From positions 248,001 through 312,000 of the forward strand of contig CP126207.1 of NCBI GenBank assembly GCA_030272155.1: a stretch of DNA of 64,000 nucleotides, written 5' to 3'. Below are positions 1 through 64,000 of the stretch, piece by piece. The DNA is from Tetradesmus obliquus. Its lineage: Eukaryota > Chlorophyta > Chlorophyceae > Sphaeropleales > Scenedesmaceae. Every line of letters starts with the position of its first letter. Positions within the stretch are counted from its first letter, which is position 1. The position numbers were made by a program, and so were the translations under genes. The notes beneath the pieces were generated by a model, which did no database searches, was not told the origin of the DNA, and saw only the letters and a list, made by a program, of their open reading frames with translations.

Positions 1-61
1 CTTCCAACCGTCTGCTGCTGCTGCTGCTGCTGCAGCTGTCACGTAATATGTTACATAACAG

Positions 62-140
62 TTGACGAGGGTGATGTTGTGGATGAGGAGGACGGGGAGG
101 AGGAGGACGTGTCGGAGAAGAAGCCAGTCCAGGCACTAAG
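62..140 (+). repeat. Acceptor-side copy of HSP90 exon 192-298
   Basis: After an AG at 60-61 the sequence repeats the acidic linker start of the next exon (DEGDVVDEED, then GEEEDVSEKK). It then diverges into CTG repeats and a second AG at 190-191 in front of the full exon. Both copies are preceded by the same TGTTACATAACAG intron end. Only the 5' part of the exon is copied, with its splice acceptor. Confidence 0.7.
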
Positions 141-191
141 TACAACCTGTGTGCTGCTGCTGCTGCTGTCACATAACATGTTACATAACAG

Positions 192-3100
192 ATGATGAGG
201 GTGATGTGGTTGATGAGGAGGACGAGGAGGAGGAGGCGAAGAAGCCCAAGACGGTCAAGCAGAACGTGACCGAGTGGGAGCACCTCAACGACAACAAGGT
301 GTGTTACATCGCATGTTATAACACATCTTATAACACATGCTACGTTTGCAGCAGGGTCTGCCCCATGCTATGGTGGCGCAATGCCACGTAGGTGTTGGCG
401 GACCAGAGCAGTTGGCAACCGGTGCATCAATTACGTGTGTTGCTTGCAGACTTGTGACTTGAAACAAGCTGCTGCTTTTGCTGCTGAATCCTATATATAA
501 AAAGAATAAGGTGACCCCTTGGTGGGGACGTGCCAGGCAGCTGCAAGCCGCAGGCACCCCATCAATGTGTTGAAGTAAATTAGGAAAGGTGTTTGCGGAA
601 GCTTGAGGGCAAGTGGCTGCCCCTGTTCGGAGAAAAGGCCGCAGTAGACCCTTTCATGGGCTTTTGCTTGCAAATGGTGCGATGAAATCATGGTGCCTCA
701 CAGCTCAAACAGTTTGTTTTGCTTTGATCTAATTTCTCAGCGAGCTTCGGCTGCATCAGGGTCTGCGTGAGGATGTGGACAAAAGTGAGAACGTGCAAGT
801 GTGAGGGCGAGCAAAAGACGGACGGGGTTCCGAGAAGTTATTGATGTGATTAAGTATAAAAAAAATTAGCTTGAAGACGACCCTGATGCAGCTCCATCGG
901 CCAGAGACGGTCACCATCTGTTGCTGCTTTCGAATATATGTTACGCACAGTAGTATGCCCTTGGGGCCGTGGCATCATGCCACGGGGTTGTGCTAGTAAT
1001 GACATAACATAACAACAAAGTGTTTTATTCGATGCACCGCAGGCAATCTGGCTGCGCAAGGCCAAGGACATCAGTGAGGAGGAGTATAACAAGTTCTACA
1101 AGGCCGTCAGCAAGGTGGGGTTTAACAGGGCTTCAGGGTTTTGATCTATGCTGCCTGTAGGGTTTAGTGGGGGTTTGATTGCGCGTGCAGCACCAACAGG
1201 ATCAGCGTTCTTGTTCATGGTTCATGTTTGGCAGCTTGCTGCATCACACAGCTTTCAATCAAGCACAGCATGCACCGCCAATGCGCCAAAAACCTCACTG
1301 CCCTCCTGGAGCCTTGCCTCAACCCTTACTTACCTTCTAAACCCTGCCGTATCAAACCCTAAACCCTGCAGGACTACGATGATGCGCTGAACCGCATCCA
1401 CTTCAACGCCGAGGGTGATGTGGAGTTCAAGGCGCTGCTGTTCATCCCCAAGCGCGCCCCCTGGGACTTCTACGACAACATTCAGGTGTTTTTTAGCATG
1501 AAGATTGGGCTTGGGGTTTTGGGTTTGAACCGGCATTCAGTTGATATACCTCACGTGGTTTAGGGTCTCTGCAACTTGGGTTTCTGGTTTTGGGGTGACG
1601 TGGTGCTGCTGTTCATCCCCAAGCGCACCCCCTGGGACTTCTACGACAACATCCAGGTGTGGTTTAGCATGAGCGGTGGATGCAGGGTTTAGGGTTTCTG
1701 GTGCTGGTGTGTGTTTTGAAAAGACTTTGCATGGTTTAGGGTCCCAGCACTTGTTAGGTCAGGGATGACGTGGAGTTGAAAGGCGGTGCTGTTCATCCTC
1801 AGCAGAACAACCCTGTGCACACCCTTGAAATCCGTGATCTGCCAACTTCAGTTGAACCTGCAGCAAACATCTAAACATGTGCCTGTTGTCATGCTGTTTC
1901 AAATCCTTTGCAGCGCGCCAAGCCCAAGGCGACCCCCGGCGGCACCGCCAGTGCCGGCCTTCGCCCCTCTGCATAAGCCACACAAACCCCTCGTGCTTGC
2001 GAGTGCAAAACCCTAATTCTATGTTACTCTCTTGCTGCTGTGTAACCTTGCAGCGCGCCAAGCCCAAGGCTACCCCTGGCGGCACCGCCAGTGCCGGCAC
2101 TCCTGCTGCACTTCCCTCTCAACTGAATCCGATTATTTCAGCAAAACAACGCCAACATCACCTTATGGTTGCGTTTGACTTTGCAGCGCGCCAAGCCCAA
2201 GGCCACCCCAGGTGGCACCGCCAGTGCCGGGCTCAAGCTGTATGTGCGCCGCGTGTTCATCTCAGATGATGTGGATGAGCTTCTGCCCAGGTAGGGTTCA
2301 GGATTGCTCAGGGTAATCCCTGCTGTCTGCTGGGGTTTAGGCTGCTGGGAAGCGTCACTGGGGTTGGCAGAGCATTGCAGAAGCCCTATGCATGTCCAGC
2401 CGTTGTGCTGCTGATGTTTGCGGCAGACTGTTGACAACAGAGTTGTGTGCCACTGCTGTACACTCTCGTGTCTGGGATCCTTATGCCTGCAGCTACACCT
2501 TGCCCGGTCTTCGCTAACCCTGCCTGCTGCCTCTCGCCGTGAAAAACCCTGCAGGTACCTGTCGTTCCTGCGCGGTGTGGTGGACAGCGACAGCCTGACC
2601 CTCAACGTCAACAGGGAGATGCTGCAGGTGGGTATGATACTATTAACATGTTGTGTTATAACATTGTTATTGTATACAAATGACACAGCCCAGCTGTGTT
2701 GCACAGCATCCGATCACTGTGGCGTCCCTGACAGCCAGCCTTGCCTAGGACCATCAAACACGAACGAGCTTCTGTGCAGTGCGCTGCGCTGCAGCTACTG
2801 ATTTAACACAGCATTTGTAATCGTCTCTGATTTGCTGCTTTATTATCATAGTTGTGTTGTTTCCTGCAGCACCACGCCAGCCTGCGCACCATCAAGAAGA
2901 AGCTCGTGCACACACACACCCCGCTCAACTGTTTTGGTATGCTGTGCTGTGATGCTTCGTGTCTTTTGTGTTGTTTCCTGCAGCACCACGTCAGCCTGCG
3001 CACCATCAAGAAGAAGGTCGTGCGCAAGTTACTGCCGCTCCCTCAACCCTCAACCCTAGCTCAACACCGTGTTGCATTTGCTGCTTTTTTCGATTGTGCT

Positions 3101-4021
3101 TCCCCCTTGCAGCACCACGCCAGCCTCCGCACCATCAACAGGCTGCGCACAGGCACCTTACTCAACCTGTTGTGCTGTGCTGCACTGCTATGTTTCTTTG
3201 TTCGTTCTGCTTGTTTCGCTTGCAGCACCACGCCAGCCTGCGCACGATCAAGAAGAAGCTCGTGCGCAAGGCGCTGGATGCGATCAAGAAGATGGCGGAT
3301 GACGAGGCAGCATGCAACGCCGACGACAGCAGCGACGGTGAGAGTGCTGTAGGTGTTGTTTCAGGTGGCAACTGCCCAGAAATTGTTGGTCGTTGGTGTG
3401 ATGCCGGGAAAAGATGGCAAAGATGGCGGACGACGAGGCTGCATGCAACGCCGACGACAGCAGCGACGGTGAGACGCTTTGCGTGTGGGTTCAGGAGTTG
3501 TGTCAGGGGTGCACTCGGTGCCCCAAGGTTGTATTGGTTGTGCTGCTGCTGTGCTACTGCATGCCAGCAAGAAGATGGCGGACGACGAGGCTGCTTGCAA
3601 CGCTGACGACAGCAGCGACGGTGAGTGTGCTGCTGTGTACGGCGGCTGCTTTTTACACAAATCCTTTTGTGGTCGTGTATTAGAGAAGGTGGCGGATGAT
3701 GAGGCCGCGACAGCAGCGACGGTGAGACGCGTTGCATGTTGTGTTCAGGATAGTGCATTGAATGTCCCAAGGCTGTTTTGGTTGTGCTGCTGCTGTGCTA
3801 CTGCATGCAATTAGGAAGATGGCGGATGACGAGGCTGCATGCAACGCCGACGACAGCAGCGACGGTGAGTATGTTTGTCTGCAGCCGCTGTTGCTGCTGC
3901 TCTGTCTGTTGATGTCTGACTGCAGCTGCTTTGAGACGGCAAGCGCCGGATACACATGGGAAATGCAGGCTTTTGTTGCCTTTTGGATGGAGTTTTCAAC
4001 AAGCTGCTGCTTCTGCCTCTG

Positions 4022-4054
<33 letters not shown>

Positions 4055-4152
4055 TGTATAAAACCATCTAACCCTGCAGATGACAGGTCCGAGAAGCCCA
4101 CTGGTGATGTCTGCAAGGCCTTTGGCACTTTCTGGAAGGAGTTATCAAACAC

Positions 4153-4190
<38 letters not shown>

Positions 4191-7100
4191 CAAAATCAAA
4201 CAGATGCCGAGAAGCCCACCGGTGACGCCTGCAAGGCCTTTGGCACCTTCTGGAAGGAGTTTGGCCGCGCACTGAAGCTGGGAGTGCTGGAGGACGACAA
4301 CAACAGGTGCGGTTTAGCGGCTGCCCTGTCGCGATCTGTAACAGGTGCCGTTGCGCTGAACGCCAGCGCCTGACATGAGCTATTTTGCGTTAGCCTTGGG
4401 AGCAGGCCGCCAATGTTGTGCACCTGAGGGGGTGGTTCAACTGGCCGAAGCAGCGGACACTGCAAGCGGCCTACACTCGCTGTAAGGCGGTACCACCCTG
4501 AATCCTGCAGGGGCCGTCTGGCCAAGCTGCGCTTCTACACCTCCAAGTCCCCCAAGGAGCTCACCTCTCTGTCAGATGTTTGATACAAACTAAACCCTTG
4601 GATCACACAGCTGAACCGTGACAACCTGAACTCGTAACTGCATTAAACCCTGCAGGGGCCGGCTAGCCAAGCTGCTGCGCTTCTACACCTCCAAGTCTCC
4701 TAAGGAGCTCACTTCCCTTTCCGGCTATGTCAGCCGCATGAAGCCTGGCCAGAAGACAATCTACTGGATTGCGGGCATGAGCCAAGATGAGGTCGCACGC
4801 AGCCCTTTTGCTGAAAAGCTGGTTGCTGAGGTGGGTTTAAGGGGCCTCAGGAGGTTTAGTTTAAGTTCCAGGAGGCTTCCAGGTTTCAATTTGCCTCAGG
4901 GTTGTATGGGTTGGGGCGTGTCCCGCATGAAGCCGGCCAGAAGACCATCTACTGGATTGCGATCATGAGCCAGGATGAGGTGGCCCGCAATCCCTTTGCA
5001 GAGAAGTTGGTGGCTGAGGTGGGTTTTTGAGGCATTATGGTGCAGGGTTTAGGGTTCTGGAGAGTTGAAAGGGTAGAGGGTTTAGGCGTGTCCCGCAGGA
5101 AGCCTGGCCAGAAGACCATCTACTGGATTGCGGGCATGAGCCAAGACGAGGTGGCCCGCAGTCCCTTTGCTGAGAAGCTGGTTGCTGAGGTGGGTTTCTG
5201 GGGCATTATGGTGCAGGGTTTAGGGTGCAGCACATGCTCCAAGGTTTGAGGGTTTAGGCACGCAGTGCATAAAGCTGGGGCAGAAGACCATCTAGTGAAC
5301 CAGCAGGTGCTGCATCCACTGACGCTCCCCTGCTGCTGTCATTGCTGCTGTCATTGCTGCTGCTGTCATTGCTGCTGCTGCAAATGACGAATGACAAATA
5401 ACATGTCATTTTTCACAGGGCTACCGGGTGATGTACCTCACCGACCTGCTGGATGAGTACGTGATGCATCCGCTGACGCTCCCCTGCTACTGCTGCTGTT
5501 GCTGCATGACAACAATAACATGTCATTCTGTTACATATATGTTATTTTGCAGGGCTACGAGGTGATGTACCTCACCGACGTGCTGGATGAGTACGTGATG
5601 CAGCAGCTCACCGAGTTTGAAGATTTCAAGTTTGCCAACATCGCCAAGGAGGATGTGGACACCACAGCAGAGGCCGAGGGAGAGGTGCGTGCTTCGAACC
5701 CTGCTTGCTGCGTGTTCGCTGTTTGGCTTGTGCCTGCATGTTTTGGGGCCTCAAGTTTGCCAGCATATTAAGGAGGATGTGGACACCACAGCAGAGGCTG
5801 AGGGAGAGGTGCGTGCTTAAACCCTGCTTTTTTTAAAAAAAAGTTTGTTTGCTTTCTGACTTGTGCCTGCGTGTTTTGGGCATGAAGTTGGCTGACACTG
5901 CAGAAGAATGTGTGGGCGCTCACGTCGATGGAAAAAAAGACCTGGAAACCTTGCCCTTTGCAAATTGCTCTCTGAGCGGTGCCTGCTTGCACTGGCTGTA
6001 GCACCACATCACATCTGCCTCATCTGCTTGTGTCATGACCTCTATTTCTGTCCCGCGGAGCATGTGGGCATGACACCAGCGGCTCAGGCAGGCATGTACC
6101 CACTGATTACATCTGCATGTGGGCAACAGCTCGCATGCATTGAGCAAAGTACATGTGTGTCTTGCTTCCTTTTGACCCACGATCCATCTGCCTTATCCAC
6201 TTGTATTTGTCACCAACTCTACATGTGGAGCATGTGGACACGACACCAGTGGCTCAGGCAGGCACATGTGTGAAAGGACGAACTGTTAATGAACAGCACA
6301 GCAATGCACCTTCAAGCTTCCGCCAAGGCCAAGAAGGAGGCTGCCAACGCGCTGAAGGAGGCCATTGAAAACTGCTTCCCTGCCCAACCTGAAGCTACCT
6401 GCAAAACCCTGAACATACTGCAGGACAAGGAGGGTGCCGCCAAGGCCAAGAAGGAGGCAGCAAAGGCGCTGAAGGAGAGCTTCAAGCCCCTCACAGGCTG
6501 GTGGAAGGACCTGCTGGGCAGCAAGGTGCGTGACTTTTGTGTTATATTTGTGTGTCATGCATGTTAATTTGTTACACCTGGTCCCAGTCATGCATGAACA
6601 AGGCTGCCAAGGCGCTGAAGGAGTCCTTCACGCCCCTCACAATCTGGTGGAAGGACCTGCTGGGCAGCAAGGTGCGTTACTTTGATCATTTATTGTGTTA
6701 TTCACACGTTCACTGCGTGATTGAAGAGCAATACCCTGGTCAAAGGAAGAGTCTTTGTGCATTGAGTGGCAGGGGTGGCATTTGTTGATGATGATGCTGT
6801 CCTCAACATGAACATGAACCAGCTGATTCTCTGAAGCTGAGCATGCAGTAGTGCCCTCTGCGACTTCTACTGCTCAACCCTCTTTGCTGCTGCTGCTGTT
6901 GCTGCCCCTCAGGTCGCTGGCGTGAAGCCGAGCAAGCGCCTGTCGAGCACGCCTTGTGTAGCTGCATTTCTGCTGCAAGTGCGCATGCTAGGCCTCTGTT
7001 GCTGCTACCGCTGCTGCTGAATTTTGTTTCCACTCCTCGGGTCGCTGGCGTGAAGCTGAGCAAGCGCCTGTCATCCACCCCTTGTGTAGCTGCATGTCTG

Positions 7101-8706
7101 CTGCAAGTGCGCATGCTGATCCTCTGCTGCTGCCTCTGCTGCTGCTGCTGCCAACGCAGGTTGCTGGCGTGAAGCTGAGCAAGCGCCTGTCGAGCACCCC
7201 TTGTGTGGTGGTGGCCAGCAAGTGGGGGCAGTCCGCCAACATGGAGCGCATCATGAAGGCCTCGGTAAGCACAAATGACATGTTACGTAACTTGTAACAT
7301 GTTACTTCTTGTACGCAACTGGTTTTTGACAAGTGACGCCTTGTGTGGTGGTGGCCAGCAAGTGGGGGCAGTCAGCCAACTCGCAGCGCATCATGAAGGC
7401 CTCGGTGACCGACCATGACATGTTATATAACGTGTAACATGTTAGTTCTTGTACGCAACTGTTATTTGATTTGTGGCGCCCTGCGTGGTGGTGGCCAGCA
7501 AGTGGGGCCGGTCCGCCAACATGGAGCGCATCGTGAAGGCCTCGGGGAGTGCAAATGACATGTCATGTAGCATGTTAGTGATGTTATGTTACTGTCACTA
7601 ATTGCACCTTGGGTCCTTGTGTGGTGGTGGCCAGCAAGTGGGGCCAGTCTGCCAACATGGAGCGTATCATGAAGGCCTCGGTGAGTTTGAATAACTGATG
7701 TGTCATGTAACGCTGTTATGTAGCATAACAGCATATATTATGTACTTATGACACAACGTCACCCAACATGATCTGCACTTTTCTGCATGCCTGAGCCAGC
7801 CCATCTCAAGCAATTCTTCAGCTTGACACACAGCCACAAGTTTTACACTGCTGGGAACCCGCACCTCACACTGCATGCCTGCTGTTGCTGTGCTCCTGCT
7901 CCTGCTGCTGCTGCTGCTGCTGCCACAGGCCTTCAACGACCCCTCACGTGCCGCCATGATGCGTGGTCAGCGCACGCTGGAGATCAACCCCGACCACCCC
8001 TTGATTGCAGGGCTTAAGGACAAGGTGGGTGTAGGGTTTGTTTGATATTGTTTCATGGTGTTGCGGTTGTCTTGTACGCTGACCTTTGCGTGGTCTTCCG
8101 GGAAAGTTCTCTTGCTTGTGCATCGGGCTTGGATGTCTGTTTGTGGGCATGCATGCGTGGTCAGCGCACGGTCAGGATCAATTCCCACCACCCCCTCATT
8201 GCTAGCCTCAAGGACAAGGTGGGTGCAGGGTTTGTTCTGCAACAATGTAGTTGTCAATGCTGTGTTGTTTGAATGCATGTGACCAGTACAGGCTGGAGAT
8301 CACAACTCCTGAAGAGCTGTGGCTAGGACGTAATGCCGTGCATGCTGAGTCAGCAGCGGCCGCCGCCAACAGCAAGTTATCAACAACCTCCGGATGCCGC
8401 TGCCGCCTCTTCTGCCCTTCAATATAACATGTCATTTGCAAATGTAACAGGTTGTTGCTGACAAGGATGACACAACAGCCAAGGACACCGCAGCGCTGCT
8501 GTATGAGAACACCACCAGTAGCGAACCTCCTGCTGCTGTGGCTTACAAGCTGCCCCGCCGCTGCTGCTGCTCTGACCCTAAACCCTGCTTTTATAACAGG
8601 TTGTTGCTGACAAGAACGACACAACCGCCAAGGACACCGCAGCGCTGCTCTATGAGAACACCACCAGTAGCGAACCTCCTGCTGCTGTTGCTGACAAGCT
8701 GCGCCA

Positions 8707-8737
<31 letters not shown>

Positions 8738-9234
8738 GACCCTAAACCCTGCTGTTATAACAGGTTGTTGCTGACAAGGATGACACCACCGCCAAGGACA
8801 CCGCAGCGCTGCTGTATGAGACAGCCCTGCTGGAGAGCGGCTTCGAATCGGATGACCCCAAGGTGCGTGATTGTTATGTTATTTTGTTACACTGTTGTGA
8901 GAGGAACAATGTATTAATGGCTTCTTTTGACAACCGCATGCTTTGTCTGGTTTGGTTGCAATGTGCGTCCCCCTGACCTCTTGTGTGTTTGCGCTAATGC
9001 ACGCACAGCTTGTTGCTTGCAATATATTATTTACACCTGTTGTAACATTGTCACAACTGTTGTCACTTTCTGCAGGGCTTCACGCAGCGGATGTACGAGC
9101 TCATCAAGGGCCAGCTGGGAGTGACTGCTGAGCTGCCCGGCAGCAGCAGCAGCAGCAGCAAGGGTGAAGACACGGCAGCAGCAGCAGAGGATGAAACTGC
9201 GGAGGATGCAGATAGTGACAAGTTGGAGCTCTGA
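192..9234 (+). CDS. HSP90B: ER-resident HSP90 chaperone (GRP94/endoplasmin), 5' end off window
   Basis: ATP-dependent chaperone of the ER lumen that folds secretory clients. Exons with GT-AG borders and matching phase: 192-298, 1043-1114, 1372-1485, 2187-2290, 2555-2627, 3226-3337, 4204-4306, 4656-4830, 5553-5684, 6424-6525, 7160-7264, 7929-8024, 8764-8862, 9076-9234. Together they give 516 residues. The N-terminal ATPase domain lies to the left of the window. Family blocks in order: acidic linker (DDEGDVVDEEDEEEE), TEWEHLND, IWLRKAKDISEEEYNKFYK, LKLYVRRVFISDDVDELLP, GVVDSDSLTLNVNREMLQ, TFWKEFG analogue, VVVASKWGQSANMERIMKA, EINPDHPLI, LLYETALLESGF. The tail ends DKLEL, a KDEL-like retrieval signal, which with the endoplasmin-type linker points to the ER form rather than cytosolic (MEEVD) HSP90. 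Two inserts (about RAKPKATPGGTASAG, and a segment around EAACNADDSSD) are unusual. Most introns are filled with copies of adjacent exon ends. Confidence 0.93.
1605..2100 (+). repeat. Partial exon copies in HSP90 intron 1486-2186
   Basis: Two donor-side copies of exon 1372-1485 come first: 1605-1656 (LLFIPKRTPWDFYDNIQ followed by GTGTGG) and a worn one at about 1763-1804. Two acceptor-side copies of the next exon follow, at 1914-1959 and 2054-2100. Each has the CAG acceptor and encodes RAKPKATPGGTASAG. The full exon starts at 2187. The order is donor copies first, then acceptor copies. Confidence 0.8.
2870..3864 (+). repeat. Acceptor- and donor-side copies around HSP90 exon 3226-3337
   Basis: Upstream of the full exon, acceptor-side copies start at 2870, 2984 and 3113, each CAG followed by HHASLRTI. 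Downstream, donor-side copies of its 3' half (KMADDEAACNADDSSD then GGTGAG) lie at about 3413-3467, 3568-3618, 3687-3720 and 3813-3864. The 3687 copy has an internal deletion. Seven partial copies therefore flank one exon. Confidence 0.85.
3960..4572 (+). repeat. Acceptor-side copies of HSP90 exons 4204-4306 and 4656-4830
   Basis: A copy after CAG at 4078-4080 encodes SEKPTGDVCKAFGTFWKEL and runs into a CTG tract; a worn relic may lie near 3965-4000. The full exon starts at 4204. At about 4512-4572 a copy of the 5' part of the next exon (GRLAKL.RFYTSKSPKEL) follows CTGCAG and lacks one codon relative to the full exon at 4656. Confidence 0.75.
4918..5294 (+). repeat. Donor-side copies of HSP90 exon 4656-4830
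   Basis: Two 171-bp-spaced copies, 4918-5019 and 5088-5189, repeat the last third of the exon (KPGQKTIYWIAGMSQDEVAR to KLVAE) with the same GTGGGTTT donor and the following ATTATGGTGCAGGGTTTAGG intron segment. The first copy carries a frame-breaking deletion. A third fragment lies at about 5255-5294. Confidence 0.85.
5420..6672 (+). repeat. Partial exon copies around HSP90 exons 5553-5684 and 6424-6525
   Basis: 5420-5485 is an acceptor-side copy (GYRVMYLTDLLDEYVM). 5768-5808 is a donor-side copy (KEDVDTTAEAEGE then GTGCGT). 6318-6360 is an acceptor-side copy of the next exon (AKAKKEAANALKEA), and 6601-6672 a donor-side copy (KAAKALKESF to GSK then GTGCGT). A pair of related segments near 6060-6100 and 6230-6270 (both with GGCTCAGGCAGGCA) shows a further intronic duplication. 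Confidence 0.78.
6913..7680 (+). repeat. Copies around HSP90 exon 7160-7264
   Basis: Acceptor-side copies at 6913-6955 and 7040-7085 encode VAGVKPSKRLSSTPC-like starts. After the full exon, three donor-side copies at about 7337-7405, 7477-7545 and 7615-7680 repeat CVVVASKWGxSANxxRIxKAS. The intron segments between them share TGACATGT(T/C)A and TAACATGTTA motifs. The donor-side copies all remain open in this frame. Confidence 0.85.
8150..8690 (+). repeat. Copies of HSP90 exons 7929-8024 (3' end) and 8764-8862 (5' end)
   Basis: 8150-8218 is a donor-side copy (RGQRTVRINSHHPLIASLKDK, then GTGGGT), with a short relic near 8290-8315. 8453-8520 and about 8600-8690 are acceptor-side copies of VVADKDDTTAKDTAALLYE. 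Both switch to an unrelated reading after the shared part. Confidence 0.8.
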
Positions 9235-9700
9235 GGCAGCAGCAGCTGGTGATTCTGAGGCGGCAGCAGCAGCAGCAAGGGTGATGACAAGGCAGCAGCA
9301 GCAGATGCTGAGGAGGCTGCGGAGGATGCAGCAGCTGAGGAAAGTTACAAGTCGGAGCTCTAAGGCAGCAGCAGCAGCATCTGGTGATTCTGAGGCGGTA
9401 GCAGCAGCAGCAAGGGCGATGACACGGCAGCAGCGGATGTTGAGGAGGCTGCGGAGGATGCAGCAGCTGAGGTCAGCGACAAGTCGGAGCTGTGAGGCAG
9501 CAGCAGCATTTGAGTTGGTGCCAGGGAACGCAGCAGCAGCGGCGGCAGCTGAGGACACTGACAAGTCGGAGCTCTGAAGCAGCGGCGGCTGCTGCCGCGA
9601 CACCGCAGCAGTTGATTCTGCAGCAAGGTATCCACAAGCAGCAGCAGCAAATGCTAAGGAGAGTTTTGCGTCGGAGCTCTGGCGCAGCAGCAGCAACTGC
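9235..9700 (+). repeat. Tandem copies of the HSP90 C-terminal tail and stop codon
   Basis: The last-exon end (Ser run, Lys-Gly-Asp/Glu-Asp, Ala/Glu-rich stretch, KLEL stop) is repeated after the true stop at 9232-9234. Copies end YKSEL-stop (near 9363), DKSEL-stop (near 9496) and DKSEL-stop (near 9577), with a worn fourth near 9660-9680. They are in the 3' UTR if the first stop is used. This is the terminal-exon version of the donor-side copies. Confidence 0.8.
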
Positions 9701-10852
9701 ATGGCGCAGCAAGCTAGCGCGTAGGGTATGTGAAGAAGAACAGAGTGTGTGGGTGTGTGAGAGGGCTGGGTTATAGCACGGAGTGCTGGCTGTGGCATGC
9801 TGCTACGGCAGCATGTGGGCCTCGATGTTGTTTCCATGCACTGTGCAGTGTGAAACAGCTTTGTGATACAAGGGACTGTAGACAAGAGGGGTGGACGCTT
9901 CACGCAGCAACTTTGCTCTGTGGTTGGTGTCTGCATCAGGTGCTTGCCACCGGCAGCCACGCTTTGATCAAATCGTGCATGCAGCCGCTGCTTCACTGCC
10001 TTATCACCGTGCTGATGCATCATCACGATGTGTCAAATGGTGCATGTGCAAGCCATACTGTGGAGGTTGGCAGGCAGTGCCGGCTGTGTGTGGCCATGTG
10101 ATGGCCATGGCCAGCCTGCCATGTCACTTTGCCGCCATGACTACCCCTGGGAAGTCGGTCTGAGGGGAAGTGATCCGAGTGTCATTCTTTTGTAACAAGT
10201 TGAGCGATCACCTCAGCTGGGTGGCGCATGTCAAATGCTCGCACACAAGATGTTACATAACCAGGAACAACGCCCATGTGGGCAGCCATTACATACACGG
10301 ACTGCAGCACGTGCTGTCCTTAATGCCGTTAGCTAGCTTGCCGCAGGTGCTGCAATTGCTGCCGCTACCCAACCCTGCACATTGGTGCAGCTAGTCACGC
10401 CAACACTGCTAGTAGCACCTGTAGGCTGACATCACGCAGGTCAAGCAGTCAAAGGTGGACGCGCGCCAGCAGCCTGCAGGGCAGCAGCAGCAAAGCGAGG
10501 GCAGCTGGTGAGCAGCAGTGATGCTTGTGTGCTGCGCCTTCCTGGCAAGGCTAGCAGTGCAGGGTCACCACCATTTCTGTGCGGTCAGGATGAAGCAGCC
10601 ACTGGTTTCAAATTGAAACAGTGAATGTTTGGCTGTTACATTTCAGAAATGACAACTGTCACTGATGTTGCAGCTGAGCCGCCATGCCACCAGACAGCCG
10701 GCTCACCTCCCAGAAGGCCTAGCAGGTGCCCAGGTGATTCATGTAGGGTGGAGCAGCAGCAGCAGCAGCAGCAGCACAGCAGCGGGAGCAGCAGCGACCA
10801 AAGAGAAGTTAGCATCATGGCCATGCAAGCCCTCTCTGTTTACAGGCGCGGC
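9701..10852. other. Non-coding stretch after HSP90
   Basis: Probably HSP90 3' UTR followed by intergenic DNA. Short open frames here show no family resemblance. A short CAG run lies at about 10751-10775. No gene seen. Confidence 0.5.
10191..10195 (+). terminator. Candidate poly(A) signal TGTAA for HSP90
   Basis: First plus-strand TGTAA seen after the HSP90 stop, about 960 bases downstream. TGTAA is the usual poly(A) signal of chlorophytes. Long 3' UTRs are common there, so the distance is acceptable, but no transcript evidence is available. Confidence 0.4.
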
Positions 10853-11032
10853 AGACACAACGGACACACTGCATTGTAACAACGGACACACTGCATTGTA
10901 ACAACGGACACACTGCATTGTAACAACGGACACACTGCATTGTAACAACGGACACACTGCATTGTAACAACGGACACACTGCATTGTAACAACGGACACA
11001 CTGCATTGTAACAACGGACACACTGCATTGTA
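10853..11032. repeat. 22-bp tandem array, about eight near-identical units
   Basis: The unit ACAACGGACACACTGCATTG plus TA is repeated head to tail with almost no change. Each unit contains TGTAA on the plus strand. The array lies between HSP90 (plus) and the convergent glycine-rich gene (minus). Near identity implies recent expansion. No unique spacers separate the units. Confidence 0.95.
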
Positions 11033-11104
11033 AGAATGCCGTACACCTTACAGCTGGCAGCTGGCAGCAACAATAAAACACAATGAAGGAGGGCGTATTC
11101 GTGA

Positions 11105-11629
11105 AACAAATGCTCACCTGTCAGCTGGCAGCAGCAGTCACCGTCACTGGTCACACCGCCTGAGCTGCCAGCCTTGGCGGCACACAGCGCACTGCAATCA
11201 GCCCCCGATGGCTGACCCCCGAACTGACCTCCAAACTGACCACTAAAACTGATCATCGGAGTCAGCATTTTAGAATGGGGGGTGCAGCACAAAACCAGAG
11301 CTGCATTCCCGTGAGCTGCCAGCCTCCCACAACCCTGAACCCAGCAGCACCATCACCCACCTGTCAGCTGGCAGCCTCTCACCACCTTGAACCTCAAAAC
11401 CCAAAACCGCACAAGCCTGAACCACACAAGCCTAAACCACACAAGCCTAAACGAACACAAGCCTAAACCACACAAGCCAGCAGCACAAGGACCCACCTGT
11501 CAGCTGGCAGCAGCAGTCACCGTCACTGGCCACGCCGCATGCCCCTGAGCTGCCAGACTTGCCGCTACAGAGCGCATTGCAATCATCAGCTCCTGATGCT
11601 TCGCCTCCTAACCCGATCGGAGCCAGCAT
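11105..11629 (-). repeat. Two copies of a Cys-rich exon end
   Basis: On the minus strand, about 11629-11504 encodes MLAPIGLGG, then a Cys-rich segment ending CCCQLTG before a GT donor. About 11285-11115 repeats it as MLTPMISFSGQFGGQ, CSALC and GDCCCQLTG, again before a GT donor. The second copy has no TGA at the position corresponding to the end of the glycine-rich reading. It fits a donor-side copy of an exon 3' end. Confidence 0.65.
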
Positions 11630-12184
11630 TCAATCTTGGAATGGCGCAGCCCCACCAAACCAGGGCTGCATGATTGGCGTGGTGAACCTGTCAAAATCAT
11701 TCCAAGCCTGATGTGTGTTGCCGCTGCCGCTGCTGCTGCTGCCCCAGTCAGAGTGACCGGTGCCGTGGTTGTGTGCCATGCTGCCAGTACTGCTGCCAGT
11801 ACTGCTGCCGAAGCCTCCTCCACTGTGTCCACCAGCAGACATGCCGCCCCCACAGCCACCTGCACGAGAGAAGAAGAAGAAAGCGTTGTAGAAGACGGGT
11901 TACACAGGACAGGAGTTGATCATGCCTAGTCATGCCGCTGCTGCCGGTTCTGCCGCCGAAGCCTCCCCCACTGTGTCCACCAGACATGCCGCTTCCAAAT
12001 CCACCTGCACGAGAGAAGAGAAAACGTTGTGCAAGAGGGGTTACACAGACAGGAGCTAATCATGCTGCTGCTGCCAGTGCTGCTGCCAAAGCCTCCTCCA
12101 CTGTGTCCTCCACCAGACATGCCACCTCCAAAGCCACCTGCACGAGAGAAGAAAAAAAGTTGTAGAAGAGGGGTTACACAGGAC

Positions 12185-12248
<64 letters not shown>

Positions 12249-12345
12249 AGCCTCCTCCACTGTGTCCGCCTCCAAAGCCGCCTGCAGGAGAGAAGAAGAA
12301 AAAGTTGTTGCAGAGAGGTTACATAGGACAGGGGTTACACAGTAC

Positions 12346-12409
<64 letters not shown>

Positions 12410-13111
12410 AGTGAGGGCAGCTGGTGTCCACCAGCAGACATGCCACCTCCAAAGCCACCTGCACGAGAACAAGAAGAAAGAAGAGGGGTTGCATGGTGTG
12501 CACAGGCAACTACGTTGCACCAAATACCTGACGACCTCCACAGCAAACAGGCTGTCACTTGTTTTATCAAAATTCTCGTACCATCAAAGGTGGCTCATAC
12601 CATCTAAGATAGCTCATACCATCTGAGATGGTGCCAGGACCCATAATATAACTATCCTCTCTCATAATATCACTCACCCCCATGAGACATGCCACCTCCA
12701 AAACCACCACCACCACCACCACCAGGTCTCCACACACAGCAAACAGGCTGTCACTTGATTTTGTTTTTGTTTGATCAAACGGTACTCACCGCCATGAGAC
12801 ATGCCACCTCCAAAACCACCACCACCACCAGACATGCCGCCGCCTCCGTGGGCTGCAGTTGCTGCTGCTGACTCATGTACTGCTGCTACAGGTGCAGCAG
12901 ACGCACGGCTGGCAGCAGCAGTAGCTGCTGCCTTGTGCAGGGAACGCTGATCCTCCGCAGCTGCACTGCTGCGGGTTCGCTTCGATTTCTGTTCGATCGT
13001 AGTTGTCGGTGTTGCGGCAGGGGCGCTTTGAGGCAGCGTGCGTGCTGCTGCAGCAGCAGCGGCCAGGCTGAGCAGCAGCAGTACAACGCAGCTGACGCGG
13101 ATGCTGCTCAT
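11630..13111 (-). CDS. Secreted glycine-rich protein (hypothetical)
   Basis: No family recognised. Exon 1 is 13111-12790, starting at ATG with an alternative in-frame ATG at 13129. It begins with a clear signal peptide (MSSIRVSCVVLLLLSLAAAA) and goes on through an Ala/Ser-rich stretch to GGGGMSGGGGGFGGGMSHG. Exon 2 is 11859-11630, in phase, encoding GGGMSAGGHSGGGFG and then a Ser/Gly/His-rich region to WFGGAAPFQD and TGA. The model gives about 183 residues, likely secreted or cell-wall associated. Directly after the TGA the same frame stays open into a Cys-rich segment (DDCNALC, CGVASDGDCCCQLTG) ending at a GTGGGT donor near 11504. The real 3' structure is therefore uncertain: short intron, readthrough, or a sequence error. 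Confidence 0.6.
12184..12246. repeat. (CAG)n microsatellite, about 21 units
   Basis: Uninterrupted CAG on the plus strand, hence CTG on the sense strand of the glycine-rich gene, inside its intron. Confidence 0.95.
12345..12408. repeat. (CAG)n microsatellite, about 21 units
   Basis: A second uninterrupted CAG run 100 bases from the first, with the flanks also repeated. The microsatellite was evidently duplicated together with its unit. Confidence 0.95.
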
Positions 13112-13129
13112 GACGCCCGGGTCAGTCAT

Positions 13130-14339
13130 TCGCTGAAGCAATAAAGATTTTTCTTGGATTACTGCGCAATTACTGTTCAACAGCAGCTGGACTACAAACG
13201 CTGTGTGCGGACGGGTCAACGGCCGTGGAGCCGACCGCAAAAACAGAAGCAGCTGCACTTGATTCTTTGTATTTGGAGTAACAAATAAGTTAATTTAAAC
13301 CAATGCTTTATATTATGATCCTGCAGCAAAGCAATGATCAAGCTGTTGTGCGGAATCGGTTTCCGGGCAGGGCGAACCGAAACGCCAGGTGACACACGGA
13401 CTTGAATGAGGGCTTGTTGTTGGAAGCAGGCATTTTACTTGCTGCCAGATATGCATGACCACGAATTACATGCTGCTGCAGCAGCACGGGCTGCTGTCTT
13501 GCCAGGACCTGCATGCTGCTGTCCCGCCATGGCTGGCCAGGAGCAGTCACTGGCACTAAGTGCCTGTGTGCTGCCGTGAACGACCCGCTTTATACGGATC
13601 CTTTTCCAGATAACCACTCTCGTTGCATACATACGCACCTTGCAGCAATGCTGGGCCAGGGGATCTTCTGCTGTGCCAAGCAATGCTTGCAGGGGCCTGC
13701 CAGGGCCGGCTGCACTGTGAGCCAACCCCCCCTGTTTCAGCAACTTTCAGCCACTGGCAGCTGGTGAAGCCACTGGCAGCTGGTGAATTCAGCAACATTC
13801 AGCGCTGAATTTTTTTTTGCTGTCAGAGACTTGCAGGGGCCTGCCAGGGCCAGCTGTCAGGGACAGCCCACTTGGAGCGCCAGGAGCCTTCAGGAAGGAG
13901 GGCTTCTGGACCAGCATTGCTTGCAGGTGAACGCTTGTGCATTTACCATGCGTAAAAATGTCATATCTCAGCTGCCAGAGACTCTCTGAGGCTGAGTCAT
14001 TCACAAATCAGACCAACTCTGTGGGACTTTGGGATAGCCAAGGACGTCAACAATTGTGGGTTGAGACCCACAACAGATAACACAAAAGGTTTGGGCGTGG
14101 CCCACTAGCAGCAATCTGCGAGCATACCATTATGAACCCGCGGCCCAGTGCAAAGACCTCAGTTCACACACAGCATGCATGCCATGCATGGCAGTCAATC
14201 ACGCTGCAGACCGCCAGTGCTGCCAACCGGAACATGCATTGGCCAATGCGACCTGCATTGTCCAGAGCAGCAGCATACTATGCCCAACCACTGACACGTG
14301 CTGTTCACAGCTGCCACAACTGTTCGAAACAACAGCAGC

Positions 14340-14372
<33 letters not shown>

Positions 14373-14828
14373 GTTGGAATCAACTCCATGTATGGCGCAC
14401 TCATCATGCTCTCATGAGATAAAATTAATGTGCCACAGCACGGCTTGCTGCCTCAGGCATGTGGGAAAAAACAGTGCCACTGCCCCGCCATGGTTCTGTA
14501 AAAGGATGAGTTGATCAGCTCCTGGATTCTGATGATCCGAAGTAAATGCATGACCATGCACCTTCATGCAGGTGCTGAGCTGTGCTGTGTGTTTGGGGTG
14601 TTTGCCCCAAATGCTCTGTAATGCCGTATGCGTGCATTAAGGGTTTGCTGTAGTTCTTTCACGCCATGGAGCCATATAGAATGTCGTATATGCATCATTA
14701 CGCTGAGCTGCTGAGCAGCGCCCGCAGCGGCTGCCACTGCATGCCCAGCCAGTTGGATCCCGCACCGTCACTCAGCAAACCAGTGCAAACTCAAATCAAC
14801 AGCCAATGAGAGGCTGCAGTGTGATGTG
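13130..14828. other. Intergenic region
   Basis: Upstream of the glycine-rich gene and downstream of the membrane-protein gene. Two related segments (each with TTGCAGGGGCCTGCCAGGGC) lie near 13686-13710 and 13830-13855. A CAG run lies at 14336-14371. No coding region recognised. Confidence 0.5.
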
Positions 14829-15276
14829 TCACTGCATATAAAGACGGCCGCCGAGCACCGCCCGCAACGGCTGCCACTGCATGCCCAGCCACCCTGCCGA
14901 CTCACAGCTCAGCGGTCCGGCTGCCGCCACTAAACCCTCACAAAAAAACCACACAGTCACCATTACCGCCACACCCACAGCACCACAAGCCAGTGCATTG
15001 TCAGACAGCAGCTGCAGGCCAGGTTGCAGCAGCAGACCTCTTTCTCTTTGCCCCCGCAAAAACGCAACTTTAAGGTTTAGCTCCAAGACATAAACCACCA
15101 TGCCCGGAAGCACCAGCAGCAGCAGCGCCGCGCTAAACCACTGCAGCTGCGCAGCGGCCTGAACCCCAGAGCAGATCTGGGGCTGGGGTTTAGGGTTTAC
15201 CAGCTGGATGCCGCCCAGCAAAAACCCTGCCGCCACTTCAGCAGCTTTGCGCAGGCCCCTGCAGAAACACGACAAT

Positions 15277-15319
<43 letters not shown>

Positions 15320-16000
15320 TAGCAGATGGTTGTTTGCTGGCTGGCCATCCTTCTGCTGCCTGCATGCTGATGTTGCACTTTCGTATTGCTGCCCAAACCA
15401 TTTCAACATGTGAACTGCGCAAAAAGCGGCACACTCCTTTCAACATGTTCATGTGTGTGTTGCTGCCTGCTGTTAGGCAAAACACACACTGGTTATGTCG
15501 TTTGCACATTCACCTGCAGGTGGCCTGCACTGCCGGCTGCAGCCCTTCACTGCCCGCCATGCGGCACACGCACAGCCGGCAGCTCATCAGCAGCTGCACT
15601 GCTAGCGTGGCAAGCTGCAGCGGCAGCGAGTACCTGCAGCCAACGGTGAAAATATCTGAAATAATAGTGCAACTGGCCATTCCTTGCCGATCACACTGCC
15701 TTTTTGGCCTGGATCAAAAATACAGATATGACGACACGTGCACGACACGCCACCTACTGGTACTTGCACTGCCAATCAATGTATCATTTCAAGGTGTAGG
15801 CTTGAACACCATGGTAATGTATGTTACTGTGTGCTTGAATCAACAAGGTAACAATGTATGTTATTGTGTGCTTGAATCAACAAGATAACAACACAAACAG
15901 GGTTCAAAGAAAGAGGGTCACCTCCATGGGAGCCAGAAGTTGGCATGGTTTAAAAATATCAGGTGCGGCGCCACCAGATACTTCAACAGCACCAGCCACG

Positions 16001-16037
<37 letters not shown>

Positions 16038-16211
16038 GCCACTGCTGCTGCTGCTGCTGTTTGTCTGGTGGATGAACCTGTACATGTTGTAGTGGTGCTG
16101 GTGGTGGATGGGTTCAGAGCTGCAGGCAAAGAAATGCTCCTTCCAGGCTACTGCATGGCTGCATAGAATGGCCAGCCGCACTAAGCGGTTTATGGCAGTG
16201 ATTGCCAGCCT

Positions 16212-16244
<33 letters not shown>

Positions 16245-16708
16245 GCAGCAGCAGCAGTAGGAGGGTAGGTTCAGGTTCATCAATACGTTATTGAATGTTC
16301 ATCCCGCAACCTGTGCCGCTGGTATGCCTGCAGCCGGCTGTGCGTGTAGAGCAGCTGCAGCAACATCACTAGCGGCAGCAGCAGCAGCAGCAACAGTTGG
16401 AGCAGCTACGGCCGCACCTGTGCCGCTGGTATGCCCGCGGCTGCGCCCTCATGTACAGCAGCTGCCGCAGCGCCACCAGCGGCAGTAGCATCAGCGGCCA
16501 GCAGAAGCAAAAGCAGCAGCAGCAGCTATGGCCTTACCTGTGCCGCTGGTATGTCTGTGGGCGGCTGCGCATGTACAGCAGCTGCAGCAGTGCCACCAGC
16601 GGCAGCAGCAGCAGCGGCAGCACGAAGCACAGCGGCACCCCAGCCCCTGGGGGGGACAGCAACAGCCAAGGCGCCAGGCTGGCTGATCCGGCGCGCAGCA
16701 GCTGGCCT

Positions 16709-16749
<41 letters not shown>

Positions 16750-17275
16750 CTTGTGACATGTTTCTTAGCAGCAGCCTGCTACTCTGAGAGTATGTCTTGA
16801 CTAGCTGCAGGGGTGATTTGGTGTTTGACGTGGAAAGCCTGTTTGTGGTGCTGCTGGTTGCATGTGCTGAGCACAGAGCTGTACGGCTTGCCATGGGTGT
16901 AGAACTGACTGCAGAGTGTGACCTGCGTGATGAGTGTGGCAGCAGAGTGTGACCTGCGTGGTGAGTGTGACAGCAGAGTGTGACCTGCGTGATGAGTGTG
17001 ACAGCAGAGTGTGACCTGCGCTACTCGCACGATCATTCTGCTGCTGGCTGCAAGTGCTGGGCACAGAGCTGTACGGCCCGGCAAGGGTGCAGATCGACTG
17101 CAGAGTGTGGCTCGCGCTCTGCTTTTACGGCCAGTCTGCTGCTTGCAAACACAAGCGGCAGTGGCGGCGCTGGCATTATGGCAGTGTCCAACATCATCAG
17201 GAGGGGTGCCTGGCTGGCACATCAAGTATGAACGCTATGCATGATGCTGTTACCCGTACCGCTGAATTTATGAGC

Positions 17276-17311
<36 letters not shown>

Positions 17312-17330
17312 CGCTGCTTTTTGCTGCTGC

Positions 17331-17368
<38 letters not shown>

Positions 17369-17778
17369 TGCTGCTGCTGCTGCTGCTGTTACTGCCGCCC
17401 ACCTGTCAGAAGCAGGCCATGGTTTGCCACTGTGAAGCCCAGGCTGATGTAATCCATGATCTGACAAACGTTGACCGCTGATTCGCAATGCCAGAATTGC
17501 TGCTCTAGCTCTGGTGGAAACAGCCTTAGGGACAAAACAGACAGTGGTGAAGTGACAGCAGGTAGCTGTGGAGAAATGGTATGCTGTATTTGCTGCACTT
17601 GCTGCTCCTGCATCGATGATGTGTCGGCTGCCTGCACCAGAGCGTTGTGATGTGCTGAAATTGGTTCCCTCTGCTTGGGAGTTTCGGCCTCCGGGGCTAG
17701 AAGCTGTGCAGTAGCCTCGCCTGCTGCTGCTGTGCCGGAACCGGGTACCTGCCTCGCTGCATTGCCCAGTGGTGACAT
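14829..17778 (-). CDS. Multi-pass membrane protein, unknown function
   Basis: Six exons join in phase with GT-AG borders: 17778-17403, 16706-16538, 16209-15922, 15633-15514, 15258-15201, 15158-14829. They total 1341 nt, 446 residues. ATG 17778 is chosen because an in-frame stop precedes the only upstream alternative (TTG). The N-terminus is a soluble Gln/Ser/Pro-rich stretch leading to CQIMDYISLGFTVANHGLLL. Hydrophobic segments follow: VPLCFVLPLLLLPLVALLQL, LAITAINRLVRLAILC, WLVLLKYLVAPHLIFL, LPLQLATLAVQLLM, AALLLLVLPGMVVYVLELNL and CGAVGVAVMVTVWFFCEGL. A Ser run encoded by CAG repeats interrupts exon 3. About six membrane spans are plausible. I recognise no family; an algal orphan is most likely. 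Intron 5 is only 42 nt. Confidence 0.72.
16300..16485 (-). repeat. Two donor-side copies of membrane-protein exon 2
   Basis: Minus strand, at about 16485-16410 and 16385-16305. Both repeat the exon end (LLPLVxLxQLLYxxxxxxAYQRHR followed by GT), downstream of the full exon 16706-16538. Substitutions and small indels show decay. Confidence 0.8.
16845..17110. repeat. Tandem repeat in intron 1 of the membrane-protein gene
   Basis: A unit of roughly 31 bases containing GCAGAGTGTGACCTGCGTG recurs about four times (16905-17025). It is flanked by two related 70-base segments (GCTGCTGGTTGCATGTGCTG and GCTGCTGGCTGCAAGTGCTG). Confidence 0.8.
17279..17396. repeat. Imperfect CTG microsatellite
   Basis: Three closely spaced CTG runs on the plus strand, at the donor end of intron 1 of the minus-strand membrane-protein gene. 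The sense strand here is CAG, an exception to the trend of CTG on the sense strand of introns. Confidence 0.85.
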
Positions 17779-18539
17779 TTGAAGCGCGTTTGAAGGAGTT
17801 GTTACCAGTATAGAACGGCCATAGCTTCGAAGGCCAGCGTTGAAGCGTGTGCGATCCAAGCGTCAAGCTTCAAGCCAGCACTGAACACACAGCATGCGTA
17901 TTTAACACAGCTTATATGCAGCAGAATGAAATGTCGACGGTGGGCTGCGTGCACGTTAGGGTGGTATCCAGCGAAACAACTTCCCTCCTTCGAAAGCCCT
18001 GCCTGCAGGCTGCAGCTGTCAGACTCCCTTTTAAATCCAGATATAACTTATATTGGGTTGTAACAAATACCAGAAAGCAGTCGTTGGTCCAGTTCGGCCT
18101 TAATGCGATGTGTCCGGTCAGCGTAATCACATGTATTCGTGGGGTCGTTATCTCAGCTCGCCTGCTTACAACTGCCCATGCCTGTCACACCAGACACATG
18201 CAGTAAACGATATAGATCAATAGTTAAGTATGGCAGGGAGAGCTGAGACCCGACAGCAAAGCTGCCAGGCTCAAGCCCTGCAAGGCTTGCAGTCACTGCA
18301 GTAGTAATCACAGTCCTGACTGCTGCACTGCATGGCAAGGGTGTCAGCATAAGAACGCTTGTTACATCATGTGTAAAACAATTGCAATTGAAAAGTGCAA
18401 TGCAAGGCCACCCCTAAAAGAAGAGGATGTCTAGCGCCTGGAGTCCCAACACACATGCCATGTGCAGTGCGGCATGTGTTACACATTGCGTTGCGGTCAC
18501 AGCCGCCGGCACAGTGGCAAGGTGTTACACCCGCAACCC
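17779..18539. other. Intergenic region between the membrane-protein and TTC12 genes
   Basis: Probable promoter of the membrane-protein gene and 3' end of TTC12. TTACA at 18525-18529 reads TGTAA on the minus strand and is a candidate TTC12 poly(A) signal. No coding region recognised. Confidence 0.4.
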
Positions 18540-19215
18540 GGTTGCGGCGCTCCGCCATCCCTGCATCCCCTCACCCCTCACCATCCGTGCTAGCGCAGTC
18601 CCCTCACCCCTCACCATCTGTGCTAGCGCAGTCACTGCATTCAACACAAGTTGCAAGCCACAGCACTGCCGCTGCCGCTGCTGCCCAGCAGCCGCGGCAT
18701 TGCTGAACGGCAACACTGGCAACTGAGCCGCCAGCACGCCCACGCAATCGACTGTGCGCTGATGCGAATGCCAATCCATACCTCACAGCCGTAAACAATG
18801 ATGATTTTTTTCGCTGCCGTGCAGCTCCCGGAACCGCTGCATCATCTCCGCATCATGTGCCATCCGCGCCAGCGCAATCGTTGCATTGCGCGCAAGTGTA
18901 AACAAGCAAGCTGTAATTAGCAATCCAGGCAGCCACAGCGCTGCCACATCCTAACAGGTCAACAAACTGCATCACGGCCGCACGTACTGATAAATGATCT
19001 CAATGCCATGCAGCTCCCGCAGCCGCTGCATCACCTGCTGGTCCCTAGCCATCCTAGCCAGAGCAATAGCTGTGTTGCGCGCAACGCCGCTGCCGCATGC
19101 TAGTAGGTCAGGGAGATGCATCACGGCCGCACGTACTGATAAATGATCTCAATGCCGTGCAGCTCTCGCAGCCGCTGCATCATCTCCGCATCATGCGCCA
19201 TCCGCGCCAGCGCAA
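18540..19215 (-). repeat. Tandem copies of the TTC12 last-exon 3' end
   Basis: Minus strand, beyond the TTC12 stop. The copy at about 19215-19124 reads ARSAAIALARMAHDAEMM, then RLRELHGIEIIYQYVRP and TGA. The copy at about 19080-18973 reads ARNTAIALARMARDQQVM with the same end and stop. 18895-18795 is frame-changed near its end (HGSEKNHH), and 18640-18540 holds two short relics (ALAQMVRGEG, ALARMVRGEG). Decay increases with distance from the full exon. The two nearest copies keep an intact frame and stop. Confidence 0.88.
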
Positions 19216-19326
19216 TTGCTGCGCTTCTTGCCACAGCGCTGCCGCTGCCATGCTGAAACATAACAGCCAACCAGCACACCCACAGCACCGGCTGCTGCAC
19301 AGCTGCTGCGCATTCCCAGCCATGCC

Positions 19327-20739
19327 TCAGGGCCGCACGTACTGGTAGATGATCTCAATGCCATGCAGCTCCCGCAGCCGCTCCATCATCTCCGCATCAT
19401 GCGCCATCCTCGCAAGACCAATCGCCGCATTGCGCGCCACAGCGCTGCCGCGGCCGTGAGCATACGCCACAGCCACAAGCACCCCAACCGCATCAGCGCT
19501 GCGCAGCTGCGGGTGCCAGCAGGACTCGCCTGCAAAGTGGCCCAGCACGAGCGCAGCGTTGCCCTGCACAGCATCAGAGAGTCTGCTGCTGCTGCTCCTG
19601 CTGCTCCTGCTGCTGCTGCTGTTAGAAGACGACTTTTCAGTGCCGGTGGTGGTGCTAGCTGTTCTGCTGCTGCTAGCTGGAGTTCGCAGCACTGCCAGGC
19701 ATGCAGCGATAGCCGCAGCAGCCTCTCCAGCGCTGCTGCTGCTGCAAGCCCCGGGCTGTGCTGTGAGCTGCGCAACTATACGCCAGGCGGCATCCAGCCA
19801 GCCCGGCAGCAGCGCTGCAGAGCTGTCGCTTTCCTGCTGCTGCTGCTGCTGCTGCTGATTGCCACACTGCTGCTGCTGATGCGTTGCGCCTACAGCTGCA
19901 ACAGCATCCAGCAGCTGCGGCAGCGCCCGCAGCTGCTGCAGCTGCTGTAGACCTGCAGCTTGCTTGGCCGCCCTGGACAGCAGCACTGCTGCGCGCTGCA
20001 CTGCCAGCAGCTGCTGCTGCTGGCTGCAGCCGTCTGCTTTACCTGCAGATGCAGCGCCTGGCTGCTGCCGCGGCTGCTGCTTTCTTGGAGGCAGCCGAGG
20101 ACCAGCTGCTGCTGATGATGATGCACTTGCGGCAGTGCTCCTGCCAGTGCTGCAATCCTTGCTGCCGGCCCCTGCTGCTGCTGCTGTTGTCATAGCCAGC
20201 AGCAAAGCAGGGATGCTGCCCTCCGCCAGCCGCTGCTGCACCTGCTGCTCTAGTGACAGGTTGCACAGGCACCCCAGCGCAGCCTCTCTGACGGCCAAAC
20301 CAGCGCTATTTTGTGCTGCTGTTGTTGCCATGTTGCATGTGCTGTTACTGTGCAGGCCTGCTGCTGCCAGCAGCTGCTGCATCAGCTGCTGGTGCTGCGC
20401 CAGCTGCTGCCTTATCCCTGGCTGTAAGCTGAGGTTGCTTAGCAGCCCTAGTGCCTTCTCAGCTGTTAATCCTATTGGCCCTGCAGCCTCACTACTGCTG
20501 CTGCTGCTGCTGCGGGACTGCTCGGACAAGTTGTTGTACTGCTGCAAGCTGAGGTTGCTCAGCAGCCCTAGTGCCTTCTCAGCTGCTGCTGATGATGATG
20601 GCCCTGCAGCGTCACTGCTGCTGCTGCTGCTGCTGCGGGATTGCTTGAGCATGATGTTGTTGTGCTGCTGTGAGCTGAGGTTGCTCAGCAGCCCTAGTGC
20701 CTTCTCAGCTGCTGCTAAAACTAATGGCCCTGCAGCCTC

Positions 20740-20775
<36 letters not shown>

Positions 20776-23700
20776 ATTGGACTGCTCAAGCAAGTTGTTG
20801 TTGTACTGCTGCAGCAGCGCAGCAAAGCTGTCGAGGGCCTCCGGCTGCTGCTGCTGCAGGATGTGGCGGCTGGCCTCCCGCACTGCCGGCACTAGCAGGC
20901 AGTTGGACAGCAGTGACAGGCACAGCACCTGCGGCCAGAACAATGAAGCAAGCACGTGTCAGTTAGAAGGCACAGCAGAATGTGGCGGCTGGCCTCCCGC
21001 ACTGCCGGCAGCAGCAGGCAGTTGGACAGCAGTGACAGGCGCAGCACCTGCAGCCAGGGCAATAAAACAACCACGTCTTGGTCCGAAGGCAAAGCAAAAT
21101 GCGGCGGCCGGCCTCCCGCACTGCCGGCAGCAGCAGGCAGTTGGACAGCAGTGACAGGCACAGCACCCGCGGCCAAGGCAACACATCAGAGCCAAGTCAG
21201 TCTGGCAGGCCAACAGCAGGTAACTGTCCCGCAGGTACGATATGTTTCACTGTTGTCTTCACCTAGATTTGGCCATGTAGTCAGCAGGAGTACATTCAGT
21301 CGGATCAAGATACAGCAGGCATGACAACAGCGCCACAGGCTTATACTGCTTGAGTGAGGCTTGAGTGAGCTTGAATGAGTGAGCTTGAATGAGTGAGCTT
21401 GAATGAGTGAGGCTTTTAGACGGCACATGGTTTGCTGTGACGTGCAGCGCTGCATGGTGCAATGCGCATCATGATTTGCTGCACTTGGTGTTGCTGGCCA
21501 TGGTTTGCTGTGCATTCCCATTTGCTGGGCATCATCATTTGATAGGCTTGCTTTGCTTGATTTGCTAGGCATGATTGTCTGGTCTGCATTGTTTGTTTGC
21601 ACCATGGGTGTCTGGGGTGTCATGGGATCACCTGGCACGATACGGAGTTACCCGGCACGATATGGAGATACCCGGGGTGATATGGAGATACCCGGGGGGA
21701 TATGGAGTTACCCGGCGTGATACGGGATATATCAGGCCAGGCATAGACACTGTAACAAGGCGATACGGCGAAAGGCCAGAGATATTGCTTGATTCAACGA
21801 CGCACCTGTGTGGTTGAGACGGCTGTGCCATCTGCTGCAACTGCAAGTGATTGGCAGGGCTGCAGGCAGCTGGCCCACAGCCTCTCCAGCCTTGTGCTGC
21901 TGCTGCTGCAGTTGCTGCTTTGTGGTTTCTGCAGCAGCAGCTGGCACAGCTGCTGCCGAGCTTGCGCTGCAGTCGAAATGTTATATAACAGCTCCAGTGC
22001 TGCTGTGGCTGCTGCCTTTGAGTACCCAGCTTCAGCAGGTGTTGCTGCCGTAGTACTGCTGCTGCTAGTGTGCCGGCTGGTAGCAGCATCAACAGCTGCT
22101 GCCAGCAGTTGCGGCTGCTGCGCCAACTGCCCCAAGCCAGCCGTGCTGCTGTTGCTTGCCACTGCTGCCAGCAGCTGCAGTGCTGCTTCTGCTGCTGCTG
22201 CATTGGGAGGCTTCGCCACCTGAAAGCGAGTGCATCACAGAGCACATCACACATTTGCCATCAGCAGGTGCTAGATAGCCAGGTGCCATGAATGCCATGA
22301 GGTCTAAGAGGCATAGTTGACAGCGAGGCTAGTTCACAAGGCTCTTAGAAGAGACAAACACACCCTGATTAATCAAAGGTGGCTGTGCTCAGCCGCACCT
22401 GTTTGGCTGCAGCAGCCAGACCTCCACACTCCTTGAAATAGGCGATGCAGCTGGGCACTGCAGACAGCAGCTGCCGCAGCTGCTGACAGGCTGCCGCCAC
22501 TGTTGTGGTGCAAGCCCCAGCAGCTTGTGCTGCTGCTGCTGCTGCTGCTGCTGTTCCTCCAGAACCTGCCAAACCATGTGTGAATGCGAGGTGCAGGCAG
22601 CAGCAGCAGCAGCAGGGCGAAAACCACAGCTGTGAAGGAATCAGTTGCATGTGGGTGCAGGAGTCATCGCAACTTGTGATGTCTGAGACAGCGATTTTGT
22701 GCCCTCACGAGCTTGTGTGTGCAGGAGTCATCACAACTTGTGATGTCTGAGACAGCAATTTCGTGCCCCCAAGAGCTACACAAGGAAAACTTGTGATGTA
22801 AGGCCACAATGCGAGGACAACAACATGCTGCACAACTGGTGGTGTTGCTGCACTCGATGCCTCACCTGGCTGCGCCAGCGCCTGCACTAGCCGCTCCATC
22901 TGTTGCAATGTCTGCAGCTGGGTCACTCTGCAATGTGTGACTGTAAAGTGTGACTATGTTTGGTTTCAGAGCCGCACCTGGCTGCACCACCTGCTGCAGC
23001 ATCTGCAGCTGGGTCACTTCTGTAGTTTGTGATCAGTTTGTTGTTGTGAAGCGTGACTATGTTTGGTTTCAGCGCCTCACCTGGCTGAAGCAGCGCCTGC
23101 ACTAGCCGCTCCACCTGCTGCAATGTCTGCAGCTGGTTCACTCTGCAATGTGTGACTGTGAAGCGTGACTATGTTTGGATTTTGCGCCGCACCTGGCTGC
23201 GCCACCTGCTGCAGCGTCTGTAGCTGAGTCACTCTTATAGTGTGTGATGGGTTTATTGTTGTGAATACAAAGTGAATATGGGTGGTTTTGCGCCTCACCT
23301 GGCTGCGCCAGCGCCTGCAACAACCGCTCCACCTGCTGCAATGTCTGCAGCTGGCTCACTCTGCAATGTATGAGGCGGATTAAGCGCACAGCCAGCATGA
23401 CGGCCTGCAGTTGAGAGGGCCTGCCCTGCTGACACAGGAACTCCCACCCAACTTCCACTACTATTACCCCCACTGTGTTTGGTTTTTGCGCCTCACCTGG
23501 CTGCGCCAGCGCCTGCACTAGCCGCTCCACCTGCTGCAATGCCGCCAGTGACGGCTCAGCTTCAGGCAGGCCAGCAGCAGCAGCAGCAGCAGCAGGGCTG
23601 CCACTGTCAGACTGCTGGGATGCTGCTGCCGCAGCGCCTGCTGTGCTGCTTGAGGCCTGCAGGATTGCAGCAGCAGCAGCAGCAGCAGCAGCAGTGGCAA

Positions 23701-24825
23701 TGATCATTGTGGCTGCTGCACCGTGAGGCTAGCAAGCTCTGCAGGTGATGCCGCGCATGCTGGCAGGCTAAGGCTAGCAAGTATGCGTATGGCCTGCTCG
23801 TTGAATGTCTGACATCTGTTGTTACGGCTGTGAAGCATCCATGCCAGGGTGGGGTGCCAGAACAACGCAGCTGTTTTGCAAGCACGCTTGCTTGCAGCCG
23901 CGCTGCTGCCACTTGCAGGCAGTGCCAGAATGTTATGTTGCCGGCGGTGTTTGTTCACAAGCGTACTGCAGCAGCTGGAGTGTGCTCTGCAAGGGATGCA
24001 GCTACTGCAGCTGTTTCCAAACAAAAACACTGCTATGCTAAACCCAAAAAGGATGCTGTGCTGCGCTGCGCTGCCTTACCACCAGGCTTGCTTGCCGCTT
24101 GGCTGCCCTGCTCTCCTGCAGCAGCAGCTGTGCCCGTGCCAGCTGTTCCGTGAGCTGAAGATATTAGACCAAGCAGCAGGCAGGCAGGCGGGAAGGCAGG
24201 CAGGAATCAGTTTGGGCATGTACGCAGGCAGGGAAGCACACGTGTTGTTGAGTCACTGTCCTTTTGCCAGCTGGGCAGCACTGCTTGTGTGCTGGCCCAC
24301 ACTGCATCATGCACACAGGGCCAGCAGGATGGGAAAGTCTGAACACTTGTGCATGCAGCTGATCCACTACACAGCTGCCAGAGCACTGCAGCTGCGCTGA
24401 GCAGGCTTATCACAGGTCGATCAACAGTCCACGTACCTCCTTGTCCCCAGGCAGCATGGCTGCTGCTGCTGTCAGGTCTTCTACTGCTTTGCTGTGCTGC
24501 CCCAAAGCCTGCAGGCACAAGCAGCAGCATCAACAAGATGTTCTGACCATGCATCAACTCTGCCAAGACCTTAGGATGTACTGCTGCTGCTGTTGCTGCG
24601 GCAGCAGTGGCTGATGATTCGAAGGAAGCACACAAGGAAGCAGGCAATCAAGCACGCAGGCATAAGGGCAAGCACATTCTGAGTTAAACCAGGGAGAAAG
24701 CTTAGAGCTCGTGTGCGGCCATACAGCTCTGTTTACCTGGCGTGCGGCGGCCCTGCGCTGCAGCGCCTTCACGCACAGTGGGTGCTGCGGCATGTTGTGC
24801 AGCACGTCTGCTAGGTGCAGCACCT

Positions 24826-24857
<32 letters not shown>

Positions 24858-27217
24858 CAGGCAGGCAGGCAAGGGTGCGGGTGAGCCGGCCTTGCTGCTT
24901 GAACAGGACAGGGCAGGTGATCAGGTCACACGCCGGCAGCAGGCGCTGCTGCAGCCAGGCTGCACAGGGGGCAGCAGAAAGCAGCTGCTGGCAGGAGATG
25001 AAGGAATGCTGGCAGGTTGGCGAAGCAGCCGGGCATTCAGGTAATCAAGCGTTGCTTGCAGGAAAGTGCACCAGTGTGGTGGCAAGACGCATTGAGCAGC
25101 ATGCTTGGATTTGCTGCTGTTGAAACATCATTATGCCATGTCCAGCTGCTTTGGCAGGCTGAAACTGCTGTGGGTAGCATTATGTATGGAATTGTTCCTG
25201 CAAGTGACCAACCAAAAGTCCTGCAAGCCAGGGAGTCCTGCAAGCCGGGAAGTCCTGCAAGCACCCACCTTATTGCAGTGCTCCAACTTGGTCCAAACCC
25301 ACCAGTTGCTCTGATGAGTCCTACAAAACTACTGCGGCTAGTATCACAAACACATAAGTTCCTGCAAGCAACCCAAGACAAAACCTGCAAGCCGCAAAGT
25401 CCTGCAAGCGCCCACCTTGTCGCAGTGCTCCAGCGCTTGCACATAACACTGCAGCTTCAGCGCTGCTGCTGCTGCGTTGGCGTGCAGCGCCATGCTGTGC
25501 CGCTGCACCTCCAGGCCCAACTGCTGCTGGTTGCTGCTAGTTATGTGTGTGGTCATACTTACTGATTGCTTCTACGGGCCCAACATAACTACTGCGGCTG
25601 GCATCACATAAAGAAACATTCCTGCAAGTGACCAACCAAAAGTCCTGCGAGCCAGGGAGTCCTGCAAGCCGGGAAGTCCTGCAAGCACCCACCTTCTTGC
25701 AGTGCTCCAGCGTGGTGAAGCTCACCAGTTGCTCTGATGAGTCCTACAAAACCACTGCGGCTAGCATCGCATACACATAACTTCTTGCAAGCAACACAAG
25801 ACAAACCCTGCAAGCCGCGGAGTCCTGCAGGCACCCACCTTGTCGCAGTGCTCCAGCGCTTGCACATAACACTGCAGCTTCAGCGCTGCCGCTGCTGCGT
25901 TGGCGTGCAGCGGCATGCTGTGCCGCTGCACCTCCAGGCCTGAATGCTGCTGTTCAGCGCTAGCTTTGTGTGTTCAAACTCACCAGTTGCTGCTATGGGC
26001 GCTTCAAAACTGCTGTGGCTGGCATCACAAGCACCGGTTTTCCTGCGCGGAACCTAATCACAGTCCTGTAAGCGCCCACCTTGTCGCAGTGCTCCAGCGC
26101 CTGCACATAACATTGCAGTTTCAGCGCTGCTGCTGCTGCGTTGGCGTGCAGCGCCATGCTGTGCCGCTGCACCTCCAGGCCCGCCTGGTAGCAGCGCAGT
26201 GCCTCGCTGTACTGCTGCGCCTTGAAGGCTGCGTTGCCTGCCTGCCGCTGGCGCTCCGCGATTTGGCGCTGCTCCACCATCCTGCAAGCAGATTGCAAGC
26301 AGGTTGTAAGCAGCCAAGGGAGATCAGTGTATGTTTCTGCAGGTTGAGAGGGTGGCTGGGGAAGCACAGTGTTTTCTTGTTGCCTGCCTGCCGCTGGCGT
26401 TCTGCAATCAGGCGCTGCTCCACCATCCTGCAAGCAGCCAGCCACTGGCTGGCTGGCAGCCAGAGGTTTGAAGAACAGCATGGTGTATTTGAGAATGAGA
26501 CAGATGCTGAGTGAGCATACATAACGAGGATGCCACCATAGAAGTAGGATCAGAAATGCTGCATCATCAATCCAGGCCAGAGGCACAGAGCAGCTGTGCC
26601 AGATGCAAGCAGCAGGCTGGCTGGCTGGGCTGCTGCTAGGGGCGCACCAATCAGCTGTGCAGGTACTCTGCATGCCCCCAGGTGCCAGCCTCATGATGAC
26701 TGAGCACCCACCTGGCATGTCTGTCGTTTATGTCCCGCTCCATTGCTCTGAAGGCTGGGTTGTTGGGTGGGATGCTGTTGAACATGTCATCCTCCTCATC
26801 ACTGGGGCACCACAGGTCCCACTTCGCATAGTCCGTAGCATACGCCTGCGTGTTTTGCTGCTGAGAGTACTCGTCGAAGCGCTGGCGAGCCCGCAGCTTG
26901 CGTGCCCGGTTGGTTTTGAGCTCCTCGACCTTTCGCAGCAGCTCAGCCTGCCTGGCTGCCTCCCCTTTGCGCTCTGCGTCATCCTTTTCTGCAGCCTCGT
27001 CTGCTGAATCTGACGATGCTTGTTTTGAGGTTGCTTGCGGAGTGCTTGGAGCTGCAGGGCTTCCTTTCTGCTGTTCTTGTTGTGCTGTTCGTGCTGCGAT
27101 CTTCTTGTCCACGTACTCAGGAGAGATTGTGCCTGCCTTGAGCGATTCAATCAGTCTAGATACCTCTGAAACATTGTCGATAAAGTCCTCCACATCGGAG
27201 CAGTGCGGCAGCTGCAT
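19327..27217 (-). CDS. TTC12: TTC12-like TPR and armadillo-repeat protein
   Basis: TTC12 is a cytosolic factor for axonemal dynein-arm assembly in animals and protists. Exons in phase: 27217-26712, 26281-26080, 24823-24737, 24508-24437, 24154-24080, 23656-23497, 22565-22399, 22219-21806, 20928-19327. Direct joining gives about 1094 residues; a further exon in 23657-24079 is possible. The N-terminus DVEDFIDNVSEVSRLIESL matches the family's NVDEI-type start. Then come an Arg/Lys/Glu-rich helix and TPRs (RQAGNAAFKAQQYSEALRCY, ALHANAAAAALKLQCYVQAL, LCVKALQRRAAARQALGQH). An armadillo region follows (VREAALGCLCNLSLE, VQGNAALVLGHFAGES) and the signature end GLARMAHDAEMMERLRELHG. Low-complexity Ser/Gln runs expand it compared with the roughly 700-residue animal protein. 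ATG 27217 fits the family start. Confidence 0.85.
20983..21172 (-). repeat. Two acceptor-side copies of TTC12 last exon
   Basis: Minus strand. Copies near 21172-21108 and 21053-20983 encode VLCLSLLSNCLLLPAVREAG(R)RIL after a GCAG acceptor, upstream of the full exon at 20928. They are separated by about 120 bases, and the first part is nearly identical in all three. Confidence 0.88.
21345..21730. repeat. Two short tandem arrays in a TTC12 intron
   Basis: 21351-21417 is built of GAATGAGTGAGCTT-type units, about four copies. 21637-21730 has about five units of roughly 21 bases with GATATGGAGATACCCGG. Both lie in the intron between exons 22219-21806 and 20928-19327. Confidence 0.9.
22855..23395 (-). 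repeat. Donor-side copies of TTC12 exon 23656-23497
   Basis: Minus strand. The exon end ALQQVERLVQALAQPG before GT is repeated near 23365-23295 (QLQTLQQVERLLQALAQPG), 23230-23190, 23140-23080, 23015-22975 and 22925-22865. Each copy is followed by a GTGAGG or GTGCGG donor and separated by TTTGGTTTxxGCGCC-containing intron segment. Some copies have lost the middle of the unit. Confidence 0.85.
25190..25945 (-). repeat. Donor-side copies of TTC12 TPR exon 26281-26080
   Basis: Minus strand. 25942-25838 and 25520-25417 repeat GLEVQRHSMALHANAAAAAL to CYVQALEHCDK with the GTGGGxGC donor. Shorter relics (LEHCKK, LEHC) lie near 25715-25690 and 25290-25265. The intron part AGGACTTxCxGGCTTGCAGG recurs throughout, so exon end and intron start were copied together. 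Confidence 0.88.
26382..26428 (-). repeat. Acceptor-side copy of TTC12 TPR exon
   Basis: Minus strand: after TGCAG, MVEQRLIAERQRQAGN repeats the first 16 codons of the exon at 26281, with one substitution, then breaks off. Confidence 0.85.
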
Positions 27218-30039
27218 GTTTGACTGAAGAAGGGCGCCAATTGCTGCTAGCTGTCAGAGCACGATGTGCGATGCAAAGCAAAAGTCACAATTCGCTTCTA
27301 TGCTGATTCATGTCAAAGTCAAATGCCGCTGATGTCTACATGGCGCCAAACTCAACAGAACAACCACCCTTGTCACAAGAGGTTCACACATGGGGCACAC
27401 TCTCAAGTTGAGAGTCTCAACATCAGGACTGTTATGTTACAGGCTGCAGTGCGCGTGGCACATGTTGGCATGCCATATCTCCATCCACTGCCACTGCAGG
27501 CAGTTGGTCTGATGTCAGACCAGCTTCAAACATCCTATGGAATCCGGTGGGACACATCATGATCGTGGCAGGGCAGCATTGCTGCTGCACCCAGCACTGA
27601 TAAGCCAACAGCGCTGGATCACAGCCGCAATGAGTCGCTTACAAACACCACAAACAATGACGTTTCTCACGAACAACTCCTGCACATGTCATGTTGCAGA
27701 CAGCCGGCGAGCTGCGGTGCCGTTTCAGCAACCGCCAGCCCATGCGCCGCTCTGGCAGCGGCGGCGGCAAGAGTGCAAACGCAAATGCAGCGGAACACCA
27801 GGATAACAAGTCCAGATGACTGCTAGCATAACAAACAACACAGAATTTCAGAGCACAAACATGTTGGTACTCAGCTTTTGCTGAGCGTGCTGCTTGTGCC
27901 AGCAACAAGCAGACAACCGGGGTGCCTGCAAGAGCAGCATCAGGCAGTTTGCTGCGTACATCTTCCCTGACACATTCACCAAGCAGTGCAGTGCAGCAAT
28001 TAGTGACAAAGTCCGGCCGCCCCTGCTTGCGCGGAGCATGCACACGTGCAGTCTGTAGTATGTACATGCTCCACGATTGTGCCGCGTAGCTGTGGTGCGT
28101 TTGAAACTGCAGCATAGCGCGTGCAGTGTGCAGAGTCACAATCATGCAGTGCGACGTCATGTGCTGTGCTTATATCACATCAGATAAATGCCTCCCCACT
28201 TACAAGAACTCTGCATGGAAGATGCAGCGCTGTCTTGCAGGAAATGTACAGCGCGCTTGCAGGAAAGGGTGCGAGTGACAAGAGACACAAACAGGCAGTC
28301 CAGCAGAGCTATCCGCGTGTCATGGCAAGAACTTTTGCTCACAGTAGGGAATGCTGCTGCTTCATCACAACCCCCGCCACAGCAGCACAACAAAGAAACT
28401 GCTGCTGGTGCTTCACTGCACTTGAGGTCAGCCAAACAGTCAAACTCAGCAGTAGCGTCTGGAGTGTAGAAAACACGGGACAACGTGATGAACAGCAGAA
28501 CATGTGTAGGGTAGCAAATCAAAGGGCAGCAGCCACACCAGGAGCAGAAAGCACGTGGTGACCTTTCAGTTCATTCCTACTCAGACCAGCACACAAACTC
28601 TGCTGGCTTCGCTTCTGATCGCATCTGAGCAGGAGGCAACAGGCAATCCCGCTGTTGCTGCTTTCGCCTGCAGCTCCGCACACCTGTAACAGTAAAACAA
28701 GCACTCACAACAATGAACAGTTGGCACCACGCACCCGATTAAGTGCTGCCAAGTGCTGCTGATAGACAAAGAGCAAGACCTGTGCCGGAGCCCCAGTGCA
28801 GTGAGGATGCACACGCACCACGCCAAATCAACACACATCAGCTGCTGCACATCACCGCTAAAGGTATGTAAGTTGCTGTCGATTGCTGTCGATTGCTCTG
28901 TGAGGGCATGCTGCAATGCCAGTGCGCGACAAGCAGGCTGACATCCAGAAGCAGCTGCGCCATGCCACGCTGCAGAGCATAGCAGCTGTCTATGCAGTGC
29001 CGCAAACTCCTGAACCCTGCTCTGCTGAACCCCTTTGCACAAACCTCGCAGAGTGTGTTATAACCCAGGGAGAGCTGCCAACCGCCAGTAAGCGCAGGGC
29101 TGTAAACGAACCCTATCCTGAAACCACAAACATGTTGGCAGATAATAAGCAGACATAGTATGTTTTGTGTTGAAATATGGCATACGAGTGGCACACAAAC
29201 CGCAGCGCACATGCCAAGCACGTCCGGGGCGTTGGAGCACAGTTCTTGTTGCATGCTGCCGCCGCAGCCACTGTGACAGCAAAAGCCGCCACACCTATGC
29301 GCACATGCACCAACCACACACGCTTGCTGCACCGCTGTGTCCAATGCTGAGCACAGCACCACGCCGCAGCTGCGTCCAAACACACGCAATTGTTGTGTTT
29401 TTTTTGTGTGTTTTTGTTGCCTAAGCGATGAACCAGCACCTTCTGCAACAGCAGAAGCTTCAAAGCAGTACATGGGCATTTGACATTGACAGCATGCCCC
29501 TGAGCGCAACACACAGTTCTACCAAAGACGGCCCCCCATTCTTTCCCAGGCGATATGCACGTCTAGCTGACACTGCAACTGCTGTGAATAAGCCGCTGCA
29601 GCTGCCAACCGTGATGTACCATCAGCCTAACAAACAAGCTGGCAGACTGCCAACTGCCAACGACAAGACAAAACGAATCCAACACATACAGCCAACCAAG
29701 CAACCAGACCACAACAACAACTAGGAAGAACTCAACCGCCATGCAGCACGCAGCTGCTGTACAACATACCACCGTGCATCCGCAAATCAACACACATACA
29801 GCAGCACTGCACAGCCGCTGCCGCTGGCTGCCCCTGGCACAGCTCACACGCACTGCCAGCAGCAGCAGCAGCAGCAGCGGCGGCAGCAGCCAAAGCAGCA
29901 GCAGCAGCCAATGCAGCCCCACCCAAGGGCTGCTGCGACACACGCACCCAGCGCCATCTGGGATTCGAGCCATAACAATCTGCTGAGAGTTTGTTTGCCC
30001 ATAACATGGACCACCAGACTGCTGCTGTCGCTATCACCA
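27218..30039. other. Intergenic region between TTC12 and PEPCK
   Basis: Should hold the TTC12 promoter and the PEPCK 3' end. One exon-like minus-strand stretch lies near 28690-28610 (CAELQAKAATAGLPVASC after CAG, and a GT near 28590). I could not connect it to other exons. Nothing else recognisable. Confidence 0.4.
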
Positions 30040-30279
30040 ACTCAGCATCTCCGTCGTGGAAGTGCTTCTCTACGCAAGCCGACGTAGCAGCGCAGCCGTT
30101 GCACGCGCTGCCGTTTGCCGCCTGCGGCTGCTGCTGCTGCTGCTTCAGCGTCTTCATGTCCACTGCTGCTGCTGCTGGCTCTGCTTCCTCTCCGGGCGGC
30201 AGCAGCGGCCCTCCGGACATGATGCGGCTGCACATTGCTTCGCCAACAAAGGCATCTCCGTCGTGGAAGTGCATGCTGC
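30040..30279 (-). repeat. Copy of the PEPCK 3' end beyond the stop
   Basis: Minus strand: [20 protein letters not shown] through VDMKTLKQQQQQ and [14 protein letters not shown] repeats the last exon after its TGA. It is followed by a further short start (HFHDGDAE). The sequence is well preserved, with Gln-run length changes. Confidence 0.85.
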
Positions 30280-33200
30280 TCAGCAGGCTGATGTAGCAGC
30301 GCAGCCGTTGCACGCGCTGCCGTTTGCCACCTGCTGCTGCTGCTGCTTGAGCACCTTCATGTCCACTGCTGCTGCTGCTGGCTCTGCTTCCTCCCCTGGG
30401 GGCAGCAGTGGCCCGCCGGACATGATGCGGCTGCACATGGCCTCGCCAACAAAGGCATCTCCATCATGGAAGTGCTCAAAGTTTTTGAGGAACATGCGGC
30501 CCAGCTTGGCCAGGGTTGCTGAGAACTCGGCCTTGTCTGTCCAGGCTGCTTCTGGGTGCAGCGCAGCAGACGGCACGCCTGTGCACCTGCTGGGCACCTG
30601 CGCAAAGAAAACACAGGCACGGTCACAGCATTTAAGTTATCTTGAAGGGTTTCGATTCAAGGGTTTGCTGTGTGAAAATGCTCAAAGTTTTTGAGGAACA
30701 TGCGGCCCAGCTTGGTCAGGGTTGCGGAGAATTCGGGCGTGTCTGCCCAGGCGGCCTCGGGGTGCAGCGCAGCAGGCGGCACACCCGTGCAGCTGCTGGG
30801 CACCTGCAGGCGGGGAGCGCGACACACAGAGCAGGGTTCAGGGTTTGAAACGGCCGGATTCAGGGTTTGGAAGCATGCGGCCCAGCTTGCAGAGGGTCCC
30901 GTGCAGCTGCTGGGCACCTGCAGGTGAGAAGTTTCAAGCAGGTGGCACAGAGGTTGGACAGGTGTTACATTTGTTGTTACTTTGCCGGCCAGGTTGCTTC
31001 TGGGTGCAGCGCAGCAGCACGCACGCACGTGCAGCTGCCGGGCACCTGCAGAGAGATAAGCACAGTGGGCGGCACATAGAGGTTTTAAGGAGTTATGATG
31101 GGCGTCTCCATGCATTCTGCATCCTCCAGCTCCCCGCTGTGGATGACATTGATTATGCCCCACATGCACCTTTCACACAGCCATCAAATGAGCACACAAT
31201 GTCGAAAATAACATCGCATAACACAACAATAATGATAACAACAGAAGTGCCACGCACCTTGAGGTGGAAGATGGGCGTCTCTGTGTATTCCGCGCCCTCC
31301 AGCTCTCCGCTGTGAATGGCGTCGATCATGTGTCCCACGCATGCACGGTTTTGCACAGCCACCCAATGGAGCACATCACATCAAGTAACATGTCATACGA
31401 CAAAATAACAAAAGTAACACGCACCTTGAGGTGGAAGATGGGCGTCTCCGTGTACTCTGCGGCCTCCAGCTCGCCACTGTGGATGGCATCAATGATGGCG
31501 CGCGTGTGTGCGATGCTCATGCGCTGCCCCACGCCGTACTTGCCACCTGTCCAGCCTGCAAGCAGTACAACCACAGGGACACGCAGTGAGTAATGAGTAA
31601 AGCAGTACAGATGAAGGGGCTTGACAAATACTCATGCGCTGGCCCACGCCGTACTTGCCGCCTGTCCAGCCTGCAAGCAGTACAATTGCAGTACATGGCG
31701 ATCGGCAGCATGTCAGGCAGCAGTACAGATGGAGGGGGTTGTCAAAAGAATCCACATGCGCTGGCCCACGCCATACTTGCCGCCAGTCCAGCCTGCAGTA
31801 GTACGGTGGCAGTAGGATTGCATTAATTTCAATACATGCGCATGCATCCACGCGGCTGTACATGAAAGCTCTTTGTCAGGCAGCAGTCACTGCTGCACCT
31901 TGGCCGCCAACATGCAGGCATACTACAACTGGTCCTCAAACGTGACAGCACTAGATCTTCAACCACACACCTGTGTTGACCAGCCACGCATGTGTGCCCT
32001 GCTGCTGCATTTTGTCTGCCAGCATTGCCGCATACTCCAACAGAACCTAAACTTTAAAGCCCCAAAAACCCTTTCAGTTGCGCACCTGTGTTGACCAGCC
32101 AGGCGTGCGTGCCGTGCTGCTGCATCTTTTCTGCCAGCATTGCTGCGTACTTCATGGGGTGCCACATGACTCAAGAAGGCCTTTGAACCATCAAAAAAAC
32201 ACTACACCCAACACACACAACCCTACAGTAGAGTGCTGCAAAAAGGAAACACAAAACAACACAGACATTCACTAAGACAAGCATTTTGTGATTGCGCACC
32301 TGTGTTGACCAGCCAGGCGTGCGTGCCGTGCTGCTGCATCTTTTCCGCCAGCATGGCGGCATACTTCATGGGGTGCCACATCAGAAAAGCACCTCCAAAG
32401 CATGCTGAGAACGTTGCCTCTGGCTCCGTGATGCCGTCCTCAGTGCCTGCGTCACACAACATGTTACAAATGTGTTATATGACATTGTTGAATTTGTTTG
32501 AGGCAGCATTGTGCGTACTTCATGGGGTGCCACATCAGAAAAGCACCTCCAAAGCATGCTGAGAACGTTGCCTCTGGCTCCGTGATGCCGTCCTCAGTGC
32601 CTGCGTCACACAACATGTTACAAATGTGTTATATGACATTGTTGAATTTGTTTGAGGCAGCATTGTGCGTACTTCATGGGGTGCCACATCAGAAAAGCAC
32701 CTCCAAAGCATGCTGAGAACGTTGCCTCTGGCTCCGTGATGCCGTCCTCAGTGCCTGTGTCACACAACATGTTACAAATGTGTTATATGACATTGTTGAA
32801 TTTGTTTGATAATGAAGTGGATGGCCTGCTCCATTGTCAGGTGCAAAAATGGATCATGAAAAACCGAAACGCCAGCCTTCAAGAACGCACCTGCCACCTT
32901 TGCCGTATATCCTGAGATGAAGTGGTACATGGCCTGCTCCATTGTCAGCTTGCTGACCGGAGGCAGCACGCCAAAGGCATCGCAGCACAGCAGGATGATG
33001 TTGCCGGGTGGGGCAAGCTCTTCACAAATGGACTTTGGTAACATTGAGAAACCCTTGAATGCAAGCTTGCAATCGACGCACCTGCCACCTTTGCCGTATA
33101 TCCACTAATGAAGTGGTACATGGCCTGCTCCATTGTCAGCTTGGAAACGGGTGGCAGCACACCAAACGCGTCGCAGCACAGCAGGATGATGTTGCGCGGG

Positions 33201-36200
33201 TGGCCCCCAATGCATGGGATCTTGGCGTTGCGGATGTAGTGGATGGGGTAGCTGGCGCGCGTGTTCTCGGTCACAGAGCTGCATGTAGCGGCAGCAGCAG
33301 CAGCAGCAGCAGCAGCAGGATGGTGTGCAGTGAGGCGTGCCGTTGCTCGAACAATGTCTGATAGAGGTATGAATTAGGATGGGAAAAAGACAGCAGAAGA
33401 CAGATGCAGGGGATCTTGGCGTTGCGGATGTAGTGGATGGGGTAGCTGGCGCGCGTGTTCTCGGTCACAGAGCTGCATAATGTGGCAGCAGCAGAAACAG
33501 CAGAAGGAGGGTGTGTCGAGAGGCTTCAGTGGGTTGTTGCTCGATTGATTTCGGACAGGGGATCGTATCAGGGCGGAAGAAACAGGCAGCAGAAGACAGA
33601 TGCAGGGTATCTTGGCTTGCGGTTTGCGGATGTAGTGGATGGGGTAGCTGGCGCGGGTGTTCTCGGTCACAGAGCTGCAGCAGCAGAAGAAGAACAAGAA
33701 AAAAGAAAAGTGTGCACAGGGGCTTCAGTGGTTGCTCGGTCGTTTATGACAAGTGATTGTTTCAAGGTGAAAGAAGAGGCCAGCATAACAGTTGCAGCAC
33801 AGCAGGATGATGTTGCGAGGGTGGCCGCCGATGCAGGGGATCTTGGCGTTGCGGATGTAGTGGATGGGGTAGCTGGCGCGCGTGTTCTCGGTCACAGAGC
33901 TGCAGCAGCAGCAGCAGCAGCAGCAACCCGTTGGAGTTCACTGACAAGGTGTTGAAGGGCTCTGGGAAAGTGTGCTCTTCGGTGGGTGTATGGCAGCGCA
34001 GTTGATGCAGTGCGGATTTAATGAGATCTCCATCAACATGTTGCTGCTGTGCACCAGACCAAACAGATGACCCATACACGATCTCTGACGTCGACTATAG
34101 TCACCAAGCCTTCATTTGAAGATAGCTTCAGCGGGGCCTCCAAGCACGTGTCTCCTCTTGAAGGAGACAAGTGCTTAGAGGCTGCACTGAAGCTATCACC
34201 AAAGGGAGGGTTTGGCAACGGCAGCAAACCCAGTTGCTCTGCGCTGTACACACGGTGCACAAACCAGCACAGCTGCCGGCGTTGCAGCAGCAACCCCGCA
34301 GCAGGTAGCCTTGCCGCCCCATATCACCCCAGCTGCATGCGCTCGCCTGCCCTCTCCTGGCGTGCTAGACCGCACAGCCTCTGAAATATTCAGTTGCGCA
34401 ATAGTTTAGGCTAGCGAAGGCTGCCCTGGGGGCAGCTCCTGCTAGCTTTGACTGTTGAGCAACTAAAGATTTTGCAGGCTATGCGGTCCAGGAAGCCAGG
34501 AAAACGCATGTGGATGCATTCATCTGGAGTGATGTGGCGCGGCGAGACCACGCACCTGCGGCGAGAAAGAATAAAGCCAACATCAAACCATATCATCGAA
34601 CCAGTCTAAAGTCACTGTCAAGAACTTCGTGAACAGCCCACAAGCAGTGTGCCGCTGTCTGCAACAAGCCTTGGGATCACGCAATATCAAACCAAATGAT
34701 CGAACCAAATCAAAGTCACTGTCCATAACATCGTGAACATCCCACAAGCAGTGTGCTGCTGCGTGCAACAAGCCTTTGAATCACGCACATGCTGTGATCT
34801 CCTGTGATCAATACACAGGTGGTCACAGCACGCGCGTGATCACGAGCTTGTTACACCCCAGCGGCACAGTGCTGGTAGGCATGCCCTAGCTAGTTACACC
34901 CCACTGTGCTAGTTACACCCCACTGTGCTAGTTACACCCACCTGTGCTCGTGACACCCACGGCACAGTGTTGGTAGGCATGCCGGAGCAGGGGCCTTCAG
35001 GCAATACAGATTCTAAGCCCAGCAACGTCCCAAACCGGATCGCATTGTAGATGTCTGGCTCGCTGGAGCCTAACAAAACCCCTGACATTTTGGAATTGCC
35101 TGCCGCACCTGGCGCTGGAGTCCACCAACTCAGCAAAACTCTGCGAAAAGCAGCAAAAAATAAGATCTGCAGGTCATCTTAACTCCTGTGAATTGAGTTA
35201 AACACACAAAAAAGTCATTGCTCACCCGTCGTCGTAGTCCACCTCGCGTGTCACCGGGTCAAACTGCACATTCTCCGCCGGGCCCGTGTTGACCACAGGC
35301 TTGTCACACCCCAGCGGCACAGTGCTGGTAGGCATGCCCGAGCCCCGCACCTAAAACCTCAAGCAGGTATAACAGCCTCGCAAAACCCTGCCGGCTGACG
35401 GCACAGTGCTGGTAGGCATGCCCGAGCCCCGCACCTAAAACCTCAAGCAGGTATAACAGCCTCGCAAAACCCTGCCGGCTGACGGCACAGTGCTGGTAGG
35501 CATGCCCGAGCCCCGCACCTAAAACCTCAAGCAGGTATAACAGCCTCGCAAAACCCTGCCGACTGACGGCACAGTGCTGGTAGGCATGCCCGAGCCCCGC
35601 ACCTAAAACCTCAAGCAGGTATAACAGCCTCGCAAAACCCTGCCGGCTGACGGCACAGTGCTGGTAGGCATGCCCGAGCCCCGCACCTAAAACCTCAAGC
35701 AGGTATAACAGCCTCGCAAAACCCTGCCGGCTGACGGCACAGTGCTGGTCGGCATGCCCGAGCCCCGCACCTGAAACCTCAAGCAGGTATAACAGCCTCG
35801 CAAAACCCTGCCGGCTGACGGCACAGTGCTGGTAGGCATGCCCGAGCCCCGCACCTAAAACCTCAAGCAGGTATAATAGCCTCGCAAAACCCTGCCGGCT
35901 GACGGCACAGTGCTGGTAGGCATGCCCGAGCAGCTCCCTTCAGGCGACAAAGATTATGACAAATTTCAAGCTCAAATTCAAATGGAACCACATGAACAGC
36001 ACACCATGTCAGCCAGAAACACCAACGACAAAGTGCAGGGCAACCAACACTCAACAACACAAACATTAGATAAGACCCTCGTCGTAAGAGCTCACCCGTT
36101 GCCGCAGTCCACATCGCGCGTCACGGGCTCGTTTTGCACAGCACATCCAGCACCGTCTGGCTTGCTGAAGCCTGACAAAACATAAAGACAGTAAATCATG

Positions 36201-37556
36201 CATGCCGCACACAGCGCTGTAGTCCACCAAGTCAACACATAAGAAAACCTGCTACACTTTTCTTTATAACCTGTACTATGCTCACCCGTCGTCGTAGTCC
36301 ACCTCGCGTGTCACGGGGTCAAATTGCACATTCTCCAGCACCGTCCCAAAACGGATCGCATCGTAGATGTCAGGCTCGCTGGAGCGCTTCAGCTTGATGG
36401 CCTTGGCGTAGCAGCCACCTTCAATGTTGAACACGCCTGCATAGATTTGAAATTCAGATCGATTCAAACAAAGCAACCAATCACAGCATTGAAAGGGTTG
36501 TTGTGAGCTTGCTCTCGATGTTGAGCACGACTGCAGAAAGATTTTGCAACGAAAAGGGCGGGATTTGATGTGTTTGAATATAGATCATTGTCTGGCTCGC
36601 TGGAGCGCTTTAGCTTGATGACCTTGGCATAGCAGCCAATTTGAGTCGTCCCCAACCAGCGGCCGCTTGGCCTCAGCGCAGCCGATGTGAACTTCACACC
36701 AGTCATGAACACAGTTCACAGCGTGAACTTCCCACCATATGTCACTCACCGTTGGGCCCCCAGCAGTGCTCGTCGTCTCCGATCAGCAGCCGCTTGGCGT
36801 CAGTGGACAACGTGAACTTCACACCAATCATGAACACAGTTCACAGCGTGAATCCGACACGTGTCACTCACCGTTGGGTCCCCAGCAGTGCTCGTCGTCC
36901 CCGATCAGCGGCCGCTTGGCATCATTCAGTCACTGTGATCTTCACACCACTACTTCAAAGTGTGAATTTCCCAACAAAGCATACTTCAGTGACTCACCGT
37001 TGGGCCCCCAGTAGTGCTCGTCATATCCAATCAGCGGCCGCTTGGCGTCAGTCAGTGAATGTGAACTTCACTCCAATCATGAATACAGTTAACAGTTTGA
37101 ATTCAATATGTGTCACTCACCGTTGGGCCCCCAGCAGTGCTCGTCGTCCCCAATCAGCGGCCGCTTGGCGTCAGTCAGTCACAGTAACATTCACGCAACA
37201 CACGAGCACAGTTCACAGTCAGAACCTCCGAGCACGCAGCAGACGCCATGGGGTCTCCAACAATGCTCGTCTTCATCAATCACCCACTCACTGGTTCCCC
37301 TGATCGCCAATAACAGACCAACCACAAGTACAATATTTGTCACAGTAACTCACCATTGGGCCCCCAGCAGTGCTCGTCGTCCCCGATCAGCGGCCGCTTG
37401 GCGTCAGTCAGTCAATGTGAACTTCACACAAATCATGCACGCAGTTCACAGCGTGAATTCGAAATGTGTCACTCACCGTTGGGCCCCCAGCAGTGCTCGT
37501 CGTCCCCAATCAGCGGCCGCTTGGCGTCAGTGGACAGGGTGGTCTTGCCGGTGCCT

Positions 37557-37607
<51 letters not shown>

Positions 37608-40600
37608 CCAGCAGCAGCAATGTCATTGCCTCCAAGCCCTTCTCTTGACATCTTTCCCCAGAGCCCAGATCATGCACGCAGGCACCAATGCGCAGCAACA
37701 CACGCACCGCTGCCGTCAACATCCACAGAAAACACGGCAGAACTGAGCAGCATGACTACAGGCAGCAGCAGCAGCAGCAGCAGCAGCGCAATCGAGAGGC
37801 CGAAGAAGAGTGTGACGTCACCCGCCGGGCCCATGTTGCAGCCGCTGTGCAACATCCACTCAATCAGTTCATGTATGCACATTGGCACTGGCGCAGCTTA
37901 CATTGCCACCTGATGCTTCCTGATCAAGCACATGCTGCAGCTGCCAATCACAGGTTATCAAGAACCAGGCAGCAGCAGCAGCGCACCCGAGAGGCCGAAG
38001 AAGAGTGTGACGTCACCCGCTGGGCCCATGTTGCAGCCGCTGTGCAGCGACAGCACGCCCCGCTTGGGCATGTAGTAGTGCATCAGCCTGCAGCAGCAGC
38101 AGCAGCAACGGCAGCATCGGCAGATCTCAGCACGCCGCGCTTGGCCATGTAGTAGTGCATCAGCCTGTGCAGCAAGAGCAGCAGCAGCAGCAGCAGCAAT
38201 AACATCACTAATCAACTGTTTCCATCACTAGCACAATATCACCGCAACTTTAGCAACTTTCATCAAGTACTTATTGTTATTATTGTTATTGTTACTATTA
38301 TTAGTATGATTATTATTATTATTATTATTATTATTATCAATATAATTATTATTATTATCAATATTATTATTATTCGCTCACGTGAACACGCCCTTCTTCA
38401 TCTCTCCCACGCCCTTCTTCATCTCTCCCGCGCGTGCTGCGTCCCCAGGATGACCATCTCCCTGTGCTTGAATTACGTCATCCTCTTCAAACACTGCCAT
38501 AAATCCTTGAATACACCACAATGTTCCTGTTATATATTATACATATGTTCCTGATGTACTTATTATATATATTTAATATCAACACAAAATAACTCACGTG
38601 AAGACGCCCTTTTTCATCTCGCCCGCATACTGCGTCCTCAGGACGACCATCTCCCTGTGCTTGAATTACATCATCCTCGTCAAGCACTGCTATGAACCTT
38701 TGATTACACCACAATGCTCCTATTCACATTGAACAAGCTCCTAAATAATTCATGATATATTCATGTCATTCACGATTTGTGTGTTACACGACAGGAACAC
38801 AGCCCGTTTTCGAGCCAATGACAGGCTCATTGGGCAACCACTTGATCCATCAGCCATCCACTGGATTCGGCCAGTGACTCTAGCGCACTGGCAAGCTGCA
38901 CTATGGCAAGCAGCCCCTAATTTTGACTACACGTACAGCAGCCCTCCTCCGCTTGATTCAACACGAGACAACTCACGTGAACACGCCCTTCTTCATCTCC
39001 CCCGCATACTGCGTGCCCAGGATGACCATCTCCCTGTGCTTCAGGCTGATGTCAATACTGGTGGAGCTGGTCATGAAGTTGTTGTACTGCAGGCAGTACA
39101 ATCAGGCAGTACAACCAGGCAGTACAATCAGGCGGTACAATCAGGCAGTGCATCCAGGCAGTACATGCAATGGGACAAGTAATGTGCTTGAAGCTGATGT
39201 CGATGCTGGTGGAGCTGGTCATGAAGTTGTTGTACTGCAGGCAGTACAATTAGGCAGTACAGTCAGGCAGTACAGTTAGGCAGTACAATCAGGCAGTAAA
39301 AAAACACGTGCTTCAGGCTGATGTCGATGCTGGTGGAGCTGGTCATGAAGTTGTTGTACTGCAGGGCAGTGCAGTCAGGCAGTACATAGTAATACAGTCA
39401 GGCAGTACAATCAGGCAATATAAATGCATGTGCTTCAGGCTGATGTCAATGCTGGTGGAGCTGGTCATGAAGTTGTTGTACTGCAGGAAGTACAATGCAG
39501 TACAATCAGGCAGTACATTGAGGCAGCACAAAATTATCCGAGGCAGTACAGGGCATGAGGAACAACGGACAGCCAACAGCCAACCAAACAACAGCAGACA
39601 GACCAGCAACCGGCCATTTAATCACACAGCACACACGCAAGCAGGCAGGCAACACTGAAGATGGTTTATCCTAAGAAGGCCTGCCCACCTTGTTAGCGGG
39701 GAAGGCGCCGCCGTTGTACACCACAAAGTCCGGCTCGCCAAAGGCCTGCAGCTCCTCGCGGGTTGGCCGGATTAGCATGTTGTGCATGAACAGCGCGTGG
39801 TAGGCACGGCTGGTGATGATGCGCACCTTGAAGCGCAGCTGCAGGGTTGAGGTTTTAAGGGAAGGGTTTTGCAGGCGGGCAGCAACGCAGGGTTTAGGGG
39901 GCTTCACAGGGTTTTGCAGGGGTTTAGTTGAGGGGGTTTGGTGGGTGGGATGGTTGCATGAGCAGCGCATGGTGGGCGCGGCTGGTGATGATGCGCACCT
40001 TGAAGCGCAGCTGCTTATGGGGTTTAGCAGGCGGGGTTTTGCAGGCGGGCAGCAACGCAGGGTTTGGGGCGCTTACAGGGTTTTGCAGGGGTTCAGTTGA
40101 GGGGGTTTGGTGGGTGGGATGGTTGCATGAGCAGCGCGTGGTAGGCGCCGCTGGTGATGATGCGCACCTTGAAGCGCAGCTGCACGTGGGGTTTAGATGG
40201 CGGGTTTTTGCAGGCGGGCAAAAAGGCAGGGTTTAGGGGGCTTCACAGGGCATTGACAGGGGTTGAGAGGAGAGGATTTGGGGTTTAGGGTTCGACGGCA
40301 GGCAGGAAAGCAGAGATTTGCAAGGTTGTAAAAGAGTTTGCATGCTACTCGCATTTGGTCAAACATCGAGCGCATCTCAAACGCAGCCGATTACAGCAGC
40401 TGAACATAAGGCTCAGCTTGGTTTGTGGTTTAGTGACCTGTCCCTTTGATGATGTGCGGTCACCTGGCAAAAACAGGTTGGGAAGCCCTGGTGTCGTTCG
40501 GGTGCTTTTGTGCGAAAGCATCAGAATGACATCCGGGCTTCCAACCCGTTATTGCTGGGTGACCACAACAACAAAGGGATAGATCAAAACCTGCTGAGAA

Positions 40601-41155
40601 GCCAGGTAGGCAGTGGTACCGCTTAGGCCGATTCACCAGGGAACCTGGTGTCTGCACTGACGATGGCCTGATTGCACCATCACCAGTTAGTCAACCTTGG
40701 TCAAACATGCTGCTGCCATGGTCGACCATCACGACCACTGGGTCAAACATGACAGCCTCACCTCGGGGTGCCAATTTGCGAAGCCGTCCACCACATACAC
40801 GCGGTCCACGGTGTTGAGGAAGTCCATAAGACGGCCAACAGCATTGGTCAAACTTGGTCAAACAATACGCATTTTGAACTGAAGATGACAAACATTAGTA
40901 ACACTCTCACCTCAGGGTCCCAGTTTGCAAAGCTGTCCACCACATACATGCGGTCCACGGTGTTGAGGAAGTCCACAAGACGGCCAACAGCATTGGTCAA
41001 ACTTGGTCAAACAATAAGCATTTTGAACTGAAGATGACAAACAAAAGTAACACTCTCACCTCAGGGTCCCAGTTTGCGAAGCCGTCCACCACATACACGC
41101 GGTCAACAGTGTTGAGGAAGTCCACGGCAGCCTCGCGGTTCGCCAGGAACGTCCT

Positions 41156-41224
<69 letters not shown>

Positions 41225-41930
41225 GCAGCGCACAAGTCGCCTCAGTTCAAGGGCGAGCGATGCTGGTACATGTGACAGCAGTGTTCCCCTGCGCATGCAT
41301 ATGTGACAGCAACTTGAAGCTCCTAGCCTCAGTGTGTGCTGGATTGCCTTTGGTTTGATCGCAAGCAGTGGCACGTGCTGAACTATCACTCATGTCACAG
41401 TTGCTCTGCTGTACAGCTAACACGCCTGCTTGCACGCTGCTTGCACGATCAGCTGCGCAAACGAGTACGCAGAATGCCTTTGCTGCTGCTGCTGCTGCTG
41501 CTGCCAACCTGTTGTCCATGACAGTGCTGCTCTACTCTGCAGCCAACAAAACACCACTGCTGGTATGCTTGTGCACTGAGTTGCACAAATGTTAGACAGT
41601 CAAATGTGGTTACTGCTGTCCTTGTTTTGAATCAGCAAGCCCTGGCCGCTGCTGACCTGTCGCCCATGTCATGGTGGCAATGCACTGCAGCAGACACACA
41701 CCACTGCTGGCACGTGCGTGAATGCTAGCCAATATCATTTCACTGCAGAAGTTACAAAAAAACTAGCTGCCATCATTTAGATATCAAACAATCCTTCTGG
41801 CCTCGCATGGGGCTAGCAGTACTAGCTTTGATAGCAGCTGTGGAAGCAATGGCACGGCAGACCGGGCGCGGGCACTGACCTGTCGTCCATGTCGTAGTTT
41901 GGCGAGTACTTGCCCCACCACACGTCCTGC

Positions 41931-41971
<41 letters not shown>

Positions 41972-43199
41972 GCCGCCAACATCAGGGGAGCGCAGCATAC
42001 AGCAACACACAGCAAGTATGTGCCAGCAGCTGGTGAAGATGGCAGCAATGCAGCAGAAACTGCTGCTGCTGCTGCTGCCGGCTAGAGCTGTGCATGTCAA
42101 GTGCACAACTGCTTGATCGCGTGCTGCTGAGCCTGCTTTCCTGCAAGTTCCTGCAAGCTGCTGGGTGGCGCAGCATTCCTTCGGGCGCTGCTGCTGTGCT
42201 GCCACACGTCCTGCTGCAACATCAAGCAGGCTGCAGTGGCAGTGGTGCGTTGTTGCGCTGGCAGCAGCAGCAGCAGCAGCTCACCTTCTCGAACTCATCC
42301 TCGCGCACCACGCGCTTGTCCTTGGGGCTGCGGCCTGGATGCAGCAGCAGCAGCAGCAGCAGCAGCAGCTGCATTGTTGCATGATAACCAGCATTTGGTT
42401 GCTTGCGCCACCTGCTGGCTTGCTCAGAGCAAGAGCAGGAGGATAATCCCATGAATGAGGTAATTGGCTGTTTTTACAGCCGCTTGCGGAGCTAAAATAC
42501 ATACACAAGCAAGCAAAGAACAGCAAACACAAGAGGGGCAGGTCGTGCACAGACAACGCAACAGGTTGTTGGCGCAAACTCTGCAGCACGCTTGCTGGAC
42601 ATCTTATCAGTTTTGAGCTGAAAATTGTGCATAGACCCAACCAGCTGCTGCTACGCTGCAGCAGTGCTGCTAGTTGTGCACTGCCAACTGCTGCACAGCA
42701 GCACAGGCACAAACAGCAGCAGCAGCAGCAGCAGCAGCAGTGCCTCGGAGCCTCACCCGTCTTCTTGCCGCTTGTGGTTGCCAGTGCTCCACTGGACACG
42801 ACATGCGTGCCTGGCTCAAACTTCAACGCCTGCAAGCCAAACACGCAGCAGCAGTGAGTGAAATCAATTGCCCCGAAGCCCTGCTGCTTCCCGGGCCCAA
42901 CCCCGACACCACAACGACACGTGCATGCAGCTGGCCTGCAGGATCCCGGTCAAAGGAACCAGCGTTCGAACCCCCACCTTTTCATAGAGCTCCGCGGGGC
43001 TCAAGTTGCGGTACACTGCACGGGGCTTCACGCCAGAGTCTTGGGAGAACAGACTGCCCAGCAGAAAAGAAGCATCCTGGCCCTCTACGTGCACATCCTC
43101 CTGCGGAGATACAAATATAACGTATCAAGGTTGTCCAGGAAAGCCCCAGCTGCCAGATTACCCTGCAACGGCCCTGCAACTTACGGGAAGCATGACCAT
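30280..43199 (-). CDS. PCK1: ATP-dependent phosphoenolpyruvate carboxykinase
   Basis: Converts oxaloacetate and ATP to PEP, CO2 and ADP; role in gluconeogenesis or carbon concentration. Fifteen exons join in phase: 43199-43185, 43100-42978, 42829-42757, 42334-42285, 41926-41880, 41153-41060, 39838-39689, 39086-38977, 38087-37987, 37554-37477, 36436-36286, 33278-33082, 32446-32300, 31555-31425, 30597-30280. They give 594 residues. Motifs: [93 protein letters not shown]-loop GTGKTTLS, kinase-2 [65 protein letters not shown]. This is the ATP (PckA) type, not the GTP type. The first exon is only 15 nt (MVMLP) and is less certain. After the usual end (FLKNFEHF) about 60 extra residues follow. Confidence 0.93.
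30697..31160 (-). repeat. Acceptor-side copies of last PEPCK exon and donor-side copy of exon 14
   Basis: Minus strand. Copies of [19 protein letters not shown] lie near 30803-30697, with shorter relics near 30920-30886 and 31045-31000, each after a TGCAG acceptor. 31160-31096 is a worn donor-side copy of the exon 31555-31425 end (IHSGELE-like). Confidence 0.8.
31245..31810 (-). repeat. Copies flanking PEPCK exon 31555-31425
   Basis: Minus strand. Acceptor-side copies lie at about 31798-31752 and 31676-31630 ([13 protein letters not shown]). The donor-side copy at about 31340-31255 reads [20 protein letters not shown] then HLK and GTGCGTGG. Confidence 0.85.
31960..32165 (-). repeat. Donor-side copies of PEPCK exon 32446-32300
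   Basis: Minus strand: 32160-32090 ([20 protein letters not shown], then WLVNTG before GTGCGC) and a more diverged copy at about 32040-31965. They lie downstream of the full exon, as expected for donor-side copies. Confidence 0.82.
32356..32818. repeat. 154-bp direct triplication at PEPCK exon 32446-32300
   Basis: The segment from TACTTCATGGGGTGCCAC to GTTTGAGGCAGCATTGTGCG is repeated about three times with only a few differences visible by eye. Each unit holds the first half of the exon, its acceptor, and the TGTTACAAATGTGTTATATG intron segment. The very low divergence suggests a recent event. Confidence 0.95.
32805..33020 (-). repeat. Donor-side copies of PEPCK exon 33278-33082
   Basis: Minus strand. 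33010-32888 repeats [20 protein letters not shown], then [14 protein letters not shown], with its GTGCGT donor. 32840-32805 is a short relic (TMEQAIHFI). Confidence 0.85.
33400..33910 (-). repeat. Three acceptor-side copies of PEPCK exon 33278-33082
   Basis: Minus strand. Copies end near 33410, 33608 and 33836, and begin after a CAG near 33478, 33680 and 33905. Each encodes [23 protein letters not shown]. One has an inserted codon pair ([10 protein letters not shown]). They are spaced about 200 bases apart and each has a CAG run in front. Confidence 0.88.
34100..34218. repeat. Inverted repeat (hairpin) in PEPCK intron
   Basis: GATAGCTTCAGCGGGGCCTC near 34121 is mirrored by GAGGCTGCACTGAAGCTATC ending near 34197. 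The arms are about 37 bases with a few mismatches, and weaker pairing extends further out. The loop is only a few bases. It could be an old foldback element or a small-RNA precursor. Confidence 0.75.
34293..34566. repeat. Long foldback inverted repeat in PEPCK intron
   Basis: Two arms of about 135 bases meet almost without a loop around 34428. By eye they match at roughly three positions in four. Both arms read outward-to-inward as CHITP-like peptide (plus strand [22 protein letters not shown]; minus strand [22 protein letters not shown]). A short source sequence was therefore inverted and duplicated. Nothing in PEPCK resembles it. Confidence 0.75.
34885..34965. repeat. Short tandem repeat, TGTGCTAGTTACACCCCAC units
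   Basis: Three to four units of roughly 20 bases next to the start of a partial copy of the 84-bp array unit. Confidence 0.85.
35000..35290 (-). repeat. Relics of PEPCK exon 36436-36286
   Basis: Minus strand: 35290-35222 repeats the exon end ([16 protein letters not shown] before GTGAG), and 35075-35010 repeats [13 protein letters not shown]. Both are donor-side relics about 1.1 kb downstream of the full exon. Confidence 0.75.
35312..35935. repeat. 84-bp minisatellite, about 7.4 units
   Basis: The period is 84 bases; the unit includes GGCACAGTGCTGGTAGGCAT, CCCGAGCCCCGCACCTAAAA and CAAAACCCTGCCGGCTGAC. Units differ by single bases only. It lies in the 3-kb PEPCK intron and also contains a CACCTAAAA / AAACCCTG intron-end-like sequence. 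Confidence 0.97.
36085..36165 (-). repeat. Donor-side copy of PEPCK exon 36436-36286
   Basis: Minus strand: a diverged copy of [12 protein letters not shown] sequence with GTGAG donor (GTGAGCTC at its start in sense orientation). Substitutions break the motif. Confidence 0.7.
36590..37415 (-). repeat. Copies of PEPCK exon 37554-37477 (3' end) and exon 36436 (5' end)
   Basis: Minus strand. The stretch [17 protein letters not shown] followed by GTGAGT recurs near 37410-37352, 37175-37119, 37055-36997, 36925-36866 and 36800-36745. A worn one lies at 37285-37245. The spacing is about 120-130 bases, and each copy is followed by a TTCACA(G)CGTGAA-containing segment. 36650-36595 is an acceptor-side relic of the next exon ([16 protein letters not shown]). 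Confidence 0.9.
37557..37610. repeat. (CAG)n microsatellite at a PEPCK splice acceptor
   Basis: About 16 CAG units on the plus strand. In sense orientation the intron ends as a CTG run immediately followed by GCAG and the P-loop exon. Confidence 0.93.
37780..38170 (-). repeat. Copies flanking PEPCK exon 38087-37987
   Basis: Minus strand. The acceptor-side copy at about 38168-38118 reads [12 protein letters not shown]. The donor-side copy at about 37850-37785 reads [20 protein letters not shown]. Confidence 0.85.
38288..38376. repeat. ATT/TTA microsatellite
   Basis: AT-rich ATT repeats, unusual for this GC-rich window, in a PEPCK intron. Confidence 0.95.
38377..38690 (-). repeat. Donor-side copies of PEPCK exon 39086-38977
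   Basis: Minus strand: about 38665-38592 ([20 protein letters not shown] then FTGTGAG) and 38470-38377. The second has an internal 20-base duplication. Both retain the CACGTGAG donor in sense form. Confidence 0.85.
39090..39550 (-). repeat. Acceptor-side copies of PEPCK exon 39086-38977, with 13-bp spacer repeats
   Basis: Minus strand: [16 protein letters not shown] recurs near 39238-39190, 39364-39311 and 39485-39433, each after TGCAG. Between them runs a simple repeat of AGGCAGTACAATC units (39091-39170, 39238-39300, 39365-39420, 39486-39550). Confidence 0.9.
39955..40195 (-). repeat. Two acceptor-side copies of PEPCK exon 39838-39689
   Basis: Minus strand near 40180-40126 and 40010-39955. 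Each repeats [17 protein letters not shown] after an intron end rich in CCTAAACCC and CAAAACCCTG. Confidence 0.88.
40755..40985 (-). repeat. Two donor-side copies of PEPCK exon 41153-41060
   Basis: Minus strand near 40980-40919 and 40830-40756. They repeat [20 protein letters not shown] with the GAGGTGAG donor and the following TTTGACCAAG intron segment. Confidence 0.9.
41157..41222. repeat. (CAG)n microsatellite at a PEPCK splice acceptor
   Basis: About 22 CAG units. In sense orientation the intron ends in an unbroken CTG run that becomes the CAG acceptor of exon 41153-41060. Confidence 0.95.
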
Positions 43200-44099
43200 A
43201 GCGGCTGCTATCGTTTACGCTGCTTCAGCCCACGTAGAAGGGTAGATGTAGCAGCTGGATAACTACTTGGTCGACAGAGGAGTCAGCTACAGACAACAAA
43301 AAGCTTGCTGCCGGTGATGTTGTCGAGAGTGTCGGTATGGGTGCTTGCTGTGTGCTGTTAGGGTGTATTTTACACCAATCGCAAATAGAAACAATGGTTG
43401 CAAGTGTCAGGGTGCTCCGTGTATGAGGGGAACAGTTCGGCACGAGTACACGTAGCGTGAGGGCTGAGGGCTTTGTCTGCACGCCGGCGTGAAAGTGCGA
43501 GCCGGTGCCGAAAACCAAACAACTTATTTACTTTAATTCTGAACACTGTGCAGAAGTTTGACCAGGCACTCCGCAGGAGGCAGGCACTCTGCCCTCAGTG
43601 CAAGCTCAGACAGCTGGCAGTACATGCAAACGCCTCGCCTCTCCAGCTCGCTGCATGCACAGTCGCAGAACAGAGCATACAGTCTTTACTAGACTCTACG
43701 ATCAATCTGTTGACGAACACCGCTGCTACGGCACGGTAGGGTTTCTGAAGCAAGCCCTAGGCATCACCACTGCAGGCTGCAGCCAGCTCCTGTGCAGCAG
43801 CAGGGCAGCTAGCTGTGGCTGCCTCAAAAGGTTACAGCCTCGTTTGCGCGGCAACGGATTCGAAGCCAGAATGTGGCAAGAGCTGGCTGCTGGACCATCA
43901 CTGGGCCTTGAGGCTTGGCGCGTCAGCTGCAGATAATTCTGCAGATGGTGCCCCCAATGAGCACACTCTGCAATCCGCCCTATTGGTCAGCACTTGCACC
44001 TAACATGCGTGACGTTGCATTGGCAGAAACACACGTTATGAGAGCATGCAGTAGCACTCTGCAAGCTCCAGCAGTGGCCTCTGTTGTTCACAATAGCTA
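43200..44099. other. Upstream region of PEPCK
   Basis: Likely PEPCK 5' UTR and promoter on the minus strand, then intergenic DNA. No clear TATA box and no recognisable gene. Confidence 0.4.
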
Positions 44100-44340
44100 A
44101 CTTGCTCAGCCGGTATACTAAGGCTTCTAAGGTGCTAAGGGGCAACTAAGGGGCACCTAACCCTAGCATGCGCATTAGCTGGCCTTAGCAGGCCTAGCTG
44201 GGCTGGCCAGGGTTAGCAAAGTTCACTAGCCCACTACTAGGCCTAGCCGGCGGGTTAGCTTGCCTTAGCTGGCCTTATTAGGGCCCAACTAACCCTTTCT
44301 AAGGTAGCCTGGGCCTAGTAGGGCGTTTGCTAGTAGAGTC
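44100..44340. repeat. Degenerate palindrome-rich repeat cluster
   Basis: Dense short units of CTAAGG, CCTTAGC and GGCCTAGC in both orientations. Segments such as CTACTAGGCCTAGCCGG near 44236 pair with GGCCTAGTAGGG near 44310. It looks like the remains of a foldback or simple-sequence element. Confidence 0.55.
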
Positions 44341-44814
44341 AATATGCTGGACCAGATGACCTCGCCCAAGCCTCCTGGTGCTCTGAGAGGGCTTGTACTA
44401 GTCAGACTTGTACTGTGGCAGGCCCTGTCAAGACAACAAGTGCTTTTAAGGCCGCTTGTGACAACAGTACTCAACAGTAACAACGCAGCAGGCATGGCAA
44501 CAAACAGCAGCATAGCCCGCACAGACAGGCTTTGAGCGCATAGGCTGGCTGCTGCCGTAGTCCTGCAGCTGCAGCTGCAGCTGCAGCAGTGGCACACGTC
44601 TGGCAGCTGCCGTAGCCCTCAGGACCCCGTCTGGCTGGCCAGAACCCCGGGTTTTGGGGGTGACGGGGGCTGCCCCCTCATCCCGCGGGTTTGAAGACCC
44701 CTGAGCGGCAATGGCATGCATCTGGCAGCTACCGTAGCCTTCAGGACTCGGTTGGTGTCTAAATCCTGTCTTACACATGCCGACAACGCCGCCTTGCTGT
44801 ACAGATTTGGCAGC

Positions 44815-46136
44815 GCCTCCTTACCGGTCACCAAAGTAGGGCCACAGGCCCACCCACAAAGGAGCCAGACAAGGCTCATGGGGTCCAGCAAGAATCCAAC
44901 TAGTTCAGCAAATTTGCCTTCTTATAAAAGAAGGGGGGTTGATAGATATCAAGTGTCGGAGACCTCCACAAGCTCAGAGTACTCAGTCTCTGAGGCACTA
45001 GATTCGCCAGGAAGCAAAGCAATCGTCTCAAAATAATCCCGAACCAGAAAGCAGTGATGGATGAAGCCAGCAACCCTGCTCTGTCTCTGCTGCATAAAGT
45101 CAGCCATGCTACGACCACCAGGGCTGACGGCATTGCCTTGGCCATCAGAACCACCAAAATCGAAAAAAAGCTTCCAATTGTGCTGTGGTAGCGAGCCAGT
45201 AGGATTCCGTCCCCCCTGGTTACAAAAAAAACTCCAATAACGCTCGCGAACTGCCTCGTATGCCTCACACTCAAACACAAAGCGAGATCCGTCTTCAACT
45301 TGGCCAGCAGCACATCGATGGCACAGTCGCAGCTGCCTGGGCAGCGGCGAGTTGTCCACACGCTCCCATCTACCAGTAGCCACACGCAAATCATGAGATC
45401 CCAAACGAAAGCACATCAAAGATGACAGGTGCATCTTGTTCAAGCCAGCTGTGTACTGCACATAATCAGAGCACCAGCTCTCGGGGCGAGACATATTGAG
45501 GTCAGAAAACGGCGTGCAGGCAAACCAGCTGTCATAAGTAGAGCAAACAACTGTGTCCGAACCAGCCTGCCTGGGGTTGCAGGGCAGATTCTGCCACCGC
45601 TGATACAGCCAGGCTTGAAAGGCAGCTTGGGGCTTGCCCTTATCCGCATCCTCCAATCTGCCGAGGCCATCCAGCGTCTGCAAAACACCACCCAAAGAAC
45701 CCGTGTGTGTATGCAAAGACCGCACAAAAGCACGAAACTGCCAGAACCACAGGGCCTTCTGCCGGCCCTGTTCGACGCTGCCAGAAAAGTGTCTCAGGCT
45801 GAGATCTCTGTTCTCCTGCATTGCAAGATAGAGCCAGTCATTCGAGGGCCGAGCAACCACTCTGTTCCACAAATCCCAGCATGCAGTGTACCAGCCACTG
45901 ACCAGAGGCCTGCAACCAAACTCACGCAGCAGCAGCTGTCTACAGGTGGACTTGCGCACACGGCCAGCCAGCAGCCGCAAAAACAAAGGATCAAACTTCA
46001 AAGGATCAAACTTCAAGTTGTGGCACATACCTCTGCAATTGCCATTACATGTGTGTGACCTGCCTTGCAAGGCCAGTGCTGCCCGTTCACACACATGTAA
46101 TGGTTGCATCGCTGAATCTGAAAACGTACCGAACAC
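44815..46136 (-). mobile_element. 5'-truncated LINE (non-LTR retrotransposon), end of ORF2
   Basis: A 395-codon minus-strand frame (46136-44949, no clear ATG start) matches the C-terminal part of LINE endonuclease/reverse transcriptase proteins. Landmarks: MCFRLGSHDLRVATGRWERV, RLCHRCAAGQVEDGSRFVFE and CEAYEAVRERYWSF, i.e. the conserved Cys-x2-Cys and His/Cys-rich region after the polymerase. The catalytic domains are absent, so this is a dead copy, as usual for incompletely reverse-transcribed LINEs. The frame has no internal stop, so the insertion is probably not very old. The 3' UTR appears to continue to about 44815; the exact end and target-site duplication were not found. Confidence 0.8.
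46042..46103. repeat. Perfect 17-bp inverted repeat at the LINE 5' end
   Basis: CCATTACATGTGTGTGA at 46042-46058 is exactly complementary to TCACACACATGTAATGG at 46087-46103, with a 28-base loop. It lies in the first codons of the truncated LINE frame. Confidence 0.92.
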
Positions 46137-47120
46137 TAGGTTTTACCCTCATGTTGCCAGTTCTGCGGTGCACTGCTTTACAGCTTGAGGTTACCTGCAG
46201 GTGTGTAGCTGCACAGTGCAGCTGTGGATGCTGTGTGTGCTTGATGAGAGCACCAGAAGCAGCAGCTGTCTTGATCCTATGCTCACTGCAGAGCAAAACG
46301 TCGTAGCATTCTCGCTGGTGAATGCAGCTATGTGCAAAACAACAAGTGCCGAAACCAGCAGCACGTGTGTGGCTTTCCCGCCCGGACGTGCGCAGCACCG
46401 TGCGTCACTGTCTGCGAAGGCGGCAACTGCGATAAATGACACGGCCCTCGCTCTCGGAATCTTGATCGTGTCGTCAATATAACATACTGGGTTTATTCCT
46501 CAATCATTCATTATCCTCTGCCTTGCTTCTTGCCGCACGCGGCCTGCGACTCAGAGTGGTTGAACCCAGCCGCTCGTGTGTCACGCAGCCAGCAGTCAAT
46601 AGACATCCACATGCTTCATTGGCGCTCTCGTGCTTTCTCAGCGTTGATGAACGTGGCGCTGACGCTGTATACTGACTTGTAGCTCGCAGACAGGCCATCT
46701 GGCTATTGCCATTAGTTGAGGAGAGTGGCTCGTCCAACGCCCTTCTACTTCTAATATCTTATTTAGCTGTTAGGTAGCTGCCTAACCTGTAAGGACAGAA
46801 CTTCGACAGCGCCAGTGGGGACAAAAGTCCCCGCCAAAGGAAATCCAAGGAGGTAAGGACCTCACCACTCAAACAAAAGTATATCTATACTTTTAGTTTT
46901 CGCTTGCCGCGGTATGATAGTCTCATTGTACTCGCAGCCCAGATCACCAGGCACCACTCGACTTGCGCCAGCTGCTGCCCCGCAGCGCTCCCTCACGCCC
47001 CGCAGCAGCATCGAATACGTTTAAACTTACATCATCTTCTACTCTATCTGTACAAACGCGGACCTTGTTGCTGGGCACTCAACCGCAGGCCAGCAGCAGA
47101 GCCGAGGGTACCTTGTTTGA
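46137..47120. other. Intergenic region and probable promoter of the Q-rich gene
   Basis: No gene seen. AAAAGTATATCTATACTTTT at 46875-46894 is a near-perfect AT-rich palindrome 230 bases before the ATG. It could include a TATA-like element, but this is weak. Confidence 0.35.
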
Positions 47121-47377
47121 ATGAATGGGCACGCTCAAACGCAGGCGCAGCTTTACTGCCTGGCTTCGAACCTCCTCAACAGCATGCAGCAGCAGCAAAC
47201 TCCGCTTGCAGGAAGCCTGGGGGCGAGCTGCAGGGCAGCGCACCATCAACAGCAGCAGCAGCAGCAGCAGCAGCAACTGCCGCAGCAACAGCAGCAGTAC
47301 ACACCTTACGCTCCACGAGCAGAGGGTGAGCAGCAGCAGCCACAGCAGTTCATGCAGCACCAAGCTCCGAACTACGC

Positions 47378-47410
<33 letters not shown>

Positions 47411-47537
47411 TGTGCCCTGCAGTGGGGGTGTGGCCTACTCGCAGCCTGCCGCTGCTGCTGCTGCCCACGCACCCCCAGTTGCTGCAGTAGAACGCAGCTG
47501 GCAACCAGCAGCAGCAGCACACCCAAACCCTGCCTCC

Positions 47538-47573
<36 letters not shown>

Positions 47574-47616
47574 CAAGCACCTGGCACCATCCCGCCCCAC
47601 CCACAGCCACCACCAC

Positions 47617-47654
<38 letters not shown>

Positions 47655-49455
47655 CCGCCAACCCCTGCCGCTGCTACTGAGCCAACACACGCCAACCCAG
47701 TTGGCAGCAGCAGCAGCAGCAGGCCGCAAAGCCTTGCAGGAAACCCCTTAGGCCCCACCCCTGCAGCAGCAGCAGCAGCAGATGTCAGCAGGCCAATGAG
47801 CCTTGCAGGACAGATCTCAGCTCCCGTCCCTGCAGCAGCAGCAGCAGCAGCAGCAGATGTCAGCAGGCCGATGAGCCCTGCAGGAAACCTGCTGGGTGCA
47901 GTGCTGCACTCAATAGAAGCCGAGCTGCAGAAAGAGATCGAGCAGTTTGCAGGAGCGCTGGTGCGGCAGCATAAGGAGAAGCTGCTCAGGAGTATAGAGG
48001 CGCTGCAGGGTGCAGCAGCAACACCTGCCCCTGCTGCTGCTGCTGCTGCTGCTCGAGCCGGTGGATCGGATGCCACAACGCTGCTTAGGAGCACAGAGGC
48101 CTTGCAAGGCGCAGCAGCAACAACAGCAGCACCGCAGGATGCTGCAGCAGCAGCAGTTGCTGCTGCACCTGCTGCGCAAGCTGCTGCTGCTGCTGCCCCG
48201 ATTCAAAGCACGCAAGGGCCAGCAGCGTTTGTCTGTGCTGCCTGCAACCACACCAGCAGTGACAGAGGCAGCAGCGCTGCAGGTGTGCTATGCAACCGCT
48301 GCACTGCGCAGCAGCAACAGCAACCATACGGCGCGCCTGGCATGGCGGCTCACACAGCACCACCAGCAGCAGCAGCAGCAGCAGCTGGCCACCCTCAGCA
48401 GCAGCAGCAGCTGCTGCAGATAGATCAGATGCAGCGACAGGCCAGCACGCCAAGCAGCATGTCAGGCAGCGGCTTGCATCGAGGCTCAACGCCGCCGCCA
48501 GTGCAGCAGCAGCAGCAGATAGATCAGATCAGATCAGATCAGATCATTGAGATGACTCAGCGTCAGCAGTCGACGGCGCTCAGTGCTGTCGGCAGCAACC
48601 CTGTCGAGCCACAGCAGCAGCAGCAGCAGCAGCACATAGCCACAAACAACTACCAGCAGCAGCAGCAGCAGCAGCAGCAAGCTCTGCCCCAAGAGCCGCT
48701 GCCACCTTGGCATCAGCAGCAGCAGCAATCCTGGCGTGAGCAGCAGCAGCAGCAGTCCTGGCCCCAGCAGCAGCAGCAGCAGCCACCTTGGCAGCAGGAG
48801 CAGCAGCAGCTGCTGCCTGCACATGCTGCTGCTGTAGCGCCGCGGGCATCCCATATGAACAGCATAGATCCTGTGCCGCCGGCTAGCCTGCAGCAGCAGC
48901 AGCAGCAGCAGCAGGGCGTGTACAGCATCCCTGCTTGCCCCTCACCCTGCAGCATGGATATCTGCTACCCCACCCAGCAGCAGCAGCAGCAGCAGCAGCA
49001 GGCAAACCCACCGCAGCTGCCTTCGCCAGCAGCAGCAGTAGGTTGTGCTGTCACAGGCTCCCCTCCAGGTGCAGCAGCAGCAGACTGCAGCAGTCAGCAA
49101 CAGCAGCAGCAGCAGCCCAACAACAGCAGCTGGGTCTCTGCTGCTAGCCCCTTTGCTGCTGCAAGCACTCCGGGCAGTGCAGTTGACCAAGCCACTCCTC
49201 CAGCTGCCTACAGCCCACCCGAGCAGCAGCAGCAGCAGCAGCAGCAGCAGTGTGGTACGCTGCATGTGCCGCCCAGCAGCAGCCCACCCGAGCAGCAGCA
49301 ACAGCAGCACCACCACCAGCAGCAGCAGCAGCAGTGTGGTACGCTGCACGTGCCGCCGAGCAGCAGCACCCATGCAGCAGCAGCGGCAGCAGCAGCGGCA
49401 GCGGCGGCGCCTACAAGCAGCAGCAGGGGCTGTGGCGTGTCAGCAGGCCGATACC

Positions 49456-49486
<31 letters not shown>

Positions 49487-50341
49487 CTACTCGAGCCCTC
49501 ATGTGACAGATCTAGTGGCTGGTGCATTCGGCGGCTCTCCTTGCTGCACCCCAACCAGTGATCTTTTTGAGGGTTTAGATGCGTTACTTGAAGAGCACAT
49601 GGGCTCTGATCTAGATGTGTCATGCTTAATGAGCCCGCGGCAGCAGCAGCAGCAGCGGCAGAAGCTAGGCGCGGGCGACAGCCCGTCAAGTGCAGCAGCA
49701 GCGGCAGCAGCATTTGGGTCCGCATGCTGCGCAGCCGCCGTCACATGGCCAGCAGCAGCAGCAGCAGCGGCGGCGCCGCAAACCCTAAACCCTGGCGGGG
49801 GTTCTGCTGGCACCCGCAGCACCAGCACAGACAAAAGCAGCAGCGCAGAATTCAGCGCATGCAGCGGCAGAGCAGCAGCAGCAGCAGGCCGCAAGCCCAG
49901 CAGCGGCCGCGGCAGGAGCCGCCGGCCGGCTGCTGCTGCTGCTGCCGCCGCCATTGCTGCTGCTGCTGCTGCCATCCTGCCTGAACCTGCTGCTGCTGCT
50001 GCTGGCATGCTGAAAAAGCAGAAGCGCACACCGAAAGATGCATCAGGGCTCGCCAGATCCTTTTCGGTGCAGGCAGCTGCTACTGCAGCAGGGGTCAACA
50101 ACGATCATGAGGAGCCAGCAGCAGCAGTAGCAGCGGCAGCAGCAGCAGCAAGAGGTCCCAGAGCTGCATCCTGCCCTGCTTCTGAGAGTGAGTTGATGCA
50201 GAGTGTGCAGTGGCGCCAGCAGCAGCAGCAGCAGCAGCAGCAGGGCCAGGGGCAACCAATGCAGTGGCAGGCTGCTCAACCCCAGCAGCACCAGCAGCAG
50301 CAGCAGCAGCATGGCCAGGGGCAGCAGTGGCACCAACCTGC

Positions 50342-50373
<32 letters not shown>

Positions 50374-50452
50374 TGCCACAGAGTGCAGCACCATTGCTGC
50401 AGCACCAGCCACCCCTGCAGCAGCAGCAGCAGCAGCAGGCATGTGCTTGGCC

Positions 50453-50486
<34 letters not shown>

Positions 50487-51077
50487 TCATCTTGGCACCA
50501 GCAGCAGCAACCGTGGCAGAGCGGTCCACCTAGCCTACAACAACAGGGCACAGCAGCAGGAGCAGCAGCACCGCAGCCGGTGCAGCAGCAGCAGCAGCAG
50601 CAGCAGGGGTTGCAGGTAATCCACCAGATGCCTCAGCAGCAGCAGCAGCAGCAGCAGCCAGTGCCACACTGGCAGCAACAGCAGCAGCAGCAGCAGGGGC
50701 CACCACCGGTGCAGCAGCAACAGACGTACCAGCAGCTGCAGCAGCAACAGCAGCAGGGGCCACCCCCCGTGCAGCAGCAGCAGCAACAGACCTGCGAGCA
50801 GCCGCCACAGCAGCAGTCCTGGCAGCAGCCCCAGCAGCCACAGCAGCAGCAGCAGCAGCAGCCTGTGCCGATTGCGCAGCAGCCTGCAACGCTGCAGCAC
50901 CGCAACTGGCCCCAGCCGCAGCAAGAGCAGCAGCAGCTGCAGCCAATGCAGCAACAACAGAGCTGGCAGCAGCAGCAGCAGCAGCAGCCGCCGCAGCAGC
51001 AGCAGCGTAGTGCTGGAGTGTCTTCGATGCCGCCATGGCTGCAGCAGCATCTATGCCGCAGTGGCAAGCGGCTGTAG
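47121..51077 (+). CDS. Gln/Ala-rich protein with GATA-like Cys4 motif, unknown function
   Basis: A single open frame of 1318 codons; an in-frame TGA lies directly before ATG 47121. It is dominated by CAG-coded Gln runs, with Ala runs (GCA) and Ser/Pro linkers. Non-repetitive islands argue that it is translated. A predicted amphipathic helix lies near residues 267-296 (SIEAELQKEIEQFAGALVRQ). A Cys-x2-Cys-x15-Cys-x2-Cys motif lies at residues 371-393 (CAAC to LCNRC), resembling a shortened GATA zinc finger. An acidic patch follows near 810 (DLFEGLDALLEEHMGSDLDV), a basic Lys/Arg cluster near 965, and the end is MPPWLQQHLCRSGKRL. The composition suggests a transcription regulator or condensate-type protein; that is inference. 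No intron is needed, in contrast with its neighbours. Confidence 0.65.
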
Positions 51078-51131
51078 CAGCAGCAGCAGCAGCAGCAGCA
51101 GCAGTGCAAGCCTTGTGAACAACCACGTGCA

Positions 51132-51136
51132 TGTAA
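51132..51136 (+). terminator. Candidate poly(A) signal TGTAA of the Q-rich gene
   Basis: TGTAA 55 bases after the stop codon. The position suits a short 3' UTR. Confidence 0.45.
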
Positions 51137-53456
51137 ATCAGGGCCGGAGGCATTCGCCAGGCCTTCCTTCCTTATTCCTTTTCAAAACAGCACTTGACTT
51201 GGCTTCCTTTTTTGTGGTGGTGGCAATGACTTTCTGTTGCAAGACGCACCAATGCACACAGTGGCTGGTTGTGGGGATTTCGTTGCAGGTTTGCCTTGCC
51301 TGTCTTCATGTGGTGAACGCAGTTGCCTGTGCTGCTGCTTCACAACTGCCAACACCTCTTGTGCGGCATGCATGTGTGGTAGCAGATGGGTTGCATGCAG
51401 CAACCCGCATTGTGTTGCACGGATGGGAAGTGAGTGCGGCACAGATTTGCAGCCTCTGTTAGATCTGTTGTGGGTTGCTACAAGATACATCCACATTGGC
51501 AAGATGATGTTCGGAGGGTGCACGCCAACCTTACTCTGCCCAACAACCCTTTGGGTTGGGCTTGGCTGTGTCATTGTTGGTGCATGGTTTACAGACAACT
51601 GCAGCAGCAGGAGCAGCAGCAAACCTGCCAGCACTCAGCAGCAGCAATCCTGCTACCACTCAGCAGCAGCAGCAGTACTCCCAGCAAGACTTCATCATAC
51701 CTTTGAGACATGCTTTGTGGCTCACTCAGTGCGCATCGACTGCAGCTGTTTTGCCATATTATGCATTTGGCAGCAGCAGTAGCAGCAGCTGTTGCTGCAG
51801 ACAGTGATGCTCTGTGGGTCACTCACAGCGCATGCCATGTGTGGTGTTTTGATCTGTGGAGCAAGCAGGCTGCAGCCAGCCAGCCAGCCGCATGCAGCCA
51901 GCAAGCAAGCAAGCCGCATGCAGTGTGCGGCGGTACAGGCGCTTGCACTGTCTGTGGTACAGGAAACAGTTTGTGGTGTGTGTGCCTTGCTGCATCGCTT
52001 TTCTCAGGAAAGTCAGCTCTCTGCTGCGGCATGGTTGCTAGCGTTTGTGTGGAGCCTTTGGTGGGCGGCAAAACATGCATTCAGAATGTTTGAGGCACAG
52101 GAAACACTTCGTGTGATGCGATGGCGTGCCCAGCTGCACAGCTTTGCAGGAACAGGCAGCCCAGCGCTGCAGCCGCTGCACGATGGCTGCCTGCGTTGCT
52201 TTGGATCAATGGCTGGTGTAAGTGGGCGCATGTTTGCAGGAAAAGGCAGCACAGTGCTGCACAATGATAGGTTGCGTTTGCTTTGTGAAGACACACTTTG
52301 TGTCAGGTGGCTGGCTGCACTGCCTTTGCAGGAACAGCTCGACACCCGCTGCACGATGGTTGCTTGCGTTGCTTGGGGCATTGCTCACGCTGGTTGGGGC
52401 ATTGCTTGCTGTCTTTCAGCATTGCTTGCATTGGTTGGACATGGGCTGGTGTAGGGGGGCCGTTGGGGTTTCTGTTTCGAATAGGGTGCCACTTTTTGAA
52501 CGCGTGCAGGCTGATGGGCCAAGCACACAGCAGCTGTGCAGAAGTGTTGCCATTTTAACGTGCCGTCAATATGTCGTTCTTTTTGTCAGGGGCCGCACGG
52601 TTTTTTGTGGCATGCGTGGCCTAGTTGCTGCCTGCAGCGGCGGTTGCGTTGCTGCGTGACATGATACTATCAAGCAGATTGGCTGTTACCCGGCTGCAGA
52701 AGTAGCAGCAGCAGCACGCAGGAGCGGTGACCTGATACATGACATACACATGTGCTTCATTCAGTCATGCATTTCCCTTTTTGTTATAACTTCCGGGTTG
52801 TTGACCATGCAATGCTATGTTATTATGTTATTATGAGGATTCAATAGTTTGACTGCAGGAACAAACATGCAGGCCAATGGACTTGCTGCTTGCGCTGCAC
52901 GCAGCAGCCGACACGCTCCAAGACATTTAAATGTTTGCCTGGGCCCCGCAGTGACTGTTACGTTGTTACTTTGACTGTTACATGACATGCATGCTGTCTT
53001 GTTACGGGGGTTTGAGTGGGATCTGATTTGACACGCCGCCGCCAGTGGTGCTGCTCTCTATTCTGGTTGGCGCTGTATTGCTTGCAATGGGACAGCTACA
53101 TAGCATCGTGGTTGCTACTGTTGCACATGGCAGTTGCTACAGTTGCAGATGGCGCACAAACACGTGGTTGCAAATGGCAGACAAACACGCGGTAGAGTTA
53201 CGAAGCGGTGGCGAACTGCTCTGTGCGTTGAACACCATGGTATGTCTCTTTTGGTGAATGGTGGTTGTGGCTGGCACACGCAATGCGCAACAGCAACAGC
53301 AGCTGCATCTGCTGCTGCTGCCATAAAAGGCGAAGGTGGACAAACACGTGGTTGCGTTAGGAAGCAAATGACGATTGCGCTGTGCATAACCAACACCATG
53401 GTATGTCTTTCGCTGTGGGTGGGTGTTCTGGCTGCCATGTGCAATGCGCAGCAGCA

Positions 53457-53489
<33 letters not shown>

Positions 53490-55542
53490 CCGGTGGCTGC
53501 TGCTGCTGCTGCTGCTGCTGCCACAACCTTCAGGGCAGTAGTGCCTCTGCTGCGCATACGTCATGTCGTGACGGCCAGTGTTGCTGCTGTGAGCAGCTGT
53601 CATCGCGACAGCAGCCAACGCCTTGGCAGTTTGGTTTGACGGCTGGGTGTGGGTTTGGGTTGGTCAAGCATGTGATTCAGGAGATGTGAAATAGCGGCTG
53701 ACAAACGACGCGTGTTGGGGTTGTGGTGCGTATGTGCGCTGCGCAAGAGCGCAGCCACCAGTGTGCGTGGTTCAGCAGCGTGGGCTGGCATGAGGAGCAG
53801 AGTTATGTTAGCCAACGGTGGTTTGTGTGTAGTACGTGGAAGGTGGTACACTGTGGGGTAGAGGGGTGTTTCTGTTAGGTTACTGGTGTCTAGATTCATT
53901 GCTGATTTTCTTGAAAAGGCTTGGGGTGTGCGTGATGCTTGCAAACATGATGGTGTAGTGCTCCCTTCTGTTGCCGCTCCATTGGGGCGCGGGGCCGATG
54001 GCGTTGATGCTATGGCTCGATGGGTAACATGATGATGGGGTAGAGGGGTGTTTGGTGGCTGATTTACGACCTGTGTAGATTGCCTGCGCAGCAGCAGCAG
54101 TTGGAGAGGACGGACTAGACAGTAGTCTATCTTCTGTGAAGACAAGACGTGTATTTTTTGTCCAGCACTGCGCTCTGTCTGTGCGTTCTGATCAAGCAAG
54201 CATCGATAAGTGTGGTTCAGTTCATATGCATCAGTGTGGGGAGTATGGCGGTGCTGCTGACCCGTCTGTGGCCTTGTGCAGCAACTGGCTTACCTGAAGG
54301 CTGCGGTAACCTATGGCAAGTATGAAATCCCATCCCATTGCCGACTCCAATCAGTTGTAAGTAATCAGTTTGTGAGCGCTAGCGCTTAGTTTTGTGCACT
54401 TGCAAGCTGGTGGTAGACTCTGTCTTTGAAGGAAGATCGCTCGTTGGCATGGATCGAGACCAGCAGCAGCAGGGCTGTGTCAGAGTCAGGTGAAGTCATC
54501 CAACCAGCAGCCAACCCGTCCTTGCATATGCTGGGTACCGCTGCACGCTTATAGTGTTTGACATTGAATCAAATTTCTTTCAAATTTCAATTCAATTTTG
54601 CAAAGTAGACAATGTCAGACCAGCCGAGGCTTGCCGAGCACAGCTGAGAATACATCTTGCGAGCGTAGAGCCAGCACTGCGCTGCAGCTGTCCACATGCA
54701 ACCTGCTGCATTGGAAGTTGCTTGATAATACGCATAAGTGTTACTTTTTACGTTTATTTATCATAAATTGATTGATTTTGCCAGTGCGCTCGCAGCAGGG
54801 CCGGGCGGGCAGAAGAACTTTTCGCGCCCAGGACGCTCGTCGAGCAGCAGCAGAGCTACGCAGCACAAAACCGGCTTCAAAGCTCCCCAATCGTACGTAT
54901 ACAACTTTAGTGTGAGTTCGGCGCTGCAGACACTTCACATGCATGCGCATCTGCTGTACTCAGCTGTTCTCAGAGCATCTTAGCACATCAGCAGTGCCCT
55001 GGCCCGTGGCGTTTAGCAAATTCATCATATGATGTTACAGAAAACAACAGATTGTCTTTTATTGGAGCTACAAGCGCTTGCACAAACAGCCCGCCTCTTT
55101 GCAAGCATGCCCATGTGCCACTGCTGCTGCTGCTCCTGCTGCTGCTGCTGCTAATGCCAGCTGCTGCAGAGACACAATCACCAACGCATGCGCAATGCTT
55201 GGGCCAGCTTCATTTGGCAGTCGAAGGGCAGCTGCAGCAGCAGCTGTCTTTTTACTAGCTGCGCTGGTGTGCTGCAACGCAGCTGCAGCAGCAGCAGCAG
55301 CAACTGAAGGTGGAGCCACACACATTGTGAGTGGCCTTGCCTGTTTGACTGCTGCTGAATCTGCATTTATAAATTGCCAAGGTTTCAAGCATTCTGGCAG
55401 CAGCAACTGACACAGAAATAACCTACCGTGTCCATTGCCATGTGCGGGTGCGGCAGCAGCAGCAGCAGCAGCAGCAGCAGTGGCAGCATGCAGAGTTGCA
55501 GCACAGCACAAGGTTGCACACTAGGACTAGCAGCTTGTGATG

Positions 55543-55577
<35 letters not shown>
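51137..55577. other. Long region without a confident gene
   Basis: Open frames here are short or look like low-complexity shadows. Related segments repeat (CGCTGCACGATGGCTGCCTG at 52176 and a relative at 52350; GGGGTAGAGGGGTGTTT at about 53854 and 54036). A first exon of the downstream methyltransferase should lie in its right part. One candidate is the ATG near 54450 (MDRDQQQQGCVRVR before a GT), which I could not confirm. Confidence 0.4.
53145..53470. repeat. Two copies of a segment of about 190 bp
   Basis: CAACACCATGGTATGTCT(C/T)T and AATGCGCA(A/G)CAGCA recur about 170-190 bases apart, with the preceding ACAAACACG(T/C)GGT region also repeated. Divergence is moderate. Confidence 0.8.
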
Positions 55578-55625
55578 ACTCCAGTCATGGACTACGGTTA
55601 AGCTACTGGGGCCGCTGCCGCAGCA
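55578..55625 (+). repeat. Acceptor-side relic of methyltransferase exon 55755-55898
   Basis: GTCATGGACTACGGTTAAGC followed by TACTGGGGCCG resembles the start of the full exon (GTCAAAGATTACGGCC, then TACTGGGACAG) but carries an in-frame TAA. Confidence 0.6.
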
Positions 55626-55688
55626 GGTTTCAGAGCCCATGCAGCTGCAAGGAGTCTGTGTACGCCTTTGCAATGAATTCTACCTTGC

Positions 55689-55689
<1 letters not shown>

Positions 55690-55749
<60 letters not shown>
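55690..55749. repeat. (CTG)n microsatellite at a splice acceptor
   Basis: About 20 CTG units directly before CCGCAG and the first recognised methyltransferase exon. It could be read as a poly-Leu start from an ATG at 55689, but intron end is the likelier role. Confidence 0.93.
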
Positions 55750-55750
<1 letters not shown>

Positions 55751-55754
55751 GCAG

Positions 55755-56665
55755 GTCAAAGATTACGGCCAGGCCAGCTACTGGGACAGGCGATACGAAG
55801 AGGAAGTCGGTTTGAACAAGTTTGAATGGTACCAGAGCTATGATAGCCTGCAGCCAATCTTGGAGAAGCACTTGGGACAGGATGGTCACGTGCTGCAGGT
55901 GAGGGGTGTAGGCTGGGGTTCAGGGCTGGGGTTCAGCAGCAGCAGCAGCGGCGGCAGCAGCACCGAGGACAATTGGATGCATGCAGGTGATTAGGTGTGA
56001 GCATGTTTGAATGGTACCAGAGCTACGACAGCCTGCAACAAATTTTGGAGAAGCACTTGGGATAGAAAGAACGCGTACTGCAGGTGAGTGGCTTGGTTTA
56101 GGGTTGGGGTTCAGCAGCAGCAGCAGCAGCAGCACTTCCTGCCAGCTTCCCGCAGCTGCAGGCAGAGCTCACCAGCCGCTCAGGGTGTAAAGGGCAGCTT
56201 TGTCAACACAACCATATCATCTGCCTGCTGCTAAACCCTTGCGCTGCTGCTGCTGCTAAACCCTGCAGGTTGGCGTAGGCACATCTGAGCTGCAGGCAGA
56301 GCTCATCACTCGCTCGCTGTTTAAGGGCAGCTTTGTCAACACAGACATATCTGCTGTTGCAGTGGCACACATGCAGCAGCTGCATGCAGGCTGGCCTCAG
56401 CTGACCTACCAAGTGGCAGACGCAAAGTGAGTGTTACTTCTTTCATTGGTTGTTATGTTGTGTGTCACACTGTCAGTATTTGACTGTCAGTGCTGCTTGC
56501 TGCGTGCGGGCTGGCTGCAGCTGACGTGCCAATTGGCAGAAGCCAAGGAAATGGTAGTTTGTTACGTTGTTTTCACGTTAATTGTTGCATCAGCATCATG
56601 CTTGCTGCGCTGGCAGGTGCGTCACTTGCTCCTTCTGTAAACGGCGGCAAGCACACATTTGCTGC

Positions 56666-56712
<47 letters not shown>

Positions 56713-58107
56713 CCGCAGACACATGCCTGAGTTTGCTGATGCGTCATTTGACACTGTCATTGACAAAGGCACTTTGGATGCGATCCGCTGCGGGCCCACG
56801 GCTGATGAGGACAGCGCAGCCATGATGCTGGAGCTGTACAGGTGTGTTAGTAACATGTTACTTTTACAGAACATGTAACATGTTACAAGGGTGTCATATT
56901 TGACACGGCAAGTTGTCACTGGCATGGGCGTTCGTGATGCCATACGTTGCGGGCTGATAGCTGAAAAAGACAGTGCGGCAAAGGGTGCTGGAGCTGTACA
57001 TATGTATGGATGACATGTTGCAGGGTTTTGCGGCCCGGGGGCGTCGTGATGATATTACCGACGGGCCTCATTTCAGATTCATGCCTCATCCTGCTGCTGC
57101 TGCTGCTGCTGCGTTGGTGGGGTTTTGCGCACACGCTGTCGCAGGGTTTTGCGGCCCGGGGGCATCATGATGATGATCACCTACGGGCCTCACTTCAGAT
57201 ACATGCCTCATCCTGCTGCTGCTGCTGCTGCTGCGTTGTTGGGGTTTTGCGCACACGCTGTCGCAGGGTTTTGCGGCCCGGGCGCATCATGATGATGATC
57301 ACCTACGGGCCTCACTTCAGATACATGCCTCATCCTGCTGCTGCTGCTGCTGCTGCGTTGTTGGGGTTTTGCGCAAACGCTGTTGCAGGGTTTTGCGGCC
57401 CGGTGGCGTCATGATGATGATCACCTACGGGCCTCCTTTTGTGCGGCTGCCCTGGATGCTGCTGCCGGGCATGGACTGGGACCTCCAGGTGGGTGCACTC
57501 TGTCAATTTCTGTGTGTGATTTCATGCGCAAATGCAGGGATGATGTTGATAGTTTGGACCCGAGCATAGCCAAGAATGATGCTTGTTGATGGTTTTGTTG
57601 CATGCAACTTGCCTGTGTGCTAACAGCTGTGTGGAGGTGTGATCACCTACGGGCCGCCATTTGTGCGGCTGCCCTGGATGCTGCTGCCGGGCATGGACTG
57701 GGACCTCCAGGTGGGGACTTTGTATTGATTCCTTTTCGTTTCTGCAACATTATAGATTGAAGCTGCTACGCATATTTAAGAGCTTCAGCAGCCTGCCTGG
57801 GCCTGCAAAGAGCGCTCTTTGTTTCAAGGACAACATGTTGGTATTGCAGCTACTGTGTTGGCAGCTGCCCTGCTGCCGGGCATGGACTGGGATTTCCAGG
57901 TGGGTGCATTTCTTGTCACTTTCTGTGTTATTTAGTGTGCAAATGCAGGGATGCTGTTGGTTTGTGGACCCGAGCACGGCCAAGAATGACGCAGCATCAA
58001 GTCTGATGGTTTTGTTGCATGGGATTGCCTGTGTTAACAGTACTGTAGTTTGTCAGCTGTGTGGAGGTGTGATCACCTGCGGGCCTCGCTTGGTGCGGCC
58101 GCCCTGG

Positions 58108-58142
<35 letters not shown>

Positions 58143-59793
58143 CATGGACCGGGACATCCAGGTGAGTGCACCCTGCTGCTCCTACTGCTGTTGTGGTGTT
58201 TATATTGTGCTTCCTGATCCTACAATGCTGCTTATGGTGTTGTCTTGTGCCGGGGTACGCTGTAGCTGCTGTGTGCGGCTGCCCTGGATGCTGCTGCCCG
58301 GCATGCACTGGGACATTCAGGCGCGGTCCTCTCCTGAATCCTTTCTGCAAATGTCAGCAGCAACATATCAGGTTGAAGCTGCTATGTACACAGCAGCCTG
58401 CCTGGGCCTGCAAAGAGCGCTCTTTGTTTCAAGGAGAACATGTTGGTATTGCAGCTACTGTGTTTGCAGCTGCCCTGCTGCCAGGCATGGACTGGGACCT
58501 CCAGGTGGGATACTCCCGTTGATTATAGAAAGTTATAGTCTTGTCTGTTCTTATACCACAGGTTATACCACAGGCAGCTGCTGCTGCTGCTGCTGTGCAG
58601 GTGTACACGCTGGGTGATGCTGATGGGGAGCCCAGCCTGTCACAATTCCCAAAACTGACCCTGCTGCTGCTGCTGCTGGTGCTGATGATGCTGCATCGTA
58701 AGACGGTTTACCTGCGAATTTACGTCATTGTTGTTTCTCTGTACTGCTGTGCAGGTGTACATGCTGGGCAACGTTGATGGGGAGCCCAGCCTTGGCCACT
58801 TCCCAACACTGACGCCAGGCATCCGGGGACCCATAGCAGCCCAGGACCTGGTGAGGCAACTTAACTGACGCTGACTTAACTTAACTGACGCTGACGCTGG
58901 TTAACACTGCAGCTCGTAATACTACGTGAAAGCTCTTGCGGAACAATGCAGCTGAGCTGCCGCCACTAGAATTTTATTTTTCTTCGTCCAGGCTGACGTG
59001 CTTATTCCAACACCAACATGTATAAGCACTATTAATCCGTTTGATGACTTGAGTCAACACAAAACACCATGACTGCAAAGTACAAGAGCTGCACTACGAT
59101 TTCTTCTCTACAGCTTTCTGGTTGCTGTCAACAGCTCTGTGCTGCTGCCGTGGACTTGTGGACTGCTTTTCACTACTTCGTACTGCTTTGTACTGCTTTG
59201 TACTGCTGCTGTTGTGTACTGCCCTGCAGGCACCCCCACCGGATGTGCAGGACTGCAACAAGCTGCACTTTGCATTTGTATTTGTTTTTTACTACTGATT
59301 TGTGATGCCTGTTTATATGCATTTATTGTGCTGCTGTTGTGGACTGTGTTACTGCCATGCAGGCAACCCCACCAGATGTGCAAGACTTGAACAAACTGCA
59401 CTTTGTGTACTGCTTTCTGATGCTTGTTTTGTACTGCTTTGTACTTGTACTGCTGCTGCTATGTATTGCCCTGAGGCACCACCTCCGGATGTGCAGGACT
59501 GGAACAAGCTGCACTTTGTGTATGTTCTGTACTGCTTTTTGATGCTTGTTTTGTACTGCTTTGTACTGCTGCTTCTGTGTATCGCCCTGCAGGCACCCCC
59601 ACCGGATGTGCAGGACTGGAACAAGCTGCATCCTGTTTTTGTTTTTTTGCACTGCTCTGTGATGCTTGTTTTGTACTGCTTCATACTGCTGATGCTGTTG
59701 TGTACTGCCCTGCAGGCACCCCCACCGGATGTGCAGGACTGGAACAAGCTGCATTTTGTGTATGTGGCAACAAAGGCAGCAGCTGCACAGTAG
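55755..59793 (+). CDS. SAM-dependent methyltransferase, EEF1AKMT4/METTL13 group
   Basis: Class I methyltransferase; relatives methylate lysine on translation elongation factor 1A. Exons in phase: 55755-55898, 56269-56426, 56719-56841, 57389-57488, 58755-58850, 59716-59793 (699 nt, 232 residues plus stop). A short 5' exon is missing. Landmarks: ASYWDRRYEEE with FEWYQSYDSL (family start), motif I VLQVGVGTSEL, acidic residue in NTDIS, FDTVIDKGTLDAI (the DKGTLD signature), RVLRPGGVMMMITYG, and a final strand (NKLHFVYVATK). The length suits the compact single-domain members. The substrate is inferred from the family only. Introns are full of partial exon copies. Confidence 0.85.
56000..56560 (+). 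repeat. Partial copies around methyltransferase exons 1 and 2
   Basis: 56003-56081 is a donor-side copy (FEWYQSYDSLQQILEKHLG) with a stop. 56140-56215 is an acceptor-side copy of the next exon (LQAELTSRS, FVNT). 56505-56560 is a donor-side copy (AGWLQLTCQLAEAKE). Confidence 0.82.
56930..57002 (+). repeat. Donor-side relic of methyltransferase exon 56719-56841
   Basis: Degraded copy of DAIRCGPTADEDSAAMMLEL (here AIRCGLIAEKDSAA), including the end of the exon. Confidence 0.7.
57020..57385 (+). repeat. Three acceptor-side copies of methyltransferase exon 57389-57488, 122-bp period
   Basis: Starting near 57024, 57146 and 57268, each unit holds GCAGGGTTTTGCGGCCCGG, GGGCCTCA(C/T)TTCAGAT, and a CTG run leading to the next GCAG. 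The second and third units are nearly identical, so amplification is recent. Each is cut off after ITYGPHFRYMP-like sequence. Confidence 0.93.
57634..58510 (+). repeat. Donor-side copies of methyltransferase exon 57389-57488
   Basis: RLPWMLLPGMDWDLQ followed by GTGGG recurs with full or partial length at about 57634-57711, 57868-57900, 58069-58163, 58275-58325 and 58468-58506. One copy contains an inserted CTG run ([15 protein letters not shown]). A larger 600-bp segment (AGCCTGCCTGGGCCTGCAAA) is itself repeated at 57790 and 58392. Confidence 0.9.
58601..58670 (+). repeat. Acceptor-side copy of methyltransferase exon 58755-58850
   Basis: After GTGCAG, VYTLGDADGEPSLSQFPKLT repeats the first 20 codons of the next exon, then enters a CTG run. 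Confidence 0.88.
59230..59640 (+). repeat. Four acceptor-side copies of the last methyltransferase exon
   Basis: Starting near 59230, 59363, 59476 and 59593, after CAG or GAG, each reads A(P/T)PPDVQDxNKLHF. The intron segment TGCTTGTTTTGTACTGCTTTG is repeated between them. The full exon is at 59716. Confidence 0.92.
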
Positions 59794-60060
59794 CAGCAGC
59801 GCATGAGGTCAGCAGTGACAGCAGGGTGTAGCTGCCAAGGCAGCAGCTGCGCAGTAGCAGCAGCGCAACTGCCCGAAGGCCAACCACTGCACCTTGCAGA
59901 GCTAACAGCAGCAGCAGCAGTTGCTGTGCAGCAGCAACACTGCAAGTGGCAAGTTGCCAGACGCGGCCGCAGTTGTTCCTCAAGTGATTCACAGCACTGG
60001 AACAAGCTGCACTTTGTGTATGTGGCAACAAAGGCAGCAGCTGCGCAGTAGCAGCAGTGC
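59794..60060 (+). repeat. Copies of the methyltransferase 3' end beyond the stop
   Basis: 59996-60050 repeats HWNKLHFVYVATKAAAAQ and TAG in an intact frame. Shorter relics with GCAGCAGCTGCGCAGTAGCA lie near 59840 and 60100. Confidence 0.85.
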
Positions 60061-60263
60061 ATGCGCTCAACGCTGGCATCAGCAGTAGCCGCCAAGGCAG
60101 CAGCTGCGCGGTCTCGGCAGGGCCAATGGTTAGCCCAGACACTGCTGCGGTGCCCAGCAACTTGCAATGCGTACTGTGGCTGGCTTAGGGATGAACTCAT
60201 AGTCAGCTGACGAACCAGTGGCATATGCTGCGGTAGCAGCGTCAGCAGTAGAACAGCTGTTGT

Positions 60264-60297
<34 letters not shown>

Positions 60298-62182
60298 CAG
60301 CAGCAGCAGCAGCTGTTGTGGCTGCCCAGACACAACCAGTGCACCTGCAGACTTTCAATTAAACTGGTGTCATGCTTTTGCTTGATTGACATTGTGACGT
60401 CTGGAAGCTGCATCTGTCAGATGAATGGGCCCAGCAGCTGGAGCAGCTAGTGCACTGCAACACAAGCAGCTCCTTTTGCAACATCACAACCTGACTGTTT
60501 GATCTCGGGTTGTTTGTTGGTGTGCCAGCAGCTGAAGCAGGTCATGCGCTGCAGCATGCGCCGCTGCTTATATAGCGTGTATGCTGCATACTTTACTCTG
60601 GACAGCTTTTGTACCAGCAGCCGCTGCCACGTCAGCAAACCGTATCTTTCACTCCACTTCAACTAGATACGTTATCGGGTTGCCGAGAGGCTGCAGCTCA
60701 TTCTGTAACACTTGCCGCATTCCTTATGAGGCCCGACCTGCACAGCAACTCAAGATGCGCCAGCAATGGGCCAGCAGCTCAAGCGGCTGGTGCGCTGCAA
60801 TCCGTGCACCTGCTTCAACAGCGCCTATGTACAATCAGCCAAACTGTGGTGTCGGCAGATCAATTGGTTGCGCGATGAGCCTGTCATTGGCTGGCAAAAC
60901 CAAACAAAGCTGTAGGCCCTGCCAGGAGTTGCGTGAGGTGACACTCAAAGATGAATGGAGAACTGCTTTGGGGCCGTGCATTGACTGCTCATCCAGCTGT
61001 ATGCAGCACTGCAATGGTATTGCTATATGATACAGCGAGCATCGATCGCGGGTGTGGCTGGAAACGGCTGCCAGGTTGATGCGACCAGAGCAGCGCACCA
61101 GCCTCTGGTTGAACTGCATTCAGTAGCTATTACTAGACAGCACAACGCAGTTGATGACAGCAGCTTGAAGAAGGCAGATTGTTGATTACCCTGCTCTATC
61201 ATCACATGCTGCTGTGCTGGCTGGCGACTGCTGCAAGTACGATTGAGGCGGACTAAGCAGCACACCAGATGTGCATCAATCAGCAGCCATTGCATCACAA
61301 AGTCAAAAGAGACATTGTGTATGAAGGACTGCAGGAAGCCCAGCCATCAGACATTGATGTGTCTGTTGGATGCTGCTTTGGAGCTGTGTGGGGCTGCCTG
61401 CAATGCAGTTTGGAGGTGGACAAAGCAGCACACCAATACTGCATCCAGCAGCTGCTAGATACCTCGTACATAAAGTCAGAGAGAAGAGATTGATGGAGGC
61501 AGATTGTTAGTTACCCTGCTCTACTACAAATGCTGCTGCCGGCCAGGTCATGTGTCTCAATGCATACCAGCCACAGCAGCAGCACGCCACTTGCAAATCA
61601 TTTGAAGCAGTCGGAAACCTTTTTCATCACAAAAAGAATTGGGAATTGGGGGCGGCAGCAGCCGGGCGTATTTTGCAACGCGGGGCTGAGAGCACACCAG
61701 AACTGACACACACACCACAAGTAGGGCTGACCCCATATTTTTCGCTCGCAGCAGCACTTTCAGGGCGTGTCTTTCAACGCCGCTGCTGCTGGTGGATAGC
61801 AGTGCTCAAGCAAGCAACCATCAAAAGGATCTGGCACATCTTGCAATGCCAGCGGTGCTGCGTGAAACACCACACTCTGCAGCATGCGCTAACCTAGCTG
61901 GGAAGACAGACATGCATCATCTCACTGAAAACAGACAAGCCTGTGGAGACAAGCTACTTTGGAGTGTCTTAACTACTGCTCTGAACCAAGCCAAAGCCAG
62001 CAGTAGATATACCAAAGCAGCCGCCACACAACACACGGAGGAACCAAAATAATACAGCGCAGTGCATGTCAACGCAGCAGCAGCAGCAGCCAGATCCAAG
62101 GACCTAGAGGAAGCCCTTAGAACCTAACCCACACACCGCTCGCTGCGACAGCAGCAGCTTGTTGCATACCAAATCAAGACAT
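60061..62182. other. Region without a recognised gene
   Basis: CAG runs lie near 60265-60310. Two related segments of about 260-300 bp (each with GGCAGATTGTT(G/A)(A/G)TTACCCTG, near 61175 and 61498) mark another tandem duplication. TGTAA near 60706 could serve the methyltransferase. Nothing else supported. Confidence 0.4.
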
Positions 62183-63704
62183 TTACGCCTTAATCTGAGC
62201 TGCCACGCTGCTGGCCTTGCTCTCTGGGTTAATTGCCTTGGCCATAGTATCCTGGACCTTCTTGCCGGCAGACACCGCAAATCCACCAGAAATCGCCTGA
62301 GCCGGGCCCACGGCAATGCGGCTGGAGCCGCCGTTGCTGGTGCGGGAAATCAGGCCGACGGAGATCGCGTTTGCGAGCGCGTTTCCGGGGTTCTTGTCGG
62401 AGTCGGCGGCAGAACGGGCAAGGGAGTCGGCCACCACGCCGGTTGCGACGGCGTTGGCAACGGAGTCGGAGATGCAGTCAATGCAGCCGGTGCCGGAGCT
62501 TGAGGTGGCGGCGGCCTCGCCGTGGAACACGCCGATGGCGCCGGCCTGGGCGTTGGAGGTGACGTCACCTGCAGGTGGGGTTTAGGATGGCGGGGGGCAG
62601 GGTTTTAGGAGCAGGGTTGGGGTTTAGGATTTGTGGATTTTTGCCGAGTATGCAAGCTGAATGTGCATGCTGGCTAGCAGCTGAGTTCACACAAGCAGCT
62701 GGCGCAGTAACAAAGTAACACTCAGAAGTAACAGACGTAACACATGTCACGTACCTAGCAGCTGAGTTCAGAGGCAACGGGCAGGGCACCAGCCAGCAGG
62801 CACAAACAGTAACCAACTAACACTGTCAAGTAACAGCAAAGTAACACTCACCGGTCTCGGAGGCGCCGGAAGAGGTAGCAGATGCCACGGAGTTCACGGC
62901 AGCAGCAGACAGGGCATCGGCCAGCAGGCACTAAAAACTAACAAACTAACACTGTCAGATAACATCAAAGTAACACTCACCGGTCTCGGAGGCGCCGGAA
63001 GAGGTGGCGGAGGCAATGGAGTTCACGGCAGCAGCGGACAGAGCGCCGGCCAGGGACTGTGCGCGGCCATCCTTGGTCTCAGCGGATGAAGCCACCTTGG
63101 ATTGGGCCTGAATCAGACCAGTGGACACACCGATCGCCATGGATCCGGCAGATCCGGCCTCAGTTCCGGAAGATGAAGCGACAGTGGCCTTGCCCTGGAG
63201 CACACCCAGGCCGTAGCCCTGAGCGGCGGAGGCGGCGTTACCGGTGGTGGTAGCGGCGGAGGAGGCGGTATCGGCTGTAGCGTCACCAGACAGAGCACCC
63301 GACCATGATCCAGACAGAGCTTGGCCCTCCTTGGATGCGGCTGCTGATGTGGACACAGCACGGGTGGTGAAGGCGGATCCGGAGAATGCAAGGCCGGCGG
63401 AGGCGGCATTTCCGGTGGAGGTGGTTGCGGATGATGCTCCCTGAGAGTCGGAGTGGACTCCGCCGACGGACTGAGATGCGGCGATAGCGGCGGCCTGACC
63501 GGTGGTGGTGGTGGCGTCGGAGGAGGTGGTGGCGGAGTTCTGGGTTGAGACGGCGGCGTTTCCGATGTTGTAGGCGAGCGCGGAGCCGGTGGTGGTCTTT
63601 GCAGTGGCGGAGTTGGCGATCACGGAGCGCTGGCTGGCCTGGGCGACACCGACGTTTCCGGCGATGGCCTGGTACTCTGATGTACGGGAGTTGACGTCTA
63701 TACC
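62183..63704 (-). CDS. Ala/Ser/Thr/Gly-rich repeat protein, 5' end uncertain
   Basis: No family recognised. Two exons in phase: 63704-62981 and 62568-62183 (stop TAA), 369 codons. More 5' sequence lies upstream, probably past the window edge; exon 63704 starts after CCGCAG with GIDVNSRTSEYQAIAGNVGV. The protein is built of diverged units of about 25-30 residues with a core like SSATTxTGNAASAxxxxxxG. It ends in a Lys-containing tail (GKKVQDTMAKAINPESKASS). The small-residue alternation suggests a beta-helix or an extended fibrous fold, as in secreted adhesive or cell-wall proteins; this is inference. One CIDC pair is present in exon 2. Codon use is GC-rich and the frame is unbroken, so expression is likely. 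Confidence 0.65.
62752..62935 (-). repeat. Donor-side copies of the repeat-protein exon 63704-62981
   Basis: Minus strand: 62935-62850 repeats ADALSAAAVNSVASATSSG and ASETG with GTGAGTGTTAC donor, nearly identical to the full exon. About 62810-62752 is a worn further copy. Confidence 0.85.
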
Positions 63705-64000
63705 CTGCGGTGATAGGGCAGGCAGAGAGAAAGGAAGCGGAAGGGTGTGGTGAGTGTGACTTGTTGTTGTGTGGTAGGCATATGGCATGCAATGTGCGCT
63801 GCATTGCATGGCTGCTCGGTGAAGCAGCAGGACCCATCAAGTACTGCTCAGTAATAGAGGTGGCATCGCCGTTGCTGTTAGTGAAGGCGCCCGGCAAACA
63901 TGCAGGCAGCTGCGCTCGCACACCAAAAACAGCTAGCTCAAAAGGGACATACAGCACTCCAGCATACAGCCTGCCCCTGCTTTGGATTGCGCAGCAAACA
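63705..64000 (-). other. Probable intron and upstream exon of the repeat protein
   Basis: Minus strand near 63905-63840 reads GAFTNSNGDATSITEQYLMG, whose composition fits the protein, but splice borders were not resolved. Confidence 0.35.

Follow-up and report, generated by a model that had tools for sequence, protein, structure and literature searches.

Why do introns in this stretch of Tetradesmus obliquus DNA carry partial copies of the exons that border them, and why does each copy lie on a predictable side of its exon? A sequence-only reading of the window (the whole 64,000-nucleotide stretch analyzed here, from contig CP126207.1) had noted that copies upstream of an exon contain its acceptor and 5′ part, and copies downstream its 3′ part and donor or stop. 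It had proposed that tandem duplications across one splice site are nearly invisible to the mRNA and lengthen introns.

Gene Models and Genomic Sample

The splice sites of HSP90/GRP94 and PEPCK were set by spliced alignment to public proteins. The HSP90/GRP94 model (protein P0001) has 14 exons inside the window, the start of the first exon (192) being placed manually, and the PEPCK model (protein P0121, itself from the same Tetradesmus obliquus assembly) has 16. For the remaining window genes we used ab initio models only, which are poor in Ala/Gln-rich stretches. Ab initio predicted sites were also used for a genomic sample of 25 loci (250 kb outside the window). In its first pass, ab initio gene finding called copies as exons; predicted exons that copied a longer neighbor were masked, and the gene finder was then retrained. 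Because this masking presumes that the longest copy is the functional one, the sample models partly depend on the hypothesis, whereas the protein-supported genes are independent of it.

Partial Exon Copies and Their Side

Self-BLAST of the window (E ≤ 1e-8) returned 137 direct pairs and 0 inverted pairs. Their offsets are below 300 bp in 87 cases, 300-1000 bp in 45, and larger in 5, with only 2 pairs more than 3 kb apart. Across all 26 sequences (E ≤ 1e-4), direct and inverted pairs within 2.5 kb number 448 and 26, respectively. This ratio, together with the identity of the window repeat pairs (mostly 70-98%), excludes a chance origin of the copies. Most copies differ from their exon by several percent and are therefore not assembly doublings.

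At least one partial copy is found at 30 of the 55 splice sites of HSP90 and PEPCK. The arrays of HSP90/GRP94 are as follows.

22..236, + strand, acceptor-side copy of exon 192-298, 130 bp upstream
1431..1672, + strand, donor-side copy of exon 1372-1485
1906..2233, + strand, two acceptor-side copies of exon 2187-2290, both with synonymous codon differences only
2852..3270, + strand, three acceptor-side copies of exon 3226-3337
3274..3873, + strand, donor-side array of exon 3226-3337, three mapped copies 131-384 bp downstream
4019..4261, + strand, acceptor-side copy of exon 4204-4306
4501..4721, + strand, acceptor-side copy of exon 4656-4830
4734..5297, + strand, two donor-side copies of exon 4656-4830
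5403..5611, + strand, acceptor-side copy of exon 5553-5684
5626..5892, + strand, donor-side copy of exon 5553-5684
6447..6683, + strand, donor-side copy of exon 6424-6525
6886..7206, + strand, two acceptor-side copies of exon 7160-7264
7196..7721, + strand, donor-side array of exon 7160-7264, two mapped copies
7955..8236, + strand, donor-side copy of exon 7929-8024
8445..8821, + strand, acceptor-side array of exon 8764-8862, ~2.5 copies (three exon pieces and two spacers)
9143..9508, + strand, last coding part and stop codon, copied 3′ of the stop

Those of PEPCK lie on the opposite strand.

30045..30475, - strand, last coding part copied past the stop codon
30467..31065, - strand, acceptor-side array of exon 30283-30597
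31097..31497, - strand, donor-side copy of exon 31425-31555
31513..31814, - strand, two acceptor-side copies of exon 31425-31555
32078..32381, - strand, donor-side copy of exon 32300-32446
32349..32809, - strand, young acceptor-side array of exon 32300-32446, three full 154-bp units of 97-98% identity
32885..33203, - strand, donor-side copy of exon 33082-33278, the 121 aligned exon bases containing no nonsynonymous codon change and one frameshifting gap
33170..33925, - strand, three acceptor-side copies of exon 33082-33278
34837..35955, - strand, intron-only array with an 84-bp unit, straddling no splice site
36645..37536, - strand, six donor-side copies of exon 37477-37554
37774..38046, - strand, donor-side copy of exon 37987-38087
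38051..38195, - strand, acceptor-side copy of exon 37987-38087
38408..39041, - strand, donor-side array of exon 38977-39086, one site copy mapped
39035..39531, - strand, three acceptor-side copies of exon 38977-39086
39783..40281, - strand, two acceptor-side copies of exon 39689-39838; within the outer copy the public model sets a 12-bp microexon (40168-40179)
40744..41125, - strand, two donor-side copies of exon 41060-41153

In a first count of HSP90 and PEPCK (E ≤ 0.01), we obtained 53 splice-site copies, with 26 of 28 acceptor copies upstream and 25 of 25 donor copies downstream of their exon; both exceptions are acceptor copies of the doubtful 12-bp PEPCK microexon. In a second count (E ≤ 1e-3, shorter flank, microexon removed), 27 of 27 acceptor and 25 of 25 donor copies, and thus 52 of 52, lie on the stated side. 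The donor-side copies all represent the 3′ end of the preceding exon (25/25) and the acceptor-side copies the 5′ end of the next (27/27). The splice dinucleotides are largely retained in the copies (AG in 27/28, GT in 22/25). No whole-exon copy was found among the 29 exons, the doubtful microexon aside. Three public proteins lack the copies, except for two likely annotation errors.

PEPCK2 and PEPCK3, two paralogs of PEPCK, follow the rule as well (six of six copies). In the sample, copies occur at 80 of 469 predicted sites, and 109 of 124 lie on the stated side, counted without exons scoring <4 or shorter than 25 bp; judged from coordinates, 8 of the 15 rule-breakers sit within the predicted exon itself. 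For the other window genes, 21 of 36 copies obey the rule and 15 break it on ab initio models, so that the reported lack of any clear violation holds for HSP90 and PEPCK and is unconfirmed elsewhere in the window. Of the 88 counted window copies, 73 lie on the stated side, which is close to the earlier figure of more than 70 partial copies. Their presence in nearly every split gene does not extend genome-wide, as 4 of the 25 sampled loci are devoid of any tandem pair. Two further window arrays, in genes named as in the earlier reading, are listed here.

22859..23541, - strand, TTC12-like gene, array with repeated occurrences of a 62-bp exon, two of which the public model includes in different frames
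57016..58509, + strand, "methyltransferase" gene, array with a 121-bp unit, mixed class on ab initio models

The side rule is real, yet it is no separate regularity, because any tandem duplication that crosses one splice site and leaves the outer exon intact yields it. Half-exon copies are confirmed, and it is their abundance and the excess of arrays straddling a splice site that geometry does not dictate. Nor is the splice site itself special, since tandem arrays of the same logic cross two stop codons (HSP90 and PEPCK).

That such duplications are abundant and lengthen introns is supported by the array and copy counts and by intron lengths. Repeat-aligned segments make up 48% of the intron bases in HSP90 and 56% in PEPCK. 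At eight hand-matched positions, the PEPCK introns total 8176 bp, compared with 2535 bp in PEPCK3 (one detected copy), and are longer at all eight. A telomere-like motif at intron ends proved too rare to carry weight: of 122 introns, 10 have GGGTTT among their first 25 bases and 5 have AAACCC among their last 25.

Probable Tandem Duplication and Re-expansion

We consider it probable that the arrays stem from frequent local tandem duplication that is tolerated across one splice site, with arrays re-expanding via the shared exon piece. The T. obliquus genome would acquire many short local tandem duplications, with units of ~80-250 bp. A duplication over exactly one splice site or stop codon would keep a complete exon on the outer side, and use of the last acceptor, first donor, or first stop would still yield the old mRNA, so that the duplication could survive and the extra half-exon would turn intronic. 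Exon pieces may stay similar for longer than spacers and so offer unequal exchange or slippage a handle for adding copies, giving k exon pieces and k-1 spacers. Such a handle effect would keep straddling arrays detectable while intron-only repeats decay.

Several well-preserved arrays (86-100% identity) comprise ~2.4-2.6 copies and start or finish at an exon piece. We compared spacers for pairs with a period of 45-300 bp and copies less than 700 bp off; a further 42 of 164 pairs were removed because spacer or exon part was too short. Spacer homology is present in 28 of 36 pairs of exon and nearest copy from multi-copy arrays, in only 7 of 17 outermost pairs of these arrays, and in 26 of 59 single-copy pairs; the other spacers may have diverged. 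We infer a selective sieve combined with re-expansion through the exon piece.

Codon Positions and Possible Exchange between Haplotypes

The codon analysis was restricted to copies with at least 20 aligned bases, no more than 800 bp distant, and with alignments starting near the site. The 51 copies from HSP90 and PEPCK show 144 synonymous, 67 nonsynonymous, and no stop changes (expected 25, 72, and 3%), and copy-exon difference rates of 0.044, 0.032, and 0.154 at the three codon positions. For 13 of the 51 pairs, in which the spacer aligns no better than shuffled sequence, the rates are 0.055, 0.048, and 0.213. The fraction of copy-exon differences at third positions in HSP90 and PEPCK (0.669; 0.591-0.743) lies above 0.5, the ceiling for an intronic copy that has been neutral since it arose. 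The sample as a whole gives 0.55 (0.49-0.62); its 15 young copies give 0.383, the 27 with older alignable spacers 0.638, and the 33 with weak spacers 0.525. Indels in the copies are mostly frame-shifting (10/11 in HSP90 and PEPCK, 38/44 in the sample), as expected for untranslated DNA, and the sample copies carry six stop-codon changes. The third-position excess in HSP90 and PEPCK exceeds what neutral decay allows, although the copy indels mostly shift the frame.

Mutationally hot third positions were rejected as the only cause: changes at first and second positions run at 0.029-0.075 in any base or CpG context, and the 15 young sample copies lack the excess. Gene conversion inside one genome is, by reasoning, unable to exceed the 50% ceiling. 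A further explanation is that the alga is diploid or hybrid and that the arrays and their synonymous differences stem mainly from unequal exchange between its diverged haplotypes, with copy and exon coming from two functional alleles. This is possible but less likely than not; it can be combined with duplication and re-expansion. Besides surpassing the single-genome ceiling, the data fit it in that changes unique to the functional exon of multi-copy arrays distribute 2:0:21 over the codon positions, and 4-fold and spacer divergence climb jointly (0.153/0.163, 0.237/0.215, and 0.301/0.257). PEPCK2 differs at 5 of 652 residues between two public T. obliquus assemblies. For a related Scenedesmus strain, likely diploidy with separated alleles is reported, and a "haplotype" of UTEX 3031 is named, in the available part of PMC7955037. 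However, near-identical young arrays are present, and changes unique to one copy are less skewed (15:10:27). Moreover, the nine youngest HSP90 and PEPCK pairs differ by 0.056 in the spacer and 0.112 at third positions, which allelic origin alone does not predict.

The third-position excess may reflect exchange with diverged haplotypes; genome-wide confirmation of it would demonstrate that exons exchange sequence with their copies in introns. It is rather doubtful whether the half-exon copies go further and form a recycled pool instead of dead fossils, with the exon piece as a recombination handle by which they enter and leave the working position, both within and between diverged haplotypes. 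If so, introns would be a store of synonymous, protein-neutral variants of the exons beside them, each round of recycling would expose the copies to selection, and self-sustaining arrays would drive the growth of introns.

Array Classes Compared with Random Placement

The 35 arrays of HSP90 and PEPCK comprise 14 acceptor, 12 donor, 1 mixed, 4 exon-internal, 4 intron-only, and 0 whole-exon arrays; low-complexity, intergenic, and gene-edge arrays (20 in the sample) were set aside. Straddling arrays account for 27 of the 31 straddling or intron-only arrays in HSP90 and PEPCK (expected share 0.20) and for 49 of 62 in the sample (0.25), given current introns. With introns cut at 250 bp, the expected shares rise to 0.51 and 0.49, and at 150 bp to 0.71 and 0.66.

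A straddling share above the geometric expectation even at 150 bp would also suit a splice-coupled mutational process, in which transcription, RNA-DNA hybrids, or exon nucleosomes set breakpoints at exon-intron junctions. The unit lengths, which we take to be of nucleosome order, count for it as well. We nevertheless judge such a process unlikely. Among full-unit arrays of up to 900 bp, the straddling share is 14/18 at ≥85% identity, 5/8 at ≥90%, and 2/5 at ≥95%, the last a small number in which one of the three intron-only arrays (L016:3505-3837) resembles a missed exon by eye, as do some others counted as intron-only. Unit length is not fixed, and the two stop-codon ends carry the same arrays. 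Several of 13 inspected arrays resemble re-expansions, which implies fewer independent births than arrays. Because the youngest arrays show no straddling excess, longer persistence is the likelier cause of this excess than targeted mutation.

Several results count against tandem duplication with a selective sieve, among them the shortage of intron-only arrays relative to geometry, the third-position excess, and the copies that break the side rule on ab initio models. In addition, the depletion that the sieve predicts is not seen. Exon-internal arrays are not depleted in the sample (23/98 versus 18.9% at random) or in HSP90 and PEPCK (4/35 versus 5.1%), and neither are whole-exon arrays in the sample (11/98 on ab initio models versus 7.6%); in HSP90 and PEPCK, 0/35 against an expected 1.8% is too small to judge. 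These exon-class counts include some straddlers in which fewer than 8 intron bases align, and the remainder is blurred by the use of ab initio models. The proposal of neutral tolerance is only partly supported: abundant duplication and intron lengthening are borne out, but neutrality alone leaves the straddling excess and the third-position excess of the conserved genes unexplained.

Improbable Alternatives: Coding Use or Dispersed Insertions

If the copies had a coding role, such as that of alternative exons, the protein would be kept while silent sites drift. The synonymous bias without stop changes, its persistence in the 13 pairs with unalignable spacers, the retention of AG or GT in 49 of 53 HSP90 and PEPCK copies, and the first gene-finding pass, which called many copies as in-frame exons, all agree with this. 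Yet each copy has a single splice site of its exon, the indels are mostly frame-shifting, the sample copies include stop-codon changes, young sample copies lack the third-position excess, and the public proteins omit the copies apart from the two apparent annotation errors. Such constraint is therefore improbable. Dispersed local templated insertions, introner-like elements, or assembly error are very improbable: 33 of 59 single-copy pairs have no detectable spacer homology outside, but templated insertion would ignore side and orientation, to which 52 of 52 copies conform, and an HSP90 exon piece searched against the whole genome matched two places in the same array (best candidates scored).

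Comparison with Known Systems

Tandem duplication across a splice site that hides in the intron would offer a simple, testable route of intron lengthening, and about half of the HSP90 and PEPCK intron bases lie in such repeats. Half-exon copies can mislead gene annotation. Extrapolated from the sample, the genome should provide thousands of natural tests of spliceosome choice among duplicated sites.

Human exon-intron boundary duplications also cross one splice site and leave the intact outer exon usable. They are known as single events, whereas T. obliquus has many per gene; a dedicated description of them was not among the matches listed from open-licence PubMed Central. Mutually exclusive exon duplication likewise places tandem exon-derived sequence in introns, but the T. 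obliquus copies hold one splice site and a partial exon only. Introner-like elements also make up a large share of intron sequence; in contrast, each T. obliquus copy seen derives from the neighboring exon. Minisatellites form direct tandem arrays, probably by unequal exchange, and differ in that the T. obliquus unit contains coding sequence and a splice site and its copy number is low.

The matches listed from open-licence PubMed Central held no description of this system, and the available parts of PMC12571836, PMC7590803, PMC5552973, and PMC7955037 do not mention intronic exon copies. Closest is intron gain by tandem duplication; according to the available part of PMC2891723, duplication of an AG/GY motif there creates a new intron within an exon. 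As far as the available parts of PMC2891723 and PMC4974935 describe it, this duplication is likewise short and genic, and splicing restores the old message. Its layout, with the next exon's start at the intron start and the previous exon's end at the intron end, was not found here. Instead, and unlike the case in PMC2891723, introns already present are lengthened by duplications that span one of their own splice sites, with more than 20 cases in each of HSP90 and PEPCK. Judged from sequence, the T. obliquus arrays would belong to a known kind, tandem duplication restored by splicing, and what appears new is that existing introns are lengthened in this way many times per gene.

Gene models and sampled loci

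The window corresponds to bases 248001-312000 of contig C17 (3,054,181 bases) in an assembly of 104.66 Mb and 17 contigs. We modeled two of its genes, HSP90/GRP94 and PEPCK, using a script for the spliced alignment of public proteins.

Gene models from spliced protein alignment
up to 9231, + strand, HSP90/GRP94, 14 exons in the window
43199-30283, - strand, PEPCK, 16 exons

Protein searches identified PEPCK as the Tetradesmus obliquus entry OEZ86_007107 and matched HSP90 to OEZ85_013471, which is taken to come from a second T. obliquus assembly. In HSP90 (window 1372-1485 and 2555-2627), this assembly differs from the second one at residues that also match, fully or nearly, in four other homologs (e.g. 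T for P in DSLPLNVNREMLQ and N for K in HFKAEGDVEF). For comparison, we sampled 25 10-kb loci elsewhere in the assembly, 20 at fixed coordinates across all 17 contigs and five at random ones. Models for these loci and for the remaining window genes came from a purpose-trained HMM gene finder and are rough.

Partial exon copies and the side rule

Under the side rule, partial exon copies that include a splice site lie upstream of the exon when they carry its acceptor and downstream when they carry its donor. In HSP90 and PEPCK, 30 of the 55 splice sites have at least one copy, and the rule is obeyed by 52 of 52 copies. The PEPCK paralogs PEPCK2 and PEPCK3 add five copies and one copy, respectively, with none on the wrong side. 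Under the rougher HMM models, copies were found at 80 of 469 sites in the sample (109 of 124 copies obeying the rule) and at 20 of 102 sites in the other window genes (21 of 36). HSP90 and PEPCK are therefore richer in copies than the genome at large. The placement claimed by the sequence-only reading thus holds in the two genes and the paralogs, but is not confirmed on the rough models of the other window genes. Its "one rule" is no separate regularity, because the geometry of tandem duplication produces it: when the unit crosses an acceptor, the rest of the exon follows the last copy only, and when it crosses a donor, the rest precedes the first copy only. The proposed occurrence in nearly every split gene does not extend to the genome, since no tandem pair was found in 4 of 25 sampled loci.

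Copies are undetectable in the first five PEPCK introns (41154-43184, 84-726 bp), in contrast to the nine introns that follow. Half-exon arrays are also absent from an Ala/Gln-rich long reading frame with CAG repeats (47125-51010, nine predicted exons). Across all loci, CTG-repeat tracts are found close to the acceptor ends of introns; 37 of 122 introns have CTGCTG there, versus 9 of 122 at mid-intron.

Array architecture

Some well-preserved arrays are more than simple doublings. At 2627-2959 of sampled locus L020, a 100% identical array with a 137-bp unit reads exon piece, spacer (the stretch between exon pieces), exon piece, spacer, functional exon, and the first piece lacks its upstream spacer. 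The same architecture occurs at window 8445-8821 and L017:8808-9177, and the donor array L017:7480-7805 is its mirror image, whereas window 32349-32809 contains three full units. Such exon-piece-terminated arrays would be expected if the exon pieces of an older array had undergone unequal exchange. In multi-copy arrays, spacer homology is seen in 28 of 36 pairs of exon and nearest copy and in 7 of 17 outermost pairs; single-copy pairs show it in 26 of 59 cases. These counts agree with this architecture.

Among other arrays, window 34837-35955, within a 3-kb PEPCK intron, holds about seven nearly identical copies of an 84-bp unit. L018:1-6042 and L023:1-4439 are satellite-like kilobase arrays of the intergenic class (units of 274-351 bp, 91-95% identical).

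Codon-position signal

Between 51 HSP90 and PEPCK copies and their functional exons, differences at codon positions 1, 2, and 3 number 46, 33, and 160, with 144 synonymous, 67 nonsynonymous, and no stop changes. A copy neutral from birth changes equally at all positions, and the exon contributes no more third-position changes than the copy does, so a third-position share of at most 1/2 is expected. The share is 0.669 (0.591-0.743, bootstrap over sites), or 0.63 (0.547-0.721) for the nearest copy only. It is 0.55 (0.49-0.62) in the whole sample, where it varies with the spacer: 0.383 for young spacers (15 copies), 0.638 (0.544-0.739) for older alignable ones (27), and 0.525 for weak ones (33). 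The two conserved genes and one sample class thus show a clear excess, which is not general.

Constraint acting on the copies would explain the codon pattern but is less likely, because their indels mostly shift the frame (10 of 11 in HSP90 and PEPCK, 38 of 44 in the sample). We read the divergence as having probably accumulated for the most part when both lineages were functional, with a shorter untranslated phase afterwards. Haplotypes that had diverged and then exchanged sequence would give such functional-phase divergence. In a 121-bp copy (32885-33203), two serine codons are swapped between the TCN and AGY families with the amino acids unchanged, alongside one frameshifting gap.

Intron growth and annotation

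Repeat-aligned bases make up 3627 of 7490 intron bases in HSP90 and 6203 of 11135 in PEPCK. Eight introns, matched by hand from exon lengths (one PEPCK3 intron spans a 4-bp alignment artefact), total 8176 bp in PEPCK versus 2535 bp in PEPCK3, with PEPCK longer in all eight.

Half-exon arrays also affect public gene models. The public PEPCK model P0121 includes a 12-bp microexon (40168-40179, - strand) that lies inside a tandem acceptor-side copy and duplicates the beginning of the following exon, giving an LRFK repeat missing from the homolog P0122, which by its label looks transcript-derived. The microexon probably reflects either an annotation artefact or rare true inclusion. In the TTC12-like model P0241, one 62-bp exon is used twice, at 22866-22927 and 23299-23360 (- strand; 56 of 62 bases identical), in different frames.

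Abundance against random placement

Arrays whose unit crosses exactly one splice site (straddling) account for 27 of 31 straddling plus intron-only arrays in HSP90 and PEPCK and for 49 of 62 in the sample, where random placement expects 0.20 and 0.25, respectively. Capping introns at 150, 200, 250, 300, or 460 bp raises the expectation for the two genes to 0.71, 0.59, 0.51, 0.45, or 0.33, and PEPCK3 introns at matched positions measure 158-522 bp; geometry alone therefore seems insufficient for the excess. Exon-internal arrays are not depleted (23 of 98 in the sample versus 18.9% at random; 4 of 35 in HSP90 and PEPCK versus 5.1%), nor are whole-exon arrays in the sample (11 of 98 versus 7.6%), so that removal of harmful duplications is inferred from known gene logic and is not shown by these counts. 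Among full-unit arrays, the straddling share drops with youth, from 14 of 18 at at least 85% identity to 5 of 8 at at least 90% and 2 of 5 at at least 95%. These small numbers suggest that straddling arrays are born no more frequently but persist longer, as exon-anchored pairs decay more slowly.

The arrays in the window are real and unusually abundant. The likely cause is that straddling duplications are tolerated and persist longer; a selective sieve may also act. Tandem arrays with offsets below 400 bp cover 44,428 of 250,000 sampled bases; for comparison, PMC12571836 gives 18.8% repeats in a T. obliquus genome, and PMC5966456 puts the mean intron at 462 bp, with four further green algae at 230-302 bp.
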